Positions 1 to 64,000 of a stretch of 64,000 bases of DNA are shown here, one piece after another (positions within the stretch are counted from its first letter, which is position 1; every line of letters begins with the position of its first letter). Both the position numbers and the translations under genes were made by a program. The notes beneath the pieces are model-generated. The model was not told where the DNA came from. It saw nothing but the letters and a program-made list of their open reading frames with translations, and did no database searches. Source of the DNA: Chrysophaeum taylorii (Eukaryota; Sar; Pelagophyceae; Pelagomonadales; Pelagomonadaceae); contig JAQMWT010000114.1 in the NCBI GenBank assembly GCA_029834535.1, forward strand, positions 1 through 64,000, in the 5' to 3' direction.

Positions 1-37
1 AGGAGGTACGGACCCTATATCAAATTTTCTATCTCTA
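1..37 (-). mobile_element. Outer end of a short copia-type LTR (CopS)
   Basis: The first 37 bases are the reverse complement of the LTR start seen at 16324-16360 (TAGAGATAGAAAAT...). The window therefore opens inside a CopS LTR that abuts the left MULE-like copy. The same MULE/LTR junction is present in the right arm, which ties the two arms together as one duplicated segment. Only the start of the LTR is in the window. Confidence 0.75.
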
Positions 38-841
38 GTATCCGTCTTCGTGGGCTAGCCAGCGACCCCGAGGCGAGGGTGATGTATGCTCGATGATGTC
101 ATTGATGTCAAGGCACCGGGTACGTCGCCCCACTCTTGGTCTAGCTTTGTGCCGGCCTCCTCGCCGATGCATCTCCAGCTCGAGCGCCAGGACCTCGTGC
201 CTGTCCATTGAAAGTATTTTGCTTTGGAGAACCCGGATGGACCTGACGCCAGGGCGACGCGGAGGTAGCGAAAGCAAAGTTGACCGTTCCCGAAGCCAGG
301 TCCGTCCTAGGCGCAGGTCAAATTGATACTCGCAAACTCGGCCCTTGGACCTTGTGGGGTCGGGCTGGCGGCGGCGGCGCCAACGAAGCCTATTTGTGCG
401 GCGGGGGGCAACGAAACCACCGAAGGGGCACTAAAACGCTGGGTGCGGGTGGTGCTTTCGAGAATGGGCGGGAGGTACTTTTCGGCTGTAAGCGACCCCG
501 TCTCAGTAAATCTAGTGACGGAAATCAGAGTCTGCCGCGGTCAAACGGTTAGCAACGTCACAGGGTACCGAGGTGCTGGGAGTAGTGGATTTTGGCGTTT
601 TGCTGGCGGCGAAGAAAGCTTGCGATAGCCCGGAGATGTTATGGGGAAGCACTTCAGAAGTGAGGGCGTGATAGAGAGAGACGGGGCGTTGCGAGGTCTT
701 GGCGACGTTTTAAATACTTGGGTGTTGAGCATGCGCACTTCCTTGGAAAGTGGAACGCAGCACCAGGCAGGCTATCGGGCCTTTGCACCGAGCACGAGCC
801 ACACAACGGAGCTGAGAATGAAAGGCGCAAGCGCGGGCGTG

Positions 842-2030
842 CTAAACGTAGGCACCATGGTTGCCCTCGGCGTCGTTGTCGCCGCGGTCGTCGTCGCTGC
901 TGTCGTCGTTGAGGGTACCAGCAAATTGCTGGAAGGGCACTCCGCTGTTGCGTGGCCCTGGTCTTTACAGAGACGGCAATAACGCACCCTAGTGCGCTTC
1001 TGCCAGCCATCCTCACGAGCGGAGTGGATCCGGGCGCCGGGGTTCTTGGAGGGGCGTCCCTTTGGTGGGCGTATAGCAACCGGGAAGAGGATCGAGAGGA
1101 CCCGGGAAGCTCGGAGATCTCAGCGGACGACGGAAGGTGGAAGTCGACGTCCTGAAAGAGCTCCCGCCAGTGCTGGGTTGTGAGTTTTCGAAACAAATCG
1201 CCAAATTTCGTGCTGGCCGCACTTGTCCGATAGCTCGAGCCCCGTGATAGCAGGGAGGCCGGATCGATGGTAACAGCAGTCACCTCCGGCGGCCCCGTCG
1301 CATTCGCACTGAAAATTATCTTGTGGACTTTCGATTGATCCACCTTGCTCCGGACGCGGGCCTCTACCTTAGTCTCGGCGTCAATCCACGAGACGCCGGG
1401 GTATATTCGCATGGCTTCTGTGATGATCCTGGCGAGCGCTCCTCAACGCGCGGCGGAAGCGCCCGGACACAACTATCCGCCGCTGCTTTGTCATGGAGGA
1501 ATTTCTGGCGCTGCGCAAAAGTTCTGTCATGAGGATCACCGAGGGCACGCCGATCGAACCTGACGGGAATGTCAGATCAGATGACTGCACGCTCGCGATT
1601 TGACAGATGGAATGCGACGCGACTTACATTATATTTATCGTCAGCGTTGTTCGATGACTCGACGGCCTGGCTTGTGACCTTTCCGTGTCCTTGATCCCAG
1701 CGTAGGTGGGAATGATGTTCTCTTTCTTGCGATCATTTCCGAGAGGGTATTCTTTCGCGGGATCGGACATGCGTTCCCAGATATTGTCGACTTTCCTCTT
1801 CGAGGGCGCACGGACACACAGCCAGAATCGGGCCACGTCAAGGAATTCGACCTGGCCATTTGTTGTAATTTCGGCGCCAAGTGCTTCGGGTCGAGCATGG
1901 CGTTCGTTTCGTTGCATTCCTTCTTATGGGCTGTGAACGTGCAGCACAGCTTCGCGAGTGCTCCGTGTGGTTTCGCAAGACGAAGCGGCCGGTTGTCGGG
2001 GAACGCCGGTATATCTCGACGAAAGGACAC
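842..2030 (-). pseudogene. MULE-like transposase C-terminal region, broken copy
   Basis: This is the counterpart of the right-arm gene at 14305-15506. The exon structure is conserved: a 68-base intron occupies 1560-1627 on the minus strand (GTAAGT donor, CAG acceptor). The zinc knuckle (CRLCKDQGHATAEC) is readable near 950-990. The SWIM finger near 1235-1285 is out of frame, because this arm has lost single bases there compared with the right arm. It would therefore not give a working protein. What remains of the family is the region after the catalytic domain. Confidence 0.7.
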
Positions 2031-2159
2031 TCGTCTTGGGCCTCCACGCCTGGCGTCGCCGCCCTAACACCACGCCGGGCATTCTTGCTGGCGCGAGCTC
2101 ATGCCGTCTCTGCCGCACCGCAAACCAAACAGAGGACGTCGTGCTTGCATTCGCGAGCT

Positions 2160-2800
2160 TCGAGCACGGTGCCAAATTTAGCCGATCGACCGCGCGCATT
2201 GTTCGGCCTGCCACTGAAACTCGAACGACGCTGCCCCGTCGCTCCCGGTCTCACTACCCACAACCAGCTCGCACGCGAGGAGCAGGTCGTAAATGCGCAG
2301 AGGCTCCCAGATAACGCCGCGTTCTTTCGCGAAGAGGTGCCAGTTTTTCTCCTCTACACGCCGCTCGTACGCCGCCTTCGATGCGCTTCGAGCCCGATTA
2401 ATTTCCGACGCATTTACTTTCTTTTTTCAACGTGGCGCTTCTTCTCGCAGTATTCGTCAGCGTCGTGGTTGCTAAATGTCGCGTCCATTCCGCTTCCATG
2501 CACCATCAGAATCATCGATATCCGACTCAGCCTCGACCGTGGACATGGGCACTGAGCGAGCCTCGCACGACGAGCCGACAGGAGGAGGCGGCGTCGCTCC
2601 GAAGTAGTTGCGAAGCGTTCGTAACGCTTTGTTCAGCCGCTGCATCGTCATGCGCCCGCTGGTCTCGCCATTTGTCCCCGTGCCGCGCGAGGTCGCGGAA
2701 CAATGCTTGCGCCTGCGCGCGGGGCGGAGACGTCGAAACTTTCGAAGTCATGTTACTGCGACGGGACGCATCTTTTAAGACATTTTCTCGCGCCTAAGAC
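2160..2800 (-). pseudogene. MULE-like transposase N-terminal region, broken copy
   Basis: This matches 13617-14236 in the right arm. The stretch reading ...ASKAAYERRVEEKNWHLFAK and on through GVIWEPLRIYD stays in one frame here, whereas the right arm slips frame at that place. Conversely, this arm loses frame just after the FEFQWQAEQ segment, where the right arm stays open. Neither arm alone is intact. The region is rich in basic residues followed by a Cys-rich segment, which in MULE proteins would be a DNA-binding N-terminus. That role is inference. Confidence 0.45.
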
Positions 2801-3164
2801 CGTCACGGCGTCGGAAGCTTTCAGTATACGCGCTATGACGCGCTCCTTCGCCTCGCCGACTGACTCCTCCGACTCCCGACTCCCATGGGACTCCCGACTC
2901 CCATGGCAGCGGTTACAGCGCAGCCGCTCCTGAATCGGTTTGGGCCTGTGGTGGTGGCGATGGTGGAATCGGTGATTCCTCAAACGTTTGCGGCCGCGAC
3001 CGCGACAATGGCGGCGACGACGGCGATGGTGGAATAGGTGACTCCTGTAGGGTCTGCGTCCTCGCCCGCGACGGCGTAGACGCCATCGGCTGACGAAGAA
3101 GTTTCCGTTGGCTCTTCGCCGAACTAAACGGCCTAAAGGACTTTCGACTAATCAACCGCCACTT

Positions 3165-3362
3165 TTTTATAGGTCGCCCCCAAATTCGACGCATGGTTTA
3201 AGGTCGCCCCCAAAACGTCCACTTTTTTAAGGCGGCCCCAAAATCACCACTTTTTTGTTGAGGTCGCCCCCAAATCACCACTTTTCTACGGTCGCCCCCA
3301 AAAACAACATGTTTATAGGTCGCCCCCAAAAACACTATGTTTTAGGTCGCCCCCAACACATA
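3165..3362 (-). repeat. G-tract tandem array, left arm
   Basis: About seven degenerate units of roughly 25-35 bases, each carrying GGGGGCGACC on the minus strand followed by an A/T-rich stretch. Most G runs here are 5 long and one is 4. The array lies between two coding remnants of the MULE-like element, possibly in an intron or spacer. The partner array is 12938-13150. Confidence 0.8.
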
Positions 3363-3467
3363 TAGAATCCAGCGTTGTCGCCCCACTAATAGCCAAATCA
3401 CCCTAAGAAGATCATGGTCCTACGACGAAAACTAGTCGCTTACCCTGGTGACCGCAATGTCGTTAAA

Positions 3468-4109
3468 CTAGCCCTTCCTCTTTACCACTACCATTGCTCG
3501 GACGTCGCCAATGCCGTACCAGCCACAGCGAAGCCTCCCAATAAGAGTCACGCCTGCCCGTCGCGACCCTCCTCGTTCTCTCGCTCCTGTGGAGTCGTCC
3601 GTAAACACTCCCCCTAACTCCAGTCGCAGGAAGCCGGACCGCGAGGATATTACACGCCTACTTTCTAATTCCGCCTCCGCGATGAAAGCTGAACTCGCTT
3701 CACCGGCGACTTTCGCCGACGTCCTCAATTTTAGCTTCGAGGAGGTCAGGGCTGTGTTTTGGGACCGCGGCATCGGGGCTCTCTGGGTCGGCGTTGTATT
3801 TCTCGAACGCCGCGCGGACCCCGCCAATCTGGAGGTTGGATAGAATGAGGGACGCGCCGAGATCGTTGGCTCGCGCCCTCGACTGCTGGAACGCGGCCTG
3901 CTCGGAGCCGGTGACGCTGACCTCGAGGCGCCTAAGTTGGATTGGAGATTGGTTGAACGCTCAGGAGCGAGGTTGGACAGACGGCAGGAACGCCACTCGG
4001 CTGCGGAGACAAAGTGGGGATGGGCTCCGCCGTCGGTAGCTCGCTCGGCAATGATTACGCCATCTTCGTCGAGCGCCAGCCATGCGCCAGCCAGACGTGA
4101 CAGACGCAC
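3468..4109 (-). pseudogene. Uncharacterised MULE-associated coding remnant, left arm
   Basis: Mirror of 12180-12824. A 213-codon open frame is present, but codon-like content switches between frames. The product most protein-like in the right arm (LILSNLQIGGVRAAFEKYNA...) follows a plausible splice acceptor (CTTAG). I do not recognise the protein. It is Arg/Ser-rich and could be an accessory ORF or the transposase N-terminus. Confidence 0.3.
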
Positions 4110-4424
4110 ATTGAACTTCCCGTTTATGTTATCCGTTTAGTGTCGAACGTACTGACAGACCGAGCTGGCGACGACGGTTTCGCCAACGCAAGAAATCAGC
4201 CGAAGAGCTATGATTAAACCCTTCTCTTCTAGAGGGTAGTTTTCAACCAAAGGCTGGTGATAATGGGATTTATTTTGGCGGATGATGTGGCACCACAACA
4301 GTGTGGTGCAACAGTGTGGCGCAACGAGGCACGGGAGGTCTTCCGTACCGGCGGGGCAGCGAGGCTGAGGTCGGCGGCGCGAGGCGGATACCGCAAGCGC
4401 CGTTCTGCGCGGCGAGACGCTGGC

Positions 4425-4691
4425 AGGGTCGGATAAGAAAGTTCGTACGAGCCGTTAACTATGTTTCAGTTTGTACTAAGACATACTCAACGGATCGCTG
4501 AACTATGTTCATTTGTACTCAAGCAGTATGTGCCGCCACGCCGCGAGATCGTCGCGATGGAACTAGACCCCATAGTGAAGTCGGCATCCTAAGTCGGCAT
4601 CCTTTCGTCCCCTCACGCAAAAAAGGAAAAAGCCACGCGTTGTAGGACCCGTGTTGCGGCGCGGGCTAGTCTCGTTTTCTTATCCGACCCT
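4425..4691 (-). mobile_element. MITE with AGGGTCGGATAAGAAA inverted ends, copy 1
   Basis: The terminal inverted repeats are AGGGTCGGATAAGAAA at one end and its complement at the other. It sits inside the left MULE arm. The same element occurs at 11585-11855 (right arm) and independently inside a copia element at 33406-33659, which defines its limits. There is no coding capacity. Internally, two similar motifs (GTACAAATGAACATAG and GTACAAACTGAAACATAG) form an imprecise repeat. Confidence 0.75.
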
Positions 4692-4989
4692 AAAACTTTT
4701 GCTGCGTCACGTACCTTGGTGGTGTCGTCCTTGGCCACACTGCACTGGCGAGCCGCTGGAATGGAAATTCTTGATGAAGCCCGGGACGCGCATCCGACAG
4801 CAACCTTGTCGACTGGCATGCTTTCTTATCGACCTCGCCTCTCAAAGGCGGCGATGGCGTCGGTGTTTTCACGTTGAAGCCATTAAAGGCGTCGAGCGTC
4901 GGTCGGAAGCTGGCGAGACTTTTCCAGATGTTGGAGGATCTTAGGGAAAGAAGTGTTTGAGGATGATGTGAGGATCACTGTAAGAGTTG

Positions 4990-5666
4990 TGAGTAGAACA
5001 TAGTAATGGAACTCTGGAGTCTTGTTAAAGAAGGCTGTAGGAATAGGCGAAGGTTGAGTGTTGTAGAATCGTAAAAATCACGTGATCTGGTCATGAGATG
5101 GTATCACTGTTATAGTGTGCGACATAAACAAGCTCACACAATGTTTATAAATTGTATTATGTTCCAGTGGAATAGCATTTGCGATGATATCACAGCGATC
5201 GGTCAGGGGCACACACCAGAGGCAAATCCTTGGTACTGTGAGTTATTGGCGCTTTGCGCACGAGTAGTGTCGAATGCGTTCGAGTCCCTCCACCAGCTGC
5301 AAATCCACAATGGAGTGTGTGAGTATATAATAGTGAACTTTGGCACCCATCTTCCTGCTGGTAGAAGCCCAAAGAATCGTGAAATGCACACTAGAGGTAT
5401 TTGGTCGATGTGCTTTTCCAGGACCGGATCGTGAATACAGGAGAGGTATATGAAACAGTGCTTAACTAGACGGCGTGTCGTCTTATGGGTCCCACCGTGT
5501 GTTAAAAGCGTAGGTTCGCCAAAGCATGTTGTGTGTTTGGTATTTAGAAGAGGATTTAGAAACTGTTATGTCTCCGCCTGTATGTCTTCCACCAGTGATG
5601 TAAGTGATGGATGAAGTAGAGGATTTATTTAAGAATAACGTGTGAGATGGTTGGTTAGATTCGATA
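4990..5666 (-). pseudogene. CopL pre-integrase/integrase start, strongly decayed (fossil)
   Basis: Blocks such as GAACATAGTAATGGAACTCT and the TTTAGAAGAGG / CTGTTATGTCTCCGCC segment align with 31600-32400 of element L3, where the gag-pre-integrase and integrase regions are readable. Between these blocks the sequence is diverged and shortened. It is broken in several places. Confidence 0.55.
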
Positions 5667-5676
5667 GTTGTAATAC

Positions 5677-6038
5677 CCCTTACCCTGATCGCCGACTGCG
5701 GTTGCGATGGAGGACGGTGCCTCATGAATCCTGAGCCTTGCGAGGGCATCCGCCCTCCCGGCGTAGGTTGGCACCTATTCGCCTCCCGGGCGGGCCGGTT
5801 GGCAGCCGGAACGTTCGCAGTGGGACGGGGTATGGCCGGGGGGCGAAGACGGAAGGTTATCGACGAGTTGGTTGTCAGTCACATCGCGGTCTCCTCGTCG
5901 CATGGCGACAAGCTTGATGGTCACTCTCCGCCGACCGACCTTTCGGCGCTCCTCGTCTACAGGCCCGTGATTCCGGACTGGCACCTGTCGGTCCGGCCTG
6001 GCTCCCATGCTCGGGAGAGGTCTGAAGTTAGTTAGTTA
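5677..6038 (+). mobile_element. SINE-like element, copy 1 (full length)
   Basis: Starts CCCCTTACCCTGATCGCC and ends in a GTTA/TTAG repeat tail. It is flanked by a target duplication GTTGTAATAC (5667-5676 and 6039-6048). The uninterrupted host site can be read at 32454-32464 in another copia copy. Two further copies share the same 5' start (23116, 32504), which favours a true SINE over random LINE 3' ends. No clear tRNA-type A and B boxes were found, so the promoter origin is unknown. The open frames inside it are probably chance. Confidence 0.85.
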
Positions 6039-7066
6039 GTTGTAATACGAAAGGACACAGGTAATGTGATGGATTTAGGGAATAATCGTCCCATAATATT
6101 ATAGAGGAGCACAAAAGCTTTGAGTTCAATAGGGGATCTCATGCAAGCAAGTGGTTTTCTTGAATTAGTCAAGAATCCCAGACGAAAGTTAGAAATGCCC
6201 TCCATTTCATCTTGACTGGGATGTTCGACTGTTTTATTAGAGTGCAGACGAAGGAACAACATAGTTAAGGTTTCAAGCTCAGTCACAGTTAAGCGCACGG
6301 ATCCTGTACGACTGAAAATATTGTAGGTTTTAGGTGTGGACACAAATGGTATGTCAGGAAAGACCTGCGTCCAAGGTTCGTCGACTATTAACTTGCGACT
6401 GATGGAGTTAGCGTGGTCTGCAATATCCAGAAAGGAAGTGACTCGTTTATTAGGCCATGAAAGCAGATCAAGAGGGCCGGTGTTATATTTGCGTGCGACG
6501 AGGATCCATCTTTCTCTGGCTTGATAATCTCCACATAAATAGCATGGAAATCGGTCACATATGTCCACCGTATAGTGCATCGTTGAGAAGATGAGATTGG
6601 CAACTCGTATATGATCTTCGTATGATGCGGAGTGTGGTGGAGTCATTTCCATGAAGAGAACGAGCGGCTTTAAAAGCTCAAGTACACTTAGAGCACTTGG
6701 GAACAAAGAATCATCCATATCGCGCTCGAAGGTGGAAATGGATCTCCCATTGATTATGTTGCGATTTGTGCATGGTGATGTCAATTCCACTATGTCAGTG
6801 TAATATCGTGCACGTTCAACGTCCGATGCTCGATGGAGATATGTCAAAAACTTAGGTAAGGATGGGAAAACTTCGATGGAATTACCAAAACGTCTTCGTA
6901 GCATGTGCGTGATATTGTCGTCGCTCTCAACAAGAACTTTAACGTTGATGTTGATTTGCAAGTCATTAGAAGCGCAAGCCAAGAATGCAGGAGTGGACAT
7001 CCCAGAGCAAAGTAAAGTTACTGTAGGTATTCGTGGGCTAGGAGATGAAGTTACTGTATGGAGCAA
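6032..7066 (-). CDS. DNMT-like C5 cytosine methyltransferase domain of CopL L1
   Basis: A 344-residue open frame in a fossil copia element, between protease and integrase. Visible cytosine-5 methyltransferase landmarks are: an AdoMet-binding motif I-like segment (VTLLCSGMSTPAF, residues 17-29) followed by an acidic VESDD; a motif IV-like SPC (97-99) holding the candidate catalytic cysteine; a motif VI position reading MEMTPP (139-144) instead of the usual ENV; and a motif VIII-like YQARERWILV (181-190). The fold assignment is from these motifs only. Known C5-MTases methylate cytosine in DNA. Whether this one was active is unknown. The last few codons run into the SINE duplication. Confidence 0.75.
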   Translation of the reverse strand: MLHTVTSSPSPRIPTVTLLCSGMSTPAFLACASNDLQININVKVLVESDDNITHMLRRRFGNSIEVFPSLPKFLTYLHRASDVERARYYTDIVELTSPCTNRNIINGRSISTFERDMDDSLFPSALSVLELLKPLVLFMEMTPPHSASYEDHIRVANLIFSTMHYTVDICDRFPCYLCGDYQARERWILVARKYNTGPLDLLSWPNKRVTSFLDIADHANSISRKLIVDEPWTQVFPDIPFVSTPKTYNIFSRTGSVRLTVTELETLTMLFLRLHSNKTVEHPSQDEMEGISNFRLGFLTNSRKPLACMRSPIELKAFVLLYNIMGRLFPKSITLPVSFRITTN

Positions 7067-7084
7067 ACGTGTTGTAACCTTGCG

Positions 7085-9829
7085 TCATACAGGAGGTGGG
7101 AAATGCTTGCGTATGTAAGGCAGCTGCGAATGCATTGACTCCAGGATGGTTTTAAGCCATGGGACGTAAATTGCTCGTTCCATGAGGGTGGAATATAGTT
7201 TGAGCATTTCGCGTTGTTCATTAAAAGCACATAGTCTGAACTGTAGTGAGCGAAGTTCCATTTTACGCGCTTTTGCTTGTTGTAGCGAGTAAATTGGTAG
7301 AGTTGGCAACAGGTTACTGAGTCTAAACAAAGTAATCTTGACATTATCATCAATTTTACTCTGGATAGATGATTGTCCTTTAAATTCAACTCCATAAAGG
7401 TGTATACCAAGTTTATCTTCTCCCCATTGAGTCATACTGATGATGTGCAGATCGGGATCGTTATGGTCGTTTTGCTTGGGTAGGAAAAGCGCAACGTCTA
7501 GCTTTACATATCCCACATTTGGATGCTTTGGCAGAGCGGGAATGACGGTCCTTATAATCATAGCATGTGTGATTCTCTGCGTATCCGTAGCAGTCTGGAT
7601 AGCAGGTGATAAAGACTCGGGTAGCTTTACGATGTGGATAGGATCAGCATAACGTTTAAAGTTAATTACATGTTGAGAAGCACATGTGTCAGCATATCCT
7701 GGCGTAGTCATTAGCGGCAAATTGTACTCGTTGTACAGTTTAAGCATTGTTGCATAACAGGCATGTGTTGAGCTTTGACCAAACACGTACTGTGTCATGA
7801 AACTTTGCGTTTGTTCGGAAGGCACAACGACGAGTGTAAAACCAGTATTTAATTTTGGTAGCAACACAGGGGGATCTGTACCATCTTCATTATCTTCATT
7901 GGTAAAATTACTGGGGAGCTCAGAGTGCGAAGAAGTTTCCCGAGCTTGACGACGAACAATAGCATTCTGAGCTTTAGCATTTATGTGCTGCAATAGCGGC
8001 TGAGGGATGTTATCGATTTCATCATCTTTAATGGACAGGAAAGTGTGGAACATTTTCTCTGTATCAGCAGTCCCCCTCTGCTCCGCATCACTGGGGGACG
8101 CTTCAGGAGCAGATGTTTCAGTTTGATACTTTTCTTCTGAAACAAGAGATTCCTTATCGGCTTCCAAGAGGTTCGATATGGTATTGGACATAGTATCAAC
8201 TCGAGATAAGTAGAGATGAACCTGGGTGGCTTCATCAGGATCTAAGGACTGTGTCGAAGCTTGAGAAGCGGCTGTCCAGAGGGTACTCAATAAGCTTTTC
8301 ATTTCCCCCTGTACCATTTTAGAGTCGGTGGAAGGATTGGGATTCGCTTCCTGCAATTTACCAAACAGGTGGCGAAGACGATCAACTTGATAAGTAGCCC
8401 GGTCCATAAGAGACATATTAGAGCGTGCATTGCGGTTAGAGGAAGATGAGTAGACAGGACGATCGAAGCTGGTACCTTTGACGTTATAATTTGAGGGTGA
8501 ACGATAGTACGACGTGTCACGGGGTGAGATTGTCGATGCTTTATCTTTTGCATTACGAAGCTTACGAGCGTTGAAGCCAGACTGTCCAGCTACAGTGGCT
8601 AACAACGAGTAAGCGTTGTTTAGAGAGCCGTGGGATTGATGAATAGTATCCATCAATAATACCTTAGGTGGCTTGGTAGCGGTAGTACCAGGGATGTAAG
8701 GGATCCAAGAAGCGGGTTTATCCAAGCGTCGGTTAGAAGAAAACCTTGTCTCATTATATATCTTTAACAAGAATTCCAATAGTGGACGAACGTCGTTAGG
8801 ATCAACTAGCTTTAACAATTCGGGATCGTGACTCGAGTTGTTACTAGAGCGTGTCTCGTAGAGTTTACACCATTCCAATAACGATTGAGAATAGCGCCCG
8901 TGATCCGAGGGATTAGCATATAGACGGTAGATCTCCTCGTGAGCTTTAAGAGTGATTATGGAGTTATATTAAATATGATTGATGCTTCATCATTATTTAA
9001 TTGCTTTGCCTGAGATTGAAAGGCAAGGAGTTGTTCGACATATACATGGGCATACCAATTAACATTTATAGACATTCGATTAAACTGAGATTTAAGCTCA
9101 GTTACACCTGTACAAGACACTGTCTCATAGTAATGATAGGCCAAAAGCATTACAGCACGCAATTTATTGGGATGTGCAGTAATTGCACAAATTCTCTTTA
9201 GTTGAGGCCACATAGCGAGAGCGGGCTTTTCCTGGGACTCGAGGATAAAGAATGTGTACAAGAAACCAGCATAAGCTTCGCAGTGTTTGATCCAATCGGC
9301 ATTAGAGAGACCTGTAAAGGATATGTTAGTTAAAGATGAATCATACACAATTGATTTAGGAAATCGGGTACCTAATAAAGTGAGGACATGTTTAACATCC
9401 TCATTTAATTCAGGACGGACAAGGTTGTACGACTCTTGGTAGTAAAGTCGTTCAAGATTATTACGGGCATCAACTGTTAGTTGATAAGAAGAGTTGACGT
9501 GCCAAGTCTTTAAATGTTCGGGCAGGGCATCTTCATCAGGTAAGATTAAATCATTAATTTGTTCAGCTTTCCATTGAGCGAAGATGATATCAACTTCTTG
9601 TTCAAGAAGTTGATTATATTCCGGAGCATTCCGGGTGTAAGCTTCATATGAATCAAAGCAGAATAACGCGTCCACATATGGACTTGTCATATGCCTGCGA
9701 AGCGCTTCAATTTGCAAGCTCACCTTGGTTGAATTATCTTGGAAACGCAATCCTGCATTAATTTTATCAACGAGGATTTGTTCTTGTTTGTAGATATACG
9801 TGGTAGATATTGTTTTTTGTTTTGACGTG
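7085..9829 (-). pseudogene. gag and protease region of CopL L1 (fossil)
   Basis: The protein reads as copia gag from near 9829, continuing to a protease-like core (PGYADTCASQHV) near 7670. The fuller copy in L3 (43369-46101) shows the same order. The segment before protease has a Ser/Glu-rich, low-complexity stretch. A CCHC knuckle was not seen. Broken, with a few breaks. The DNMT frame follows directly. Confidence 0.75.
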
Positions 9830-10296
9830 ATTGTGACCTATTAAGGGATAGGTTAGAGGACTGATAGACAGATTCGACACATAAGAATGAAGGGTTTCTC
9901 AAGTGCGGGTTCTATGTACAGTACGCGATTTTAAACATGGGCTTATTGACAAGACCAAACAAATCAACATGCTATTTAAAACAAGGTGACTTGAGACTGA
10001 AGAATGGATTAGTTCTCGAGCAGTCAGTCTTTTGTTGGGGAATGGAAGTAAAAACCCGTACAAGTTTCCGCGGCTTGTATAGGAAAAATTTTGATTTCAT
10101 TAGTTATGCGAGTGCATGTGACCAGTGACCGACCCAACTCGGTCACAAACCAATTTAACTGGTGGGCACATACCGTCACACAACAAATACGTACAGTAGA
10201 CCACCGCCAAACACATTGTCGCATTGTACTTGTGATCAGGCGTAAATTGATCATTCGATTTAGACGTACAACAGTTGGGCTGACACACCTACGCAT
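9830..10296 (-). other. 5' untranslated leader of CopL L1
   Basis: About 470 bases between the primer site and gag, non-coding and conserved with L3 (46102-46571) and L5 (62113-62582). It contains TGATCA inverted pairs and a GTGACC/GGTCAC pair that could form hairpins or a dimerisation site. That role is inference. Confidence 0.6.
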
Positions 10297-10310
10297 CTGG
10301 GCCCATAACC
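10297..10310 (-). promoter_or_regulatory. Primer-binding site, half initiator tRNA-Met (L1)
   Basis: The minus strand reads GGTTATGGGCCCAG directly after the LTR. This is the exact complement of the anticodon stem-loop of eukaryotic initiator tRNA-Met (CTGGGCCCATAACC). Priming by a cleaved half of tRNA-iMet is known for Drosophila copia and yeast Ty5. Confidence 0.85.
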
Positions 10311-11152
10311 TGGAGAGATTTGACACTCTCCGGGTACATGGTAGAGACTGCGTGCAGTCTTAGGCGTGTACAGACCATTCCGCTTGTCACATGCTACTAC
10401 ACAAGGTAGGGCTTTAAGTCCTAACTCCTTAAGGACATTAGGTCCCATAGAAGCGTTTACACTGACAACGAGGAACGAGGCCTCTATTAATTAAACAGAC
10501 AACCCCGTACCTGACGGTACGCACCTGGAGGCCTACTCCATGTTGGAAAAGAGCTTCAGACTGGGTTCTTCATAGTCATGAAAATAAAAGGGCGGAAGGG
10601 TAAGGAAAAAAAAGAAAGAGGGAAACAAGAGGTGAGGGTAGGAATGCCGGTCCTGGTTTGTGCGAGTGCCCGCGGCTATATATACCCCTGTGCTTCCCCA
10701 TCGTAGTGAAACGTGAACATCTGGGGCGAGTCAAGCATGTATGCGAGACGGTGGGGACCCAGCAGACGACGACGCCATCTGCTTAAGATGAACATCTGCG
10801 TCGGAGATGAACATCCGGTCCTGGCAAGCGAGAGCGCCCAGATGAGGGGGGTCTAGTGTGTGTGCTAGACGATGCGATGGGGCTCCACCAGTTGGCGGCG
10901 GCAACTGCTTCGTAGACACTCACACACTCCTTGCGGCGCAGCGGTGGAGCGGATTCGAACGCGCGAACCACCTCGTGCGCTTTAAGGGCCCATAACCAAA
11001 AGGTGAGGGTAGGAATGCCGGTCCTGGTGTGTGCGAGTGCCCGGGGCTATATATACCCCTGTGGGAAAGCCGTATTACGGAGAGAAAACCCTCGTGTAGA
11101 GATAGGTGTGAAAATGTTCCAGTGTCGCACACATAATAGTGTAGCTCTCTGG
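10311..11152 (-). repeat. 5' LTR of CopL L1, interrupted by a TRIM
   Basis: Matches the 398-399 base LTRs at 30445, 46586, 49333 and 61701 once the 438-base TRIM and one 5-base target copy are removed. The LTR begins CCAGAGAGC and ends CTCTCCA. It includes a short perfect hairpin (AGACTG-CACG-CAGTCT). Confidence 0.88.
10626..11063 (-). mobile_element. TRIM-like mini LTR element
   Basis: A 438-base insertion in the CopL LTR flanked by a GGAAA duplication (10621-10625, 11064-11068). It has 67-base direct terminal repeats (11063-10997 and 10692-10626), each with a TATATATA box near its start. GTTATGGGCCC, the half-tRNA-iMet primer complement, follows the first repeat directly at 10996-10986. 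It has no coding capacity. These are the hallmarks of a terminal-repeat retrotransposon in miniature. The repeats differ at few sites. It looks structurally whole and young relative to its host LTR. Confidence 0.82.
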
Positions 11153-11313
11153 ACCAGAGGCACAGTGATTTTTACTGATCTCTACACCCACCAACCGGCG
11201 CGCCTAGTCCGACAGCCTTATGAAGAAGACTCTCGAGCGACGCGGGGTTGCTGGCGTCATTGAACTCTCGTACAGTCGATCCTCGGCATCATCCGCAAAC
11301 ACAGCAGTCCCGA
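11153..11313. other. Junction segment with CopS leader-like fragment
   Basis: CACAGTGATTTTTAC at 11161-11175 matches the CopS leader at 16487-16500, suggesting a CopS remnant against the CopL LTR end. The remainder (to 11313) has no match in the left arm. It may hold the beginning of the MULE-like element that the left arm lost. Confidence 0.4.
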
Positions 11314-11584
11314 GATCCTCCAACATCTGGAACAAGTTCGCATACAAAGCTTCCGACCGACGCTCGACGCCTTTAATGGCTTCAACGTGAAAAAAAACAC
11401 CGACGTCATCGCCGCCTTTGAGAGAGGCGAGGTCGACGAGCACGTGCATGTCGACAGTCGACAAGGTTGCTGTCGGACTCGCGCGCGTCCCGGGCTTCAT
11501 CAAGAATTTCGAGCAGCGGCTCGCCAGTGCAGTGTGGCCCAAGGACGACGCCACCAAGGTACGTGAGGCGCAGCAAAACTTTTT
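11270..11584 (+). pseudogene. 5' coding remnant of the MULE-like element
   Basis: After a plausible splice acceptor (CTCTCGTACAG, ending near 11276), the frame reads SILGIIRKHSSPEILQHLEQ and on through DVIAAFERGEVDEH. It then continues, after a frame slip at a short GTCGAC duplication near 11450, as VPGFIKNFEQRLASAVWPKD. The product is helical and charged, and I do not recognise it. The left arm retains only the part from about 11314 on. It may be a transposase N-terminus or an unrelated captured exon. Confidence 0.35.
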
Positions 11585-11855
11585 AGGGTCGGATAAGAAA
11601 ACGAGACTAGCCCGCGCCGCAACGACGGGTCCTACAACGCGTGGGCTTTTTCCTTTTTTTGCGTGAGGGGACGAAAGGATGCCGACTTAAGGATGCCGAC
11701 TTCACTATGGGGACTAGTTCCATCGCGACGATCTCGCGGCGTGGCGGCACATACTGCTTGAGTACAAATGAACATAGTTCAGCGATCCGTTGAGTATGTC
11801 TTAGTACAAACTGAAACATAGTTAACGGCTCGTACGAACTTTCTTATCCGACCCT
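11585..11855 (+). mobile_element. MITE with AGGGTCGGATAAGAAA inverted ends, copy 2
   Basis: Same element as 4425-4691, with a small internal duplication of GGATGCCGACTT. Inverted ends AGGGTCGGATAAGAAA. No clear target duplication at this site. Confidence 0.75.
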
Positions 11856-12179
11856 GCCAGCGTCTCGCCGCGCAGAACGGCGCTTGCGGTATCCGCTCTC
11901 GCGCCGCCGACCTCAGCCTCGCTGCCCCCGCCGGTACGGAAGACCTCCCGGTGTGCCTCGTTGCGCCACACTGTTGCACCACACTGTTGTGGTGCCACAC
12001 ATCATCCGCCAAAATAAATCCCATTATCACCAGCCTTTGGTTGAAAAACTACCCCTCTAGAAGAGAAGGGTTTAATCATAGCTCTTCGGCTGATTTCTTG
12101 CGTTGGCGAAACCGTCGTCGCCAGCTCGGTCTGTCAGTACGTTCGACACTAAACGGATAACATAAACGGGAAGTTCAAT

Positions 12180-12824
12180 GTGCGTCTGTCACGTCTGGCT
12201 GGCGCATGGCTGGCGCTCGACGAAGATGGCGTAATCATTGCCGAGCGAGCTACCGACGGCGGAGCCCATCCCCACTTTGTCTCCGCAGCCGAGTGGCGTT
12301 CCTGCCGTCTGTCCAACCTCGCTCCTGAGCGTTCAACCAATCTCCAATCCAACTTAGGCGCCTCGAGGTCAGCGTCACCGGCTCCGAGCAGGCCGCGTTC
12401 CAGCAGTCGAGGGCGCGAGCCAACGATCTCGGCGCGTCCCTCATTCTATCCAACCTCCAGATTGGCGGGGTCCGCGCGGCGTTCGAGAAATACAACGCCG
12501 ACCCAGAGAGCCCCGATGCCGCGGTCCCAAAACACAGCTTTCCTGACCTCCTCGAAGCTAAAATGGAGGACGTCGGCGAAAGTCGCCGGTGAAGCGAGTT
12601 CAGCTTTCATCGCGGAGGCGGAATTAGAAAGTAGGCGTGTAATATCCTCGCGGTCCGGCTTCCTGCGACTGGAGTTAGGGGGAGTGTTTACGGACGACTC
12701 CACAGGAGCGAGAGAACGAGGAGGGTCGCGACGGGCAGGCGTGACTCTTATTGGGAGGCTTCGCTGTGGCTGGTACGGCATTGGCGACGTCCGAGCAATG
12801 GTAGTGGTAAAGAGGAAGGGCTAG
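12180..12824 (+). pseudogene. Uncharacterised coding remnant, right arm
   Basis: An open frame of 214 codons begins RLSRLAGAWLALDEDG. A second frame after TCCAACTTAG (12353, splice-acceptor-like) reads LEVSVTGSEQAAFQQS through SLILSNLQIGGVRAAFEKYN to a stop near 12588 and looks more protein-like. The gene may have been spliced. I recognise no family. It lies between the MITE and the G-tract array. Confidence 0.3.
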
Positions 12825-12937
12825 TTTAACGACATTGCGGTCACCAGGGTAAGCGACTAGTTTTCGTCGTAGGACCATGATCTTCTTAGGGTGATTTGGC
12901 TATTAGTGGGGCGACAACGCTGGATTCTATATGTGTT

Positions 12938-13150
12938 GGGGGGGGCGACCTTAAAAACATAGTGTTTTTTGGGGGGGCGACCTTATAAACATGTTGTTTT
13001 TTTGGGGGGGCGACCGTAGAAAAAGTGGTGATTTGGGGGGGGGCGACCTCAACAAAAAAGTGGTGATTTTGGGGCCGCCTTAAAAAAAGTGGACGTTTTG
13101 GGGGGGCGACCTTAAAACCATGCGTCGAATTTGGGGGGGCGACCTATAAA
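12938..13150 (+). repeat. G-tract tandem array, right arm
   Basis: About seven imperfect units built on G(4-9)CGACC plus an A/T-rich spacer. Most G runs are 7-9 long, against 5 in the left arm. The array could fold as G-quadruplex on this strand. It lies in the non-coding part of the MULE-like element. Confidence 0.82.
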
Positions 13151-13229
13151 AAGTGGCGGTTGATTAGTCGAAAAGTCCTTTAGGCCGTTTAGTTCGGCGA
13201 AGAGCCAACGGAAACTTCTTCGTCAGCCG

Positions 13230-13571
13230 ATGGCGTCTACGCCGTCGCGGGCGAGGACGCAGACCCTACAGGAGTCACCTATTCCACCATCGCCGTCGTC
13301 GCCGCCATTGTCGCGGTCGCGGCCGCAAACGTTTGAGGAATCACCGATTCCACCATCGCCACCACCACAGGCCCAAACCGATTCAGGAGCGGCTGCGCTG
13401 CAACCGCTGCCATGGGAGTCGGGAGTCCCATGGGAGTCGGGAGTCGGAGGAGTCAGTCGGCGAGGCGAAGGAGCGCGTCATAGCGCGTATACTGAAAGCT
13501 TCCGACGCCGTGACGGTCTTAGGCGCGAGAAAATGTGTCTTAAAAAGATGCGTCCCGTCGCAGTAACATGA
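13230..13571 (+). CDS. Pro/Ser-rich hypothetical ORF of the MULE-like element
   Basis: 113 codons starting MASTPSRARTQTLQES with a repeated ESPIPPSP motif and tandem PWESGV units. Low complexity and no domain recognised. It may be a short exon or a chance frame. The left arm carries a similar open start (3086 downward). It lies just downstream of the G-tract array. Confidence 0.25.
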   Translation: MASTPSRARTQTLQESPIPPSPSSPPLSRSRPQTFEESPIPPSPPPQAQTDSGAAALQPLPWESGVPWESGVGGVSRRGEGARHSAYTESFRRRDGLRREKMCLKKMRPVAVT

Positions 13572-13616
13572 CTTCGAAAAGTTTCGACGTCTCCGCCCCG
13601 CGCGCAGGCGCAAGCA

Positions 13617-14236
13617 TTGTCCCGCGACCTCGCGCGGCAGTTCCACGGGGACAAATGGCGAGACCAGCGGGCGCATGACGTGATGCAGCGGCTGAACAAA
13701 GCGTTACGAACGCTTCGCAACTACTTCGGAGCGACGCCGCCTCCTCCTGTCGGCTCGTCGTGCGAGGCTCGCTCAGTGCCTATGTCCACGGTCGAGGCTG
13801 AGTCGGATATCGATGATTCTGATGGTGCATGGGAAGCGGAATGGGACGCGACTTTTAGCAACCACGACGCTGACGAATACTGCGAGAAGAAGCGCCACTT
13901 TTAAAAAAAGAGGAAGAAGAATGCGGCGGAAATTAATCGGGCTCGAAACGCGTCGAAGGCGGCGTACCAACGGCGTGTAGAGGAGCAACGCCGGTACCTC
14001 TTCGCGAAAGACGCGGCGTTATCTGGGAGCCTCTGCGCATTTACGACCCGCTCCTCGCGTGCGAGCTGGTTGTGGGTAGTGAGACCGGGAGCGACGGGGC
14101 AGCGTCGTTCGAGTTTCAGTGGCAGGCCGAACAATTCGCGCGCGGTCGATCGGCTAAATTTGGCACCGTGCTCGAAGCTCGCGAATGCAAGCACGACGTC
14201 CTCTGTTTGGTTTGCGGTGCGGCAGAGACGGCATGA
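13617..14236 (+). pseudogene. MULE-like transposase N-terminal region
   Basis: Reads MSRDLARQFHGDKWRDQRAH..., then an acidic stretch (ESDIDDSDGAWEAEWD), then a basic segment (NAAEINRARNASKAAYQRR), then VIWEPLRIYDPLLACELVVG, and ends with ECKHDVLCLVCGAAETA. The CLVC pair, followed downstream by GRFVLRNHTEHSRSC near 14330-14390, could be a Cys/His finger of the kind found at MULE N-termini. One in-frame stop and one frame slip are visible. The left arm keeps the frame where this arm slips. Confidence 0.45.
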
Positions 14237-14304
14237 GCTCGCGCCAGCAAGAATGCCCGGCGTGGTGTTAGGGCGGCGACGCCAGGCGTGGAGGCCCAAG
14301 ACGA

Positions 14305-15506
14305 GTGTCCTTTCGTCGAGATATACCGGCGTTCCCCGACAACCGGCCGCTTCGTCTTGCGAAACCACACGGAGCACTCGCGAAGCTGTGCTGCACGTTC
14401 ACAGCCCATAAGAAGGAATGCAACGAAACGAACGCCATGCTCGACCCGAAGCACTTGGCGCCGAAATTACAACAAATGGCCAGGTCGAATTCCTTGGACG
14501 TGGCCCGATTCTGGCTGTGTGTCCGTGCGCCCTCGAAGAGGAAAGTCGACAATATCTGGGAACGCATGTCCGATCCCGCGAAAGAATACCCTCTCGGAAA
14601 TGATCGCAAGAAAGAGAACATCATTCCCACCTACGCTGGGATCAAGGACACGGAAAAGGTCACAAGCCAGGCCGTCGAGTCATCGAACAACGCTGACGAT
14701 AAACATAATGTAAGTCGCGTCGCATTCCATCTGTCAAATCGCGAGCGTGCAGTCATCTGATCTGACATTCCCGTCAGGTTCGATCGGCGTGCCCCTCGGT
14801 GATCCTCATGACAGAACTTTTTGCGCAGCGCCAGAAATTCCTCCATGACAAAGCAGCGGCGGATAGTTGTGTCCGGGCGCTTCCGCCGCGCGTTGAGGAG
14901 CGCCTCGCCAGGATCATCACAGAAGCCATGCGAATATACCCCGGCGTCTCGTGGATTGACGCCGAGACTAAGGTAGAGGCCCGCGTCCGGAGCAAGGTGG
15001 ATCAATCGAAAGTCCACAAGATAATTTTCAGTGCGAATGCGACGGGGCCGCCGGAGTGTGACTGCTGTTACCATCGATCCGGCCTCCCCTGCTATCACGG
15101 GGCTCGAGCTATCGTGGACAAGTGCGGCCAGCACGAAATTTGGCGATTTGTTTCGAAAAAACTCACAACCCAGCACTGGCGGGAGCTCTTTCAGGACGTC
15201 GACTTCCACCTTCCGTCGTCCGCTGAGATCTCCGAGCTTCCCCGGGTCCTCTCGATCCTCTTCCCGGTTGCTATACGCCCACCAAAGGGACGCCCCTCCA
15301 AGAACCCCGGCGCCCGGATCCACTCCGCTCGTGAGGATGGCCGGCAGAAGCGCACTAGGGTGCGTTATTGCCGTCTCTGTAAAGACCAGGGCCACGCAAC
15401 AGCGGAGTGCCCTTTCCAGCAATTTGCTGGTACCCTCAACGACGACAGCAGCGACGACGACCGCGGCGACAACGACGCCGAGGGCAACCATGGTGCCTAC
15501 GTTTAG
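14305..15506 (+). CDS. MULE-like transposase C-terminal part with SWIM finger
   Basis: Two exons, 14305-14709 and 14778-15506, joined in phase 0 across a 68-base intron (GTAAGT donor, CTGATCTGAC branch-like site, CCCGTCAG acceptor). The second exon has a SWIM zinc finger, CDCCYHRSGLPCYH (C-x-C-x8-C-x-H), then a zinc knuckle, CRLCKDQGHATAEC (C-x2-C-x4-H-x4-C), and an acidic Asp-rich C-terminus. SWIM followed by a zinc knuckle is the usual C-terminal layout of Mutator-like transposases and binds DNA or protein. The DDE core is not present, so this cannot be a catalytic transposase. The true start is uncertain, because coding signal continues upstream. Confidence 0.65.
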
Positions 15507-16323
15507 CACGCCCGCGCTTGCGCCTTTCATTCTCAGCTCCGTTGTGTGGCTCGTGCTCTCGGTGCAAAGGCCCGATAGCCTGCCTGGTGCTGCGTTCCAC
15601 TTTCCAAGGAAGTGCGCATGCTCAACACCCAAGTATTTAAACGTCGCCAAGACTCCTCGCAACGCCCCGTCTCTCTCTATCACGCCCCTCACTTCTGAAG
15701 TGCTTCCCCCCATAACATCTCCGGGCTATCGCAAGCTTTCTTCGCCGCCAGCAAAACGCCAAAATCCACGACTCCTAGCACCTCGGTACCCTGGGACGTT
15801 GCTAACCGTTTGACCGCGGCAGACTCTGATTTCCGTCACTAGATTTACTGAGACGGGGTCGCTTACAGCCAAAAAGTACCGCCCGCCCATTCTCGAAAGC
15901 ACCACCCGCACCCAACTTTTTAGTGCCCCTTCGGTGGTTTCGTTGCCCCCCCGCCGCACAAATAGGCTTTCGTTGGCGCCGCCGCCGCCAGCCCGACCCC
16001 ACAAGGTCCAAGGGCCGAGTTTGCGAGTATCAATTTGACCTGCGCCTAGGACGGACCTGGCTTCGGGGAACGGTCAACTTTGCTTTCGCTACCTCCGCGT
16101 CGCCCTGGCGTCAGGTCCATCCGGGTTCTCCAAAGCAAAATACTTTCAATGGACAGGCACGAGGTCCTGGCGCTCGAGCTGGAGATGCATCGGCGAGGAG
16201 GCCGGCACAAAGCTAGACCAAGAGTGGGGCGACGTACCCGGTGCCTTGGACATCAATGACATCATCGAGCATACATCACTCCTCGCCCCTCGGGGTCGCT
16301 GGCTAGCCCACGAAGACGGATAC
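15507..16323 (+). other. 3' region of MULE-like element, no clear gene
   Basis: About 800 bases after the transposase stop. A frame ending at 16325 reads MDRHEVLALELEMHRRGG and continues through DINDIIEHT. It is present in both arms but short and unrecognised. No terminal inverted repeat matching the 5' end of the element was found by eye. Confidence 0.3.
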
Positions 16324-16481
16324 TAGAGATAGAAAATTTGATATAGGGTCCGTACCCCCCCTCCTCTCGTCTCTCTCACACCCAATCACCAATAAAATCG
16401 CAGTGTCGAACACCGTGCTGCTCTTTGTGTCGTTAGGGACAGGCGTCAGGGCAGCGCTACCACTGCCATCATTCTCTACCA
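16324..16481 (+). repeat. CopS LTR, 158 bp (element S1)
   Basis: Begins TAGAGATAGAAAAT and ends ATTCTCTACCA. An isolated copy of exactly the same length lies at 49734-49891 on the other strand, which fixes both ends. The terminal TAGAG/CTCTA are inverted. It abuts the MULE-like element directly. Confidence 0.75.
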
Positions 16482-16538
16482 GGGACACAGTGATTTTTAC
16501 GTGTCCCTACGTTTGGACCCAGTCCGGTACTGGTAGAG
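16474..16538 (+). promoter_or_regulatory. U5-leader RNA stem with two inner hairpins (S1)
   Basis: CTCTACCAG at the LTR end pairs with CTGGTAGAG at 16530-16538. Inside lie GGGACAC/GTGTCCC and GGAC/GTCC hairpins. The same three-part fold with different paired bases occurs at 17858, 50775 and 56014. It probably frames the primer-binding site. Confidence 0.65.
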
Positions 16539-16720
16539 AAACGTCCCTCCGAAAGACATCGACTTCGATCGACGTCTCGGACGAAGACCCATGATTTCCA
16601 TGTAAGAGCAATCTCCTGAAGTTCACGAAGTTTATAAGACCGTAGACAAGTCTAATCGCTTGCTACAGGTGCAAGAATGTGAAAGCAACCAACAACTCGC
16701 AAAAACGCAACCCCAAAACG

Positions 16721-17161
16721 ATGGCGACTCACGACCCACAAGTCCCGAGTCTGGATTATGCGAAGCAGTTCGCTACACCACGAGAACACGCTCTCTGGCT
16801 CTTGCAACAGCTCAACGATATCAAAGCGGATTTCTATGCTGAACTTGATGCGCATGCCGCTGAAAACGCTGCCAACCATGCTAAGCTCGCCGCAAAAATC
16901 GAAGCTATGAACGAGCAACTCGACCAGGACGAGCAACTTGAACAGGCTTCCCCACCAGCTGCTCTTACGGAGACCCCCCTCAAGCAAACTTCTCAAGAAG
17001 TCGCGACCCAAGACCCGATTGTCTCGATGGTCACCCCCCCCCTCATGCGCAAGCTCTCGAACATGGACGACCACCACCTTCTGCCGTCCACCCCGCTGGA
17101 TGTCAAACACCCCGCGTCAAAGTCACGGCCCCCACAGCCGTCACTCCAGACCCCGGTATAG
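16721..17161 (+). CDS. gag-like N-terminal ORF of S1 (fossil)
   Basis: Begins MATHDPQVPSLDYAKQF. Residues 20-75 are helical and Ala/Glu-rich (coiled-coil-like), followed by a Pro/Thr-rich part. The position after an LTR and leader indicates gag. No similarity to known capsid folds was recognised by eye. Start chosen at the first in-frame ATG. Confidence 0.45.
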   Translation: MATHDPQVPSLDYAKQFATPREHALWLLQQLNDIKADFYAELDAHAAENAANHAKLAAKIEAMNEQLDQDEQLEQASPPAALTETPLKQTSQEVATQDPIVSMVTPPLMRKLSNMDDHHLLPSTPLDVKHPASKSRPPQPSLQTPV

Positions 17162-17233
17162 CCACGGTTACTCCACAAGCCGGCACACCCCACCTTCGAG
17201 GACACTCCACCTTGTTCGAATATCGCACCAGCG

Positions 17234-17662
17234 ATGTTGAACACTCCACCACCACCACCACTCTTCATTACTCCCTTCACTCCACCAACTCCACCGGAGC
17301 CTCCACCTCCTTCACTGGAGCCTAACTCCCCACTTTCGGCGACTCCACATTCACCATCTCTTCAAGTTCCCCAGCATCCTCGTCCTCCCGCTCGCTGCAA
17401 CACTCACCCCCTTCCCGACGATCATGCCACCTACGGCCATGACGGCCCCGGCACCTCCATCCCTGACAAACCCCCCACCGCGGCTAAAGCTCCTGCCGCC
17501 CCACCATCGGACCCTCCTGTCCGATATCCATCATCTTCCACAAGTCACTCTCCTCCCGACTTTCATCTCCACCCACAAGACCATACCACCTACGGCCACG
17601 ACGGCTCCGGCACTTCCATTCCTACCCAATCTCCCACCGCGGCTCACGCTCCTGCCGCCCCG

Positions 17663-17698
<36 letters not shown>

Positions 17699-17713
17699 TC
17701 TGTCGATTTGTAG
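17234..17713 (+). CDS. Pro-rich gag extension with internal repeat (fossil)
   Basis: Proline-rich open frame containing two copies, 156 bases apart, of a segment reading TYGHDGPGTSIP and TYGHDGSGTSIP with flanking matches (from about 17425 and 17581). It ends in an Asp-Arg-Gln-Thr repeat encoded by the GACA microsatellite. Low-complexity linker; function unknown. Confidence 0.35.
17663..17698 (+). repeat. (GACA)9 microsatellite
   Basis: Nine perfect GACA units just before the LTR of S2, at the junction of two copia fragments. Perfect units suggest recent expansion. Confidence 0.95.
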
Positions 17714-17865
17714 TAAGGAAAATCCGAATTAGGGATAGCACCCTTAGCACCCCCTTTTCTAGGGTTAGTTCCCTTAACTTTGCCACCGCTGTGTTATTCG
17801 CACCGGCTGTCCTCGTTTAGGAGACAGATTCGAGGACAGACTACCACTGTTCTCACGCTCTGTTG
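17711..17865 (+). repeat. CopS LTR, 5' LTR of S2
   Basis: Aligns with 55858-56021: TAG..AAAATC.GAATTAGGG, CCGGCTGTCCTCG, GGAGACAGATTCGAGGACAGACTACCACTG. About 155 bases. The end is taken at the CTCTGTTG that forms the U5 side of the leader stem. Confidence 0.75.
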
Positions 17866-17929
17866 AAGGGTAACGCAGTTGTGATTACGGTTCTCTAGGT
17901 ATTGGGCACCAGTCCCGGTATCAGCAGAG
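17858..17929 (+). promoter_or_regulatory. U5-leader RNA stem (S2)
   Basis: CTCTGTTGA (17858-17866) pairs with TCAGCAGAG (17921-17929). Inner hairpins are GTAA...TTAC and GGG...CCC. Same architecture as in S1, S4 and S5. Confidence 0.65.
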
Positions 17930-17985
17930 CCCCAGGATTTCCAGAAGAGTCCCGTCGCTCCCTGACGTTCCTGAACCCAAGCAAA

Positions 17986-20244
17986 ATGCCAGCCAATCAA
18001 GAACTCCAAAAGGAGATAAAAGAACAAGAAGCTCGTTTCAAAAGAGACATGCAACAACAAGCTCAAGCATACGAAGCTCGGCATCGCCAAGAGATTCAAG
18101 ACCTTCGCGATATGCTGTCGCAACTGCAAGCTACACAAGGGACACCACCACCAGCCGTCGCTGCTGCGGCTCCGCCTCCCACTCCGGCTCAACACGATCC
18201 CAAGACTAAAGTTAACACCGTTAGTGACCCACCTAGCGCCGTCCTCAAGTCAATGGACTCGGCTCAAGTCACACCCCAAATGCTTTCGTTTCGCGTCATG
18301 CAGTTGTTCGTCGAACATCTGATGCCTGAAACAGGCATAACACAATACTTTTTGCAGGGCTTCTACACGTGGGAATCCGTCTTGCGTGGATCTAACGATC
18401 TCGCTGACGCTCTCCTAGGCCACTGTATCGGCGAATACGACAAGGACCCCGACCACCACTCTACCGCCGGGAACACGCAAGATTTTCAAGGCCGTTACGT
18501 CTACCACAAGGGTGTCTACCGCAAGTTCGGCAAACATTTCCTGGATAACGTCTACGAGCCAAAGCTCCAAGAACTTAAAGATAAAGACAAGGACCCGACC
18601 GACGAAAGGCACGTTGTATCCGATCGCTCAACCTCACCTCCAAGGAAAAGAAGCCGGCTTCATCGTGTACCTCCGCGAGACCGTCCACCCCCCTTTTCGC
18701 CGTTTCCTGCACGCTGGTAGCGACACCGTCGAGCACCCAGCATACGACAAATCGATGCACTCGGATCTTCCCATCCGATCGGACTCGAATTTGTGCTCCA
18801 AGTTCGCCTCGCACTTGATATGGCGGTATAAAAGTGTGTATGGGCGGCTTCTCCGGATTAGCCTATTTGGACCATACACTTCTCGCTACATAAAGCTGTA
18901 GTAACCGCCACACTTGACAAGCACACGGGCCAGAGCCACGTGTACCATGCGCATTATGTCGATAATGCCTTCCTGGACACGCCGTTCAACCCGGAGATCC
19001 ACGAGCCTGCGCATTATATCGACTATATGCGCCATGTTCAGCAGCAACTGCGCCAGCTAACAACCGACGCTTCTCTCCAACTTCCCGACGACAAGATCCT
19101 CGAAGAAATCCACCAAATTCTCCGCTGCAAGTACCCCCCAAGCTTGCTTGACTCCCGCGCCCCAACACACATCAAGGGCTTCGCACGTCTTGCTAACTGT
19201 CTGCGCACTCCCAACGACTCGCTGTTACTCGACGAAGACAAGGAAGCCACCCACCACCTTCCTAAGCTCATCGCTCGCATCACCGTCATTTCGACGTTTG
19301 AGCGCAACTTTTGGGCTCACATCGAGACTCACCCAACTCTCAACTTCAAGCCCTTGCGCTTCGTCACTGACTTTGGTCGTCTACCAACAAAGGACAAAGA
19401 CAACCCCCGTTTTCGCTCCCGCCGTCATGGTCCCCACCTCACCGAAGACGATGATGACACCTCTCCCTCTGAAGACGACACCCCACCGGACCCCGATGAA
19501 GACACCGACCCCGTCGCTGTTTTTCTCACGGAGGCCAACATTGACCACGACGAAGACAATGACCTCATTCACCAACGCCACGCCTACCGCAAAAAGCAAA
19601 TTTCGCGGCACCCCAAGAAGCCCCCAGCCAACAAAAAGCCTCAAAATCCTCGCTCCCCGTCTTACTACGACATCAATGACAGTCCTAAGCCCAAGGCCAC
19701 CCCTGTCACCCCAACGAAGAACAAGCAACGTCCCCGTGCTACTCCGGTCACCCCTGACAAACGCGAGCACCCGCATCTTCGCAAGGTCACCTTTCCCACA
19801 CAACCTCATCCACCCGAACCATCTACTCCTGACCAGCGCTTCAAGGTCCCCCTTCGTGAAGTCCGTCGCAAGCTCCAAACCATGCGGAATCTTAGTCAAG
19901 CCGGTCGCCAACATACGTCCAGCTCCGAGCGCATGAACAAGCTAATCAACCTCATCACCACCATCTCCGACGAGATACTTCTCTCCGAAGCCGAAAACGA
20001 TGCCGCAGAATTTCTCCAGATGATGACGTCCGATCCCCAGGACAATCCACCTGATGAGGGCGAAGCCGAAACCGATGAAAAATATGAAAAAGGACACCTC
20101 GGTTTCTGTGACGACAACGGTCAGCTAGACCTCTACGACGACACCATTCCCGAAATCAATGATGAAGATGACTCCGCCGAAGACTACGCACAACGTCACA
20201 GTGACTATATGCGTGCTCTCCACCAGAGTCGGCTTTTTCGCTGA
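17986..20244 (+). pseudogene. gag of S2 (fossil)
   Basis: Starts MPANQELQKEIKEQEARF, a coiled-coil-like N-terminus, then a Pro/Ala linker. The capsid-like region (MLSFRVMQLFVEHLMPETGI, YFLQGFYTWESVLRGSNDLA) is conserved with S4 and S5. The C-terminal third is acidic and Lys/Pro-rich. No CCHC knuckle was seen. Interrupted by the MITE at 18819-18910. Broken, about two breaks. At the 3' end a T-rich run precedes the change to the pol frame, as in S4. Confidence 0.75.
18819..18910 (+). mobile_element. 92-bp mini-MITE
   Basis: Insertion into S2 gag flanked by a 7-base duplication CACTTGA (18812-18818, 18911-18917). Ends are TATGGCGGT and ACCGCCACA, i.e. T(A/G)TGGCGGT inverted termini. The ACTTTTATACC/CCATACAC inner parts are also partly complementary. 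S5 lacks it at the same site (57220), giving the empty allele. Non-coding. Confidence 0.8.
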
Positions 20245-20898
20245 AGGTTGCCGACGACGCCTGTGCCGCCAACCACATCTTTCTCAAGCAGGCACCAAGC
20301 CTCACGTTGACGAATTTCCCGACATCATCGACCATCTCACCCAGAGTCGCCGATTTTCTTTGAGCAACTTACACTCGAGGAAAGACCTCAAAGAAGACTA
20401 ACTCGCTGCACGGATGCAATGGACCCGGCACTGAAACTTCATTGATTGACGGTGGCACATCTCTTTGCTTTACGCGCACAATAGACCACTTTGTTTCTGA
20501 GTCCATACGCAAGATACCCGAACACACCATTCATATGGGACGAGGCACCCTTACCAGCCACTTCATCGGTGTTAAACCGTTGTATTTGCAGGCTGCAGGT
20601 CTCTCTTCCAAGGATACAAAAGACTCAACCGGTTGCGCTTTATATCTCGTATTTATGGTCGTCCCGAAATTCAGGAAAGGTCTCCAAGTTATCGCAACAT
20701 CTCAGCTCAAAGCTCTGCATGTCCAAGCCTCCGATCCGCCACGGCCCCACGAGCCATATCTGTACGAGCTTGTGAAGTCCTCTACCTTCGATCCGCACGA
20801 TTATAAGACTCTTATAGGAAAATCCGCCGTCGTACTCGCCACTCGCAAACATAACGGCCTGTTGTCCCTGCCGTCCCATCCAAGCACCATTCACAACT
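20245..20898 (+). pseudogene. Aspartic protease region of S2 (fossil)
   Basis: Reads VADDACAANH near 20250 and then SLIDGGTSLCFTRT near 20440, where D-G-G-T-S stands for the retroviral D-T/S-G-A/S active site. S4 has D-G-G-A-S at the same place, so D-G-G is a family trait. Downstream PLYLQAAGLSSKDTKD and ATSQLKALHVQASDPP are conserved with the fragment at 24786. Broken. Confidence 0.6.
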
Positions 20899-22488
20899 GT
20901 GCTTAGTTTCCACACAAGAAAACGAATGTCACTCAAGGATGAGATTGCACACATCACAAAGCATGTCGCCAAGACACGCTCGAAATCGCACACGCTTGAT
21001 TTCGCCAAGCTACAAAATCATTCCCTGTATTTAAATGAACTGCTCAACCTCCAACATACTGTCGTCCACTACGCCTTTAATGGCTCCGCATACCTCTCTG
21101 TGCAAGCACAACCCCCTCCGCTCAAAACAGCCATTATTGCAGGTGGTCTTCACCAAGCAGGTTTCGACACTTTTCGCAAACGATTCTACAAACGCCTTGC
21201 TGTCGTGGTCACCTGCGAAATTAACGATATAATGCGCGCCCGTGCGCAACAACTCTTTCCGCACGCTCAGCACTATGCGGACCTAAGGAAACTCAATGCC
21301 GCACTCCAAACCGGCAAAATACGTCTACCTCCATTCGACTTGGCAGTTTTTACATTGCCCTGCCAACATCTGAGTGTAATGCAAGAATACGACGGCTATG
21401 CCACTCCGGTCACCGCCGACCTTTTTGTCCAAGAACAAATCCGCTTTGTTCGTTGCACGCTCCCGACCTACGCCATTGTCGAAAACGTACCTCCTAACCC
21501 CCGAACTCATTGCGAGTATGCTCAACTCGCAAAAGGCTATCAGCGCTTAGGCTACTTCCGACACTCCGGTGTCTACAATGCCTTTGCTTTTGGTGACGTC
21601 ATCAGCAAGACACGCTATCTCGCTGTGTATGCCCGACACCCGCTCACCGGCTACACCCTCGAGAAAACCGCTTCTACTTGGTTAACCTCGCCTCCGAGCA
21701 TGGTTCCTCTCCTGGACGCCAGTCACACCATCCCTGACGATCTCTGGATCGCCAAACCCGCCCTTTGTGGTACAGTGCCCCGCTCCACCTTGGACTACTA
21801 CCAGCACAAGGCCACCTACTCCAACAATCTCGCCCACGCCTCGAAACTCTCAATTTCCGAGAATGCCCGCATATGCCAAATGCTCGCACGCTTCACCAAG
21901 CCCTTCACGGATCTCGGTCTAGACGCCGACGGCACTCCCTTCGCCACCATGGCGTCCATTTCCCACCTTCTGGTTCTCACATTCCTGTACAACCATTTGT
22001 CGCAACACCCCACTCTCGCCACATGGAACACCCTCCGCTGTTTTCATGCCGCAGAGTCTCAATTTGCTTGCCATTTGGATGGAGCCATCACCGGAACCGC
22101 CGCTACTGCCGTCGCATGTGGCTACTTCCCGCGCGCCTCCCTCACCCTACATTCCAGGCCCCCTAAGATATTGGACTGTTCTCATCAACCCGCAGTCTTT
22201 TCCCCAACGCACCCCTTTTCCCTGGATGTTCCCAAGGGCACCGCCTTTCTGGTCGTCGCCTACACCACCTCCTTGGCCGCCGCTCACAGCTGCTCGCGCC
22301 CGTCCACTTGGGTCCACTATATGAATCGTTCGCATCCTGGCTTTGCCGCGATCGACTCATTACACTCGATGACCCCAAGGGACTCATTATATCCAAAGCA
22401 CGTTCCACTTACGCGGACTATGTCGGCCACATCGGAGACACGCTTCAGAAAAGCACCAAGTGTTACTCGGTCACTGGCTCATACCTAA
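20899..22488 (+). CDS. DNMT-like C5 cytosine methyltransferase of CopS S2
   Basis: A 529-residue open frame lying between protease and integrase of a fossil copia element. C5-MTase landmarks: motif I-like AIIAGGLHQAGF (residues 78-89), an acidic residue in CEIND (106-110), motif IV LPCQH with the catalytic cysteine (153-157), motif VI VENVP (194-198) with the canonical ENV, and motif VIII-like GDVISKTRYLAVYA (232-245). This is the most canonical of the three DNMT types in the window. Known family members transfer methyl from AdoMet to cytosine C5. The target-recognition region is not identifiable. The last part of the frame is past the MTase proper. Confidence 0.85.
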   Translation: MLSFHTRKRMSLKDEIAHITKHVAKTRSKSHTLDFAKLQNHSLYLNELLNLQHTVVHYAFNGSAYLSVQAQPPPLKTAIIAGGLHQAGFDTFRKRFYKRLAVVVTCEINDIMRARAQQLFPHAQHYADLRKLNAALQTGKIRLPPFDLAVFTLPCQHLSVMQEYDGYATPVTADLFVQEQIRFVRCTLPTYAIVENVPPNPRTHCEYAQLAKGYQRLGYFRHSGVYNAFAFGDVISKTRYLAVYARHPLTGYTLEKTASTWLTSPPSMVPLLDASHTIPDDLWIAKPALCGTVPRSTLDYYQHKATYSNNLAHASKLSISENARICQMLARFTKPFTDLGLDADGTPFATMASISHLLVLTFLYNHLSQHPTLATWNTLRCFHAAESQFACHLDGAITGTAATAVACGYFPRASLTLHSRPPKILDCSHQPAVFSPTHPFSLDVPKGTAFLVVAYTTSLAAAHSCSRPSTWVHYMNRSHPGFAAIDSLHSMTPRDSLYPKHVPLTRTMSATSETRFRKAPSVTRSLAHT

Positions 22489-24785
22489 CCAACACGAGCT
22501 ACTCCAACGCCTTGCTGCTGATCTCTCCAGACCACATCCGCTATGCGACCCTCGACGAAATCGCAAAGTTTGGACACCACTCGGACCCGGATCTGCTCCG
22601 TCTGTTCCAACAGCACCCGCCGTACTTCGCGTTTAATGCACTGGCCAACGCCGTCCCGCACAATATGCTGCAGGCAAAGTACAGCGCTGTTCTCGCACTC
22701 CACGAATCGCACCGCCACGTGAGCTTTCACATCGAATGGGCAACAACGCGCAATGGCATCCCCAGCCCAGGAGACATCACCCAGGTTGCAGACTTCTTCA
22801 AGAGCATCTCCAGCCGTCTCTTAGCTGAGGAGGACCTCAACCTCACCTCCCTCTTCAATGCCATCGCAGATGCTCACCATGATGCGATCCGCAAACCAAG
22901 CAAGTCGAAAAACCTCGAGACGCTTCTTGCCGAGGCAACCGTCGCTAAAATCCGAGTCGACAAGCGCCCCAGCCCCCCCCTGCGCTTCGACTGCCGCTCT
23001 GCCTCCCTTGCACAAGCCCGGCACCAGTCAGCTCGCTAAAAGAGTGCTTTTGGTCACTCGCTGGCACCGCATACACCACCAGCAACCAGAGATTCTTCGC
23101 CGCACGATTGCCGCTCCCTTACCCTGATCGCCGACTACGGTTGCGATGGAGGACGGTGCCTCATGAATCCTGAGCCTTGCGAGGGCATCCGCCCTCCCGG
23201 CGTAGGTTGGCACCTAGTCGCCTCCCGGGCGGGCCGGTTGGCAGCCGGAACGTTCGCAGTGGGAGGGGGTATTGCCGGGGGGCGAAGACGGAAGGTTATC
23301 GACGAGTTGGTTGTCAGTCACATCGCGGTCTCCTCGTCGCATGGCGACAAGCTTGATGGTCACTCTCCGCCGACCGACCTTTCGGCGCTCCTCGTCTACA
23401 GGCCCATGATTCCGGACTGGCTCCTGTCGGTCCGCCCTGGCTCCCATGCTCGGGAGAGGTCTGAAGTTAGTTAGTTTAGTTAGATTGCCGCTAATGTAAC
23501 GAATCTTCGCCCAGGTGATGATCGGTATCTGCAAGACTGCAGCGAATGCAAGCGCTGTCAATCGCATGTCAGCTTCCGTCACAAGAACACTTCCTGGTCA
23601 CAGGACGAACTGGCCTATGCTCCTGGCCAACACCTCCACATGGATGTATCATACCCGAGCATCAGCAAGTGTTACGGTGGATTTCGTTACATCATGCATT
23701 TCGTGTGTCTTATCTCGGCACACAAATGGGTATATTTCCTGCGGAAACTAGACGCACAGGATGTTCTGGCCGGCATCCTCTATGTGGTCGATGTGATTAA
23801 GGTCGAATTCGATGTCAGTGTGAAAATCATATCGTCGGATGCATCTCAACTTTCCGTTCTGAAGCTTTCCACCCGCTCAAGGTGCAACTTGGCATCCAGT
23901 TTCAAATCCTTGGTCGCCACCTCCACCAGCGGAATTTTGCGGAAACATCATCAAGGAAAACACCCGAGGCACCGTAGTTCGTATCCTCGACCTTCGCAGT
24001 GTACGCATCGAAGGAAAGTCTATTGCCGCCGAGTATTGTCATCCATTTGCTCTCCTGCATAAGATCCAAGCCGAAAACCAGCGCTCTCATGGACTGCCCT
24101 CGCGCACAAACTTGGCATGCACCGTTCCCCGGCGCATCATGTCACCCATGGCACCGCTCTTGAAGCTCCTTTCCTATGGCGAACCTGTCACTTTTGTCTA
24201 CCCCCAAAGTCGCAAGCTGGAACCCTCCAGCGTCTCCGCCTCTTACTTCCACAGTAACAACTATCTCCCGAACCTCCCTGGCACGGACCGATTTATCCGT
24301 GATGTTCACAGCTCCATATTGCTTGTACATCAGGGGCGATATGGGAAAATCGTCACCTCTAACGACTTTCATGTTGACGCAGACATGCCAGTCAACCGCA
24401 ACAAGGAGATCGAACGGATCAAAGCACTCGCACAGATCCCAGCGGAGGCACGGCAAGAGGACCCGTTACCAGGTATAAGCGAACAGCAAATGCCGGAAGT
24501 TAGAAAGGAATCGCAAAATGAGGGCGAGACTCACGATGACGAGCAGGATGATAAACCTAGCAATGACGACGAACACAAAGAACTGGATCCAACTCCCGCT
24601 GCTGATTCAAGCGCCGTCAGCGACGAGACACCCGAACAGGATTTTTCGTTCCTCAACCGGCCACCCCCGCCGGATGGTGACATTCCGATGCCCAAACGAA
24701 AAGACCGCCTAGAGGTCGTTCTCGACGATTCAGGTTTTACCCCAGTTCTCGTGCATCGCAACCAGAGCGATAAGCTCAAAGCAGA
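22489..24785 (+). pseudogene. Linker, gag-pre-integrase and integrase of S2 (fossil)
   Basis: After a conserved linker (LLRLFQQHPPYFAFNALAN...) comes VTRWHRIHHQQPEILRRT and then the CXXC-containing DCSECKRCQSH, the HHCC zinc segment of copia integrase. The SINE at 23116-23482 sits between the His and Cys halves. The integrase core begins HLHMDVSYPS (first Asp) and has a second Asp segment (ISSDA) and IIKENTRG near 23950. A Glu/Asp-rich tail follows. Broken, several breaks. Confidence 0.7.
23116..23482 (+). mobile_element. SINE-like element, copy 2 (full length)
   Basis: Flanked by GATTGCCGCT (23106-23115, 23483-23492). The empty site is seen in S5 near 58549-58566. Same 5' start and GTTA-repeat tail as copy 1. 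Confidence 0.88.
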
Positions 24786-25652
24786 GGTACCCTCACCAGC
24801 CACTTCATCGGTGTCAAACCGTTGTATCTGCAGGCTGCAGGTCTCTCTTCGAAGGATACAAAAGACAAAACCGGTTACGCTTTATATCTCGTATTTATGG
24901 TAATCCCGCAATTCAGGCAAGGTCTTCAAGTTATCGCGACATCTCAGCTCAAAGCTCTGCATGTACAAGCAACCGACCCGCCCCTGCCCCACGAGCCCTA
25001 CCTTTAGGAGCTTCTTAGGTCCTCAACCTCAGACCCCCATGATTATGCAACACTTACAGGAAAGACCGCCGTTGCACTCGCCACTCGCAAACCAAACGGC
25101 CTGTTGTCCCTGCCATCCCATCCAAAGCAAACATTCGCCACTGTGGTCAGTTTTCACACAAGACAACGAATGTCACTCGAGGATGAGATTGCACACATCA
25201 CACAGCATGTCGCAAAGACACGCTCACAATCGCACATACTTGACTTCGCGAAGTCACAAAATCATTCTCTGTATCTCAACGAACTGCTCAACCTCCAACA
25301 TCCTGTCGTCCACTACGCCTTCAATGGCTCAGCAGACCTCTCTGCGCAGTCACAAACCCCTCTGCTCAAAACAGCCATTATTGCAGGTGGACTCCACCAG
25401 GAAGGTTTCGACACTTTTCGCAAACAATTTGACAAATGCCTTACTGTCGTGGTCACCTGCGAAATCAACGATATCCTGCGCACCCGTGCGCAACAACTCT
25501 TCCCGCACGCCCAGCACTATGCGGACCTCAGAAAACTCAATGCCGCACTCCAAACCGGCAAAATACGACTCCCTACATTCGACCTGGCAGTTTTCACATT
25601 GCCCTGCCAACATCTGAGTGTAATGAAAGACTACGACGGCTCTCCCGACACT
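24786..25652 (+). mobile_element. CopS protease-DNMT fragment (fossil)
   Basis: A second piece homologous to 20549-21395, in the same orientation. It reads PLHLQAAGLSSKD-like protease tail, then DNMT motif I (AIIAGGLHQEGF), CEINDI and LPCQHLSVM. It joins S2 integrase on the left (24785/24786) and CopL sequence on the right (25652/25653), without LTRs at either joint. It comes from a copy distinct from S2. Broken. Confidence 0.8.
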
Positions 25653-28228
25653 CTGCCAGTTTTACCATCTTATCGGTCTCTCTATTCCCAGGATGTCCTC
25701 CGTCTCACCCGTGGTCCTCATCAACCTCAGCCTCGTCGCAAAACCAATCTCAAAGATGTTCTTACTCGTATTGCTTCGCCTACTGTTGCCGCTCATAAAC
25801 AAGCCGGTGGTGCGCTTGCCGACTTCAAGTATGACCTCTCCAAGCAGTACACAACCTTCTGCGACCCCACCCTCCACTCCCTTCATATCGCTCATGGCAT
25901 CCACCGGACGGCTATACCTCCAGAGGGGGAATTTACACCATCCCTTCATCACCATGTGCACCAAGCGATTTCACAGTCCTCTTCAGTTATGTGACATAGG
26001 AGCCATAGCCACCCATCGCCTGATACTCCTCATGTTCACTTCTGCGACAACATCAACCTTGCAGACTTTCACCTTCCTCAAGCTCTCGTTCATTAAATTT
26101 CTGAACATGCTCACGCCTTTCAAGTTCCTCCCGCTCAATATGTTTATGCTTTGTTCACACCCCACTCCATTTTGGATCATAATGACGCTTCTTACGGCGC
26201 CTCTGAGCCTCATCTCTCCGCCATCGAAGACTATATCACCGTACAATCGCATTACATTGAAGCCCACCTTGGTGATGCTCCTCTACTAGTTGTTCAACTC
26301 GTCGAAGATCCCGATCATGCTCATCTGCACGATAATATCGCTTCTTATTCGATTACTCATCTGACGACGACTCACGACCCTAGCACGGTTGGTTCGGACG
26401 AATACAAGATTCAAGCCAAAGATATCAAAATTGATGAATATGAGTTGACCTGCCTCAAAGGTCTCTCAGACGCTGATCGCAAAGCTTATGTTGCTGCCAT
26501 CTCTAAAGAAATTTTTGACGTTGTTAAGTTTGGCTGCTTTAAACTAGCGCTGCCAATGGTCAACTCAAAACCTATGGACACCCGTCTCGTCCTACGGATA
26601 AAAACCAACGCTGCTGGTCAGTACATTAAACATAAAGCACGCCTGGTCCTACGAGGATTCTTAGCCTCTCTGGGCACCGATTTCTTCAACACATTCAGTC
26701 CTATGGCACAGCTTACCGGCATCCGTTGTGTTTTGGCGCTAGCAGCTCAGCTGCGACTTCCCGTCTACCATGTCGACGTCCCTAACGCTTTTGTTCAAGC
26801 TCCCATCGATTCTCATGTCTACGTCAAACTGCCTCAAGGCATTTACCTTCTCGATCCTGAAGATACTAAATACCAAGGCCGCCGTCTTCCAAAGCTACTT
26901 AAATCTCTTTGTGGATTGCGTCAGAGCCCTGCCCTTTGGAATCAAATCATAAACGGCTTCTTTGTTCATTAGGCTATACACGATTTCGAACAGACACATG
27001 CATCTACGCTAAAGTCCAAGCTGACGCTACATTTCTAATTTGCACGCTCTCAGTCGACGACGTCGTCATTACTTGTACTTCAGAAACTCTACGTCGTGAG
27101 TTCCAGCACGCTCTGAAAAAGGAATACTCGGTCGACACCTTCGAGGAAGTCCATACTCTCTTAGGCATGCGCATAACGCGTACAACTGATGGTTCTATAT
27201 CACTGGACTGTCAGGCTAAACTTGAAGCATTGTTCGAAGAGTACCCCATTTTAATGCAGTTACGTCCCACCTCCACACCGATGTCACCATCAACCACGTA
27301 TAAAACTGGTGAGCCATCTTCTGATATGGACAAGTTCATCCTTCATACCTTCTCTACTCTACTCGGCAAGCTCACGTTTGTCCAATTGGCCTGTCGCCCC
27401 GATCTATCACAAAGTCTTAGTCGTTGCTCTCGAGGAATGCATAATCCAGCATTTATAAATGTTCAAGTATTAACAGGAACGCTCCGCTACTTGCGCAAGC
27501 CCGAAAATCGCAATCTTCGCCTCTGGTACTACTCTGGTTCTTCCGCTCTAATGGACCATCTTCGACTTCTTATCGGTAATCGTACTGACATGGCTACCAT
27601 GTTGGACTACACTAAAGAACAAGTTAATTCAGGTAATTTTGATCCACTAGTCGCATTCGTTGATGCCGATAATGCACCCTCTTATGAACAAGACCGCAAA
27701 TCTACGACCGGTTACGCTATCTTTCTGTTTGGTTCTCTCATCACTTGGAAGTCCAAGTTGCAACCTATTACAGCTACTTCTACGCACGAAAGTGAGCTCA
27801 TAGCCCTTAATATGTGCGCCGATGATGTGGTCTGGTTACGCAAATTGCTAACGGAAATGGCATTCGCTATAAATCCTCACTTCTATGTCCACCAACCTCC
27901 AGGGAAAGGCTTGCTATTAGACTATGATGCTCACGACAATCCCCTCCCGTTGGACATGTCGTTCATACGTAACAGCCCTATACTTGGAGATTCTGCTTCT
28001 GCTATTCATCTATCTAATAATCCCGACAGTGCGACTAAGGCTAATGCTATCAGCACACGCTGGTTCCGTATTCGCGACTACGTACAGTTAAAGCGTATAC
28101 GTCTACTTCATGTTCCCGGTACCCATAATATCGCCGATGGATTTACTAAACCCTTTGGAACTCCGCTCTTCAGCAGATTTCGCACGTTACTCGGCTTACA
28201 ACTGCCCATAGCTCAACAAGATGGTTAA
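25653..28228 (+). pseudogene. RT and RNase H of CopL L2 (fossil)
   Basis: Copia-type RT: KARLVLRGFLASLGTDFF, PVYHVDVPNAFVQAPID, and the catalytic LSVDDVVIT (SVDD in place of the usual YVDD). Then RNase H: VAFVDADNAPSYEQDRKS, TATSTHESELIAL (Glu), GDSASAIHLS (Asp) and the typical copia ending HVPGTHNIADGFTKPFG. The order IN-RT-RH marks Ty1/copia (Pseudoviridae). Broken, about one or two breaks. Confidence 0.85.
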
Positions 28229-28341
28229 TCCGCACCCTTCACTATGTCCGAAATGACTTTAAACTGACCCTCCTATGTAAAGGAATTCTGGCTCGCTAAA
28301 ATGTGAAATGCCACATAAAATGTGATGTGGAGATTCCTCTC

Positions 28342-30336
28342 ATGATGAATCCCACTAAAAACAAAGATGCTGCGAGCCGACGCCACTCTACCATGAACCG
28401 GGGTCGTGGTGGTGGTATACTGTCACTGTCTCCACCTTTTAATGCTCTAACTCCAAGCGTTGCACCGACTAGTTCCCCTAATCGGAAACATCAAACCTAT
28501 TTGTCGGTGGCGCAAGGACATCAATCGACGCCCAAAGCAGCTGCCCAACAACAGTATAAATCGCAAGCGACAAAGTCTGAGTATTTCCTGCTCAAACATT
28601 GCAAATTTGACGTATTAGCGATGATGTCCGGGAACGTTACTGCCCTTGGCTCATCACCACCCAATTTCCTTATTCCGCAACACAAGGACCCCCAGTGCTG
28701 GTTTAAGTCTTTGCAGCAGCTACTTACGGAAGCACAACAGACAGAGTTTGTAGACAATGTCCAATATCTCAGCTCCGTGTTGTGTGTCAAGACTAAGCGT
28801 ATCCGAAACGCCCCCGCTATATCTCCTAACGAAGAAATCCGTCTTCATCGCTTCCCACCCATCAAAGGGGTTGTCAAAGTGCATGTGACGTGTACATAGT
28901 GTTACAACAAAGTGAAAGCGCCAGGCACACCAGTCGTGCTCACCATTTGTAATGAAGACGAACTTAAAACTGACGCGATTCGCCAAATTATTGAGGATCA
29001 TCTCGCGTCTGCGCAACATGCATCTCACTGTTTCGATGTGCCGCGCCCTTTCTTCTTGTTGATTTGTGCGCTGTGCGATCGGTCACATCATGGGATAGCT
29101 TTAATTCGCAATAGTCAGCAGCCCTTCCAACTTTCTTGTTTTAACGATCCAGCGGCCCACATCAGGGCTATAATCCTCCGCCTTGGAAAGTCTATCGCTA
29201 TTAATAAGCAGCTTAAAGAGGCAATCATGCAAACTGCAACATCTCTTAAAGTTGATGTCTCCAAAATCATTGTTAACCCTGACGAAAGCAGCCTGATTTT
29301 ACATCGGTTGCCCTTTATCTCGAGTGTAAATCTTGAGATTATTGTAGCAGCTTGGTCTCTATTACATTCTATTGAAGATACAGTATGCATAGTAACCAAC
29401 CCGGACGAGCTGCTTAATGTGCTTGTCGAACGCTTCGTTTATGATGTTTCTCACCAACTTAACGCAATCTCCTCGAAAACGTTACCGCCAATGCTTAATT
29501 ATTTTCGTCAACTAACACCCATACAGCAAGCTGCCTTTGAAAATGTGCTAGTCCAGGTTGGCTACCCTTCGGACATAAATGATGTCTTTTCAGATGATAC
29601 TTCTTCTGAAGATGTGTCACCAGTGCCGATCGACAATCCACCCGCTGAACCTACGCCAGATAAAACTAACGATAATATGACGGAATCTTTACATCAATTA
29701 AAAGAAGAGGCTCGGTTTTTATCATTGCGTCTCACTAATACCGAACAGCAATTGAAGGCACAAGAGCAACAACTATCGCTTGCATCAACATCTCTCACAC
29801 AGATGCAAGAAATTTACGAAAATTTAAACACCCAAGTGATTGAGAACATCAAGCATGTGTCTCTACTAGACAACATCCTGTCAAGTCTTCAGATGCATCA
29901 GGACATCATAATCCCGTCCTCTGCTGTATTTGTCCATATTATTTCTCGATCACTTATCCCATCTATTGGACAGCTCCCTCCAAATACGTATAATGAGGCT
30001 CAGCAAGTTCAAATCGACGCAGCAGCTCATCATCTCCATGCAGCTATGTCTGATGCAAATGATCGCGTTATTCCTGCATTGGATCTACACGCGTTTACTC
30101 ATGACACTGCTATGTCTTTCCTTTCATCTGTCATATCACCCTTGGTTACCTTGAGTGATGCAATGACTACGCACAATACTAACACTACGAACGACCCACC
30201 ATCAGATGTACATAACTCACCTTCTCTAGCGTTAAAGGAACTGGATGATAATAGTGAAGATGAACTGGACCATACATCTGACGTGGATACTGATACAGCT
30301 TCTTTGCGTAACATTACAACACGCTCGGTATCATAA
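28342..30336 (+). pseudogene. CopL 3' ORF downstream of RNase H, copy in L2 (fossil)
   Basis: Sits where an env-like gene would be, but no signal peptide or membrane segment is visible. Starts MMNPTKNKDAASRRHST with a Gly/Arg-rich basic N-terminus. The middle has a Cys pair (LICALCDRSHHG) matched by an earlier Cys segment. Then come a coiled coil (LKEEARFLSLRLTNTEQQLK...) and an acidic Ser/Asp-rich tail (ELDDNSEDELDHTSDVDTD). The second copy (47202-49214) is very similar. About one break. A nucleic-acid-binding or particle role is possible, but the function is unknown. Confidence 0.6.
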
Positions 30337-30433
30337 TTAATTTGTCCTGTTCTGTTGTTGTTTGTTCCATTGTCATGTATATTGCACAAGTTCCGCCTCA
30401 AGAACGTCTAAAGTGCATAAACTGTTTCCACAC

Positions 30434-30444
30434 GTTGAGGGGGT
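30434..30444 (+). promoter_or_regulatory. Polypurine tract of L2
   Basis: GTTGAGGGGGT directly upstream of the 3' LTR, identical at 49322-49332. Expected primer site for plus-strand synthesis. Confidence 0.7.
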
Positions 30445-30842
30445 CCAGAGAGCTACACTAATTTGTGTGCGACCTGGAACATTTTCACACCTACCCCTAC
30501 ACGATGGTTTTCTCTCCGTAATACGGCTTTCCCTCTTTCTTCCTTTCCCTTACCCTTCCGCCCCTTTTCTTTCACGACTATGAAGAACCCAGTCTGAAGC
30601 TCTTTTCCAACATGGAGTAGGCCTCCAGGTGCGTACCGTCGGGTACGGGGTTTTCTGTTTAATTAACAGAGACTTCGTTCCCCGTTGTCAGTGTAAACGC
30701 TTCTATGGGACCTAATGTCCTTAAGGAGTTAGGGCCGAAATCCCTACCTTGTGTAGTAACATGTGACAAGCGGAATGGTCTGTACACGCCTAAGACTGCA
30801 CGCAGTCTCTACCATGTACCCGGAGAGGGTCAAATCTCTCCA
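30445..30842 (+). repeat. 3' LTR of CopL L2
   Basis: 398 bases, CCAGAGAGC...CTCTCCA. Its outer end touches the integrase of the oppositely oriented L3 at 30843. Confidence 0.88.
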
Positions 30843-32270
30843 ATTTCATGATTAAAGACATGTAAGTAAGGGGGAAACGCAGACATATTAATACCATGTT
30901 CCACACGGAAGGCGGTTGTAACATGCTGGGATAAATAGGGTTTAAAGGAATCACTATAAATTTGTTTTAGTTGTACATGAACATAAGTAGAGCAAAAATT
31001 GCGGACAAACTCAAGGGCGTTACAAAATTCGCTGGAGTTAGTGTTACGACAAAAGTACACTAACAGAAATTTAGAAACGAGACATTTGAAGACAATAATA
31101 TGTCGAAAGGATCCCCATTCCGAGAGCACAGAGACGTAACCACCGTCACATGCCCAAGCTTCACCAGGTTGAAAAATTTTTTCGAATGATGGTTGCTTGA
31201 TAAGGTGGTGTGGATGAGGAAAGCGTTTTTTTATGAATCGTGCAATCCACACAGAACTTACGGTAGGGTACGTCAGATGGGTGGTGTCCAGGACTGGCAA
31301 TAACCTGAACAGCTTTTATGGCTTGAGAATCACTGGAATGGTGAATGTTGTGAAAGTTAGTAGCTCGCTGTTGCGCATCTCGAAATGCAAGGGTGCCCCT
31401 GGCATGGACTTTCTTATCGAAGGATGCATGCTTCTCATGGAGCTGTCTTGGCGTTTTGAGGGGTATTTGTTTTTCTTTAGTAGGAGATGACATATCTGCG
31501 GAAAGGATGTTAGAGAGGAAAGCATGAGCTACTGAATCAGTATGAAAAGAGGTAAGTTCGTGGTTAGACGTGATAGTATCACAACATAAGAGTTTTTTAT
31601 TGGAGATGTAGAACATAGTAATGGAACTCTGGTGTAATGTTAAAGATGTATCTGTTGGGAATATATTTGTGAAGAAAGTTGACCTATAGTTTTTGGTTAG
31701 AGGAGCGTGATCAGGGTCAAACGATGGTGATAGCGCTAATGTACGCAAGTCGCAAACAAGCTGACATAAGTGTTTATAAATAGTATGATATGTTCCAGCT
31801 GGAATAGCATTTGCGATGATATCACAACATAGGTCAGGGGACAACGACAAAAGAAAATTGATTTGGTACGTTGTGAAATTATTGGCGCGTGCCAATTCGC
31901 GAGTCGAGTAGTGTCGGATGCGATCGAGTCGTGGATCGTACACGAGCATATTAGCAAATCCACGAATGGTAGGAGTGGGAGTATATATAGAGTGAACTTT
32001 GGCACCCATCATCCTGTCGCTTGATGTCATAAAGCCCAAATATCTGCTTTGGGACAAATGCATGTCACTTAAAGCAAATATTTTGTCGATAAATTCAAGA
32101 CGATTTTCCTGAGGGTAGAAGACAAAAGAATCGTGAAATACAGGAGAGGTATATGAAACCAGTGCTTGTACTAGAAGACGCGTGTCTTGATTTTCATTAT
32201 AATGGTATGCTTGGCAAAGCCAAAGAAAGCCGGTAACTGGTTCGAGAGAAGCAGTTTTATCGATTCCGGC
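30843..32270 (-). pseudogene. Gag-pre-integrase and integrase of L3 (fossil)
   Basis: Zinc segment: NIHHSSDSQ..., then FCVDCTIHKKT. Catalytic core: WACDGGYVSV (Asp), QIYSDSFKPY (Asp) and VFNHEIGEI (Glu), i.e. the D,D,E arrangement of retroviral-type integrase. The C-terminal third is absent at the junction. Broken. Confidence 0.75.
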
Positions 32271-32503
32271 ATCGTGTGTTAAAAAAAAAAGGAGTAGGTT
32301 TCGCCAAAAGCATTTATGTGTGTTTGGTATTTAGAAGAGGAGTTAGAAACTGTTATGTCTCCGCCTGTATGTCTTCCACCAGTGATGTAAATGATAGATG
32401 AAGTAGAGGATTTATTTAGGAATAACCTGTGAGATGGTTGGTTAGATTCGATAGTTGTAATACGAAAGGGCACAGGTAATGTGATGGATTTAGGGAATAA
32501 TCG

Positions 32504-32867
32504 CTTACTCTGATCGCCGACTGCGGTTGCGATGGAGGACGGTGCCTCGTGCATCCTGAGCCTTGCGAGGGCATCCGCCCTCCCGGCGTAGGTTGGCACC
32601 TATTCGCCTCCCGGGCGGGCCGGTTGGCAGCCGGAACGTTCGCATTGGGACGGGGTATGGCCGGGGGGCGCAGACGGAAGGTTATCGACGAGTTGGTTGT
32701 CAGTCACATCGCGGTCTCCTCGTCGCATGGCGACAAGCTTGATGGTCACTCTCCGCCGACCGACCTTTCGGCGCTCCTCGTCTACAGGCCCGTGATTCCG
32801 GACTGGCACCTGTCGGTCCGGCCTGGCTCCCATGCTCGGGAGAGGTCTGAAGTTAGTTAGTTAGTTA
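32504..32867 (+). mobile_element. SINE-like element, copy 3 (full length)
   Basis: Inserted on the plus strand of L3 with duplication GGGAATAATCG (32493-32503, 32868-32878). The empty site is present in L1 near 6078-6090. Tail (TTAG)n. Confidence 0.88.
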
Positions 32868-32878
32868 GGGAATAATCG

Positions 32879-33722
32879 TCCCATAATATTATAGAGGAGC
32901 ACAAAAGCTTTGAGTTCAATAGGGGATCTCATGCAAGCAAGTGGTTTTCTTGAATTAGTCAAGAATCCCAGGCGAAAATTATAAATGCCTTCCATTTCAT
33001 CTTGACTGGGATGTTCGACTGTTTTATTAGAGTGCAGACGAAGGAGCAGCATAGTTAAGGTTTCGAGCTCAGTCACATTTAAGCGCACGGATCCGGTACG
33101 ACTAAAAAATGTTATAGGTTTTAGGTGTGGACACACATGGTATGTCAGGAAAGACCTGCGTCCAAGGTTCGTCGACTATTAACTTGCGGCTAATGGAGTT
33201 AGCGTGGTCTGCAATATCCAGAAAAGAAATGATTCGTTTATTAGGCCATGAAAGCAGATCAAGAGGGCCGGTGTTACATTTGCGTGCGACGAGGATCCAT
33301 CTTTCTCTGGCTTGATAATCTCCACGTAAATAGCATGGAAATCGATCACACATGTCCACCGTATAGTGCATCGTTGAGAAGATGAGATTGGCAACTCGTA
33401 TATGAATCGGATAAGAAAACGAGACTAGCCCGCGCCGCAACGACGGGTCCTACAACGCGTGGGCTTTTTCCTTTTTTTGCGTGAGGGGACGAAAGGATGC
33501 CGACTTCACTATGGGGACTAGTTCCATCGCGACGATCTCGCGGCGTGGCGGCACATACTGCTTGAGTACAAATGAACATAGCTCAGCGATCCGTTGAGTA
33601 TGTCTTAGTACAAACTGAAACATAGTTAACGGCTCGTACGAACTTTCTTATCCGACCCTGATATTATGATCTTCGTATGATGCGGAGTGTGGCGGAGTCA
33701 TTCCCATGAAGAGAATGAGCGG
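32879..33722 (-). pseudogene. DNMT C-terminal part of L3 (fossil)
   Basis: Matches the second half of the L1 DNMT frame, including the FMGMTPP motif VI region near 33700 and YQARERWILVARK near 33300. It is interrupted by the MITE and separated from its N-terminal part by the Ty3 element. Confidence 0.75.
33406..33659 (+). mobile_element. MITE with AGGGTCGGATAAGAAA-type ends, copy 3
   Basis: Independent insertion in L3. The empty site GTATATGATCTTCG is seen in L1 at 6608-6621. Flanks TATATGA and TATTATGA look like an imperfect 7-8 base duplication, which would suit a hAT-type element. The outer AGG of the left terminus is lacking. Confidence 0.8.
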
Positions 33723-34045
33723 TGCGGCAGGAAAGGTTTATGCGCGCCGACTTCTTACCCTGCTTCGACGGTGCCCTCGACGTCTCGAGGGTGCCGAGCG
33801 GGTTGAGGAGCGCTTCCTTCCTGTCGATCAACCTTCAAACTGTCCACGAGCTTCAATCCGAAGACTCGTGAAATGATTTACGGTTGAGATTAGTCGATTT
33901 GAAGAAGGGGAACGCCTGGTGCCGTTGTAATACGTGCGTTAGGGGTTGAAGTAGAGTCCAGTAAAAAGTCCAGTAGACGGGAAATGGGGTAGAGAACTCG
34001 ATAGAACTAAAGGGTAAGGATGGCGATGTGAGGGTTACCGCCACA
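33723..34045 (-). repeat. 3' LTR of Ty3 element T1
   Basis: 323 bases, matching both ends of the 476-base LTR at 42477-42952. The shared parts differ at few positions. Upstream on the minus strand lies a purine-rich AGCAGGGGAG, a plausible polypurine tract. Confidence 0.85.
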
Positions 34046-34074
34046 GGACTCCCCTGCTTTGATAGGAGCTGTCC

Positions 34075-35565
34075 TCAGCGACGCTGGGGGCGCGATTGAA
34101 GCGAGCTTCGGCGCGGACCGTCGGGGGACGGGACTTGAGTGCGCGTCTGGTGAGCGCGTTGTTGAGCTTGGATTTGTTCTTGTTCTTGGCGCGCGCGATG
34201 CGCGAGGATATCTTTGACTCGCTGGACGATCGGTGGAGGAATCGATTTACCCTGGAGCTTGAACCGGGGAACCAGGACGTCGATCTTGTCCGGGGCGAAG
34301 TCGGTTACGCAAGGGGTGCACTGAGGCGTCAGCTTCTCGGGGCGAGTGAAGCTGCGGCCGAGTGCCGTCTTGAATTCCGCGCTCAGCGTGCGACCTTCAA
34401 GTGGCGAGGTCAGGTTGAAATACGATGGGTCGTCGTGCGGGCCCAAGTCGGATTAAAAATGGAGCGCGACTCTGTCATGAAGATCAACAGAATCCTCGAA
34501 AACCTCGGCGACATAAAGCTTCTTGCGCCAATCGGGGTCCCGGGCCGACGGGATGCGGAAAATGACGAGCTTGCCGCGCTCGTAATCGTCACGGAACCCG
34601 GGGCTCGGACGACGGATCGTGGCGTCGAGCGCGGGAGGCATAGATACCGGGGTGATCTGTTGGACCGATACGATTCGCTCTTCGGTGGCTCCGTAAACCG
34701 ACCGGATCTTGTACGAGACGGGTGATTGGCGCTCGGTGATGAGGAAAGGGCCATGCCATTCCGGTCGCAACTTGTTTTGGGACTGCGGAATGTACAGCAG
34801 CACATGTGAGTTGACGTTGTATTCGACGTCGACGTGCTCGGCGTCGTACGCGAGCTTCTGCGATTTCTTGGCCTGCTCATGTGCTTTTGCGACGACCTTC
34901 GAGTAGTACTGGAGGTTTTGCTTGATCTCCAGGAGCGCGTCTGATCGGGGTCGCGGCAGAACAGGATCCGGTTGAACTAACAATGTGTAGTCTGTGGGCA
35001 ACATCGGCTGCCGGTTCAGGCGCAACATGAATGGGGAGATTTGCGTGCCGGGAATGAACTTTCGGTTGTAGCAGAACAACACGTACCGGACGAAGGCCGG
35101 CCAGTCGGTGATGCTGCGCCTTTCAAGGTGGCGGGCCCGGAGGAACGCCTTGAGGAGTCGATTGACTTGCTCCGCGGGGTTCGCTTGGGCGTGGTATGGT
35201 CTCGGCGTCCTGTGCTTTCGGCCGGCCCGGAACGCTATGGCGTCCTCTTGCGGCGGGTTCGGCCCTCTGTCTGCAACCAACTGATCGTTGAGCGGACGTA
35301 AGTCGACGGCCGCGCGGGGAGCGTTAGATGTCCCGAGCTCGGCCCCTTTCTTAGGAAGCATGAAGATCGGGAACCCCCGAGGGGAGTTGGCGGGTCTTAC
35401 GACTCCGTCTCGGCGCCATTCGGAAATCTGCTTGCGAAGATAGTCGATCTTGGCTGGAGCGAGGCGTACGGCGACGTCTCGATGGGCTTTGGGTTCGCGT
35501 CTTTGAATCGGAGGGACACCGGTCGAGGGTCCACGGTCCTCATAATGGGATCGAAGGAGGCCCAA
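34075..35565 (-). pseudogene. Pol remnant of T1: RT start and integrase end (fossil)
   Basis: The front part carries the Ty3-type RT entry (GVVRPANSPRGFPIFMLPKK, AAVDLRPLND). The back part carries the integrase end (YHAQANPAEQVNRLLKAFLR, FCYNRKFIPGTQISPFMLR) and the HGPFLITERQSPVSYKI module typical of gypsy integrase C-termini. A Gln/Arg-rich tail follows. Catalytic RT and RNase H motifs are absent. Broken. Confidence 0.75.
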
Positions 35566-36355
35566 GAGTATCGAACGCAGTGCGCCAACATGAGTTTGGC
35601 ATCTTCGTCCAGGTGAGGGTTATTCGGGATGCCTAGCTCCTCGACGGCCTTGTCCACTTCTTTCGTGGGGTTCTTGACGACCATGGCCTCGTTCCCTTTC
35701 AGATGGTTGGGCTGTTGCGGTAGCGGTGCGCCGTCTTCGTCCCGGGGTGCGTTTTTCCATGGCACGTCAAACCATTCCTCGTACTTGAACCGGGCGAGCT
35801 CTTTGGTCTTGTCGCTCGTTGGTTCCTTGGTTTTCCGTCCCTTGGTTTGACTTTCAAGGTTGCATCGTTTTTGCTCGCGCGGGTGCCCCCTTGGGAAGAT
35901 GAGTGCATCGTCCCTGATGCAGCGGGCTTCGGAGCGGTCAAAGAAAGGTCCGGTGGTTGCCATTTCGATTTATCCTGGAGGTCGCGGTTCGGCACCCAGT
36001 GAATTGCGCGAGTTGAAACGTTCACGAGGGCGCGTCGGGGCGCGGGTGCGATGGTTCCCACGCGGACGGGGGCGGAGGGGACGCGCTCGATGATGTATGT
36101 TTCAGAGGGTCTGTCGGTGGGTACGACTACGTTCGGGCGCGCGATTCCAACGTTGCGGAGCGGGGGCGGGAGTGCGTTGTGTGCGTGAAGGGCGATGTAT
36201 GCCATGGAAGACGGGGGTATCACGGCCGCTAGATGCTTCATTCGGTCCGTGACTGTGAGGTGACCCCATGCGAGATCGCTCGGCATTGTGAGAGCCTCCG
36301 CGAGCATCTCTATTTTGAGTGCTTTGGTGTCCGATGGCGTGGGTCCTGTTCGCAC
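35566..36355 (-). pseudogene. DNMT-RT linker of T1 (fossil)
   Basis: Coding-like segments (MLAEALTMPSDLAWGHLTVT; YIALHAHNALPPPL; GIPNNPHLDEDAKLMLAHC) without a recognised domain. The last one resembles the stretch that precedes RT in gypsy polyproteins. Broken. Confidence 0.4.
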
Positions 36356-37018
36356 TCAGTTCCGCGTGATAGTGTATATCGGTGCTGTGGCCTCTCGGAT
36401 GCATCCAAAGTTGTTGCTCTGGATGAGAGGCTGTGTAGGGTCGAGTCCGAGTTTGGCGGCGAAGGTATCTTGAATAGTGCCGCAGGTTTTGGGACGTCGG
36501 ATGAGCTCGAGAGGCCAGCTCGTGATGATCATGCGCCGACGGGTGCTCATGAGGTCCGGCGTCGTTGTCCACAGGTCGACGACGGTGATGAACCCTTGCC
36601 TCAGCGTGATTCTCGAGCGGATGGAAGGTTCCTGCTCGATGATCCAGCGTCCTACTCCGGAGAGCTGAAAAAGCTTGATGATCCAATTGGTTGCGGAGAC
36701 TCCTTTCCCAGCGTCGCGGGCCGTAAGGTTGCACAGGGAGGAATGGACGCATGGTGGCGTGCCAACGAAGAGGGCCATGGGCCATAGGCTTTCATGCAAG
36801 TAACCCTTGACCAAAGACAGGACCCTGTCATACCGACCGCCGAGGGTGTGCTGGACGACAGGTATTCCTGGAAAATTTCTCTCATGGATTTCTTTGGCGG
36901 TGTCGGATGCGTCGATGACGAGCACGACCTTGTACGCGTTTCCGAACCATTCGTTGCTCCGGTATATACCCTGGGTGCCTCCTCCAATCCCACCGAAGAA
37001 CATTACTACGGGCGTCAC
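36356..37018 (-). CDS. DNMT-like C5 cytosine methyltransferase domain of Ty3 T1
   Basis: A 220-residue open frame. Motif I-like MFFGGIGGGTQG (residues 6-17), an acidic VIDAS (34-38), motif IV-like GTPPC (86-90) with the candidate catalytic cysteine, a motif VI position reading IIEQEP (126-131), and motif VIII-like MSTRRRMIIT (157-166). It lies between the protease ORF and RT of a gypsy element. Gypsy elements with DNMT are known from charophyte algae. Relationship to those is untested. Compared with full DNMTs it is short, and the C-terminal target-recognition part is not evident. Confidence 0.75.
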   Translation of the reverse strand: MTPVVMFFGGIGGGTQGIYRSNEWFGNAYKVVLVIDASDTAKEIHERNFPGIPVVQHTLGGRYDRVLSLVKGYLHESLWPMALFVGTPPCVHSSLCNLTARDAGKGVSATNWIIKLFQLSGVGRWIIEQEPSIRSRITLRQGFITVVDLWTTTPDLMSTRRRMIITSWPLELIRRPKTCGTIQDTFAAKLGLDPTQPLIQSNNFGCIREATAPIYTITRN

Positions 37019-37083
37019 GTTCTCTGGGATCCAGGAGAGCGCCTGGTGCTTGTCGATGATCGCTTGTTCAGCGGTTCGAGACT

Positions 37084-37605
37084 TCAGCGCTTCTTGCGTC
37101 TGTGGGGCTTGCAGTCACTGCTTGATTGATGATGTTCGAAGTGCTTGACCGTCTGTTTCTCCGGGGTCTGGAGTTGGGTAGCTGGTGATCGAGACCGTAA
37201 AGGAGGCCGTGCCCTCGTGCTCGCTTCTGTGCGGGTTTCCGAGGTCGGCGCTTGGCAATGGGGCTGCCACCCGATCTTCTCTTGGCAGTTGACGACTTCT
37301 CCCCGTGCAAGCTCTTGACCTGGGAGGATCGATATCGGCGTGTCGTCAATCGACGATATGGCCACCGCGGCCGCAGTTGGGTCGGAGCGGTCATGTGTCG
37401 AGCAGGTTCCGGCGACGACGCCGATGTGCTCTAGGCTCGGCGCAACGGCGACGAAGGCTTCTCCGGGCTTCAGCGCTTGGCTCAGCTTGACCGGGATGTT
37501 GTGGGTTCGACCGGGGTCGATGCGCTGGGAGCCGGTCGCGAACGCTCGGATCTCGGGCGCGGACGTTTTCGGGTCGTTGCTCGGCATAGACGGGTCCTCG
37601 GCCAA
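37084..37605 (-). pseudogene. Protease-DNMT linker of T1 (fossil)
   Basis: Reads IPVKLSQALKPGEAFVAV, HIGVVAG and SSIDDTPISILPGQELA. This is the beta-rich segment commonly found after protease in gypsy pol (substrate-like I.N....I.L..G..L). No catalytic role. Ends just before the DNMT frame. Confidence 0.45.
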
Positions 37606-37639
37606 GGTTACGGCTGCCGAAGCTCGCTGAGGATCCTCT

Positions 37640-40600
37640 TCAGCGATCCTCTTCAGCGAGCAGTGGTGGCAGAGCTCTCTTGCGACTTTGACTCCGACTC
37701 TGCGCCAGCGCTTGCCCCCGGAAACCGTAAATTGGCGCTACGACGGGGTGTGTTTCGTAGGCTGCCCGATAGAGAATGGCGGGTGACCGAACGATCTCCC
37801 CCGCGTACGGGAGCTCCTTCATCTGGAAGACTGTTTGGGTTCGCGAGAAGGAAATTCGGTCTGGGGGGTAATCCACGATAGCGCCCAAGGCTCGAATGTC
37901 GCGGGCTCCCAGCAGAAACTGTTTATTGGTGTCTGCCACGATTGCGACTACCGGCACGGCCATTTCGTCCGAGACGGATATTCGCAGGGCGATCCACTCT
38001 GAAATCGAGGTCGTGTTCTTTCCCGATCCGAAGAGCGTGCGCTCGAAAGGCAGCTTGCCGCTGTCCAGTAACATGCCTCGCTTCCTCATCAGGCGCGCGA
38101 GGTCGCGACAGATGTAGGTGACGTCGGCCATTCCGTCCACACCGATCACTGTGGCATACGATGAGTCGCCTGGCTTATTGAACACGTGGATGGGCATGAA
38201 CGTCACGCTACCGGCTTCCCAGCAATTAAGGACGCGCAGGTCTCTGCCGATCGTTTCGGTGTCGATGGGGGCGAAAGAGGAGTGCATGCGCATGGCTTCG
38301 TCCTCCGTCCCTGCCATCGGCATCGATACGTGCGCGCGTCCCGCGAAGAATCGGTGGGCTATCGACCACCGGCTCTGTCGGCTCGCTCGCGGATCGGCGG
38401 GTAGCTCTTGGATTCTCCGCTGTAACCGACGGCCTCTTTCTTCGCGCTCTCGGACCGGAAGGTCGGGAAATCTTCGTTCCTCGTCTTTCCGAGGCTCCTT
38501 TCGTTCTTCGGGTGGCTCGGGCTCCTTATCGATTGCCTTCTCTTCGTTTTGAAGAGGGGGGACTCTGCCACCGTCTGGGGTCTTATTTCGGTTTCGTGCC
38601 GGGGGGTCGGTTCGCTCGGGACTCTTCTTGTTCCAGAGCCGCTTGACTCTCGTCCCCCTCCTCGACCCTCGGCGCGGAGGTCTTAATCTGGCGCTTCTTA
38701 TCCGCGTGCGGGACGCTTTCGATCCGTGAACTTCCTCGAGGCTTCTCTCTTCCCGAGCTTCGCGCGGGGGTCCCCTGTCGGTTTCGGCTGTTTGTTCCGA
38801 TCCTTTGCGCGGGGTTCCCTTGTCGGTTTCGGCTGTTTGTTCCGATCCTTCCGGTTCCGGCGTCTTCGGTTCCTGGGCGGGTTCCTCGACTGGTGGCGAC
38901 TCGCTGTTTCCGCTGCCGATATCGCGGCCGGGTCCGCGGCGGGTACCCCCTTGGGGAGAGTGCGGCGTCGCCCTCGACGTTGAATCGGGGTTGATATCGT
39001 TCTCGGGCGTGCTGCCGTCGTCGTCATGGTCGTTTCTGTCGGACGCGTCGCCGTCCGCATCCGTCGGGTTTTGTCGGTGCGGGTCCGCGAATGCTTGGAG
39101 AAGGGCATCTGTTATTGCTGTGGCGGTTGCGGGTCTGCGCGGATGACTGAATAGGGCAGGGAACAATTCTCCGGGTTGACTTTCCCGTTCGTCCGAACTG
39201 CCGACGTCCGAATCGGTGTCATCGTCGATGAGGGCGGTGAGTTCCTCATTGACGGCGGCGTGTTGATTTGCCTCCGGTGATCCCGTTCGGTTAGCGTCGG
39301 TGTCGGAGTCGTCGTCGCTGTCGGACACGTTCTCGACGAGGTCGGAGACGTCCGTGTCCGACTCGTGCGGGACGTGCGTGGTGGCGGCGCTGATTCGACT
39401 GGCAACATCCTCTGGGGCGTGCGAACTCGAAGTTTCGGAAGTGTCGCTGGCGACCGAGGATGTTGCGTCCGACTCGTACCGTCTCCGCTCGAGGTCGGCG
39501 GCGTTTCGGAGGTTCGACTCAACTAAAAGCGATAGCGCGTTCTCCCCGGGATCTGGCCGATCGGCATCGGGCACCTGGGAGGTTAGCGACTGCGGGTTGA
39601 CCGTTCGCTCCGAATCGACGTCCGCTTCGGGTGGTCCGGCATTTTCCTCGTGCACGAGCGGAGCTCCTAGCGAGGTGAGCTTGGCCTGTGCGATTGCGAT
39701 CTCTGCTTGCATTTTGTCGAGCTCATCCTCTGGGACCACGTCGAGAGCAGTTGGAGAGGCGAACGTCGAGTCGGCCGGGGCGGTCATCACGCTCGGCTTC
39801 GGCGGTGGCTCGCTCGGTGGTGTCACTGGGGGCACGAAAACCGGCTGCGGTGCTTCAAAAAACTCTCCGTCGGTGCAGCTGGCCGACCCGAGGGACGTGG
39901 CGTCGGTGAAGGAGCATCCGGCGGTTCCGTCCCTAGATTGAGGCCCAAAGAAAGACCCCGCGTAGTCCATCGAAGATTTTGTGCTCGAACTCGAGGAGTT
40001 TCGCGCTGCGAACATGCGCTCGACGATCGCTTCGACCTGGTTGACCTGCACCACGCCAGCGTCCGGCGAGGAGGTGGCGTTCGCATTCGCGGGCGGTCGT
40101 CTGTCGCCGTAGGGTCGTGCTGCTCTCTGCTCTCTCTTCCAGGCTCCGTAAGGGATGGGTTCTTGTCCCTGCCGTCGCCGCGCTTTCATCGCTTGCTTGT
40201 ACGCGTTCGGGCGCGGGCATCGGAGGGAACCATCCGCGTTTCGCGTATGGTCGATCTTGTAGTTTCCGCAGTCGCACATCTTCCGCATCCATGCGTCCTT
40301 GTTTCGCATACTGGGCCTCGGATCATCGTCTACCTCTGGCTCTTCCTGTTGCGTCGCGTATGCGCCGGGTTTCTTGCGGTCGTGCGGGTTGCGTGGCGGC
40401 GGGTCGGTGGTTTTACCGGGGTGCGCCTTCTGCCACGCGTTGAACTGGATCTCGTGCCGGAGGATTAGACTTTGTACATCGGAGAAGGTGTTGTACTGAC
40501 TAGGTTGGTCGCACCGCGCCATATGAATCTTTTGTTGCAGCTTTGTCGATGCCAAACCGGCGATCATTTGGTGAATCATCTCGATGCTATCCATCGACGT

Positions 40601-40885
40601 TCCCGTCAACGCGGTATAGGCCGTAGCCTCCTTCTGCAGCGACTTGAGGTAGGTCAGGACCCAAGATTCGCCCTCCTTCCTCGGCGTGGTGGCCTGCGTG
40701 ATGTTCCGGACCTTGTGGAAGGCTTCCTCCGGTCGCGGCGCGGGCCTGCAGGCTTGGCGGAGCTGCTGGAGGATCCGCTGGAGAGGTTCACGTCGCGAAG
40801 CTGTCGGATCTGTTCCTTGTACGGCGTTTGGCTGTCGGCGTGGAATTGCAGATAGAACGACTCGGGGTGGCCGAACGAGGTACAC
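37640..40885 (-). CDS. Capsid/nucleocapsid and protease ORF of T1 (fossil)
   Basis: 1081 codons. Residues about 70-160 look like a gypsy capsid C-terminal domain (SWVLTYLKSLQKEATAYTAL...IHQMIAGLASTKL). A Cys-rich knuckle-like CDCGNYKIDHTRNADG...RC follows. Then there is a very long acidic and Arg/Glu-rich low-complexity region. Near the C-terminus is an aspartic-protease-like unit: VIGVDGMADVTYI in the active-site place and FLLGARDIRALGAIVD as the distal ILG-type motif. The 5' end overlaps the gag frame at 40654-41991. Confidence 0.65.
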   Translation of the reverse strand: MYLVRPPRVVLSAIPRRQPNAVQGTDPTASRREPLQRILQQLRQACRPAPRPEEAFHKVRNITQATTPRKEGESWVLTYLKSLQKEATAYTALTGTSMDSIEMIHQMIAGLASTKLQQKIHMARCDQPSQYNTFSDVQSLILRHEIQFNAWQKAHPGKTTDPPPRNPHDRKKPGAYATQQEEPEVDDDPRPSMRNKDAWMRKMCDCGNYKIDHTRNADGSLRCPRPNAYKQAMKARRRQGQEPIPYGAWKREQRAARPYGDRRPPANANATSSPDAGVVQVNQVEAIVERMFAARNSSSSSTKSSMDYAGSFFGPQSRDGTAGCSFTDATSLGSASCTDGEFFEAPQPVFVPPVTPPSEPPPKPSVMTAPADSTFASPTALDVVPEDELDKMQAEIAIAQAKLTSLGAPLVHEENAGPPEADVDSERTVNPQSLTSQVPDADRPDPGENALSLLVESNLRNAADLERRRYESDATSSVASDTSETSSSHAPEDVASRISAATTHVPHESDTDVSDLVENVSDSDDDSDTDANRTGSPEANQHAAVNEELTALIDDDTDSDVGSSDERESQPGELFPALFSHPRRPATATAITDALLQAFADPHRQNPTDADGDASDRNDHDDDGSTPENDINPDSTSRATPHSPQGGTRRGPGRDIGSGNSESPPVEEPAQEPKTPEPEGSEQTAETDKGTPRKGSEQTAETDRGPPREAREERSLEEVHGSKASRTRIRSARLRPPRRGSRRGTRVKRLWNKKSPERTDPPARNRNKTPDGGRVPPLQNEEKAIDKEPEPPEERKEPRKDEERRFPDLPVREREERGRRLQRRIQELPADPRASRQSRWSIAHRFFAGRAHVSMPMAGTEDEAMRMHSSFAPIDTETIGRDLRVLNCWEAGSVTFMPIHVFNKPGDSSYATVIGVDGMADVTYICRDLARLMRKRGMLLDSGKLPFERTLFGSGKNTTSISEWIALRISVSDEMAVPVVAIVADTNKQFLLGARDIRALGAIVDYPPDRISFSRTQTVFQMKELPYAGEIVRSPAILYRAAYETHPVVAPIYGFRGQALAQSRSQSRKRALPPLLAEEDR

Positions 40886-41991
40886 AGCGCCTCGGCCGCT
40901 AATCGCCCTTCCTCCAACGTTGGTAGCACGGCCTGTCGCACGTCGTCCGCGAGGCCAAACGACAGCGAGCTAATAGAATAGTGGTCCTTCGATAACTCTC
41001 CGACGATGAGGGCGGCCTCGTGATCGAACTGCCGCTGATCTTTGCCCTCGATGTCCAGCTTGATCATCTCCAGCTTGAGACGTCGGTGCCTCGGGGCAGC
41101 CGCGTCCTCGGATCTTCGGGAGGCCAGGGCGGCGGAGGGCCCTTGGCCCGTGGCGGCTCTCACCAGTGCGGCGATGATCTTGTCGGCTTCCGTGGGTTCC
41201 TTCTCCTCCTCGTGGGCTCGCGGACGATTCGCTCGCTCCGCGCGTCGGACCGGCGGTTCGCTGCTCGGCGGCTCGGAGTCGGATTCGTCGTGGTTCGAGT
41301 CTCGAGGCGATTCGGGTCGCGGTGGTTGTGCTCGCTGCTCTCGACGCGTCTTTAGCGAGCGCATTTCCTCCCAAAGATCTTGGACTTCGGTCGCTGCCGC
41401 TTCGCGGGCGTGCTCCGCGTCTTTGAGGGCGTGCTCCGCGTCTTCGCGAGCGCGCTCCGCGTCTTCGCGAGCGCGTCGGAGCTCGTTCTGAAGGGCTTCC
41501 TTCTCCTCACGGGTTGCGGTTTCGAGTTGAGCCGCCGCCGTCTGTTCGATCTGCGCCGCGATTTCTTGGGCGATCAAGCTGCGCTCTTCGTCGCGCTCTT
41601 GTGCCTGCTTCTGTATCTCCTCGTCTTGTATTCGGATCCGCTCTTGCAGCAGGCTTCGCACCTCTTCATCTTGCCGGTTGCGCTGCTGCAGCTGGTCTTG
41701 GAGCAGCGATACCATCTCCTGCAGCTCGCGAACTGCTCGGGAGCTTTCGGCGGTGCGCTCATCGGCGGTTTCGGTTCGAGTCGTGGTCGGGGCGCTCGGC
41801 TGCTCGCCCGTCGGCTCTTCGTCTTTTCTCTCTTCGACTTCTGCCGGTCTTCCGTTTTCTCGGCCTGGCTCGTGTGCGGCGGCCGGCGCCGGCGCGGTTG
41901 GCTGCGTCGGCGGGGTCTCTTTTTCTTCCGCCCCTTCTCTCCCGGCGTCGGGGGGGACATCTTCCTCTCGTATGATGCGTCGCTTCGGCAT
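40654..41991 (-). CDS. gag of T1 (fossil)
   Basis: 445 codons starting MPKRRIIREEDVPPDAG. Pro/Glu-rich N-terminus, then a long coiled coil (residues about 85-220) with repeated ERAREDAEHALKDAEHARE-type heptads. Then comes a capsid-like region (VRAATGQGPSAALASRR..., MIKLDIEGKDQRQFDHEAAL). It overlaps the following ORF in another frame, as usual between gag and pol-side frames in LTR elements. Confidence 0.65.
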   Translation of the reverse strand: MPKRRIIREEDVPPDAGREGAEEKETPPTQPTAPAPAAAHEPGRENGRPAEVEERKDEEPTGEQPSAPTTTRTETADERTAESSRAVRELQEMVSLLQDQLQQRNRQDEEVRSLLQERIRIQDEEIQKQAQERDEERSLIAQEIAAQIEQTAAAQLETATREEKEALQNELRRAREDAERAREDAEHALKDAEHAREAAATEVQDLWEEMRSLKTRREQRAQPPRPESPRDSNHDESDSEPPSSEPPVRRAERANRPRAHEEEKEPTEADKIIAALVRAATGQGPSAALASRRSEDAAAPRHRRLKLEMIKLDIEGKDQRQFDHEAALIVGELSKDHYSISSLSFGLADDVRQAVLPTLEEGRLAAEALCTSFGHPESFYLQFHADSQTPYKEQIRQLRDVNLSSGSSSSSAKPAGPRRDRRKPSTRSGTSRRPPRRGRRANLGS

Positions 41992-42476
41992 TGTTGCTGA
42001 CGCTGTCAGTGCCTCTGTTCTGGCTTGGCCCGTCTTTGTCGGACTCCGCTCACTCCTTTCCGGTGGTCGGCGATTTGTTTGTCCTCGGGCTTGTCGGGCG
42101 AGTCGATGATCGTCTCCGGATTTCGCGCATATATATGTTTTTCACACGTATGCCGCGTTCGACGCTCCGCTCCGGACCACGTCGGGAAGCTTCTTTGCCA
42201 CTCAGTTCCCAAACTGGTAGTGATACCGAGAGATGTTGTCTCGGCTGGGTACCCTCTTGTTGTTGTGCGTGTCTTCACGCGGGCGTACGATCTCGTCGAC
42301 GCTCGTACGGAGCACGTTACGTGTGCTAATCTTCTCTCGAGCGCCTTGATGAGCTTCGGGGGTGATCAATCCCCGCGGCAACTACCGGCGGTGCTTGTGC
42401 TGTTACCAACGCTTGGTTTGCGGTTGCAGGTTCGGAGATCTCGCCGATGTAGCAAGATCTCGTATCCTCCACCACC
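41992..42476 (-). other. Leader of T1 with candidate primer site
   Basis: About 485 non-coding bases between 5' LTR and gag. Directly after the LTR the minus strand reads GGTGGTGGAGGATACGAG, which would be the complement of a tRNA 3' end in ...CTCCACCA. The tRNA is not identified. Confidence 0.4.
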
Positions 42477-42952
42477 TGCGGCAGGAAAGGTTTATGCGCG
42501 CCGACTTCTTACCCTGCTTCGACGGTGCCCTCGACGTCTCGAGGGTGCCGAGCGGGTTGAGGAGCGCTTCCTTCCTGTCGATCAACCTTCAAACTGTCCA
42601 CGAGCTTCAATCCGAAGACTCGTGAAATGATTTATGGCTGAGACTAGTCGATTTGAAGAAGGGGAACGCCTGGTGGCGTTGTAATACGTGCGTTAGGGGT
42701 TGAATTAGGGTGCGAGGATGGATGACGTCATTCACAGTATGCCCTAACACTCCCCCCAAACCTCCGCCTAAATCTAACAATATATGCCGCGTTTGGCTAA
42801 ATTGACGTTCAGCCTACAATGCTGTAAAATCCCAAATGTAGGTTTCTCGGACAATTATTAGAGTCCAGTAAAAAGTCCAGTAGACGGGAAATGGGGTAGA
42901 GAACTCGATAGAACTAAGGGGTAAGGATGGCGGTGTGAGGGCTACCGCCACA
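42477..42952 (-). repeat. 5' LTR of Ty3 element T1
   Basis: 476 bases, TGCGGCAGG...CCGCCACA. It contains a TATATGCCG and CCCTAACACTCCCCCC segment not present in the other LTR. Confidence 0.85.
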
Positions 42953-43350
42953 AGCTGCTTTAGAAGCTCAAGTACACTTAGAGCACTTGGGAACAAAGAA
43001 TCATCGCGCTCGAAGGTGGAGATGGCTCTCCTATTGATTATGTTGCGATTTGTGCATGGTGATGTCAATTCCACTATGTCAGTGTAATATCGTGCACGTT
43101 CAGCGTCCGATGCTCGATGGAGATATGTCAAAAACTTAGGTAAGGATGGGGAAACTTCGATGGAATTACCAAAACGTCTTCGTAGCATGTGCGTGATATT
43201 GTCGTCGCTCTCAACAAGAACTTTAACGTTGATGTTGATTTGCAAGTCATTAGAAGCGCAAGCCAGGAATGCAGGAGTGGACATCCCAGAACAAAGTAAA
43301 GTTACTGTAGGTATTCGTGGGCTAGGAGATGAAGTTACTGTGTGGAGCAA
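42953..43350 (-). pseudogene. DNMT N-terminal part of L3 (fossil)
   Basis: Motif I-like VTLLCSGMSTPAF and motif IV-like ELTSPCTNRNIIN, the same as L1 residues 1-130. The rest of the domain is at 32879-33722, beyond the Ty3 insertion. Confidence 0.8.
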
Positions 43351-43368
43351 ACGTGCTGTAACCTTGCG

Positions 43369-46101
43369 TCATACAGGAGGTGGGAAATGCTTGCGTATGT
43401 AGGGCAGCTGCGAATGCATTGACTCCAAGATGGTTTTAAGCCATGGGACGTAAATTACTCGTTCCATGAGGGTGGAATAAAGTTTGAGCATTTCGCGTTG
43501 TTCATTAAAAGCAAATAGTCTGAACTGTAGTGAGCGAAGTTCCATTTTACGCGCTTTTGCTTGTTGTAGCGAGTAAATTGGTAGAGTTGGTAACAGGTTA
43601 CTGAGTCTGAACAAAGTAATCTTGACATTATCATCAATTTTACTCTGGATAGATGATTGTCCTTTAAATTCAACTCCATAAAGGTGTATACCAAGTTTAT
43701 CTTCTCCCCATTGAGTCATACTGATGATGTGCAGATCGGGATCGTTATCGTCGTTTTGCTTGGGTGGGAAAAGCGCAACGTCTAGCTTTACATATCCCAC
43801 ATTTGGATGCTTTGGGAGAGCGGGAATGACGGTCCTTATAATCATAGCATGTGTGATTCTCTGCGTATCCGTAGCAGTCTGGATAGCAGGTGATAAGGAC
43901 TCGGGTAGCTTTACGATGTGGATAGGATCAGCATAACGTTTAAAGTTAATTACATGTTGAGAAGCACATGTGTCAGCATATCCTGGCGTAGTCATTAGCG
44001 GCAAATTGTACTCGTTGTACAGTTAAAGCATTGTTGCATAACAGGCATGTGTTGAGCTTTGACCAAACACGTACTGTGTCATGAAACTTTGCGCTTGTTC
44101 GGAAGGCACAACGACGAGTGTAAAATCAGTATTTAATTTTGGTAGCAACACAGGGGGATCTGTACCATCTTCATTGGTTAAATTACTGGGGAGCTCAGAG
44201 TGCGAAGAAGTTTCCCGAGCTTGACGACGAACAATAGCATTCTGAGCTTTAGCATTTATGTGCTGCAGTAGCGGCTGAGGGATGTTGTCGATTTCATCAT
44301 CTTTAATTGACAGGAAAGTGTGGAACATTTTCTCTGTATCAGCAGCCCCCCTCTGCTCCGCATCACTGGGGGACGCTTCCGGAGCAGATGTTTCAGTTTG
44401 ATACTTTTCTTCTGAAACAAGAGATTCCTTATCGGCTTCCAAGAGGTTCGATATGGTATTGGACATAATATCAACTCGAGATAAGTAGAGATGAACTTGG
44501 GTGGCTTCATCAGGATCTAAGGACTGTGTCGAAGCTTGAGAAGCGGTTGTCCAGAGGGTACTCAATAAGCTTTTCATTTCCTCCTGTGCCATTTTAGAGT
44601 CGGTGGAAGGATTGGGATTCGCTTCCTGCAATTTACCAAACAGGTGGCGAAGACGATCAACTTGATAAGTAGCCCGGTCCATAAGAGACATATTAGAGCG
44701 TGCATTACGGTTAGAGGAAGATGAGTAGACAGGACGATCGAAGCTGGTACCTTTGACGTTATAATTTGAAGGTGAACGATAGTACGACGTGTCACGGGGT
44801 GAGATTGTCGATGCATTATCTTTTGCATTACGAAGCTTACGAGCATCGAAGCCAGACTGTCCAGCTACAGTAGCTAACAGCGAGTAAGCGTTGTTTGGAG
44901 AATCGTGGGATTGATGAATAGTGTCCATCAATAATACCTTAGGTGGCTTGGTAGCGGTAGTACCAGGGATGTAAGGGATCCAAGAAGCGGGTTTATCCAA
45001 GCGTCGGTTAGAAGAAAACTTTGTCTCATTATGTATCTTTAACAAGAATTCCAATAGTGGACGAACGTCGTTAGGATCAACTAGCTTTAACAATTCGGGA
45101 TCGTGACTCGAGTTGTTACTAGAGCGTGTCTCGTAGAGTTTACACCATTCCAATAACGATTGAGAATAGCGCTCGTGATCCGAGAGATTAGCATATAGAT
45201 GGTAGATCTCCTCGTGAGATTTAAGAGTGATTATGGCATTATTAAATTGGATTGATGCTTCATCATTATTTAATTGCTTTGCCTGAGATTGAAAGGAAAG
45301 GAGTTGTTCGACAAATACATGGGCATACCAATTAACATTTAGAGACATTCGATTAAACTGAGATTTAAGCTCAGTTACATCTGTACAAGACACTGTCTCA
45401 TAGTAATGATAGGCTAAAAGCATTACAGCACGTAATTTATTGGGATGTGCAGGGATTGCATATATTTTCTTTAGTTGAGGCCACATAGCGAGAGCGGGCT
45501 TTTCCTGGGACTCGAGGTTAAAGAATGTGTACAAGAAACCAGCATAAGTTTCGCAGTGTTTGATCCAATCGGCATTAGAGAGACCTGTAAAGGATATGTT
45601 AGTTAAAGATGAATCATACACAATTGATTTAGGAAATCGGGTATCTAATAAAGTAAGGACATATTTAACGTCCTCATTTAATTCAGGACGGACAATGTTG
45701 TACGACTCTTGGTAGTAAAGTCGTTCAAGGCTATTACGGGCATCAACCGTTACTTGATGGGAAGAGTTGACGTGCCAAGTCTTTAAATGTTCGGGCAGGG
45801 CATCTTCATCAGGTAAGTTTAAATCATTAATTTGTTCAGCTTTCCATTGAGCGAAGATGATATCAACTTCTTGTTCAAGGATTTGATTATATTCCGGAGC
45901 ATTCCAGGTGTAAGCTTCATATGAATCAAAGCAGAATAACGCGTCCGCATATGGACTTGTCATATGCTTGCGAAGCGTTTCAATTTGCAAGCTCACCTTA
46001 GTTGAATTATCTTGGAAACGCAATCCTGCGTTAATTTTATCAACGAGGATTTGTTCTTGTTTGTAGATATCCGTGGTAGATATTGTTTTTTGTTTTGACA
46101 T
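43369..46101 (-). pseudogene. gag and protease of CopL L3 (fossil)
   Basis: Starts with ATG at 46101 (MSKQKTISTTDIYKQEQILV). The gag region (44023-46101) is long and open, with a Tyr/Leu-rich helical first half (IKHCETYAGFLYTFFNLESQ, AVMLLAYHYYETVSC) that is probably capsid, then a Ser/Asn-rich middle. The protease-like PGYADTCASQHVINF lies near 43960, with D-T-C-A-S in both L1 and L3. About one or two breaks. No CCHC zinc knuckle was found, unlike most copia gags. Confidence 0.8.
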
Positions 46102-46571
46102 GATTGTGACCTATTAAGGGATAGGTTAGAGGATTGATAGACAGATTCGACACATAAGAATGAAGGGTTTCTCAAGTGCGGGTTTTATGTACAGTACGCG
46201 ATTTTAAACGTGGGCTTATTGACAAGACCAAACAAATCAACATGCTATTTAGAACAAGGTGACTTGAGACTGAAGAATGGATTAGTTCTCGAGCAGTCAG
46301 TCTTTTGTTAGGGAATGGAAGTAAAAACCCGTACAAGTTTCCGCGGCTTGTATAGGGAAATTTTTAATTTCATTAGTTATGCGAGTGCATGTGACCAGTG
46401 ACCGACCCAACTCGGTCACAAACCAATTTAGCTGGTGGGCACATACCGTCACACAACAAATATGTACAGTAGACCACCGCCAAACACATTGTCGCATTGT
46501 ACTCGTGATCGGGCGTAAATTGATCATTCGATTTAGACGTACAACACAGTTGGGCTGACACACCTACGCAT
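46102..46571 (-). other. 5' leader of CopL L3
   Basis: Non-coding, about 470 bases, conserved with the leaders of L1 and L5, including TGATC and GGTCAC inverted pairs. Confidence 0.6.
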
Positions 46572-46585
46572 CTGGGCCCATAACC
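46572..46585 (-). promoter_or_regulatory. Primer-binding site, half initiator tRNA-Met (L3)
   Basis: GGTTATGGGCCCAG on the minus strand, directly after the LTR end, the same as in L1 and L5. Confidence 0.85.
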
Positions 46586-46984
46586 TGGAGAGATTTGACC
46601 TTCTCCGGGTACATGGTAGAGACTGCGTGCAGTCTTAGGCGTGTACAGACCATTCCGCTTGTCACATGCTACTACACAAGGTAGGGATTTAGGCCCTAAC
46701 TCCTTAAGGACATTAGGTCCCATAGAAGCTTTTACACTGACAACGGGGAACGAAGTCTCTGTTAATTAAACAGAAAACCCCGTACCCGACGGTACGCACC
46801 TGGAGGCCTACTCCATGTTGGAAAAGAGCTTCAGACTGGGCTCTTCATAGTCGTGAAAGAAAATGGGCGGAAGGGTAAGGAAAAGGAAGAAAGAGGGAAA
46901 GCCGTATTGCGGAGAGAAAACCCTCGTGTAGAGATAGGTGTGAAAATGTTCCAGTGTCGCACACATAATAGTGTAGCTCTCTGG
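46586..46984 (-). repeat. 5' LTR of CopL L3
   Basis: 399 bases, uninterrupted. Its outer end abuts the RNase H tail of L4 at 46985, so L3 probably inserted into, or was joined to, a CopL relative. Confidence 0.9.
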
Positions 46985-47201
46985 AATAGTATCGCCGATG
47001 GATTTACCAAACCCTTTGGAGCTCCACTCTTCAGCAGATTTCGCACGTTATTCGGCTTACAACAACCCATAGCTCAACAAGATGGTTAATCATTACCCTC
47101 CGTTATGTCCGAAATGACTTTAAACTAACCCTGCTATGCGCAGGATACTGGCTTGCTAAAATGTGAAATGCTACATAAAATGTGATGTGGAGATTCCTCT
47201 C

Positions 47202-49214
47202 ATGATGAATCCCACTAAAAACAAAGATGCTGCGAGCCGACGCCACTCTACCATGAACCGTGGTCGCGGTGGTGGTATACTGTCACTGTCTCCACCTTTT
47301 AATGCTCTAACTCCAAGCGTTACACCGACTAGTTCCCCTAATCGGAAACATCAAACCTATTTGTCGGTGGCGCAAGGACTTCAATATACGCCCGTGACGC
47401 CCAAGGCGCCCAAAACAGCTGCCCAGCAACAGTCTAAATCGCAAGCAGCAAAGTCTGAATATTTCCTGCTCAAACGCGCTAAGTTTGACGTATTAGCGAT
47501 GATGCCCGGGAACGTTACTACTCTTGGTTCATCGCCACCCAACTTTCTTATTCCGCAACGCAAGGACCCCCAGTGCCGGCTTAAGTCTTTGCAGCAGCTG
47601 CTTACGGAAGCACAACAGACAGAGTTTGTAGACAACGTACAATATCTCAGTTCATTGTTGTGTGTTAAAAATAAGCGTATTCGAAACGCCCCCGCTATAT
47701 CTCTTAATGAGGGAATACGTTTTCGTCGCTTCCCACCCATTAAGGGGGCTGTCAAAGTACATGTGACGTGTACAAAGTGCTACAATAAAACTGATATGCC
47801 GGGCACACCAGTTGTGCTCATCATCTGTAATGAAGATGAACTTAAAACTGACAGGACTCGCCAAATTATTTAGGATCATCTCGCGTCTGAGCAACACGCA
47901 TCCCACTGCTTTGACGTACCGCGCCCTTTCTTCTTGTTGATTTGTGCGCTGTGCGATCGGTCACACCATGGGATAGCTTTAATTCGCAATAGTCAGCAGC
48001 CCTTCCAACTTTCCTGCTTTAATGATCCAGCTGCCCACACCAGAGCTATAATCCTCCGCCTTGGAAAGTCCATTGCTATTAATAAGCAGCTCAAAGAGGC
48101 AATCATGCAGACTGCGACATCCCTTAAAGTTGATGCCTCTAAAATCATTGTTAACCCTGACGATAGCACCATGCTTTTACTTCAGCTACCCTTTATCTCG
48201 AGTGTAAATCTTGAGATTCTTGTAGCAGCTTGGTCTCTGTTACATTCGGTTGAAGATAAAGTATGTGCAGTAACCAACCCGGACGAGCTGCTTAGTGTGC
48301 TTGTCGAACGCTTCGTTGATGATGTTTCTCACCAACTTAACGCAATCTCCTCGGAAACGTTACCGCCAATGCTTAATTATTTTCGTCAACTAACACCCAT
48401 ACAGCAAGCTGCCTTTGAAAATGTGCTAGTCCAGGTTGGCTACCCTTCGGACATAAATGATGTCTTTTCAGATGATACTTCTTCTGAAGATGTTTCACCA
48501 GCGCCGATCGACAATCCACCCGCTGAACCTACGCCAGATAAAACTAACGATAATATGACTGAATCTTTACATCAATTAAAAGAAGAGGCTCGGTCTTTAT
48601 CCTTGCGTCTCACTAATACCGAACAACAATTGAAGGCACAAGAGCAACAACTATCGCTTGCATCAACATCTCTCACACAGATGCAAGAAATTTACGAAAA
48701 TTTAAACACCCAAGTGATTGAGAACATCAAGCATGTGTCTCTACTAGACAACATCCTGTCAAGTCTTCAGATGCATCAGGACATCATAATCCCGTCTTCT
48801 GCTGTATTTGTCCATATTATTTCTCGATCACTTATCTCATCTATTGGACAGCTCCCTCCAAATACGTATAATGAGGCTCAGCAAGTTCAAATCGACGCAG
48901 CAGCTCATCATCTCCACACAGCCATGTCTGATGCAAATGATCGTGCTATTCCTGCATTGGATCTGCACGCTCTTACACCCGATGCTGCTATGTCTTTCCT
49001 TTCGTCTGTCATATCACCCTTGGTCACCTTGAGTGATGCAATGACTACGCACAATACTAACACTACTAACGACCCACCCTCTGATGTTCATAATTCGTCT
49101 TCTCCAGAGTTAAAGGAACTGGACGATAATAGCGAAGATGAATTGGACCATACATCTGATGTGGATACTGATACAGCTTCTTTGCGTAACATTACAACAC
49201 GCTCGACATCATAA
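47202..49214 (+). pseudogene. CopL 3' ORF, copy in L4 (fossil)
   Basis: About 670 codons from ATG at 47202. Same architecture as 28342-30336: basic Gly/Arg N-terminus, VTCTKCYNKTDMPG and LICALCDRSHHG Cys pairs, a long coiled coil, and an acidic tail ending in DVDTDTASLRN. The L4 copy has a few extra residues (a PVTPKAPK-like stretch) in the N-terminal linker. About one break. Conservation of two copies across the whole length argues that the ORF was under selection when the family was active. Confidence 0.6.
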
Positions 49215-49332
49215 TTAATTTGTCCTGTTCTGTTGTTGTTTGTTCCATTGTCCACTGTTTTCATGTATATTGCACAAGTTCCGCCTCGAGAACGTCTGAA
49301 ATGCATAAACCGTTTCCACACGTTGAGGGGGT

Positions 49333-49731
49333 CCAGGGAGCGACACTATTATGTGTGCGACACTGGAACATTTTCACACCTATCTCAACACGAGGGTTTT
49401 CTCTCCGTAATACGGCTTTCCCTCTTTCTTTTTTCCCCTTACCCTTCCGCCCTTTTATTTTCATGACTACGAAGAACCCAGTCTGAAGCTCTTTTCCAAC
49501 ATGGAGTAGGCCTCCAGGTGCGTACCGTCAGGTACGGGGTTGTCTGTTTAATTAATAGAGGCCTCGTTCCTCGTTGTCAGTGTAAACGCTTCTATGGGAC
49601 CTAATGTCCTTGAGGAGTTAGGACTTAAAGCCCTGCCTTGTGTAGTAGCATGTGACAAGCGGAATGGTCTGTACACGCCTAAGACTGCACGCAGTCTCTA
49701 CCATGTACCCGGAGAGGGTCAAATCTCTCCA
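49333..49731 (+). repeat. 3' LTR of CopL L4
   Basis: 399 bases, preceded by the GTTGAGGGGGT polypurine tract (49322-49332). Its outer end meets a CopS LTR of opposite orientation, with two bases between them. Confidence 0.88.
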
Positions 49732-49733
49732 TC

Positions 49734-49891
49734 TGGTAGAGAATGATTGGCAGCGGTAGTGCCGTTCTAACGCCCTGTCTCTAACGACACAAGGAGCGGC
49801 ACGGTCTTCGACACAGCGATTTATTGTTTTTGCGAGTGTGTGAGTGTGAATGGGGGGGGGTACTAACCCTAAATGGAATTTTCTATCTCTA
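49734..49891 (-). repeat. Isolated CopS LTR (S3)
   Basis: 158 bases matching 16324-16481, with no leader or gag beside its inner end. A solo LTR or a truncated end. It contains a run of nine G on the plus strand. Confidence 0.75.
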
Positions 49892-50027
49892 CGCCCTCGC
49901 AGATTGAACTCGGGCAGAGCGAAATCTGGAACAAACCAAACAAATGTCTGGCCAAAGACAAAGAGAAGTCGAGTTCTGAGGAGGCGTGTGGTGAGAGGTG
50001 TGCGAAGTGCACGAGAGAAGTATGGAG

Positions 50028-50039
50028 AGTGAGATAGAG

Positions 50040-50113
<74 letters not shown>

Positions 50114-50150
50114 AGGGAGGGAGGGAGGAGGGAGGGAGGGAGGGAGGGAG
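50028..50150 (+). repeat. (GA)n and (GGGA)n microsatellites
   Basis: An imperfect then perfect GA run to about 50106, followed by GGGA/GGGAGGA units to 50150. Purine-only on this strand, so able to form triplex or other unusual DNA. Confidence 0.95.
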
Positions 50151-50153
50151 AGG

Positions 50154-50273
50154 ATTGGTAAGAAAGAGGAAGTGCGCAAAGTAGAAAGCGGAACAATTTG
50201 TAAGAGAGGAGGGAGAGGATTGGTAAGAAAGAGGAAGTGCGCAAAGTAGAAAGCGGAACAATTTGTAAGAGGT
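50154..50273 (+). repeat. 65-bp tandem duplication
   Basis: The segment ATTGGTAAGAAAGAGGAAGT... (50154-50218) is repeated immediately at 50219-50273 with no difference seen by eye over the shared part, implying a recent event. Confidence 0.9.
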
Positions 50274-50639
50274 GACAAAGTGAGGAGGAGAACGTAAGAG
50301 GATGCAAATGAGTCGAAAGGGGGAAAGTGTCGATTGCAAAAGAGGAGGAAGCTGTGGAGGAGAATGCTAGATGAGTGGAAAGTGAAACAAGGTGAATGCA
50401 ATAATAGAAGTCAGATCATCACCTTGTCCAGTGACTGATGAAGGAAGATGTGCAGTGAAAACATCGCGAAAATGATGCTAGATGCAGTGTGGACAGAAGG
50501 ATTGTGGTGTGTCTAGAAATAAGCGTGCGTACCAGTATCATCGTGGAATACGAGGGCTGCATGCATCAAGTCGTGGGTGTTCCATGATGTAGAACGACTG
50601 TGCGGGCGGGTGGGTAAATCCTAAGTGATTAATGGATCC

Positions 50640-50782
50640 TAGAGATGAAAAGTTTCATCTAGGGTTAGTTTTCTCAATTCACAATAGTAAAACAAGAATT
50701 CGCTGTGTTATCACACCGTTCTGTCCTTCGTCTTAGGAGAAGGGAGATTGAAGGGCAGACTCCGCTGCTCTTGACTCTACCG
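50640..50782 (+). repeat. CopS LTR, 5' LTR of S4
   Basis: Starts TAGAGATGAAAAG and ends with the CTCTACCG of the leader stem, about 143 bases. Diverged from the S2/S5 LTR, with shared blocks (CTAGGGTTAGTT, CGCTGTGTTATCACACCG). Confidence 0.65.
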
Positions 50783-50843
50783 AAGGTGACACAGTGATTG
50801 TTACTCCGCTCTAGGTATCAGGCACAGACCGGTATCGGTAGAG
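50775..50843 (+). promoter_or_regulatory. U5-leader RNA stem (S4)
   Basis: CTCTACCGA pairs with TCGGTAGAG (50835-50843). An inner hairpin GTGAC/GTTAC encloses CACAGTGATT, the most conserved part of the CopS leader. Confidence 0.65.
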
Positions 50844-50879
50844 CAAGGATTTCCAGACACCAATTCTGACGTTCCACCC

Positions 50880-52838
50880 CAAGTAAACTGGCAGGTCGTA
50901 AAACAGCCAACGAACTGCAACAAGATCTTCAGGCGCAAGCCACTCAGATTCGGACGCAAGCCACGGAGATTCAAAATTACAACTCGACAATTGCATCGAC
51001 CGTCCAAGCAGCCGTCGCAGCCGCGCCTGTCGCACTTGCCGCACAGTCGTCGACAGCAATACCACCCACCGTCGCCACCGCGACTCCTCCCACTACTACT
51101 CCAGCTCCGGCTCCACAAGACCCCAAGACAAAGCCAAACACCTTCACCGACCCCCCTAGCGCCGTCCTCGAGTCAATGGGCTCCTCAAGTAAGCCCCCAG
51201 ATGCTCTCGTCTCATGTGTGGCAACTCTTCACAGAACACCACATGCCCGAGACCGGCATCACCCAATACTTCCTCAACAACTTGTTCACCTGGGAATCTG
51301 TACTCCGTGGTTCCAACGACCTCGCTGACGCTCTCCTCGGTCACTGCATCGTCGAGTTGATAAAGACCCTGACTTACACTCCACAGCTGGCAATCCGCGC
51401 GATTTCTTTGGACAAAACATTTACGATCAATGTGTCTATCGCACGTACGGCACAGACTTTTACAATAACGTCTACAAAGCCAAGCTCACAGAGCTTCAAA
51501 ACAAGCGAAAGGATCCCTCCAATCCATCGCTCGACAAGCACACCGGTCAAAACCATCTTCACCACGCGCACTACGTGTACAACTCCTACATTGACACCCC
51601 TTTTAATCCAGAGTATCACGAACCTGCCCACTTCATTGATTATCTCCTGCACGTCCAACAGCAACTTCGTCAGATCACCGACAATCCCAATCTTCAACTT
51701 TCAGACGACAATATCAAGAACGAGATCCAGAAGATCCTACGTTTCAAGTATCCCTCAAGCCTCCTAGGCTTGCGTCCCCCCACTCACATCAAGGGCTTCG
51801 CTCGTCTTGCTAGTTGTCTTCGCACCCCAAACGATTATCAACTCCTTGACGACAACAAAGCTGCGATTCATCACCTCCCCAAGCTGATAGCTCGCATCAC
51901 GGTCATCTCCACCTTTGAGCGCAACCACTGGGCTCACCTTAAGTCCCACCCAAGCCTCAACTTCAAGCCCCTCCGTTTCGTCACGGACTTCGGTCGTCTA
52001 CCCACCAAAGACAACCCCCGCCACACTCGGTCTTCATTTCACCGAAGATAACGACGACGACGAAGCATCACCCCCCGAAGAAGACCCACCGGATGACGAA
52101 GATGACGTCCCCACGGACACCAACCTTGTGGATACTTTTCTTACAGAAGCTGAACTTGACCCTGATGAAGACTCCTCTCTCATCCACCAACTTCACGCTC
52201 ATCGAAAGAAGCAAGTAACCCGCCACCCCAAGAAAAATACTAAGCCGTCAAAGCCCCCTGCTCCTCGTTCTCCGTCGTACTACGACATCAACGACAGTCT
52301 CGAGCCTAGGGCTCACCCCAAACCCACCAAACCCACCACGCAGAAGCCAACTCCCAAAGCTTCACCCGTCACCCCCGATAAGAAAGAACACCCCCACCAC
52401 CGCAAGGTCACCTTTCCAACCAACACACACCCTCCTAAACCACACACACCCGACCAACGCTTCAAGGTCCCCCTATCCGATTTCCGCCTCAAACTCCTCG
52501 CCATCCGCAAGCTCAGTGAAGCCGGCCACAATCACATCAACAATCCCGAGCGAATGGCCCGCCTCACCAAGAATATCACAACCATATCCGACGAGATCCT
52601 TGTTACCGAAGCCGATGAAGATGCCGCATAATTATTGCAGCTGCGCTCCTCCAATCCTTCGCAGGATGATTCCGCTGCAGCGGGCGTTATAGACGACGGC
52701 TCGATGTATGAAGGATCCGGACACTTTGGCTTATACGATGATGAAGTTCCCGATGAAAGTCCCGGCTCTATGGAAGACTACACGAAGTGCCATCAGGACT
52801 ACATCCGCGCTCTTCAACAGCGTCACCTTTTTCGGTAA
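50880..52838 (+). pseudogene. gag of S4 (fossil)
   Basis: Readable blocks: Gln/Ala-rich helical N-terminus, HMPETGITQYFLNNLFTWES, PFNPEYHEPAHFIDYLLHVQ, RPPTHIKGFARLASCLRTPN, and an acidic/Lys-Pro C-terminal region with SPSYYDINDS. All correspond to S2 gag in the same order. Broken, several breaks. A T-rich run precedes the change to the pol frame, as in S2. Confidence 0.7.
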
Positions 52839-53628
52839 TGGTTGCCGACGACGCCTGTGCCGCCAACCAGAACCTGATCAATCAGGCAACAAGATTACAA
52901 GACTTCCCGACAACTTCGACACTCTCTCCAAATGTCGCAAGCTACATCAACACCATCTTTTCTCCAGATAAACCTCACACAAAGACTCACTCCCTCCATG
53001 GTAGCAATGGTCCCGGTGTCCAATTTTCATTGCTTGATGGAGGTGCTTCCTTCTGCTTCACTCGCACAGTCAACGGATCTATTCCCGAAACTTTGCGAAG
53101 AATTCCAGAACACAAAATACGAATGGGTCGTGCACCTTAATCGGCAATTTCATCGGCGTAGAGCCGTTGTACTTGCAACCCGCCACCCAACAAAACAACA
53201 ACCCCACCGACTCTACTGGATACGCGCTCTATCTGATATTGCTGGTTGTCCCCGATTTCCGACCAGGATTACAGGTTTTAGCAACATCTCAACTCGAGGC
53301 GCTGAACGTCCAAACCACTGATCCACCGCTGCGTCACGTTCCATATATTTGTGAACTTATGGATCACTCAACAGCAGACCCCCACGACTACAAATCTCTC
53401 TTGGGAACCACCACGGTAGTCATCGCGAATGGACAATCAAATGGTTTACTGTCGTTACCATCTCATCCAAAGACAGCCTTTGATCGTGTGGTCAGCTTCC
53501 ACACTAAACAAGACACACCCCTGAAGGATGAAACCCATCATATTATTTCAAAGATCGCACAAGCGAGATCCAAAAACACCTCTTTGGACTTCATTAAATT
53601 GCAAAACCACTATGTTTTCTTAACATAA
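52839..53628 (+). pseudogene. Protease region of S4 (fossil)
   Basis: VADDACAANQNLINQATRLQ, then QFSLLDGGASFCFTRTVNG, with D-G-G-A-S as the probable active site. Then VLATSQLEALNVQTTDPP, aligned with S2. Broken. Confidence 0.6.
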
Positions 53629-54583
53629 ACTTATCGGCTGCCTCGTCCTTACTGTGAATATGCCTTCGCGGGCAACACGGATATCAGTATCTCCACTCAG
53701 CCGCCCCCGCTGCACGTGGTCATATCGCTGGTGGTCTACACAAACAAGGATTCGACTATTTCCGCAAACGGTTCTCAGACCTCATCAAAGTCGTTGCCAC
53801 TAGTGAGATCAATCCTATTCTTCGTGCTCGTGCACAGCGCCTCTTTCCGGGCGCACTGCACTTCAGCGACCTTCGGAAACTGAATGCAGCCCTCCCACTA
53901 TGATCTGTACGACTACCCAAGTTTGATGCAGCTGTCTTCGCCTTGCCCTGCCAACATCTCAGTGTCATGATGGGCTATGATGGCTATTCCACTCCAGTCA
54001 CTGATGATCTCTTTGTGCAATAGCAGACGCGCTTCGCTCGCTACACGCTCCCGACCTATTGTATAGTCGAGAACGTCCCTCCGAACTCGAGAACTCACCA
54101 TGAATACGATCAACTCGCAAAACGCTATCAAAGTCTCGGCTACTTTCGCCGCTCCGGCGTCTATAACGCATCAGCCTTCGGCGACGCCATTAGCAAGCAC
54201 CGCTATCTTGCAGTCTTTGTTTGGCATCCGTTACGCGACTACAATCTCGAAGGAACCGCCGACCCATGGCTCAAGTCGCCCCCGAGCATGATCCCTTTCT
54301 TAGAGCCTGACAGCGCCATCCCAAAAGACCTATGGGTCAATGCCCCTGCTCTACGTGGCACCGTCGCTTCTTCCACTCTGGAGTTCTACGGCCACAAGGC
54401 ACAACACCCATACAAACCTTCATCAGCCGCGCAGCTTTCGATTTCTGACAATGCCCAACTCTGTCGAATGCTTTCATGTCGGAGGACTCCCTTCTTGGAC
54501 CTTGGACTGGACACCGCCGGCATCCCCCTCGCCTCCATGGATTCCACCCCAAACCTTATCATCCTTTCGATTATTCATAACTA
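53629..54583 (+). pseudogene. DNMT-like domain of S4 (fossil)
   Basis: Readable motifs: ALPCQHLSVMMGYDGYSTP (motif IV PCQ) near 53945, IVENVPP (motif VI) near 54065, and SAFGDAISKHRYLAVF (motif VIII) near 54175-54215. The motif I region is decayed. This is the third DNMT copy of the CopS type, conserved at motifs despite large DNA divergence. Broken, several breaks. Confidence 0.72.
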
Positions 54584-55857
54584 GCTGGCTTCATTTCCTG
54601 CGATCGCCGCTTGGAACACCCTCCGCTGCTTTCACCCATCGGAGTCTGCGCACAGATATCAGCTTGACAAATTCATTGCCGGCACCGCTGCTACCATCCT
54701 TGCATGCGGCTACTCCACGCGCGCCACCGCGACTATCCACTCAAGAGTCCCTCCAATCTTGGATTGCTCCCACAAGGATGCCACCTTCCCGCCGACGAAC
54801 GCATTTTCGCTCGCCGCACCCGACGGCACCGCCTTTCTGATCGTGGCCTTCACCACCTCTTCCCTGTCGCACTTCGATGCACGCGCCCCTCAACGTGGGT
54901 CCACTGTATGAATCTCGCCCGCCCGGGATTTGCCGCGCTCGACTCACAAGGATGCATTATTCTCGAAGACCCCACTGGACTGATCATGTCCGAGGCGCGC
55001 CTGACCTACGCAGACTGTGTTGTCTACATTGGTGACAAGCTCCAGAAGAGCACCAAGTGCAATTCTGTCACCGGCTCGTATCCCACGAACACTAGCCATT
55101 GAAATGCACTCTTATTAATCTCCCCCGCGATATGCTACTCTCACCGAAATTACACGCTTTGGCCATCACGCGGACCCAGACCTCCTCAGGCTGTTCCAGC
55201 AACACCCCCCCCTCTTTGCATTCAAGGCTCTCGCCAACGCGGTTCCTCACCACATGCTGCAAGCTAAGTACAACGCCGTGCTCACCTTGCACGCGTCGCA
55301 ACATCATGTGGACTTTCAACTCGAATGGGAGACCTTACAGCATGGCATTTCGAGCGCTGGGAATATTTGTCACGTCACGGACTTCTTTACTAACGTCACT
55401 GACCGCCTCCTTTCGACTGAAGAGCTCAACCTCAATTTTCTGTTCGGCGCCGTCGCAGACGCATGCCATGCCGTACTCACCAAATTCAAAGACGCCTCAG
55501 CTAACATCGAAACCGCCCTTGCCGCAGCCACCTCTGCCAAAATCCGTGTCGACGAGCGCCCAACACCACCAAGCGCCGACACCGGCCCCATACCTTCCTT
55601 TCACAAGCCTGGCACCAAACAGCACGCTCAAAGAGTGCTTATGGTAACAAGATGGCACCGCACCTACCACCAACAGCCCGAAGTTCTTCGTCGCACGATT
55701 GCCGTAAATGTGACCAACCTCCAACATGGTGACGAACGCTATCTGCAAGACTGCCCTGACTGCAAGCGTTGCAATTCGCACGTCGGTTTCCCACACCGGC
55801 ACCCCTCATGGTCTCACGACGAACTCGCATACGCCCCTGGACAGCACCTACACATGG
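54584..55857 (+). pseudogene. Linker and gag-pre-integrase of S4 (fossil)
   Basis: LLQAKYNAVLTLHASQHHVD, then VTRWHRTYHQQPEVLRRT and DCPDCKRCNSH, the HHCC zinc segment, ending at GQHLHM just before the first integrase Asp position, where the S5 LTR starts. Broken. Confidence 0.68.
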
Positions 55858-56021
55858 TAGAGATAGAAAATCGGAATTAGGGTTAGTACCCCGTATTATA
55901 GGGTTAGTTCTCTTAACTTTGCCACATTTTTATTTAAGAAAACGCTGTGTTATTCACACCGGCTGTCCTCGATTAGGAGACAGATTCGAGGACAGACTAC
56001 CACTGTTCTCGCGCTCTGCTG
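55858..56021 (+). repeat. CopS LTR, 5' LTR of S5
   Basis: About 164 bases, TAGAGATAGAAAATCGG...CTCTGCTG. Closest to the S2 LTR. Confidence 0.78.
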
Positions 56022-56085
56022 AAGGGTAGCACAGTTGTGATCACTGTTCTCTAGGTATTGGGCACCAGTCCCGGTATCAGCAGAG
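56014..56085 (+). promoter_or_regulatory. U5-leader RNA stem (S5)
   Basis: CTCTGCTGA (56014-56022) pairs perfectly with TCAGCAGAG (56077-56085). Inner GGG...CCC hairpin near 56060-56072. Confidence 0.68.
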
Positions 56086-56138
56086 CCTCAGGATTTCCAG
56101 ACAAGTCCCGCTCACTGACGTTCCTGAACCCGAGCAAA

Positions 56139-57675
56139 ATGCCAACCAATCAAGAACTCCAACTAACTAACTAACTTCAGACCTCTCCCGAGCATGGGAG
56201 CCAGGCCGGACCGACAGGAGCCAGTCCGGAATCACGGGCCTGTAGACGAGGAGCGCCGAAAGGTCGGTCGGCGGAGAGTGACCATCAAGCTTGTCGCCAT
56301 GCGACGAGGAGACCGCGATGTGACTGACAACCAACTCGCCGATAACCTTCCGTCTTCGCCCCCCGGCCATACTCAAGAACTCCAAAAGGAGATGAAAGAA
56401 CAAGAAGCCCGTTTCAAAAGAGACATGCGACAACAAGCTCAAGCGCACGAAGCTCGGCATCAAAAAGAGGTGCAAGACCAAGAAGCTCGCTGGATGGCTC
56501 AATTAAGCGCGTTGGCCACCCAAGTGCAAGCAACGCAAGCACCACCACCTGCCGTCGCTTCTGCGGCTCCGCCTCCCACTCCGGCTCAACAAGATCCCAA
56601 GACTACTAAAGTTAACACATTTAGTGACCCACCAAGTTTCGTTCTCAAGTCCATGGACTCGACGCAATTCACACCCCACATGCTTTCGTTTCGCGTCTTG
56701 CAATTGTTCGTCGAACATCTGGTGCCTGAAACAGGCACAACTGAATACTTTCTACAGGGCTTCTACACTTGGGAATCCGTCTTGCGCGGATCTAATGATC
56801 TCGCTGACGCTCTCCTAAGCCACTGTATCGACGAATACGACAAGGACCCCGACCACCACTCTACCGCCGGGAACACGCCAGATTTCCAAGGCCGTTACGT
56901 CTACCACAAGGGTGTCTACCGCAAGTTCGGTAAGCACTTCCTGGACAACGTCTACGAGCCAAAGCTCCAAGAACCCAAAGACAAAGACAAGGACCCGACC
57001 GATATGACAAAAGGCAAGTTATATCCAATCACCCAACCTCACCTCCAAGGAAAAGAAGCCGACTTCATCGTATATCTCCGCGAGACCGTACACCCCCTCT
57101 TTCGCCGTTTCCTACATGGCGGTAGCGACTCCGTCAAGCACCCAGCATACGACGAAATCGATGCACTCGGATCCTCCTACCCGATAGGACTCGAGTTTGT
57201 GCTTCAAGTTCGCCTAGCGCTCGACAAGCACACGGGCCAGAACCACATCCACCATGCGCATTACGTATACAGTGCCTTTCTGGACACGCCGTTCAACCCA
57301 TAAATACATGAGCCTGCTCACTACGTCGACTACATGCGCCATGTCCAGCAGCAACTGCACCAGATAACAACCGACGCTTCTCTCCAAGTTCCCGACGGCA
57401 AGAACCTCGAAGAAATCCACCAAATTCCCCGCTTCAAGTACCCCCCAAGCTTGCTTGACTCCCGCGCCCCAACACACATCAAGGGCTTCGCACGTCTTGC
57501 TAACTGTCTGCGCACTCCCAACGACTCGCTGTTACTCGACGAAGACAAGGAAGCCATCCACCACCTTCCTAAGCTCATCGCTCGCATCACCGTCATTTCA
57601 ACGTTTGAGCGCAACTTTTGGGCTCACCTCAAGCCTCACCCAACTCTCAACTTCAAGCCTTTTCGCTTCGTCACC
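56139..57675 (+). pseudogene. gag of S5 (fossil)
   Basis: MPTNQELQ start, interrupted by SINE copy 4, then QELQKEMKEQEARFKRDMRQ. The capsid-like blocks (FRVLQLFVEHLVPETGT, YFLQGFYTWESVLRGSND) match S2. It provides the empty site for the S2 mini-MITE. Broken, about two breaks. Confidence 0.75.
56163..56372 (-). mobile_element. SINE-like element, copy 4 (5'-truncated)
   Basis: Minus strand, tail CTAACTAACTAAC at 56163. Target duplication TCAAGAACTCCAA (56150-56162, 56373-56385). It lacks about the first 150 bases, consistent with target-primed reverse transcription. Confidence 0.85.
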
Positions 57676-59352
57676 GCCTTTCTGGTCGTCGCCTACACCA
57701 CCTCCTTGGCCGCCGCTCACAGCTGCTCGCGCCCGTCCACTTGGGTCCACTATATGAATCGTTCGCATCCTGGCTTTGCCGCGATCGACTCACGAGGGCG
57801 AATTGCTCTCGATGACCCCAAGGACTCATTATGTCCAAAGCACGTCCCACTCACGCGGACTACGTCGGCCACAATGGAGACACGCTTCAGAAAAGCACCA
57901 AGTGTTAGTCGGTCACTGGCTCGTACCCAACCAACACGAGCTACTCCAACGCCTTGCTGCTGATCTCTCCAGACCACGTCCGCTATGCGACCCTCAACGA
58001 AATCGCAAAGTTTGGACTGGACACCACTCGGACCCGGAACTGCTCCGACTGTTCCAACAGCACCCGCCGTACTTCGCGTTTAAGGCACTGGCCAACGCCG
58101 TCCCGCACAATATGCTGCAGGCAAAGTACAGCGCCGTTCTCGCACTCCACGAATCGCACCACCACGTGAACTTTCACATCGAATGGGCAACAATACGCAA
58201 TGGCATCCCCAGCCCAGGAGACATCACCCAGGTTGCAGACTTCTTCATGAGCATCTCTAGCCGCCTCTTAGCAGAGGAGGACCTCAACCTCACCTCCCTC
58301 TTCAATGCCATAGCAGATGCTCACCATGATGCGATCCGCAAACCGAGCAAATCGAAAAACCTCGAGACGCTTCTTGCCGAGGCAACCGTCGCTAAAATCC
58401 GAGTCGACAAGCGACCCAGCCCCCCCGCGCTTCGACTGCTGCACTGCCTCCCTTGCACAAGCCCGGCACCATTCAGCACGCCAAAAGAGTGCTTTTGGTC
58501 ACTCGCTGGCACCGCATACACCACCAGCAACCAGAGATTCTTCGCCGCACGTTTGCCGCTAATGTAACGAATCTTCGCCCAGGTGATGATCGGTATCTGC
58601 AAGACTGCAACGAATGCAAGCGCTGTCAATCGCATGTCAGCTTCCGTCACAAGAACACTTCCTGGTCACCTGATGAACGAGCCTATGCTCCTGGCCGACA
58701 CCTCCACATGGATGTATCATACCCGAGCATCCGCAAGCGCTACGGCGGATTTCGCTACATAATGCACTTCGCGTGTATTATCTCAGCACACAAGTGGGTC
58801 TATTTCCTGCGGAAACTAGACGCACAGGATGTTCTGGCCGGCATCCTCTATGTGGTCAATGTGATTAAGGTCGAATTCGATGTCAGTGTGAAGAGCATAT
58901 CGTCTGATGCATTCTCAACTTTCCGCTCTGAAGCTTTCCACCCCCTCAAGGTGCAACTTGGCCTCCAATTTCAAATCCTTGGTCGCCACCTCCACCAGCG
59001 GAACTTTGCTGAAAACATTATCAAGGAAAACACCCGAGGCACCGTAGTTCGTCTCCTCGACCTTCGCAGTGTACGCATCGAAGGAAAGTCAATTGCCACT
59101 GAGTATTATCACCTATTTGCTCTCCTGCATATGATCCAAGCCGACAACCAGCGCTCTCATGGACTGCCCTCGCGCACAAACATGACATGCACCGTTCCCC
59201 GGCGTATCGTGTCACCCATGGCACCGCTCTTGAAGCTTCTTCCCTTTGGCGAACCTGTCACTTTTGTCTACCCTCAAGGTCACAAGCTGGAACCCTCAAG
59301 CGTCTCCGCTTCTTACTTCCATAGTAACAACTATCTCCCGAACCTCCCCTGA
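57676..59352 (+). pseudogene. Linker, gag-pre-integrase and integrase of S5 (fossil)
   Basis: Zinc segment (VTRWHRIHHQQPEILRR, DCNECKRCQSH), then the integrase core HLHMDVSYPSIRKRYGGFRY (Asp), VEFDVSVKSISSDAFSTF (Asp) and NIIKENTRGTVVRLL (Glu). More readable than in S2. Broken, a few breaks. Confidence 0.75.
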
Positions 59353-60706
59353 ACGGACCGATTTATCCGAGATGTTCACAGCTCTATCTTGCTTGTACAT
59401 CCGGGGCGATATGGGAAAATCGTCACCTCTAACGACTTTCATGTTGACGCATACATGCCAGTCAACCGTAACAACGAGATCGAACGGATCAAAGCACTCG
59501 CACAGATCCCAACAGAGGCACGACAAGAGGACCCGCTACCAGCTATAAGCGAACAGCAAATGCCGGAAGTTAGACAGGAATCGCAAAATGAGGGCGAGAC
59601 TCACGATGACGAGCACGATGATAAACCTAGCGATGACGACGAACACAAGGAACTGGATTCAACTCCCGCTGCTGATTCAAGTCCCGTCAGCGACGCGACA
59701 CCCGAACAGGATTTTTCGTTATCGACGAGTTGGTTGTCAGTCACATCGCGGTCTCCTCGTCGCATGGTGACAAGCTTGATGGTCACTCTCCGCCGACCGA
59801 CCTTTCGGCGCTCCTCGTCTACAGGCCCGTGATTCCGGACTGGCTCCTGTCGGTCCGGCCTGGCTCCCATGCTCGGGAGAGGTCTGAAGTTAGTTACTTA
59901 GTTAGTTCAACCGGCCACCTCCGCCGGATGGTAGCATTCCGATGCCCAAACGAAAAGATCGCCTAGAGGTTTTTCTCGACGATTCAGGTTTTACTCCAGT
60001 TCTCGTGCATCGCAACCAGAGCGATAAGCTCAAAGCAGATCTCAATGACGAACGTGGATTTCGCATCCCTAAGGATCAACTCTATATCGTGAAACGTGTT
60101 GACGATGGAAAACTCTTCACCAGACGCATTATCGCCTCCGAGTATGGTCGCAACTGGAAATACCAGCAGGAGCAATCCACGGCTCACGCCACAGCCAACA
60201 TGTCCAGCACATTGATGTTCCTCAACAGTGTCAGCGCTCTGCACCAGGGCCACGCCGCCAGCATCGCCTCTGCTCTCAATATTCGAAGAGATGCTAAGCC
60301 GCCCGATGATGTCCCGAAAGGATGTCTCCTAGCAAGTACCACACAAGACTATGGTATCATGGGCGGCACCGCACTGGATTTGCAGAGAGAAACCGACGCA
60401 GAACTCTTGTATGTTGACTTTCCGAGGAAGCCATACCACTCATCTGTATTGGTTGACCACCTTGATAACGACAATTCTGTTCTCGAGAACTATGTGTGCC
60501 ACGACGAACTGTCACTGGCAGAGTATTATGCGCGTCAATGGAACCAAGAATTCTGTTGTATGGGCTCCTCCCTTTTTTGGGACATCTCAGCGCACCAGCA
60601 CTACCACTTAGCTTCTCGTCACAGGCTTGCCTTCATGCATGATTCTGGCGAACTCGGACACCTCTTCCTAAGTCAAAGTGATCCGAATCAAGACATTCTC
60701 CAATAA
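59353..60706 (+). pseudogene. Integrase C-terminal region and linker of S5 (fossil)
   Basis: An acidic Glu/Asp-rich stretch, the SINE at 59721-59906, then an open segment from 59942 (MPKRKDRLEVFLDDSGFTPV...) through DQLYIVKRVDDGKLFTRRI to DPNQDILQ. No domain recognised beyond its place between integrase and RT. Broken. Confidence 0.6.
59721..59906 (+). mobile_element. SINE-like element, copy 5 (5'-truncated)
   Basis: Begins at ATCGACGAGTTGG of the consensus and ends in a GTTA/TTAG tail. The empty site is readable in S2 near 24645-24660. At most 2-3 bases are duplicated, shorter than at the other copies. Confidence 0.8.
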
Positions 60707-60709
60707 GTC

Positions 60710-61700
60710 ATGGACTATGACTTGCAGCACATCGACCATGTCGTGTTACAGCTCGTGACCGCTGAAGATATTGTCTATGAGCCTGAAAAGATTGTCGAAC
60801 TCAAAGGACTCAGCGAAGAAGATAAGTTAAAGCATATCGCTTCGATTCGCAAAGAAATCGAAGGACTGTGTTCCAATGGTGTCTTCAAGCCAGAACCTTT
60901 ACCGCCAGACCGTTCGTCTATCTCGACGAAACTCGTGCCGAAGATCAAGTATTTTGCTGACTGCACTCCAGACCGCTATAAAGCTCGTCTAGTCGCCCGA
61001 GGTTTCTTGGCACGTGTAGGCATTGACTTTTACGCCACATCCTCCCCAACCGCAATGGCTGCCACCAACCGGCTACTGCTCGCCATCGCTGTGAAGCACA
61101 AGCTCCCGATCGCGCACGCGGACATTCCTCAGGCATTCATCCAATCGGCACTCGATCGCCCAGTGTGGATCGACTTCCCTCGAGGAATACGTGTCTCGTA
61201 GAATCTTATCCAGCAGATACAGAAGAACCATCCAGAGTCGAAGCTCGCTCTCCGACTCGTCAAGCCTCTCTATGGCCTCAAACAGTCAGCTTTGTTGTGG
61301 AACATCAAACTCGACTCGTTTCTTCGACAACATGAGTTCGAACGCTCACAAGTCGACACTTGCCTCTATATCAATTGGGATCGATCTATCAACAAATGGG
61401 TATTACTATCCGTTTCAGTCGATGACCTATTGATCACTGGTACCAACACTGCCAAAATTACATCTCTTCGCCCCGCTCTGGCGACGGAATATGGCAAAGG
61501 TGCGTGGCATGACAGCATCAGATCCTTTCTTGGCATCGATGTTCACTACAATGCCTCCGCCGGTCATCTCACTATGAATGTAGCAGCGAAGATCACCAAG
61601 ATGCTTGCTGAGCATAAGCTCAACCTACATAGTATAGACGTCCCCTATTCGGACTTCCTCTCCCAAAAGCCTTCTACTAAATTTCCCTCGGACTTGGCTT
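60710..61700 (+). pseudogene. Reverse transcriptase of S5 (fossil)
   Basis: Copia RT landmarks: YKARLVARGFLARVGIDFY, LPIAHADIPQAFIQSALD, PLYGLKQSALLWN, and catalytic VSVDDLLITG (SVDD rather than YVDD). It stops at the LTR of L5. Broken, about one or two breaks. Confidence 0.82.
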
Positions 61701-62098
61701 CCAGAGAGCTACACTATTATTGTTTGCGACACTGGAACATTTCACACCTATCTCTACAAGAGGGTTTTCTCTCCGTAATACGGCTTTCCCTCCTTCCTTC
61801 CTTACCCTTCCGCAATTATATTTTCATGACTATGAAGAACCCAGTCTGAAGCTCTTTTCCAACATGGAGGAGGCCTCCAGGTGCGTACCGTCAGGTAGGT
61901 ACGGGGTTTTCTGTTTAATTAACAGAGGCTTCGTTCCTCGCTGTCAGTGTAAACGCTTCTATGGGACCTAATGTCCTTAAGAAGTTAGGGCTTAAATCCC
62001 TACCTTGTGTAGTAGCATGTGGCAAGCGGAATGGTCTGTACACGCCGAAGACTGCACGCAGTCTCTACCATGTACCCGGAGAGGGTCAAGTCTCTCCA
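61701..62098 (+). repeat. 5' LTR of CopL L5
   Basis: 398 bases, CCAGAGAGC...CTCTCCA. It contains the AGACTG-CACG-CAGTCT hairpin, an extra GTAG duplication near 61897, and the GTACC...GGTAC pair. Confidence 0.9.
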
Positions 62099-62112
62099 GG
62101 TTATGGGCCCAG
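62099..62112 (+). promoter_or_regulatory. Primer-binding site, half initiator tRNA-Met (L5)
   Basis: GGTTATGGGCCCAG starting at the base after the LTR. Perfect complement to the anticodon arm of tRNA-iMet. Confidence 0.88.
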
Positions 62113-62582
62113 ATGCGTAGGTGTGTCAGCCCAACTGTGCTGTACGTTTAAATTGAGTGATCAATTTACGCCTGATCACGATTACAATGCGACAATGTGT
62201 TTGGCGGTGGTCTACTGTACATATTTGTTGTGTGACGGTATGTGCCCTCCAGTTAATTTGGTTTGTGACCGAGTTGGGTCAGTCACTGGTCACATGCACT
62301 CGCATAACCAATAAAATTAAAATTTTTCCTATACAAGCCGCGGAAACTTGTACGGGTTTTTCCTTCCATTCCCCAACAAAAGACTGACTGCTCGAGAACT
62401 AATCCATTCTTCAGTCTCAAGTCAACTTGTTCTAAATAGCATGTTGATTTGTTTGGTCTTGTCAATAAGCCCACGTTTAAAATCGCGTACTGTACATAAA
62501 ACCCGCACTTGAGAAACCCTTCATTCTTATGTGTCGAATCTGTCTATCAATCCTCTAACCTATCCCTTAATAGGTCACAATC
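62113..62582 (+). other. 5' leader of CopL L5
   Basis: 470 non-coding bases with TGATCA and GTGACC/GGTCAC inverted pairs, conserved with L1 and L3. The gag ATG is at 62583. Confidence 0.6.
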
Positions 62583-64000
62583 ATGTCAAAACAAAAAACA
62601 ATATCTACCACGGATATCTACAAACAAGAACAAATCCTCGTTGATAAAATTAACGCAGGATTGCGTTTCCAAGACAACTCAACCAAGGTGAGCTTACAAA
62701 TTGAGGTGCTTCGCAGGCATATGACAAGTCCATACGTGGACGCGTTATTCTGCTTCGATTCATATGAAGCTTACACCCGGAATGCTCCGGAGTATAACCA
62801 ACTTCTTTAACAAGAAGTTGATATCATCTTCGCTCAATGGAAAGCTGAACAAGTAAACGATTTAAACTTACCTGATGAAGATGCCCTGCCTGATGATCTT
62901 AAAACTTGGCACGTCAATTCATCACATCAACTATCAGTTGATGTCCGTAATAATCTTGAACGACTTTACTACCAAGAGTCGTACAATCTCGTTCGTCCCG
63001 AATTAAATGAATATGTCAAACGTGTCCTCACATAATTAGATACCCGATTCCCTAAATCAATTGTGTATGATTCATCTCTAACTAACATATCCTTTACAGG
63101 TCTCTCTAATCCCGACTGGATCAAACACTGCGAAACTTATGCTGGTTTCTTGTACACATTCTTTAACTTGGAGTCCCAATAAAAGCCCGCACTCGCTATG
63201 TGGCCTCAACTAAAGAAGATTTATGCAATTACTTCACATCCTAATAAATTACGTGCAGTAATGCTCTTAGCTTACCATTACTATGAGACAGTGTCTTGTA
63301 CAGATGTTACTGAGCTTAAATCTCAGTTTAATCGAATGTCTTTAAATGTTAATTGGTATGCCCATGTATTTGTCGAACAACTCATTGTCTTCCAATCTTA
63401 GGCAAAGCAATTAAATAATGATGAAGCATCAATCCAATTTAATAACTCCATAATCACTCTTAAAGCTCACGAGGTGATCTACCGTCTATATGCTAATCCC
63501 TCGGATCACGAGCGCTATTCTCAATCTTTATTGGAATGGTGTAAACTCTACGAGACAATCTCTATTGGAATGGTGTAAACTCTACGAGACACGCTCTGGG
63601 AACAACTCGATTCACGATCCTGAATTGTTAAAGCTAGTTGATCCTAACGACGTTCGTCCACTATTGGAATTCTTGTTAAAAATATACAATGAAACAAAGT
63701 TTTCCTCTAACCGACGCTTGGATAAGCCCGCTTCCTGGATCCCTTACATCCCTGGTACTACCGCTACCAAGCCACCTGAGGTGTTATTGATGGATACTAT
63801 TCATCAATCCCACGACTCTCTAAACAACGCTTACTCGTTGTTAGCTACTGTAGCTGGACAGTCTGGCTTCAACGCTCGTAAGCTTCGTAATGCAAAAGAT
63901 AAAGCATCGACAATTTTACCTCATGACACGTCGTACTATCGTCCACCCTCAAATTATAATGTCAAAGGTACCAGCTTCGATCGTCCTGTCTACTCATCTC
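62583..64000 (+). pseudogene. gag of CopL L5, partial (fossil)
   Basis: MSKQKTISTTDIYKQEQILV start, followed by the same capsid-like blocks as L3 (AVMLLAYHYYETVSCTDVTE; LLEFLLKIYNETKFSSNRR). Broken by several breaks, more than in L3. Confidence 0.82.

Follow-up and report, generated by a model that had tools for sequence, protein, structure and literature searches.

Cytosine methylation usually targets retrotransposons, and a locus at which retrotransposons appear to encode the methylating enzyme themselves raises the question of what such an enzyme does for its carrier. We analysed a locus of this kind from Chrysophaeum taylorii (GCA_029834535.1, contig JAQMWT010000114.1, forward strand, positions 1 to 64,000; the window below means this whole 64,000-nucleotide stretch). 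The original prediction placed a C5-cytosine methyltransferase (MTase) in each of three element families, the copia families CopS and CopL and a Ty3 family. All copies that it named were examined, and motif sets were located in them with patterns built from the element sequences themselves and were numbered I–X. ORFs were compared with the Pfam DNA_methylase model (PF00145; curated cut-off, 22 bits), and family profiles were compared by hhalign with a reference of 87 prokaryotic and phage C5-MTases, with column shuffles as the null.

All CopS features lie on the plus strand. The ORF at 20818–22488 of copy 1 (predicted at 20899) matched PF00145 above the cut-off (E 4.3e-7, 30.1 bits). Motifs I (21127), IV (21349), VI (21478), and VIII (21604), with the start of the stretch between VIII and IX, occupy 21013–22272, and a putative motif X (ALANAVP) was found by pattern search at 22638–22658; this assignment depends on collinearity with CopL, the IX–X part of CopS alone giving no significant match to the C5-MTase profile. 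Copy 2 (predicted at 24786) is truncated near a junction at 25641 and retains motifs I and IV only (25371–25641). The broken MTase of copy 3 (predicted at 53629) shows motifs VI and VIII at 54024–54584 (PF00145 E 0.016, 15.1 bits, below cut-off) and motif X at 55227–55247, and scored 34.9 bits against PF00145 at 53763–54209 in a genome scan that read through two stops. Copy 4 lacks a counterpart of 19381–22239, which comprises the protease-like part and the N-terminal half of the MTase, and keeps motifs IX and X only (57984–58105), together with a copia integrase core (58396–59352; PF00665 E 0.023, below cut-off) and a copia reverse transcriptase (RT) in two ORFs (60707–61846; PF07727, 1.2e-16 and 2.9e-20). 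In the intact ORF L018, the integrase core (rve) lies at 1016 (weak, E 0.006) and RVT_2 at 1686 (1.6e-38). The intact native CopS ORF comprises 1952 residues and holds the MTase together with integrase and RT.

CopL, encoded on the minus strand, escaped Pfam: no PF00145 match was obtained for the copy 1 ORF (6032–7084) or for the CopL ORFs L003 and L004. Copy 1 nonetheless contains motifs I (7001), IV (6770), VI (6656), and VIII (6494) and part of the insert at 6050–7054, ending at about 6041 at an inserted repeat. Copy 2 (predicted at 42953) is truncated, with motifs I and IV only (42832–43338), and the broken copy 3 (predicted at 32879) retains MTase fragments at 32864–33431 (motif VIII at 33285) and, at 31458–32303, the insert end with motifs IX (31884) and X (31791), a region aligned by phmmer to positions 404–676 of a CopL ORF. 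The IX–X block is clear and lies about 300 residues past motifs I–VIII, beyond the stretch originally assigned, so that the domain had been drawn too short; an MTase ending at residue 335 was ruled out by the same block. Against the C5-MTase profile, the block reached 76–89% in family alignments (76% for residues 493–586 on 240–340) and a score of 46.0, the best non-MTase piece among 49 pieces of six element ORFs scoring 19.1. Motifs I–VIII alone gave a weak, non-significant score (28.2, equalled in 1 of 200 shuffles). A protease-like motif (ADTCASQHV) was read by eye at 7667–7693 of copy 1, and L003 carries rve at 778 (weak, E 0.011) and RVT_2 at 1419 (weak, cut by the ORF end). The order of protease (by eye), integrase, and RVT_2 RT in CopS and CopL is that of Ty1/copia, and the predicted position of the copia MTase between protease and integrase was borne out.

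The Ty3 copy of the window, termed Ty3A, lies on the minus strand and carries motifs I–X at 35975–37054, as indicated by phmmer alignment to intact copies, the family profile, and motifs. Motifs I, IV, VI, and VIII fall in the ORF at 36356–37114 and IX and X in the adjoining ORF (35699–36355), the domain being interrupted by one in-frame stop (36356–36358); Pfam gave no PF00145 match for this copy. Among three ORFs scanned of the sister subfamily Ty3B, which is 46–49% identical to Ty3A, PF00145 scores were 25.3, 20.9, and 18.4 bits, one of them above the cut-off. Full-length Ty3B (L012, a single ORF of 3057 residues) has PF00145 at 1443, RVT_1 at 1997, RNase H at 2231–2368, H2C2 at 2552, and rve at 2628, and thus the Ty3 order of RT, RNase H, and integrase. 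The window copy has lost the RT end, RNase H, and the integrase core at a junction at 35206–35217 (positions 2046 to 2713 of the Ty3B ORF are skipped in tblastn). This deletion is common to the window copy, L009, and L011, whose sequences around the junction agree over the 121 bases compared except for a single mismatch. The integrase C-terminal region persists at 34453–35619 (PF22938 3e-4, PF24626 6e-4, both below cut-off). A protease-like motif (LLDSGKL) at 38051–38071, read by eye as was ADTCASQHV, precedes the MTase. As PF00145 precedes RT in L012, the predicted position of the Ty3 MTase between protease and RT stands.

Pfam therefore detected one of the three families on window ORFs: CopS passed, and Ty3 and CopL failed, so that the HMM check proposed in the original prediction, taken literally, went against two of its three domains. 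Profile comparison gave a different outcome. The Ty3 profile matched the C5-MTases at 97.6% (residues 15–288 on 22–328; score 89.4, against at most 19.6 in 15 column shuffles) and the CopS profile at 96.1% (residues 43–225 on 30–201; score 70.0, best shuffle 22.7), and CopL was recovered by its IX–X block, its I–VIII part remaining weak. The motif order I-IV-VI-VIII-IX-X was visible in the alignments, and in the aligned rows of all three families (8, 6, and 6 rows) motif IV invariably had its catalytic Pro-Cys and motif VI its Glu. With Pfam for CopS, profiles for Ty3 and CopS, and motifs and the IX–X block for CopL, the predicted domains are real, and all three families encode what these comparisons identify as C5-cytosine methyltransferases. 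AlphaFold models were too poor to use (pLDDT 39.7 for Ty3 and 33.4 for CopL I–VIII). The three MTase regions were also searched against 5.8 billion proteins by a method that detects only relatives with shared exact 5-residue words and similar length; of the 2104, 4857, and 1935 candidates returned, none reached E 0.001. No relatives were found in the viral contigs scanned, and tblastn of the Ty3B domain gave no match in phages; in plasmids it gave eight records at E up to 1, of which the top two (E 0.01 and 0.02) were annotated as DNA cytosine methyltransferase and those ranked 3–5 had no annotation under the match. Since standard Pfam misses C5-MTases with a long VIII–IX stretch, MTase carriage by LTR elements may be under-counted elsewhere.

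How many captures these domains represent was addressed by comparison among the families. The MTases of CopS and CopL most likely trace back to one old capture in copia, before the two families split, as suggested by their collinearity through MTase and integrase and by a similarly long VIII–IX stretch (about 250–300 residues in both). In pairwise shuffles, the C-terminal parts gave z 6.2 with L003 (0/300) and z 3.6 with L005 (1/300), the N-terminal part z 2.3, and the middle z 2.5; in trees, the two families grouped at 85/95 and 90/94, with a long-branch warning for the 85/95 tree. The relation rests on these shuffles, collinearity, and trees, because the MTase halves were not significantly alike in a clean CopL–CopS profile comparison (scores 15.7 and 17.4), in which only integrase was significant (96.3%, E 1.9e-9). 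An earlier CopL–CopS profile match (E 3e-296) was not used, the CopS profile in that comparison having included CopL rows. The non-significant MTase halves would also suit three independent captures by CopS, CopL, and Ty3, as would the position of each family as its own clade with a long stem (2–4.6 changes per column) and the lack of any sequence similarity found between the Ty3 MTase, which is compact, unlike those of copia with their long VIII–IX stretch, and either copia MTase; in view of the collinearity, shuffles, and grouping of CopS with CopL, we regard three captures as unlikely. The host DNMT2 and DNMT5 formed long branches that joined no element clade, in trees that were built without DNMT1 or DNMT3 references. 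Monophyly of all element MTases was not rejected (p-AU 0.512 and 0.312). The domains do not nest as one shallow clade, but the proposal of at least three acquisitions or very old splits was not upheld, CopS and CopL probably representing one and a single origin not being rejected.

Judged by codon changes, the MTase domains are maintained by purifying selection, including that of the RT-less Ty3A. Their dN/dS was 0.04–0.14 in the CopL, CopS, and Ty3B pairs compared. Between diverged CopL copies it was 0.041–0.094, and 0.04–0.11 for the MTase of copy 1 against other copies; by part, one CopL pair gave 0.037 and 0.053 for the MTase halves, 0.030 for integrase, and 0.139 and 0.437 for linkers. 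The Ty3B halves (0.059 and 0.065) were well below the gag region (0.265), and in one CopS pair the MTase (0.117, 0.136) was no lower than adjoining parts (0.125, 0.153). In the RT-less pair L009–L011, synonymous codon changes outnumbered nonsynonymous ones in the MTase (44 to 32), and the reverse held for the N-terminal, protease, and linker parts taken together (80 to 168; Fisher p 8e-5; against protease plus linker alone, p 0.024). In L009–L010 the integrase end (0.128) was more constrained than the MTase (0.236). An alternative is a degenerate MTase that Pol retains for a structural role or for binding nucleic acid or SAM. The motifs do depart from the canonical ENV and RxR (Gln replaces Asn in motif VI of Ty3 and Met replaces it in CopL; CopS motif VIII retains one of two Arg), and the CopL N-terminal half is barely detectable by profile; however, the invariant Pro-Cys and Glu and a CopL MTase dN/dS equal to that of integrase make a non-catalytic role very unlikely.

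The substrate might instead be RNA, with m5C on element RNA or primer tRNA aiding packaging or reverse transcription, as in DNMT2-type enzymes. The best PDB profile matches of Ty3, both weak, were the DNMT2 chains 9hgm (E 0.044) and 1g55 (E 0.049), CopS giving weak HhaI-type matches and CopL none; among host enzymes, Ty3B aligned best to the DNMT2-like protein (z 6.0, 0/300 shuffles; Ty3A z 3.6, 1/300). This likeness is mainly confined to the motif I region (residues 15–73), whereas the full Ty3 profile fits DNA methyltransferases and Ty3 does not group with DNMT2 in the tree, so that we consider RNA methylation improbable. The absence of a CpG mutational mark would be in keeping with an RNA substrate. 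CpG observed/expected ratios were 0.88–0.96 in CopL, 0.98–1.08 in CopS, 1.20–1.37 in Ty3, and 1.40 and 1.50 in the host DNMT genes, which have a higher GC content than CopL and CopS; the elements are not depleted of CpG and so bear no strong mutational trace of methylating their own CG sites. C-to-T differences at CG exceeded those in other contexts about 1.2–4 fold in CopS and CopL (for CopL, in one pair with 7 of 87 sites), and Ty3A and Ty3B showed no CG excess, the CT context being higher.

Genome-wide, CopL occurs in at least 116 places, CopS in at least 92 match rows, and Ty3 in at least 150 places. Of the 57 PF00145 places listed, 38 comprised two host genes and 36 CopS or CopS-like sequences, and 19 had no counterpart among the CopS matches listed (compared by eye). 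The host genes are a DNMT2-like gene and a DNMT5-like gene with an SNF2 domain; no further host DNMT gene was seen among the matches listed in this intron-blind scan.

Taken together, we propose, with a probability of slightly above one half (about 0.55), that these are LTR elements whose Gag-Pol polyprotein includes a C5-MTase, captured once in the copia lineage ahead of the CopS/CopL split and once in the Ty3 lineage, and that the enzyme marks the element's own cDNA. Synthesis in the virus-like particle would place the cDNA beside the enzyme, which would methylate it before or at integration. A new copy would thus enter the nucleus with the marks of resident DNA, and these could then be preserved by a maintenance enzyme of the DNMT5 type in the host. 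We infer catalysis, substrate, timing, and benefit from sequence. Two unrelated kinds of elements each keep the MTase in apparently working shape over the long term, which suggests that writing methyl marks aids their spread. Counted against self-marking were the undepleted CpG and the missing CG excess in Ty3A and Ty3B, and also the ordinary constraint on the CopS MTase, the tighter L009–L010 integrase end, the motif VI and VIII changes, the weak CopL I–VIII part, and the unusable AlphaFold models. With a DNMT5-like gene in the host and hundreds of element-borne copies that could work in trans, the enzyme might alternatively methylate host DNA and disturb the host methylome, or bind hemimethylated DNA to blunt DNMT5; we hold this to be rather unlikely, since a pure decoy needs neither the motif IV Cys nor the motif VI Glu, yet both are invariant in the aligned rows, and a benefit in trans would also go to MTase-less elements. 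Retention of the MTase in the RT-less Ty3 would fit an enzyme that serves the whole family or the host, not only its own copy. Because only DNMT2-like and DNMT5-like host genes were seen among the matches listed in the intron-blind scan, the retrotransposons might even supply most of the de novo cytosine methylation in this genome, with the DNMT5-like enzyme then propagating the marks, a possibility that we rate as quite doubtful.

LINE, DIRS, and Gypsy elements that carry a DNMT are already known, and in yeast such enzymes from retrotransposons carry out de novo CG methylation, according to the available text of the 2018 paper (PMC5890265), beyond which our search of the open-access literature found no work devoted to retrotransposon DNMTs. 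The original prediction had cited copia elements of dinoflagellates and Gypsy elements of charophytes as precedents; the available text supports the latter, and for dinoflagellates it describes LINE and DIRS carriers and Symbiodinium Copia without DNMT (PMC5890265). A 2025 paper, in its available part, writes 'LTR Copia and DIRS', citing PMC5890265 (PMC12344493). KnitGypsy-Dnmt3 of Klebsormidium nitens resembles the present Ty3 family in being a Ty3/Gypsy element that encodes a C5-MTase as part of its Pol polyprotein, in the purifying selection on that domain, and in its intronless copies, but its MTase groups with Dnmt3 and its repeats are DIRS-like (same text, PMC5890265); the Ty3 MTase of C. 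taylorii gives weak DNMT2 and bacterial matches only, and its family includes an RT-less derivative at three or more loci. SymbioLINE-Dnmt and SymbioDIRS-Dnmt3 of Symbiodinium likewise amount to hundreds of retrotransposon DNMTs per genome in several structurally distinct families with Ka/Ks <0.2, although the carriers described there are LINE and DIRS, in contrast to LTR copia and Ty3 in C. taylorii (PMC5890265). DIRS elements with adenine methyltransferases also bear a DNA methyltransferase, but a Dam-like, structurally unrelated one (PMC5890265), and the transposons of brown, green, and red algae with ParB and N4C/N6A methyltransferases, as described in the accessible text, are likewise mobile elements of algae that bring a methyltransferase of their own, but they are DNA transposons and the methyltransferase is of another class (PMC12477816). 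The copia form with a long VIII–IX insert and the RT-less Ty3A carrier both look new.

C. taylorii thus appears to be a genome in which two LTR superfamilies, copia and Ty3, across three families, carry and conserve a methyl-writing enzyme at hundreds of sites. The reason for which a parasite would methylate DNA can therefore be put to a direct test within a single organism, where intact elements, carriers that have lost RT, and copies lacking the N-terminal half of the MTase serve as natural controls. If elements do supply de novo methylation to a host with a DNMT5-type enzyme, this would bear on how lineages that have no evident de novo enzyme retain their methylation.

The window, on contig C114 of the 70.8-Mb assembly (697 contigs), was crowded with nested LTR retrotransposons. 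Because the majority of its copies were broken, we examined intact relatives from the same assembly (loci L001-L020) together with every position at which a DNMT-like C5-cytosine methyltransferase (MTase) domain had been predicted. The MTase was present in all three families concerned, the copia families CopS and CopL and the Ty3/gypsy family Ty3. The CopS window ORF (20818-22488, forward strand) matched PF00145 (E = 4.3e-7), and an intact relative comprised a single 1952-aa ORF with PF00145 at 349-475, a weak rve match at 1016-1110, and RVT_2 at 1686-1933. Comparison of the CopS family profile with 87 prokaryotic and phage C5-MTases gave 96.1% across motifs I-VIII; a downstream motif X-like ALANAVP, not significant alone, was collinear with the motif IX-X block of CopL described below. 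The Ty3 window MTase (35975-37054, minus strand; one in-frame stop) had no Pfam match, and the three scanned ORFs of the sister subfamily Ty3B scored 25.3, 20.9, and 18.4 bits with PF00145. The joint Ty3 profile aligned with the C5-MTase reference across motifs I-X (97.6%, score 89.4; best of 15 shuffles, 19.6). Genome search located at least 150 Ty3 MTase places; by our own count among the matches listed, 24 of 150 showed at least 79% identity, 126 of 150 showed 46-49% and represented Ty3B, and approximately 129 lacked an internal stop.

CopL, in the window and the relatives scanned, had no PF00145 match; the HMM check suggested in the original prediction succeeded for the CopS window ORF and one of the three Ty3B ORFs and failed for the Ty3 window copy and CopL. 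Motifs I-VIII of CopL were recognized by eye in an in-register alignment, with weak profile statistics (score 28.2, equalled in 1/200 shuffles; 29.8 and 0/200 against a reference also holding Ty3 and CopS). A further block, containing HYSTRELARA and IANAIPAGT and situated approximately 300 residues beyond this region, matched motifs IX-X at 76%, and at 89.5% (score 46.0) when cut out alone. When six element ORFs were divided into 49 pieces and each was scored against the C5-MTase profile, the top eight (31 to 66) all overlapped MTase halves, and the best non-MTase piece scored 19.1. The downstream block and its scores identify CopL, at the sequence level, as a C5-MTase in which a long stretch separates motif VIII from motif IX. 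In CopS, part of its own VIII-IX stretch (profile 322-358; L018 ORF insert) matched a second downstream place in four copies, forming an internal repeat.

Several rearrangements were also observed. The CopS copy at 56167-61849 retained gag and pol parts and lacked the equivalent of 19381-22239 (protease-like part and MTase N half). CopS copy 2 ran straight into CopL-type pol sequence at approximately 25641, either a recombinant or a nested insertion. Two copies of a 5.1-kb stretch flanked CopL copy 1 in inverted orientation (5-5124 and 11123-16356; 96% identity), and six of its ORFs had no Pfam match at E 0.01. Copies of one repeat of approximately 190-366 bp (96-99% identical) inside CopL and CopS copies (5677-6041, 23116-23481, 32504-32866, 59718-59905, and 56160-56372) are possibly solo LTRs or small non-autonomous elements.

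The number of captures was evaluated by similarity and phylogeny. Phmmer found no similarity among the three families' MTases. In pairwise shuffles, CopL against CopS gave z 6.2 in the C part (0/300; with another CopL copy, z 3.6, 1/300), 2.3 (8/300) in the N part, and 2.5 (7/300) in the middle; Ty3B against either copia family gave z of -1.0 to 1.4. In BLASTP, one continuous match to CopS covered both the end of the CopL MTase and the integrase (21.9%, E = 2.3e-17); in a clean profile comparison, the integrase alone matched and the MTase halves were not significant. In trees, every family formed a separate clade, and CopS and CopL grouped together (support 85/95, with a long-branch warning, and 90/94). 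We read these data as two captures, one in copia and one in Ty3, rather than the three or more originally proposed; constraining all element MTases together was not rejected (p-AU 0.512 and 0.312 in two trees), and a single deeper origin may underlie both.

The MTase was under purifying constraint, with dN/dS of 0.041-0.094 between diverged CopL copies, 0.066-0.074 between L014 and other Ty3B copies, and 0.107-0.238 between diverged CopS pairs (up to 0.48 in close pairs). By part, the CopL pair L003-L004 showed 0.037 and 0.053 in the MTase, 0.081 in the insert between motifs VIII and IX, 0.030 in the integrase, and 0.139 and 0.437 in linkers; Ty3B showed 0.059 and 0.065 in the MTase, 0.137 in the protease region, 0.102 in the linker, and 0.265 in the gag region. 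In the CopS pair L018-L017, the MTase (0.117 and 0.136) resembled neighbouring parts (0.125 and 0.153) and thus offered no contrast. A rival explanation is a non-catalytic role of the domain; the motif IV Pro-Cys and motif VI Glu were invariant across the aligned rows of all three families.

The window Ty3 copy and its relatives L009 and L011 shared one internal deletion (Ty3B-frame residues 2046 to 2713), with matching junction-flanking sequence, that removed the RT end, RNase H, and integrase core; L010, a Ty3A relative, retained this stretch as far as the locus extended. In the single locus pair L009-L011, with the integrase end outside the comparison, 32 codon changes in the MTase were nonsynonymous and 44 were synonymous; the corresponding numbers for the N-terminal, protease, and linker parts together were 168 and 80 (Fisher p = 8e-5; p = 0.024 against protease and linker only). 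Between L009 and L010, the integrase end (dN/dS 0.128) was tighter than the MTase (0.236). A decoy role is another rival explanation for such element MTases.

Outside the elements, the PF00145 genome scan found a DNMT2-like gene (G000:C634:8824-9801; PDB 1g55, E = 3.9e-39) and a PF00145-SNF2, DNMT5-like gene (G000:C621 from 16467) matching 7r76 (E = 1.3e-272; chain name Rad8), which we take to be the Cryptococcus DNMT5 structure. Neither had apparent introns within the stretch read. Further host DNMT genes may exist, because the scan was intron-blind and scored the best 123 of 474 candidates. No CpG depletion was found in the elements (CpG o/e 0.88-1.37 vs 1.40 and 1.50 in the two host genes). 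In both copia families, transitions were more frequent at CG than in other sequence contexts; Ty3 showed no such excess. These data weigh against extensive CG self-methylation being inherited, at least in the case of Ty3, or indicate another context; methylation of RNA by the element MTase is a further rival.

According to a 2018 paper, retrotransposon DNMTs are already known in LINE, DIRS, and Gypsy elements and can methylate CG in yeast (PMC5890265); the carriers here are LTR copia and Ty3 in the same genome. A 2025 paper names LTR Copia with DNMT3, citing the 2018 work (PMC12344493), and copia carriage is therefore not wholly absent from print. In the open-access literature searched, we found no description of a copia MTase whose motifs VIII and IX are separated by a long stretch, no RT-less element carrying an MTase, and no genome in which copia and Ty3 carriers occur together.

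As predicted, the MTase lay in pol after a protease (recognizable only as a protease-like motif) and before the integrase in copia (CopS 1952-aa ORF) or the RT in Ty3, in which a full-length relative had one 3057-aa frame in the order MTase, RT, RNase H, and integrase. Because of this position, the MTase would be made and packaged together with RT. Most likely, it would methylate the cDNA before or at integration, a cDNA-marking role that the 2018 paper also proposes for DIRS elements (PMC5890265), and the host would then maintain the methyl mark on the new copy.
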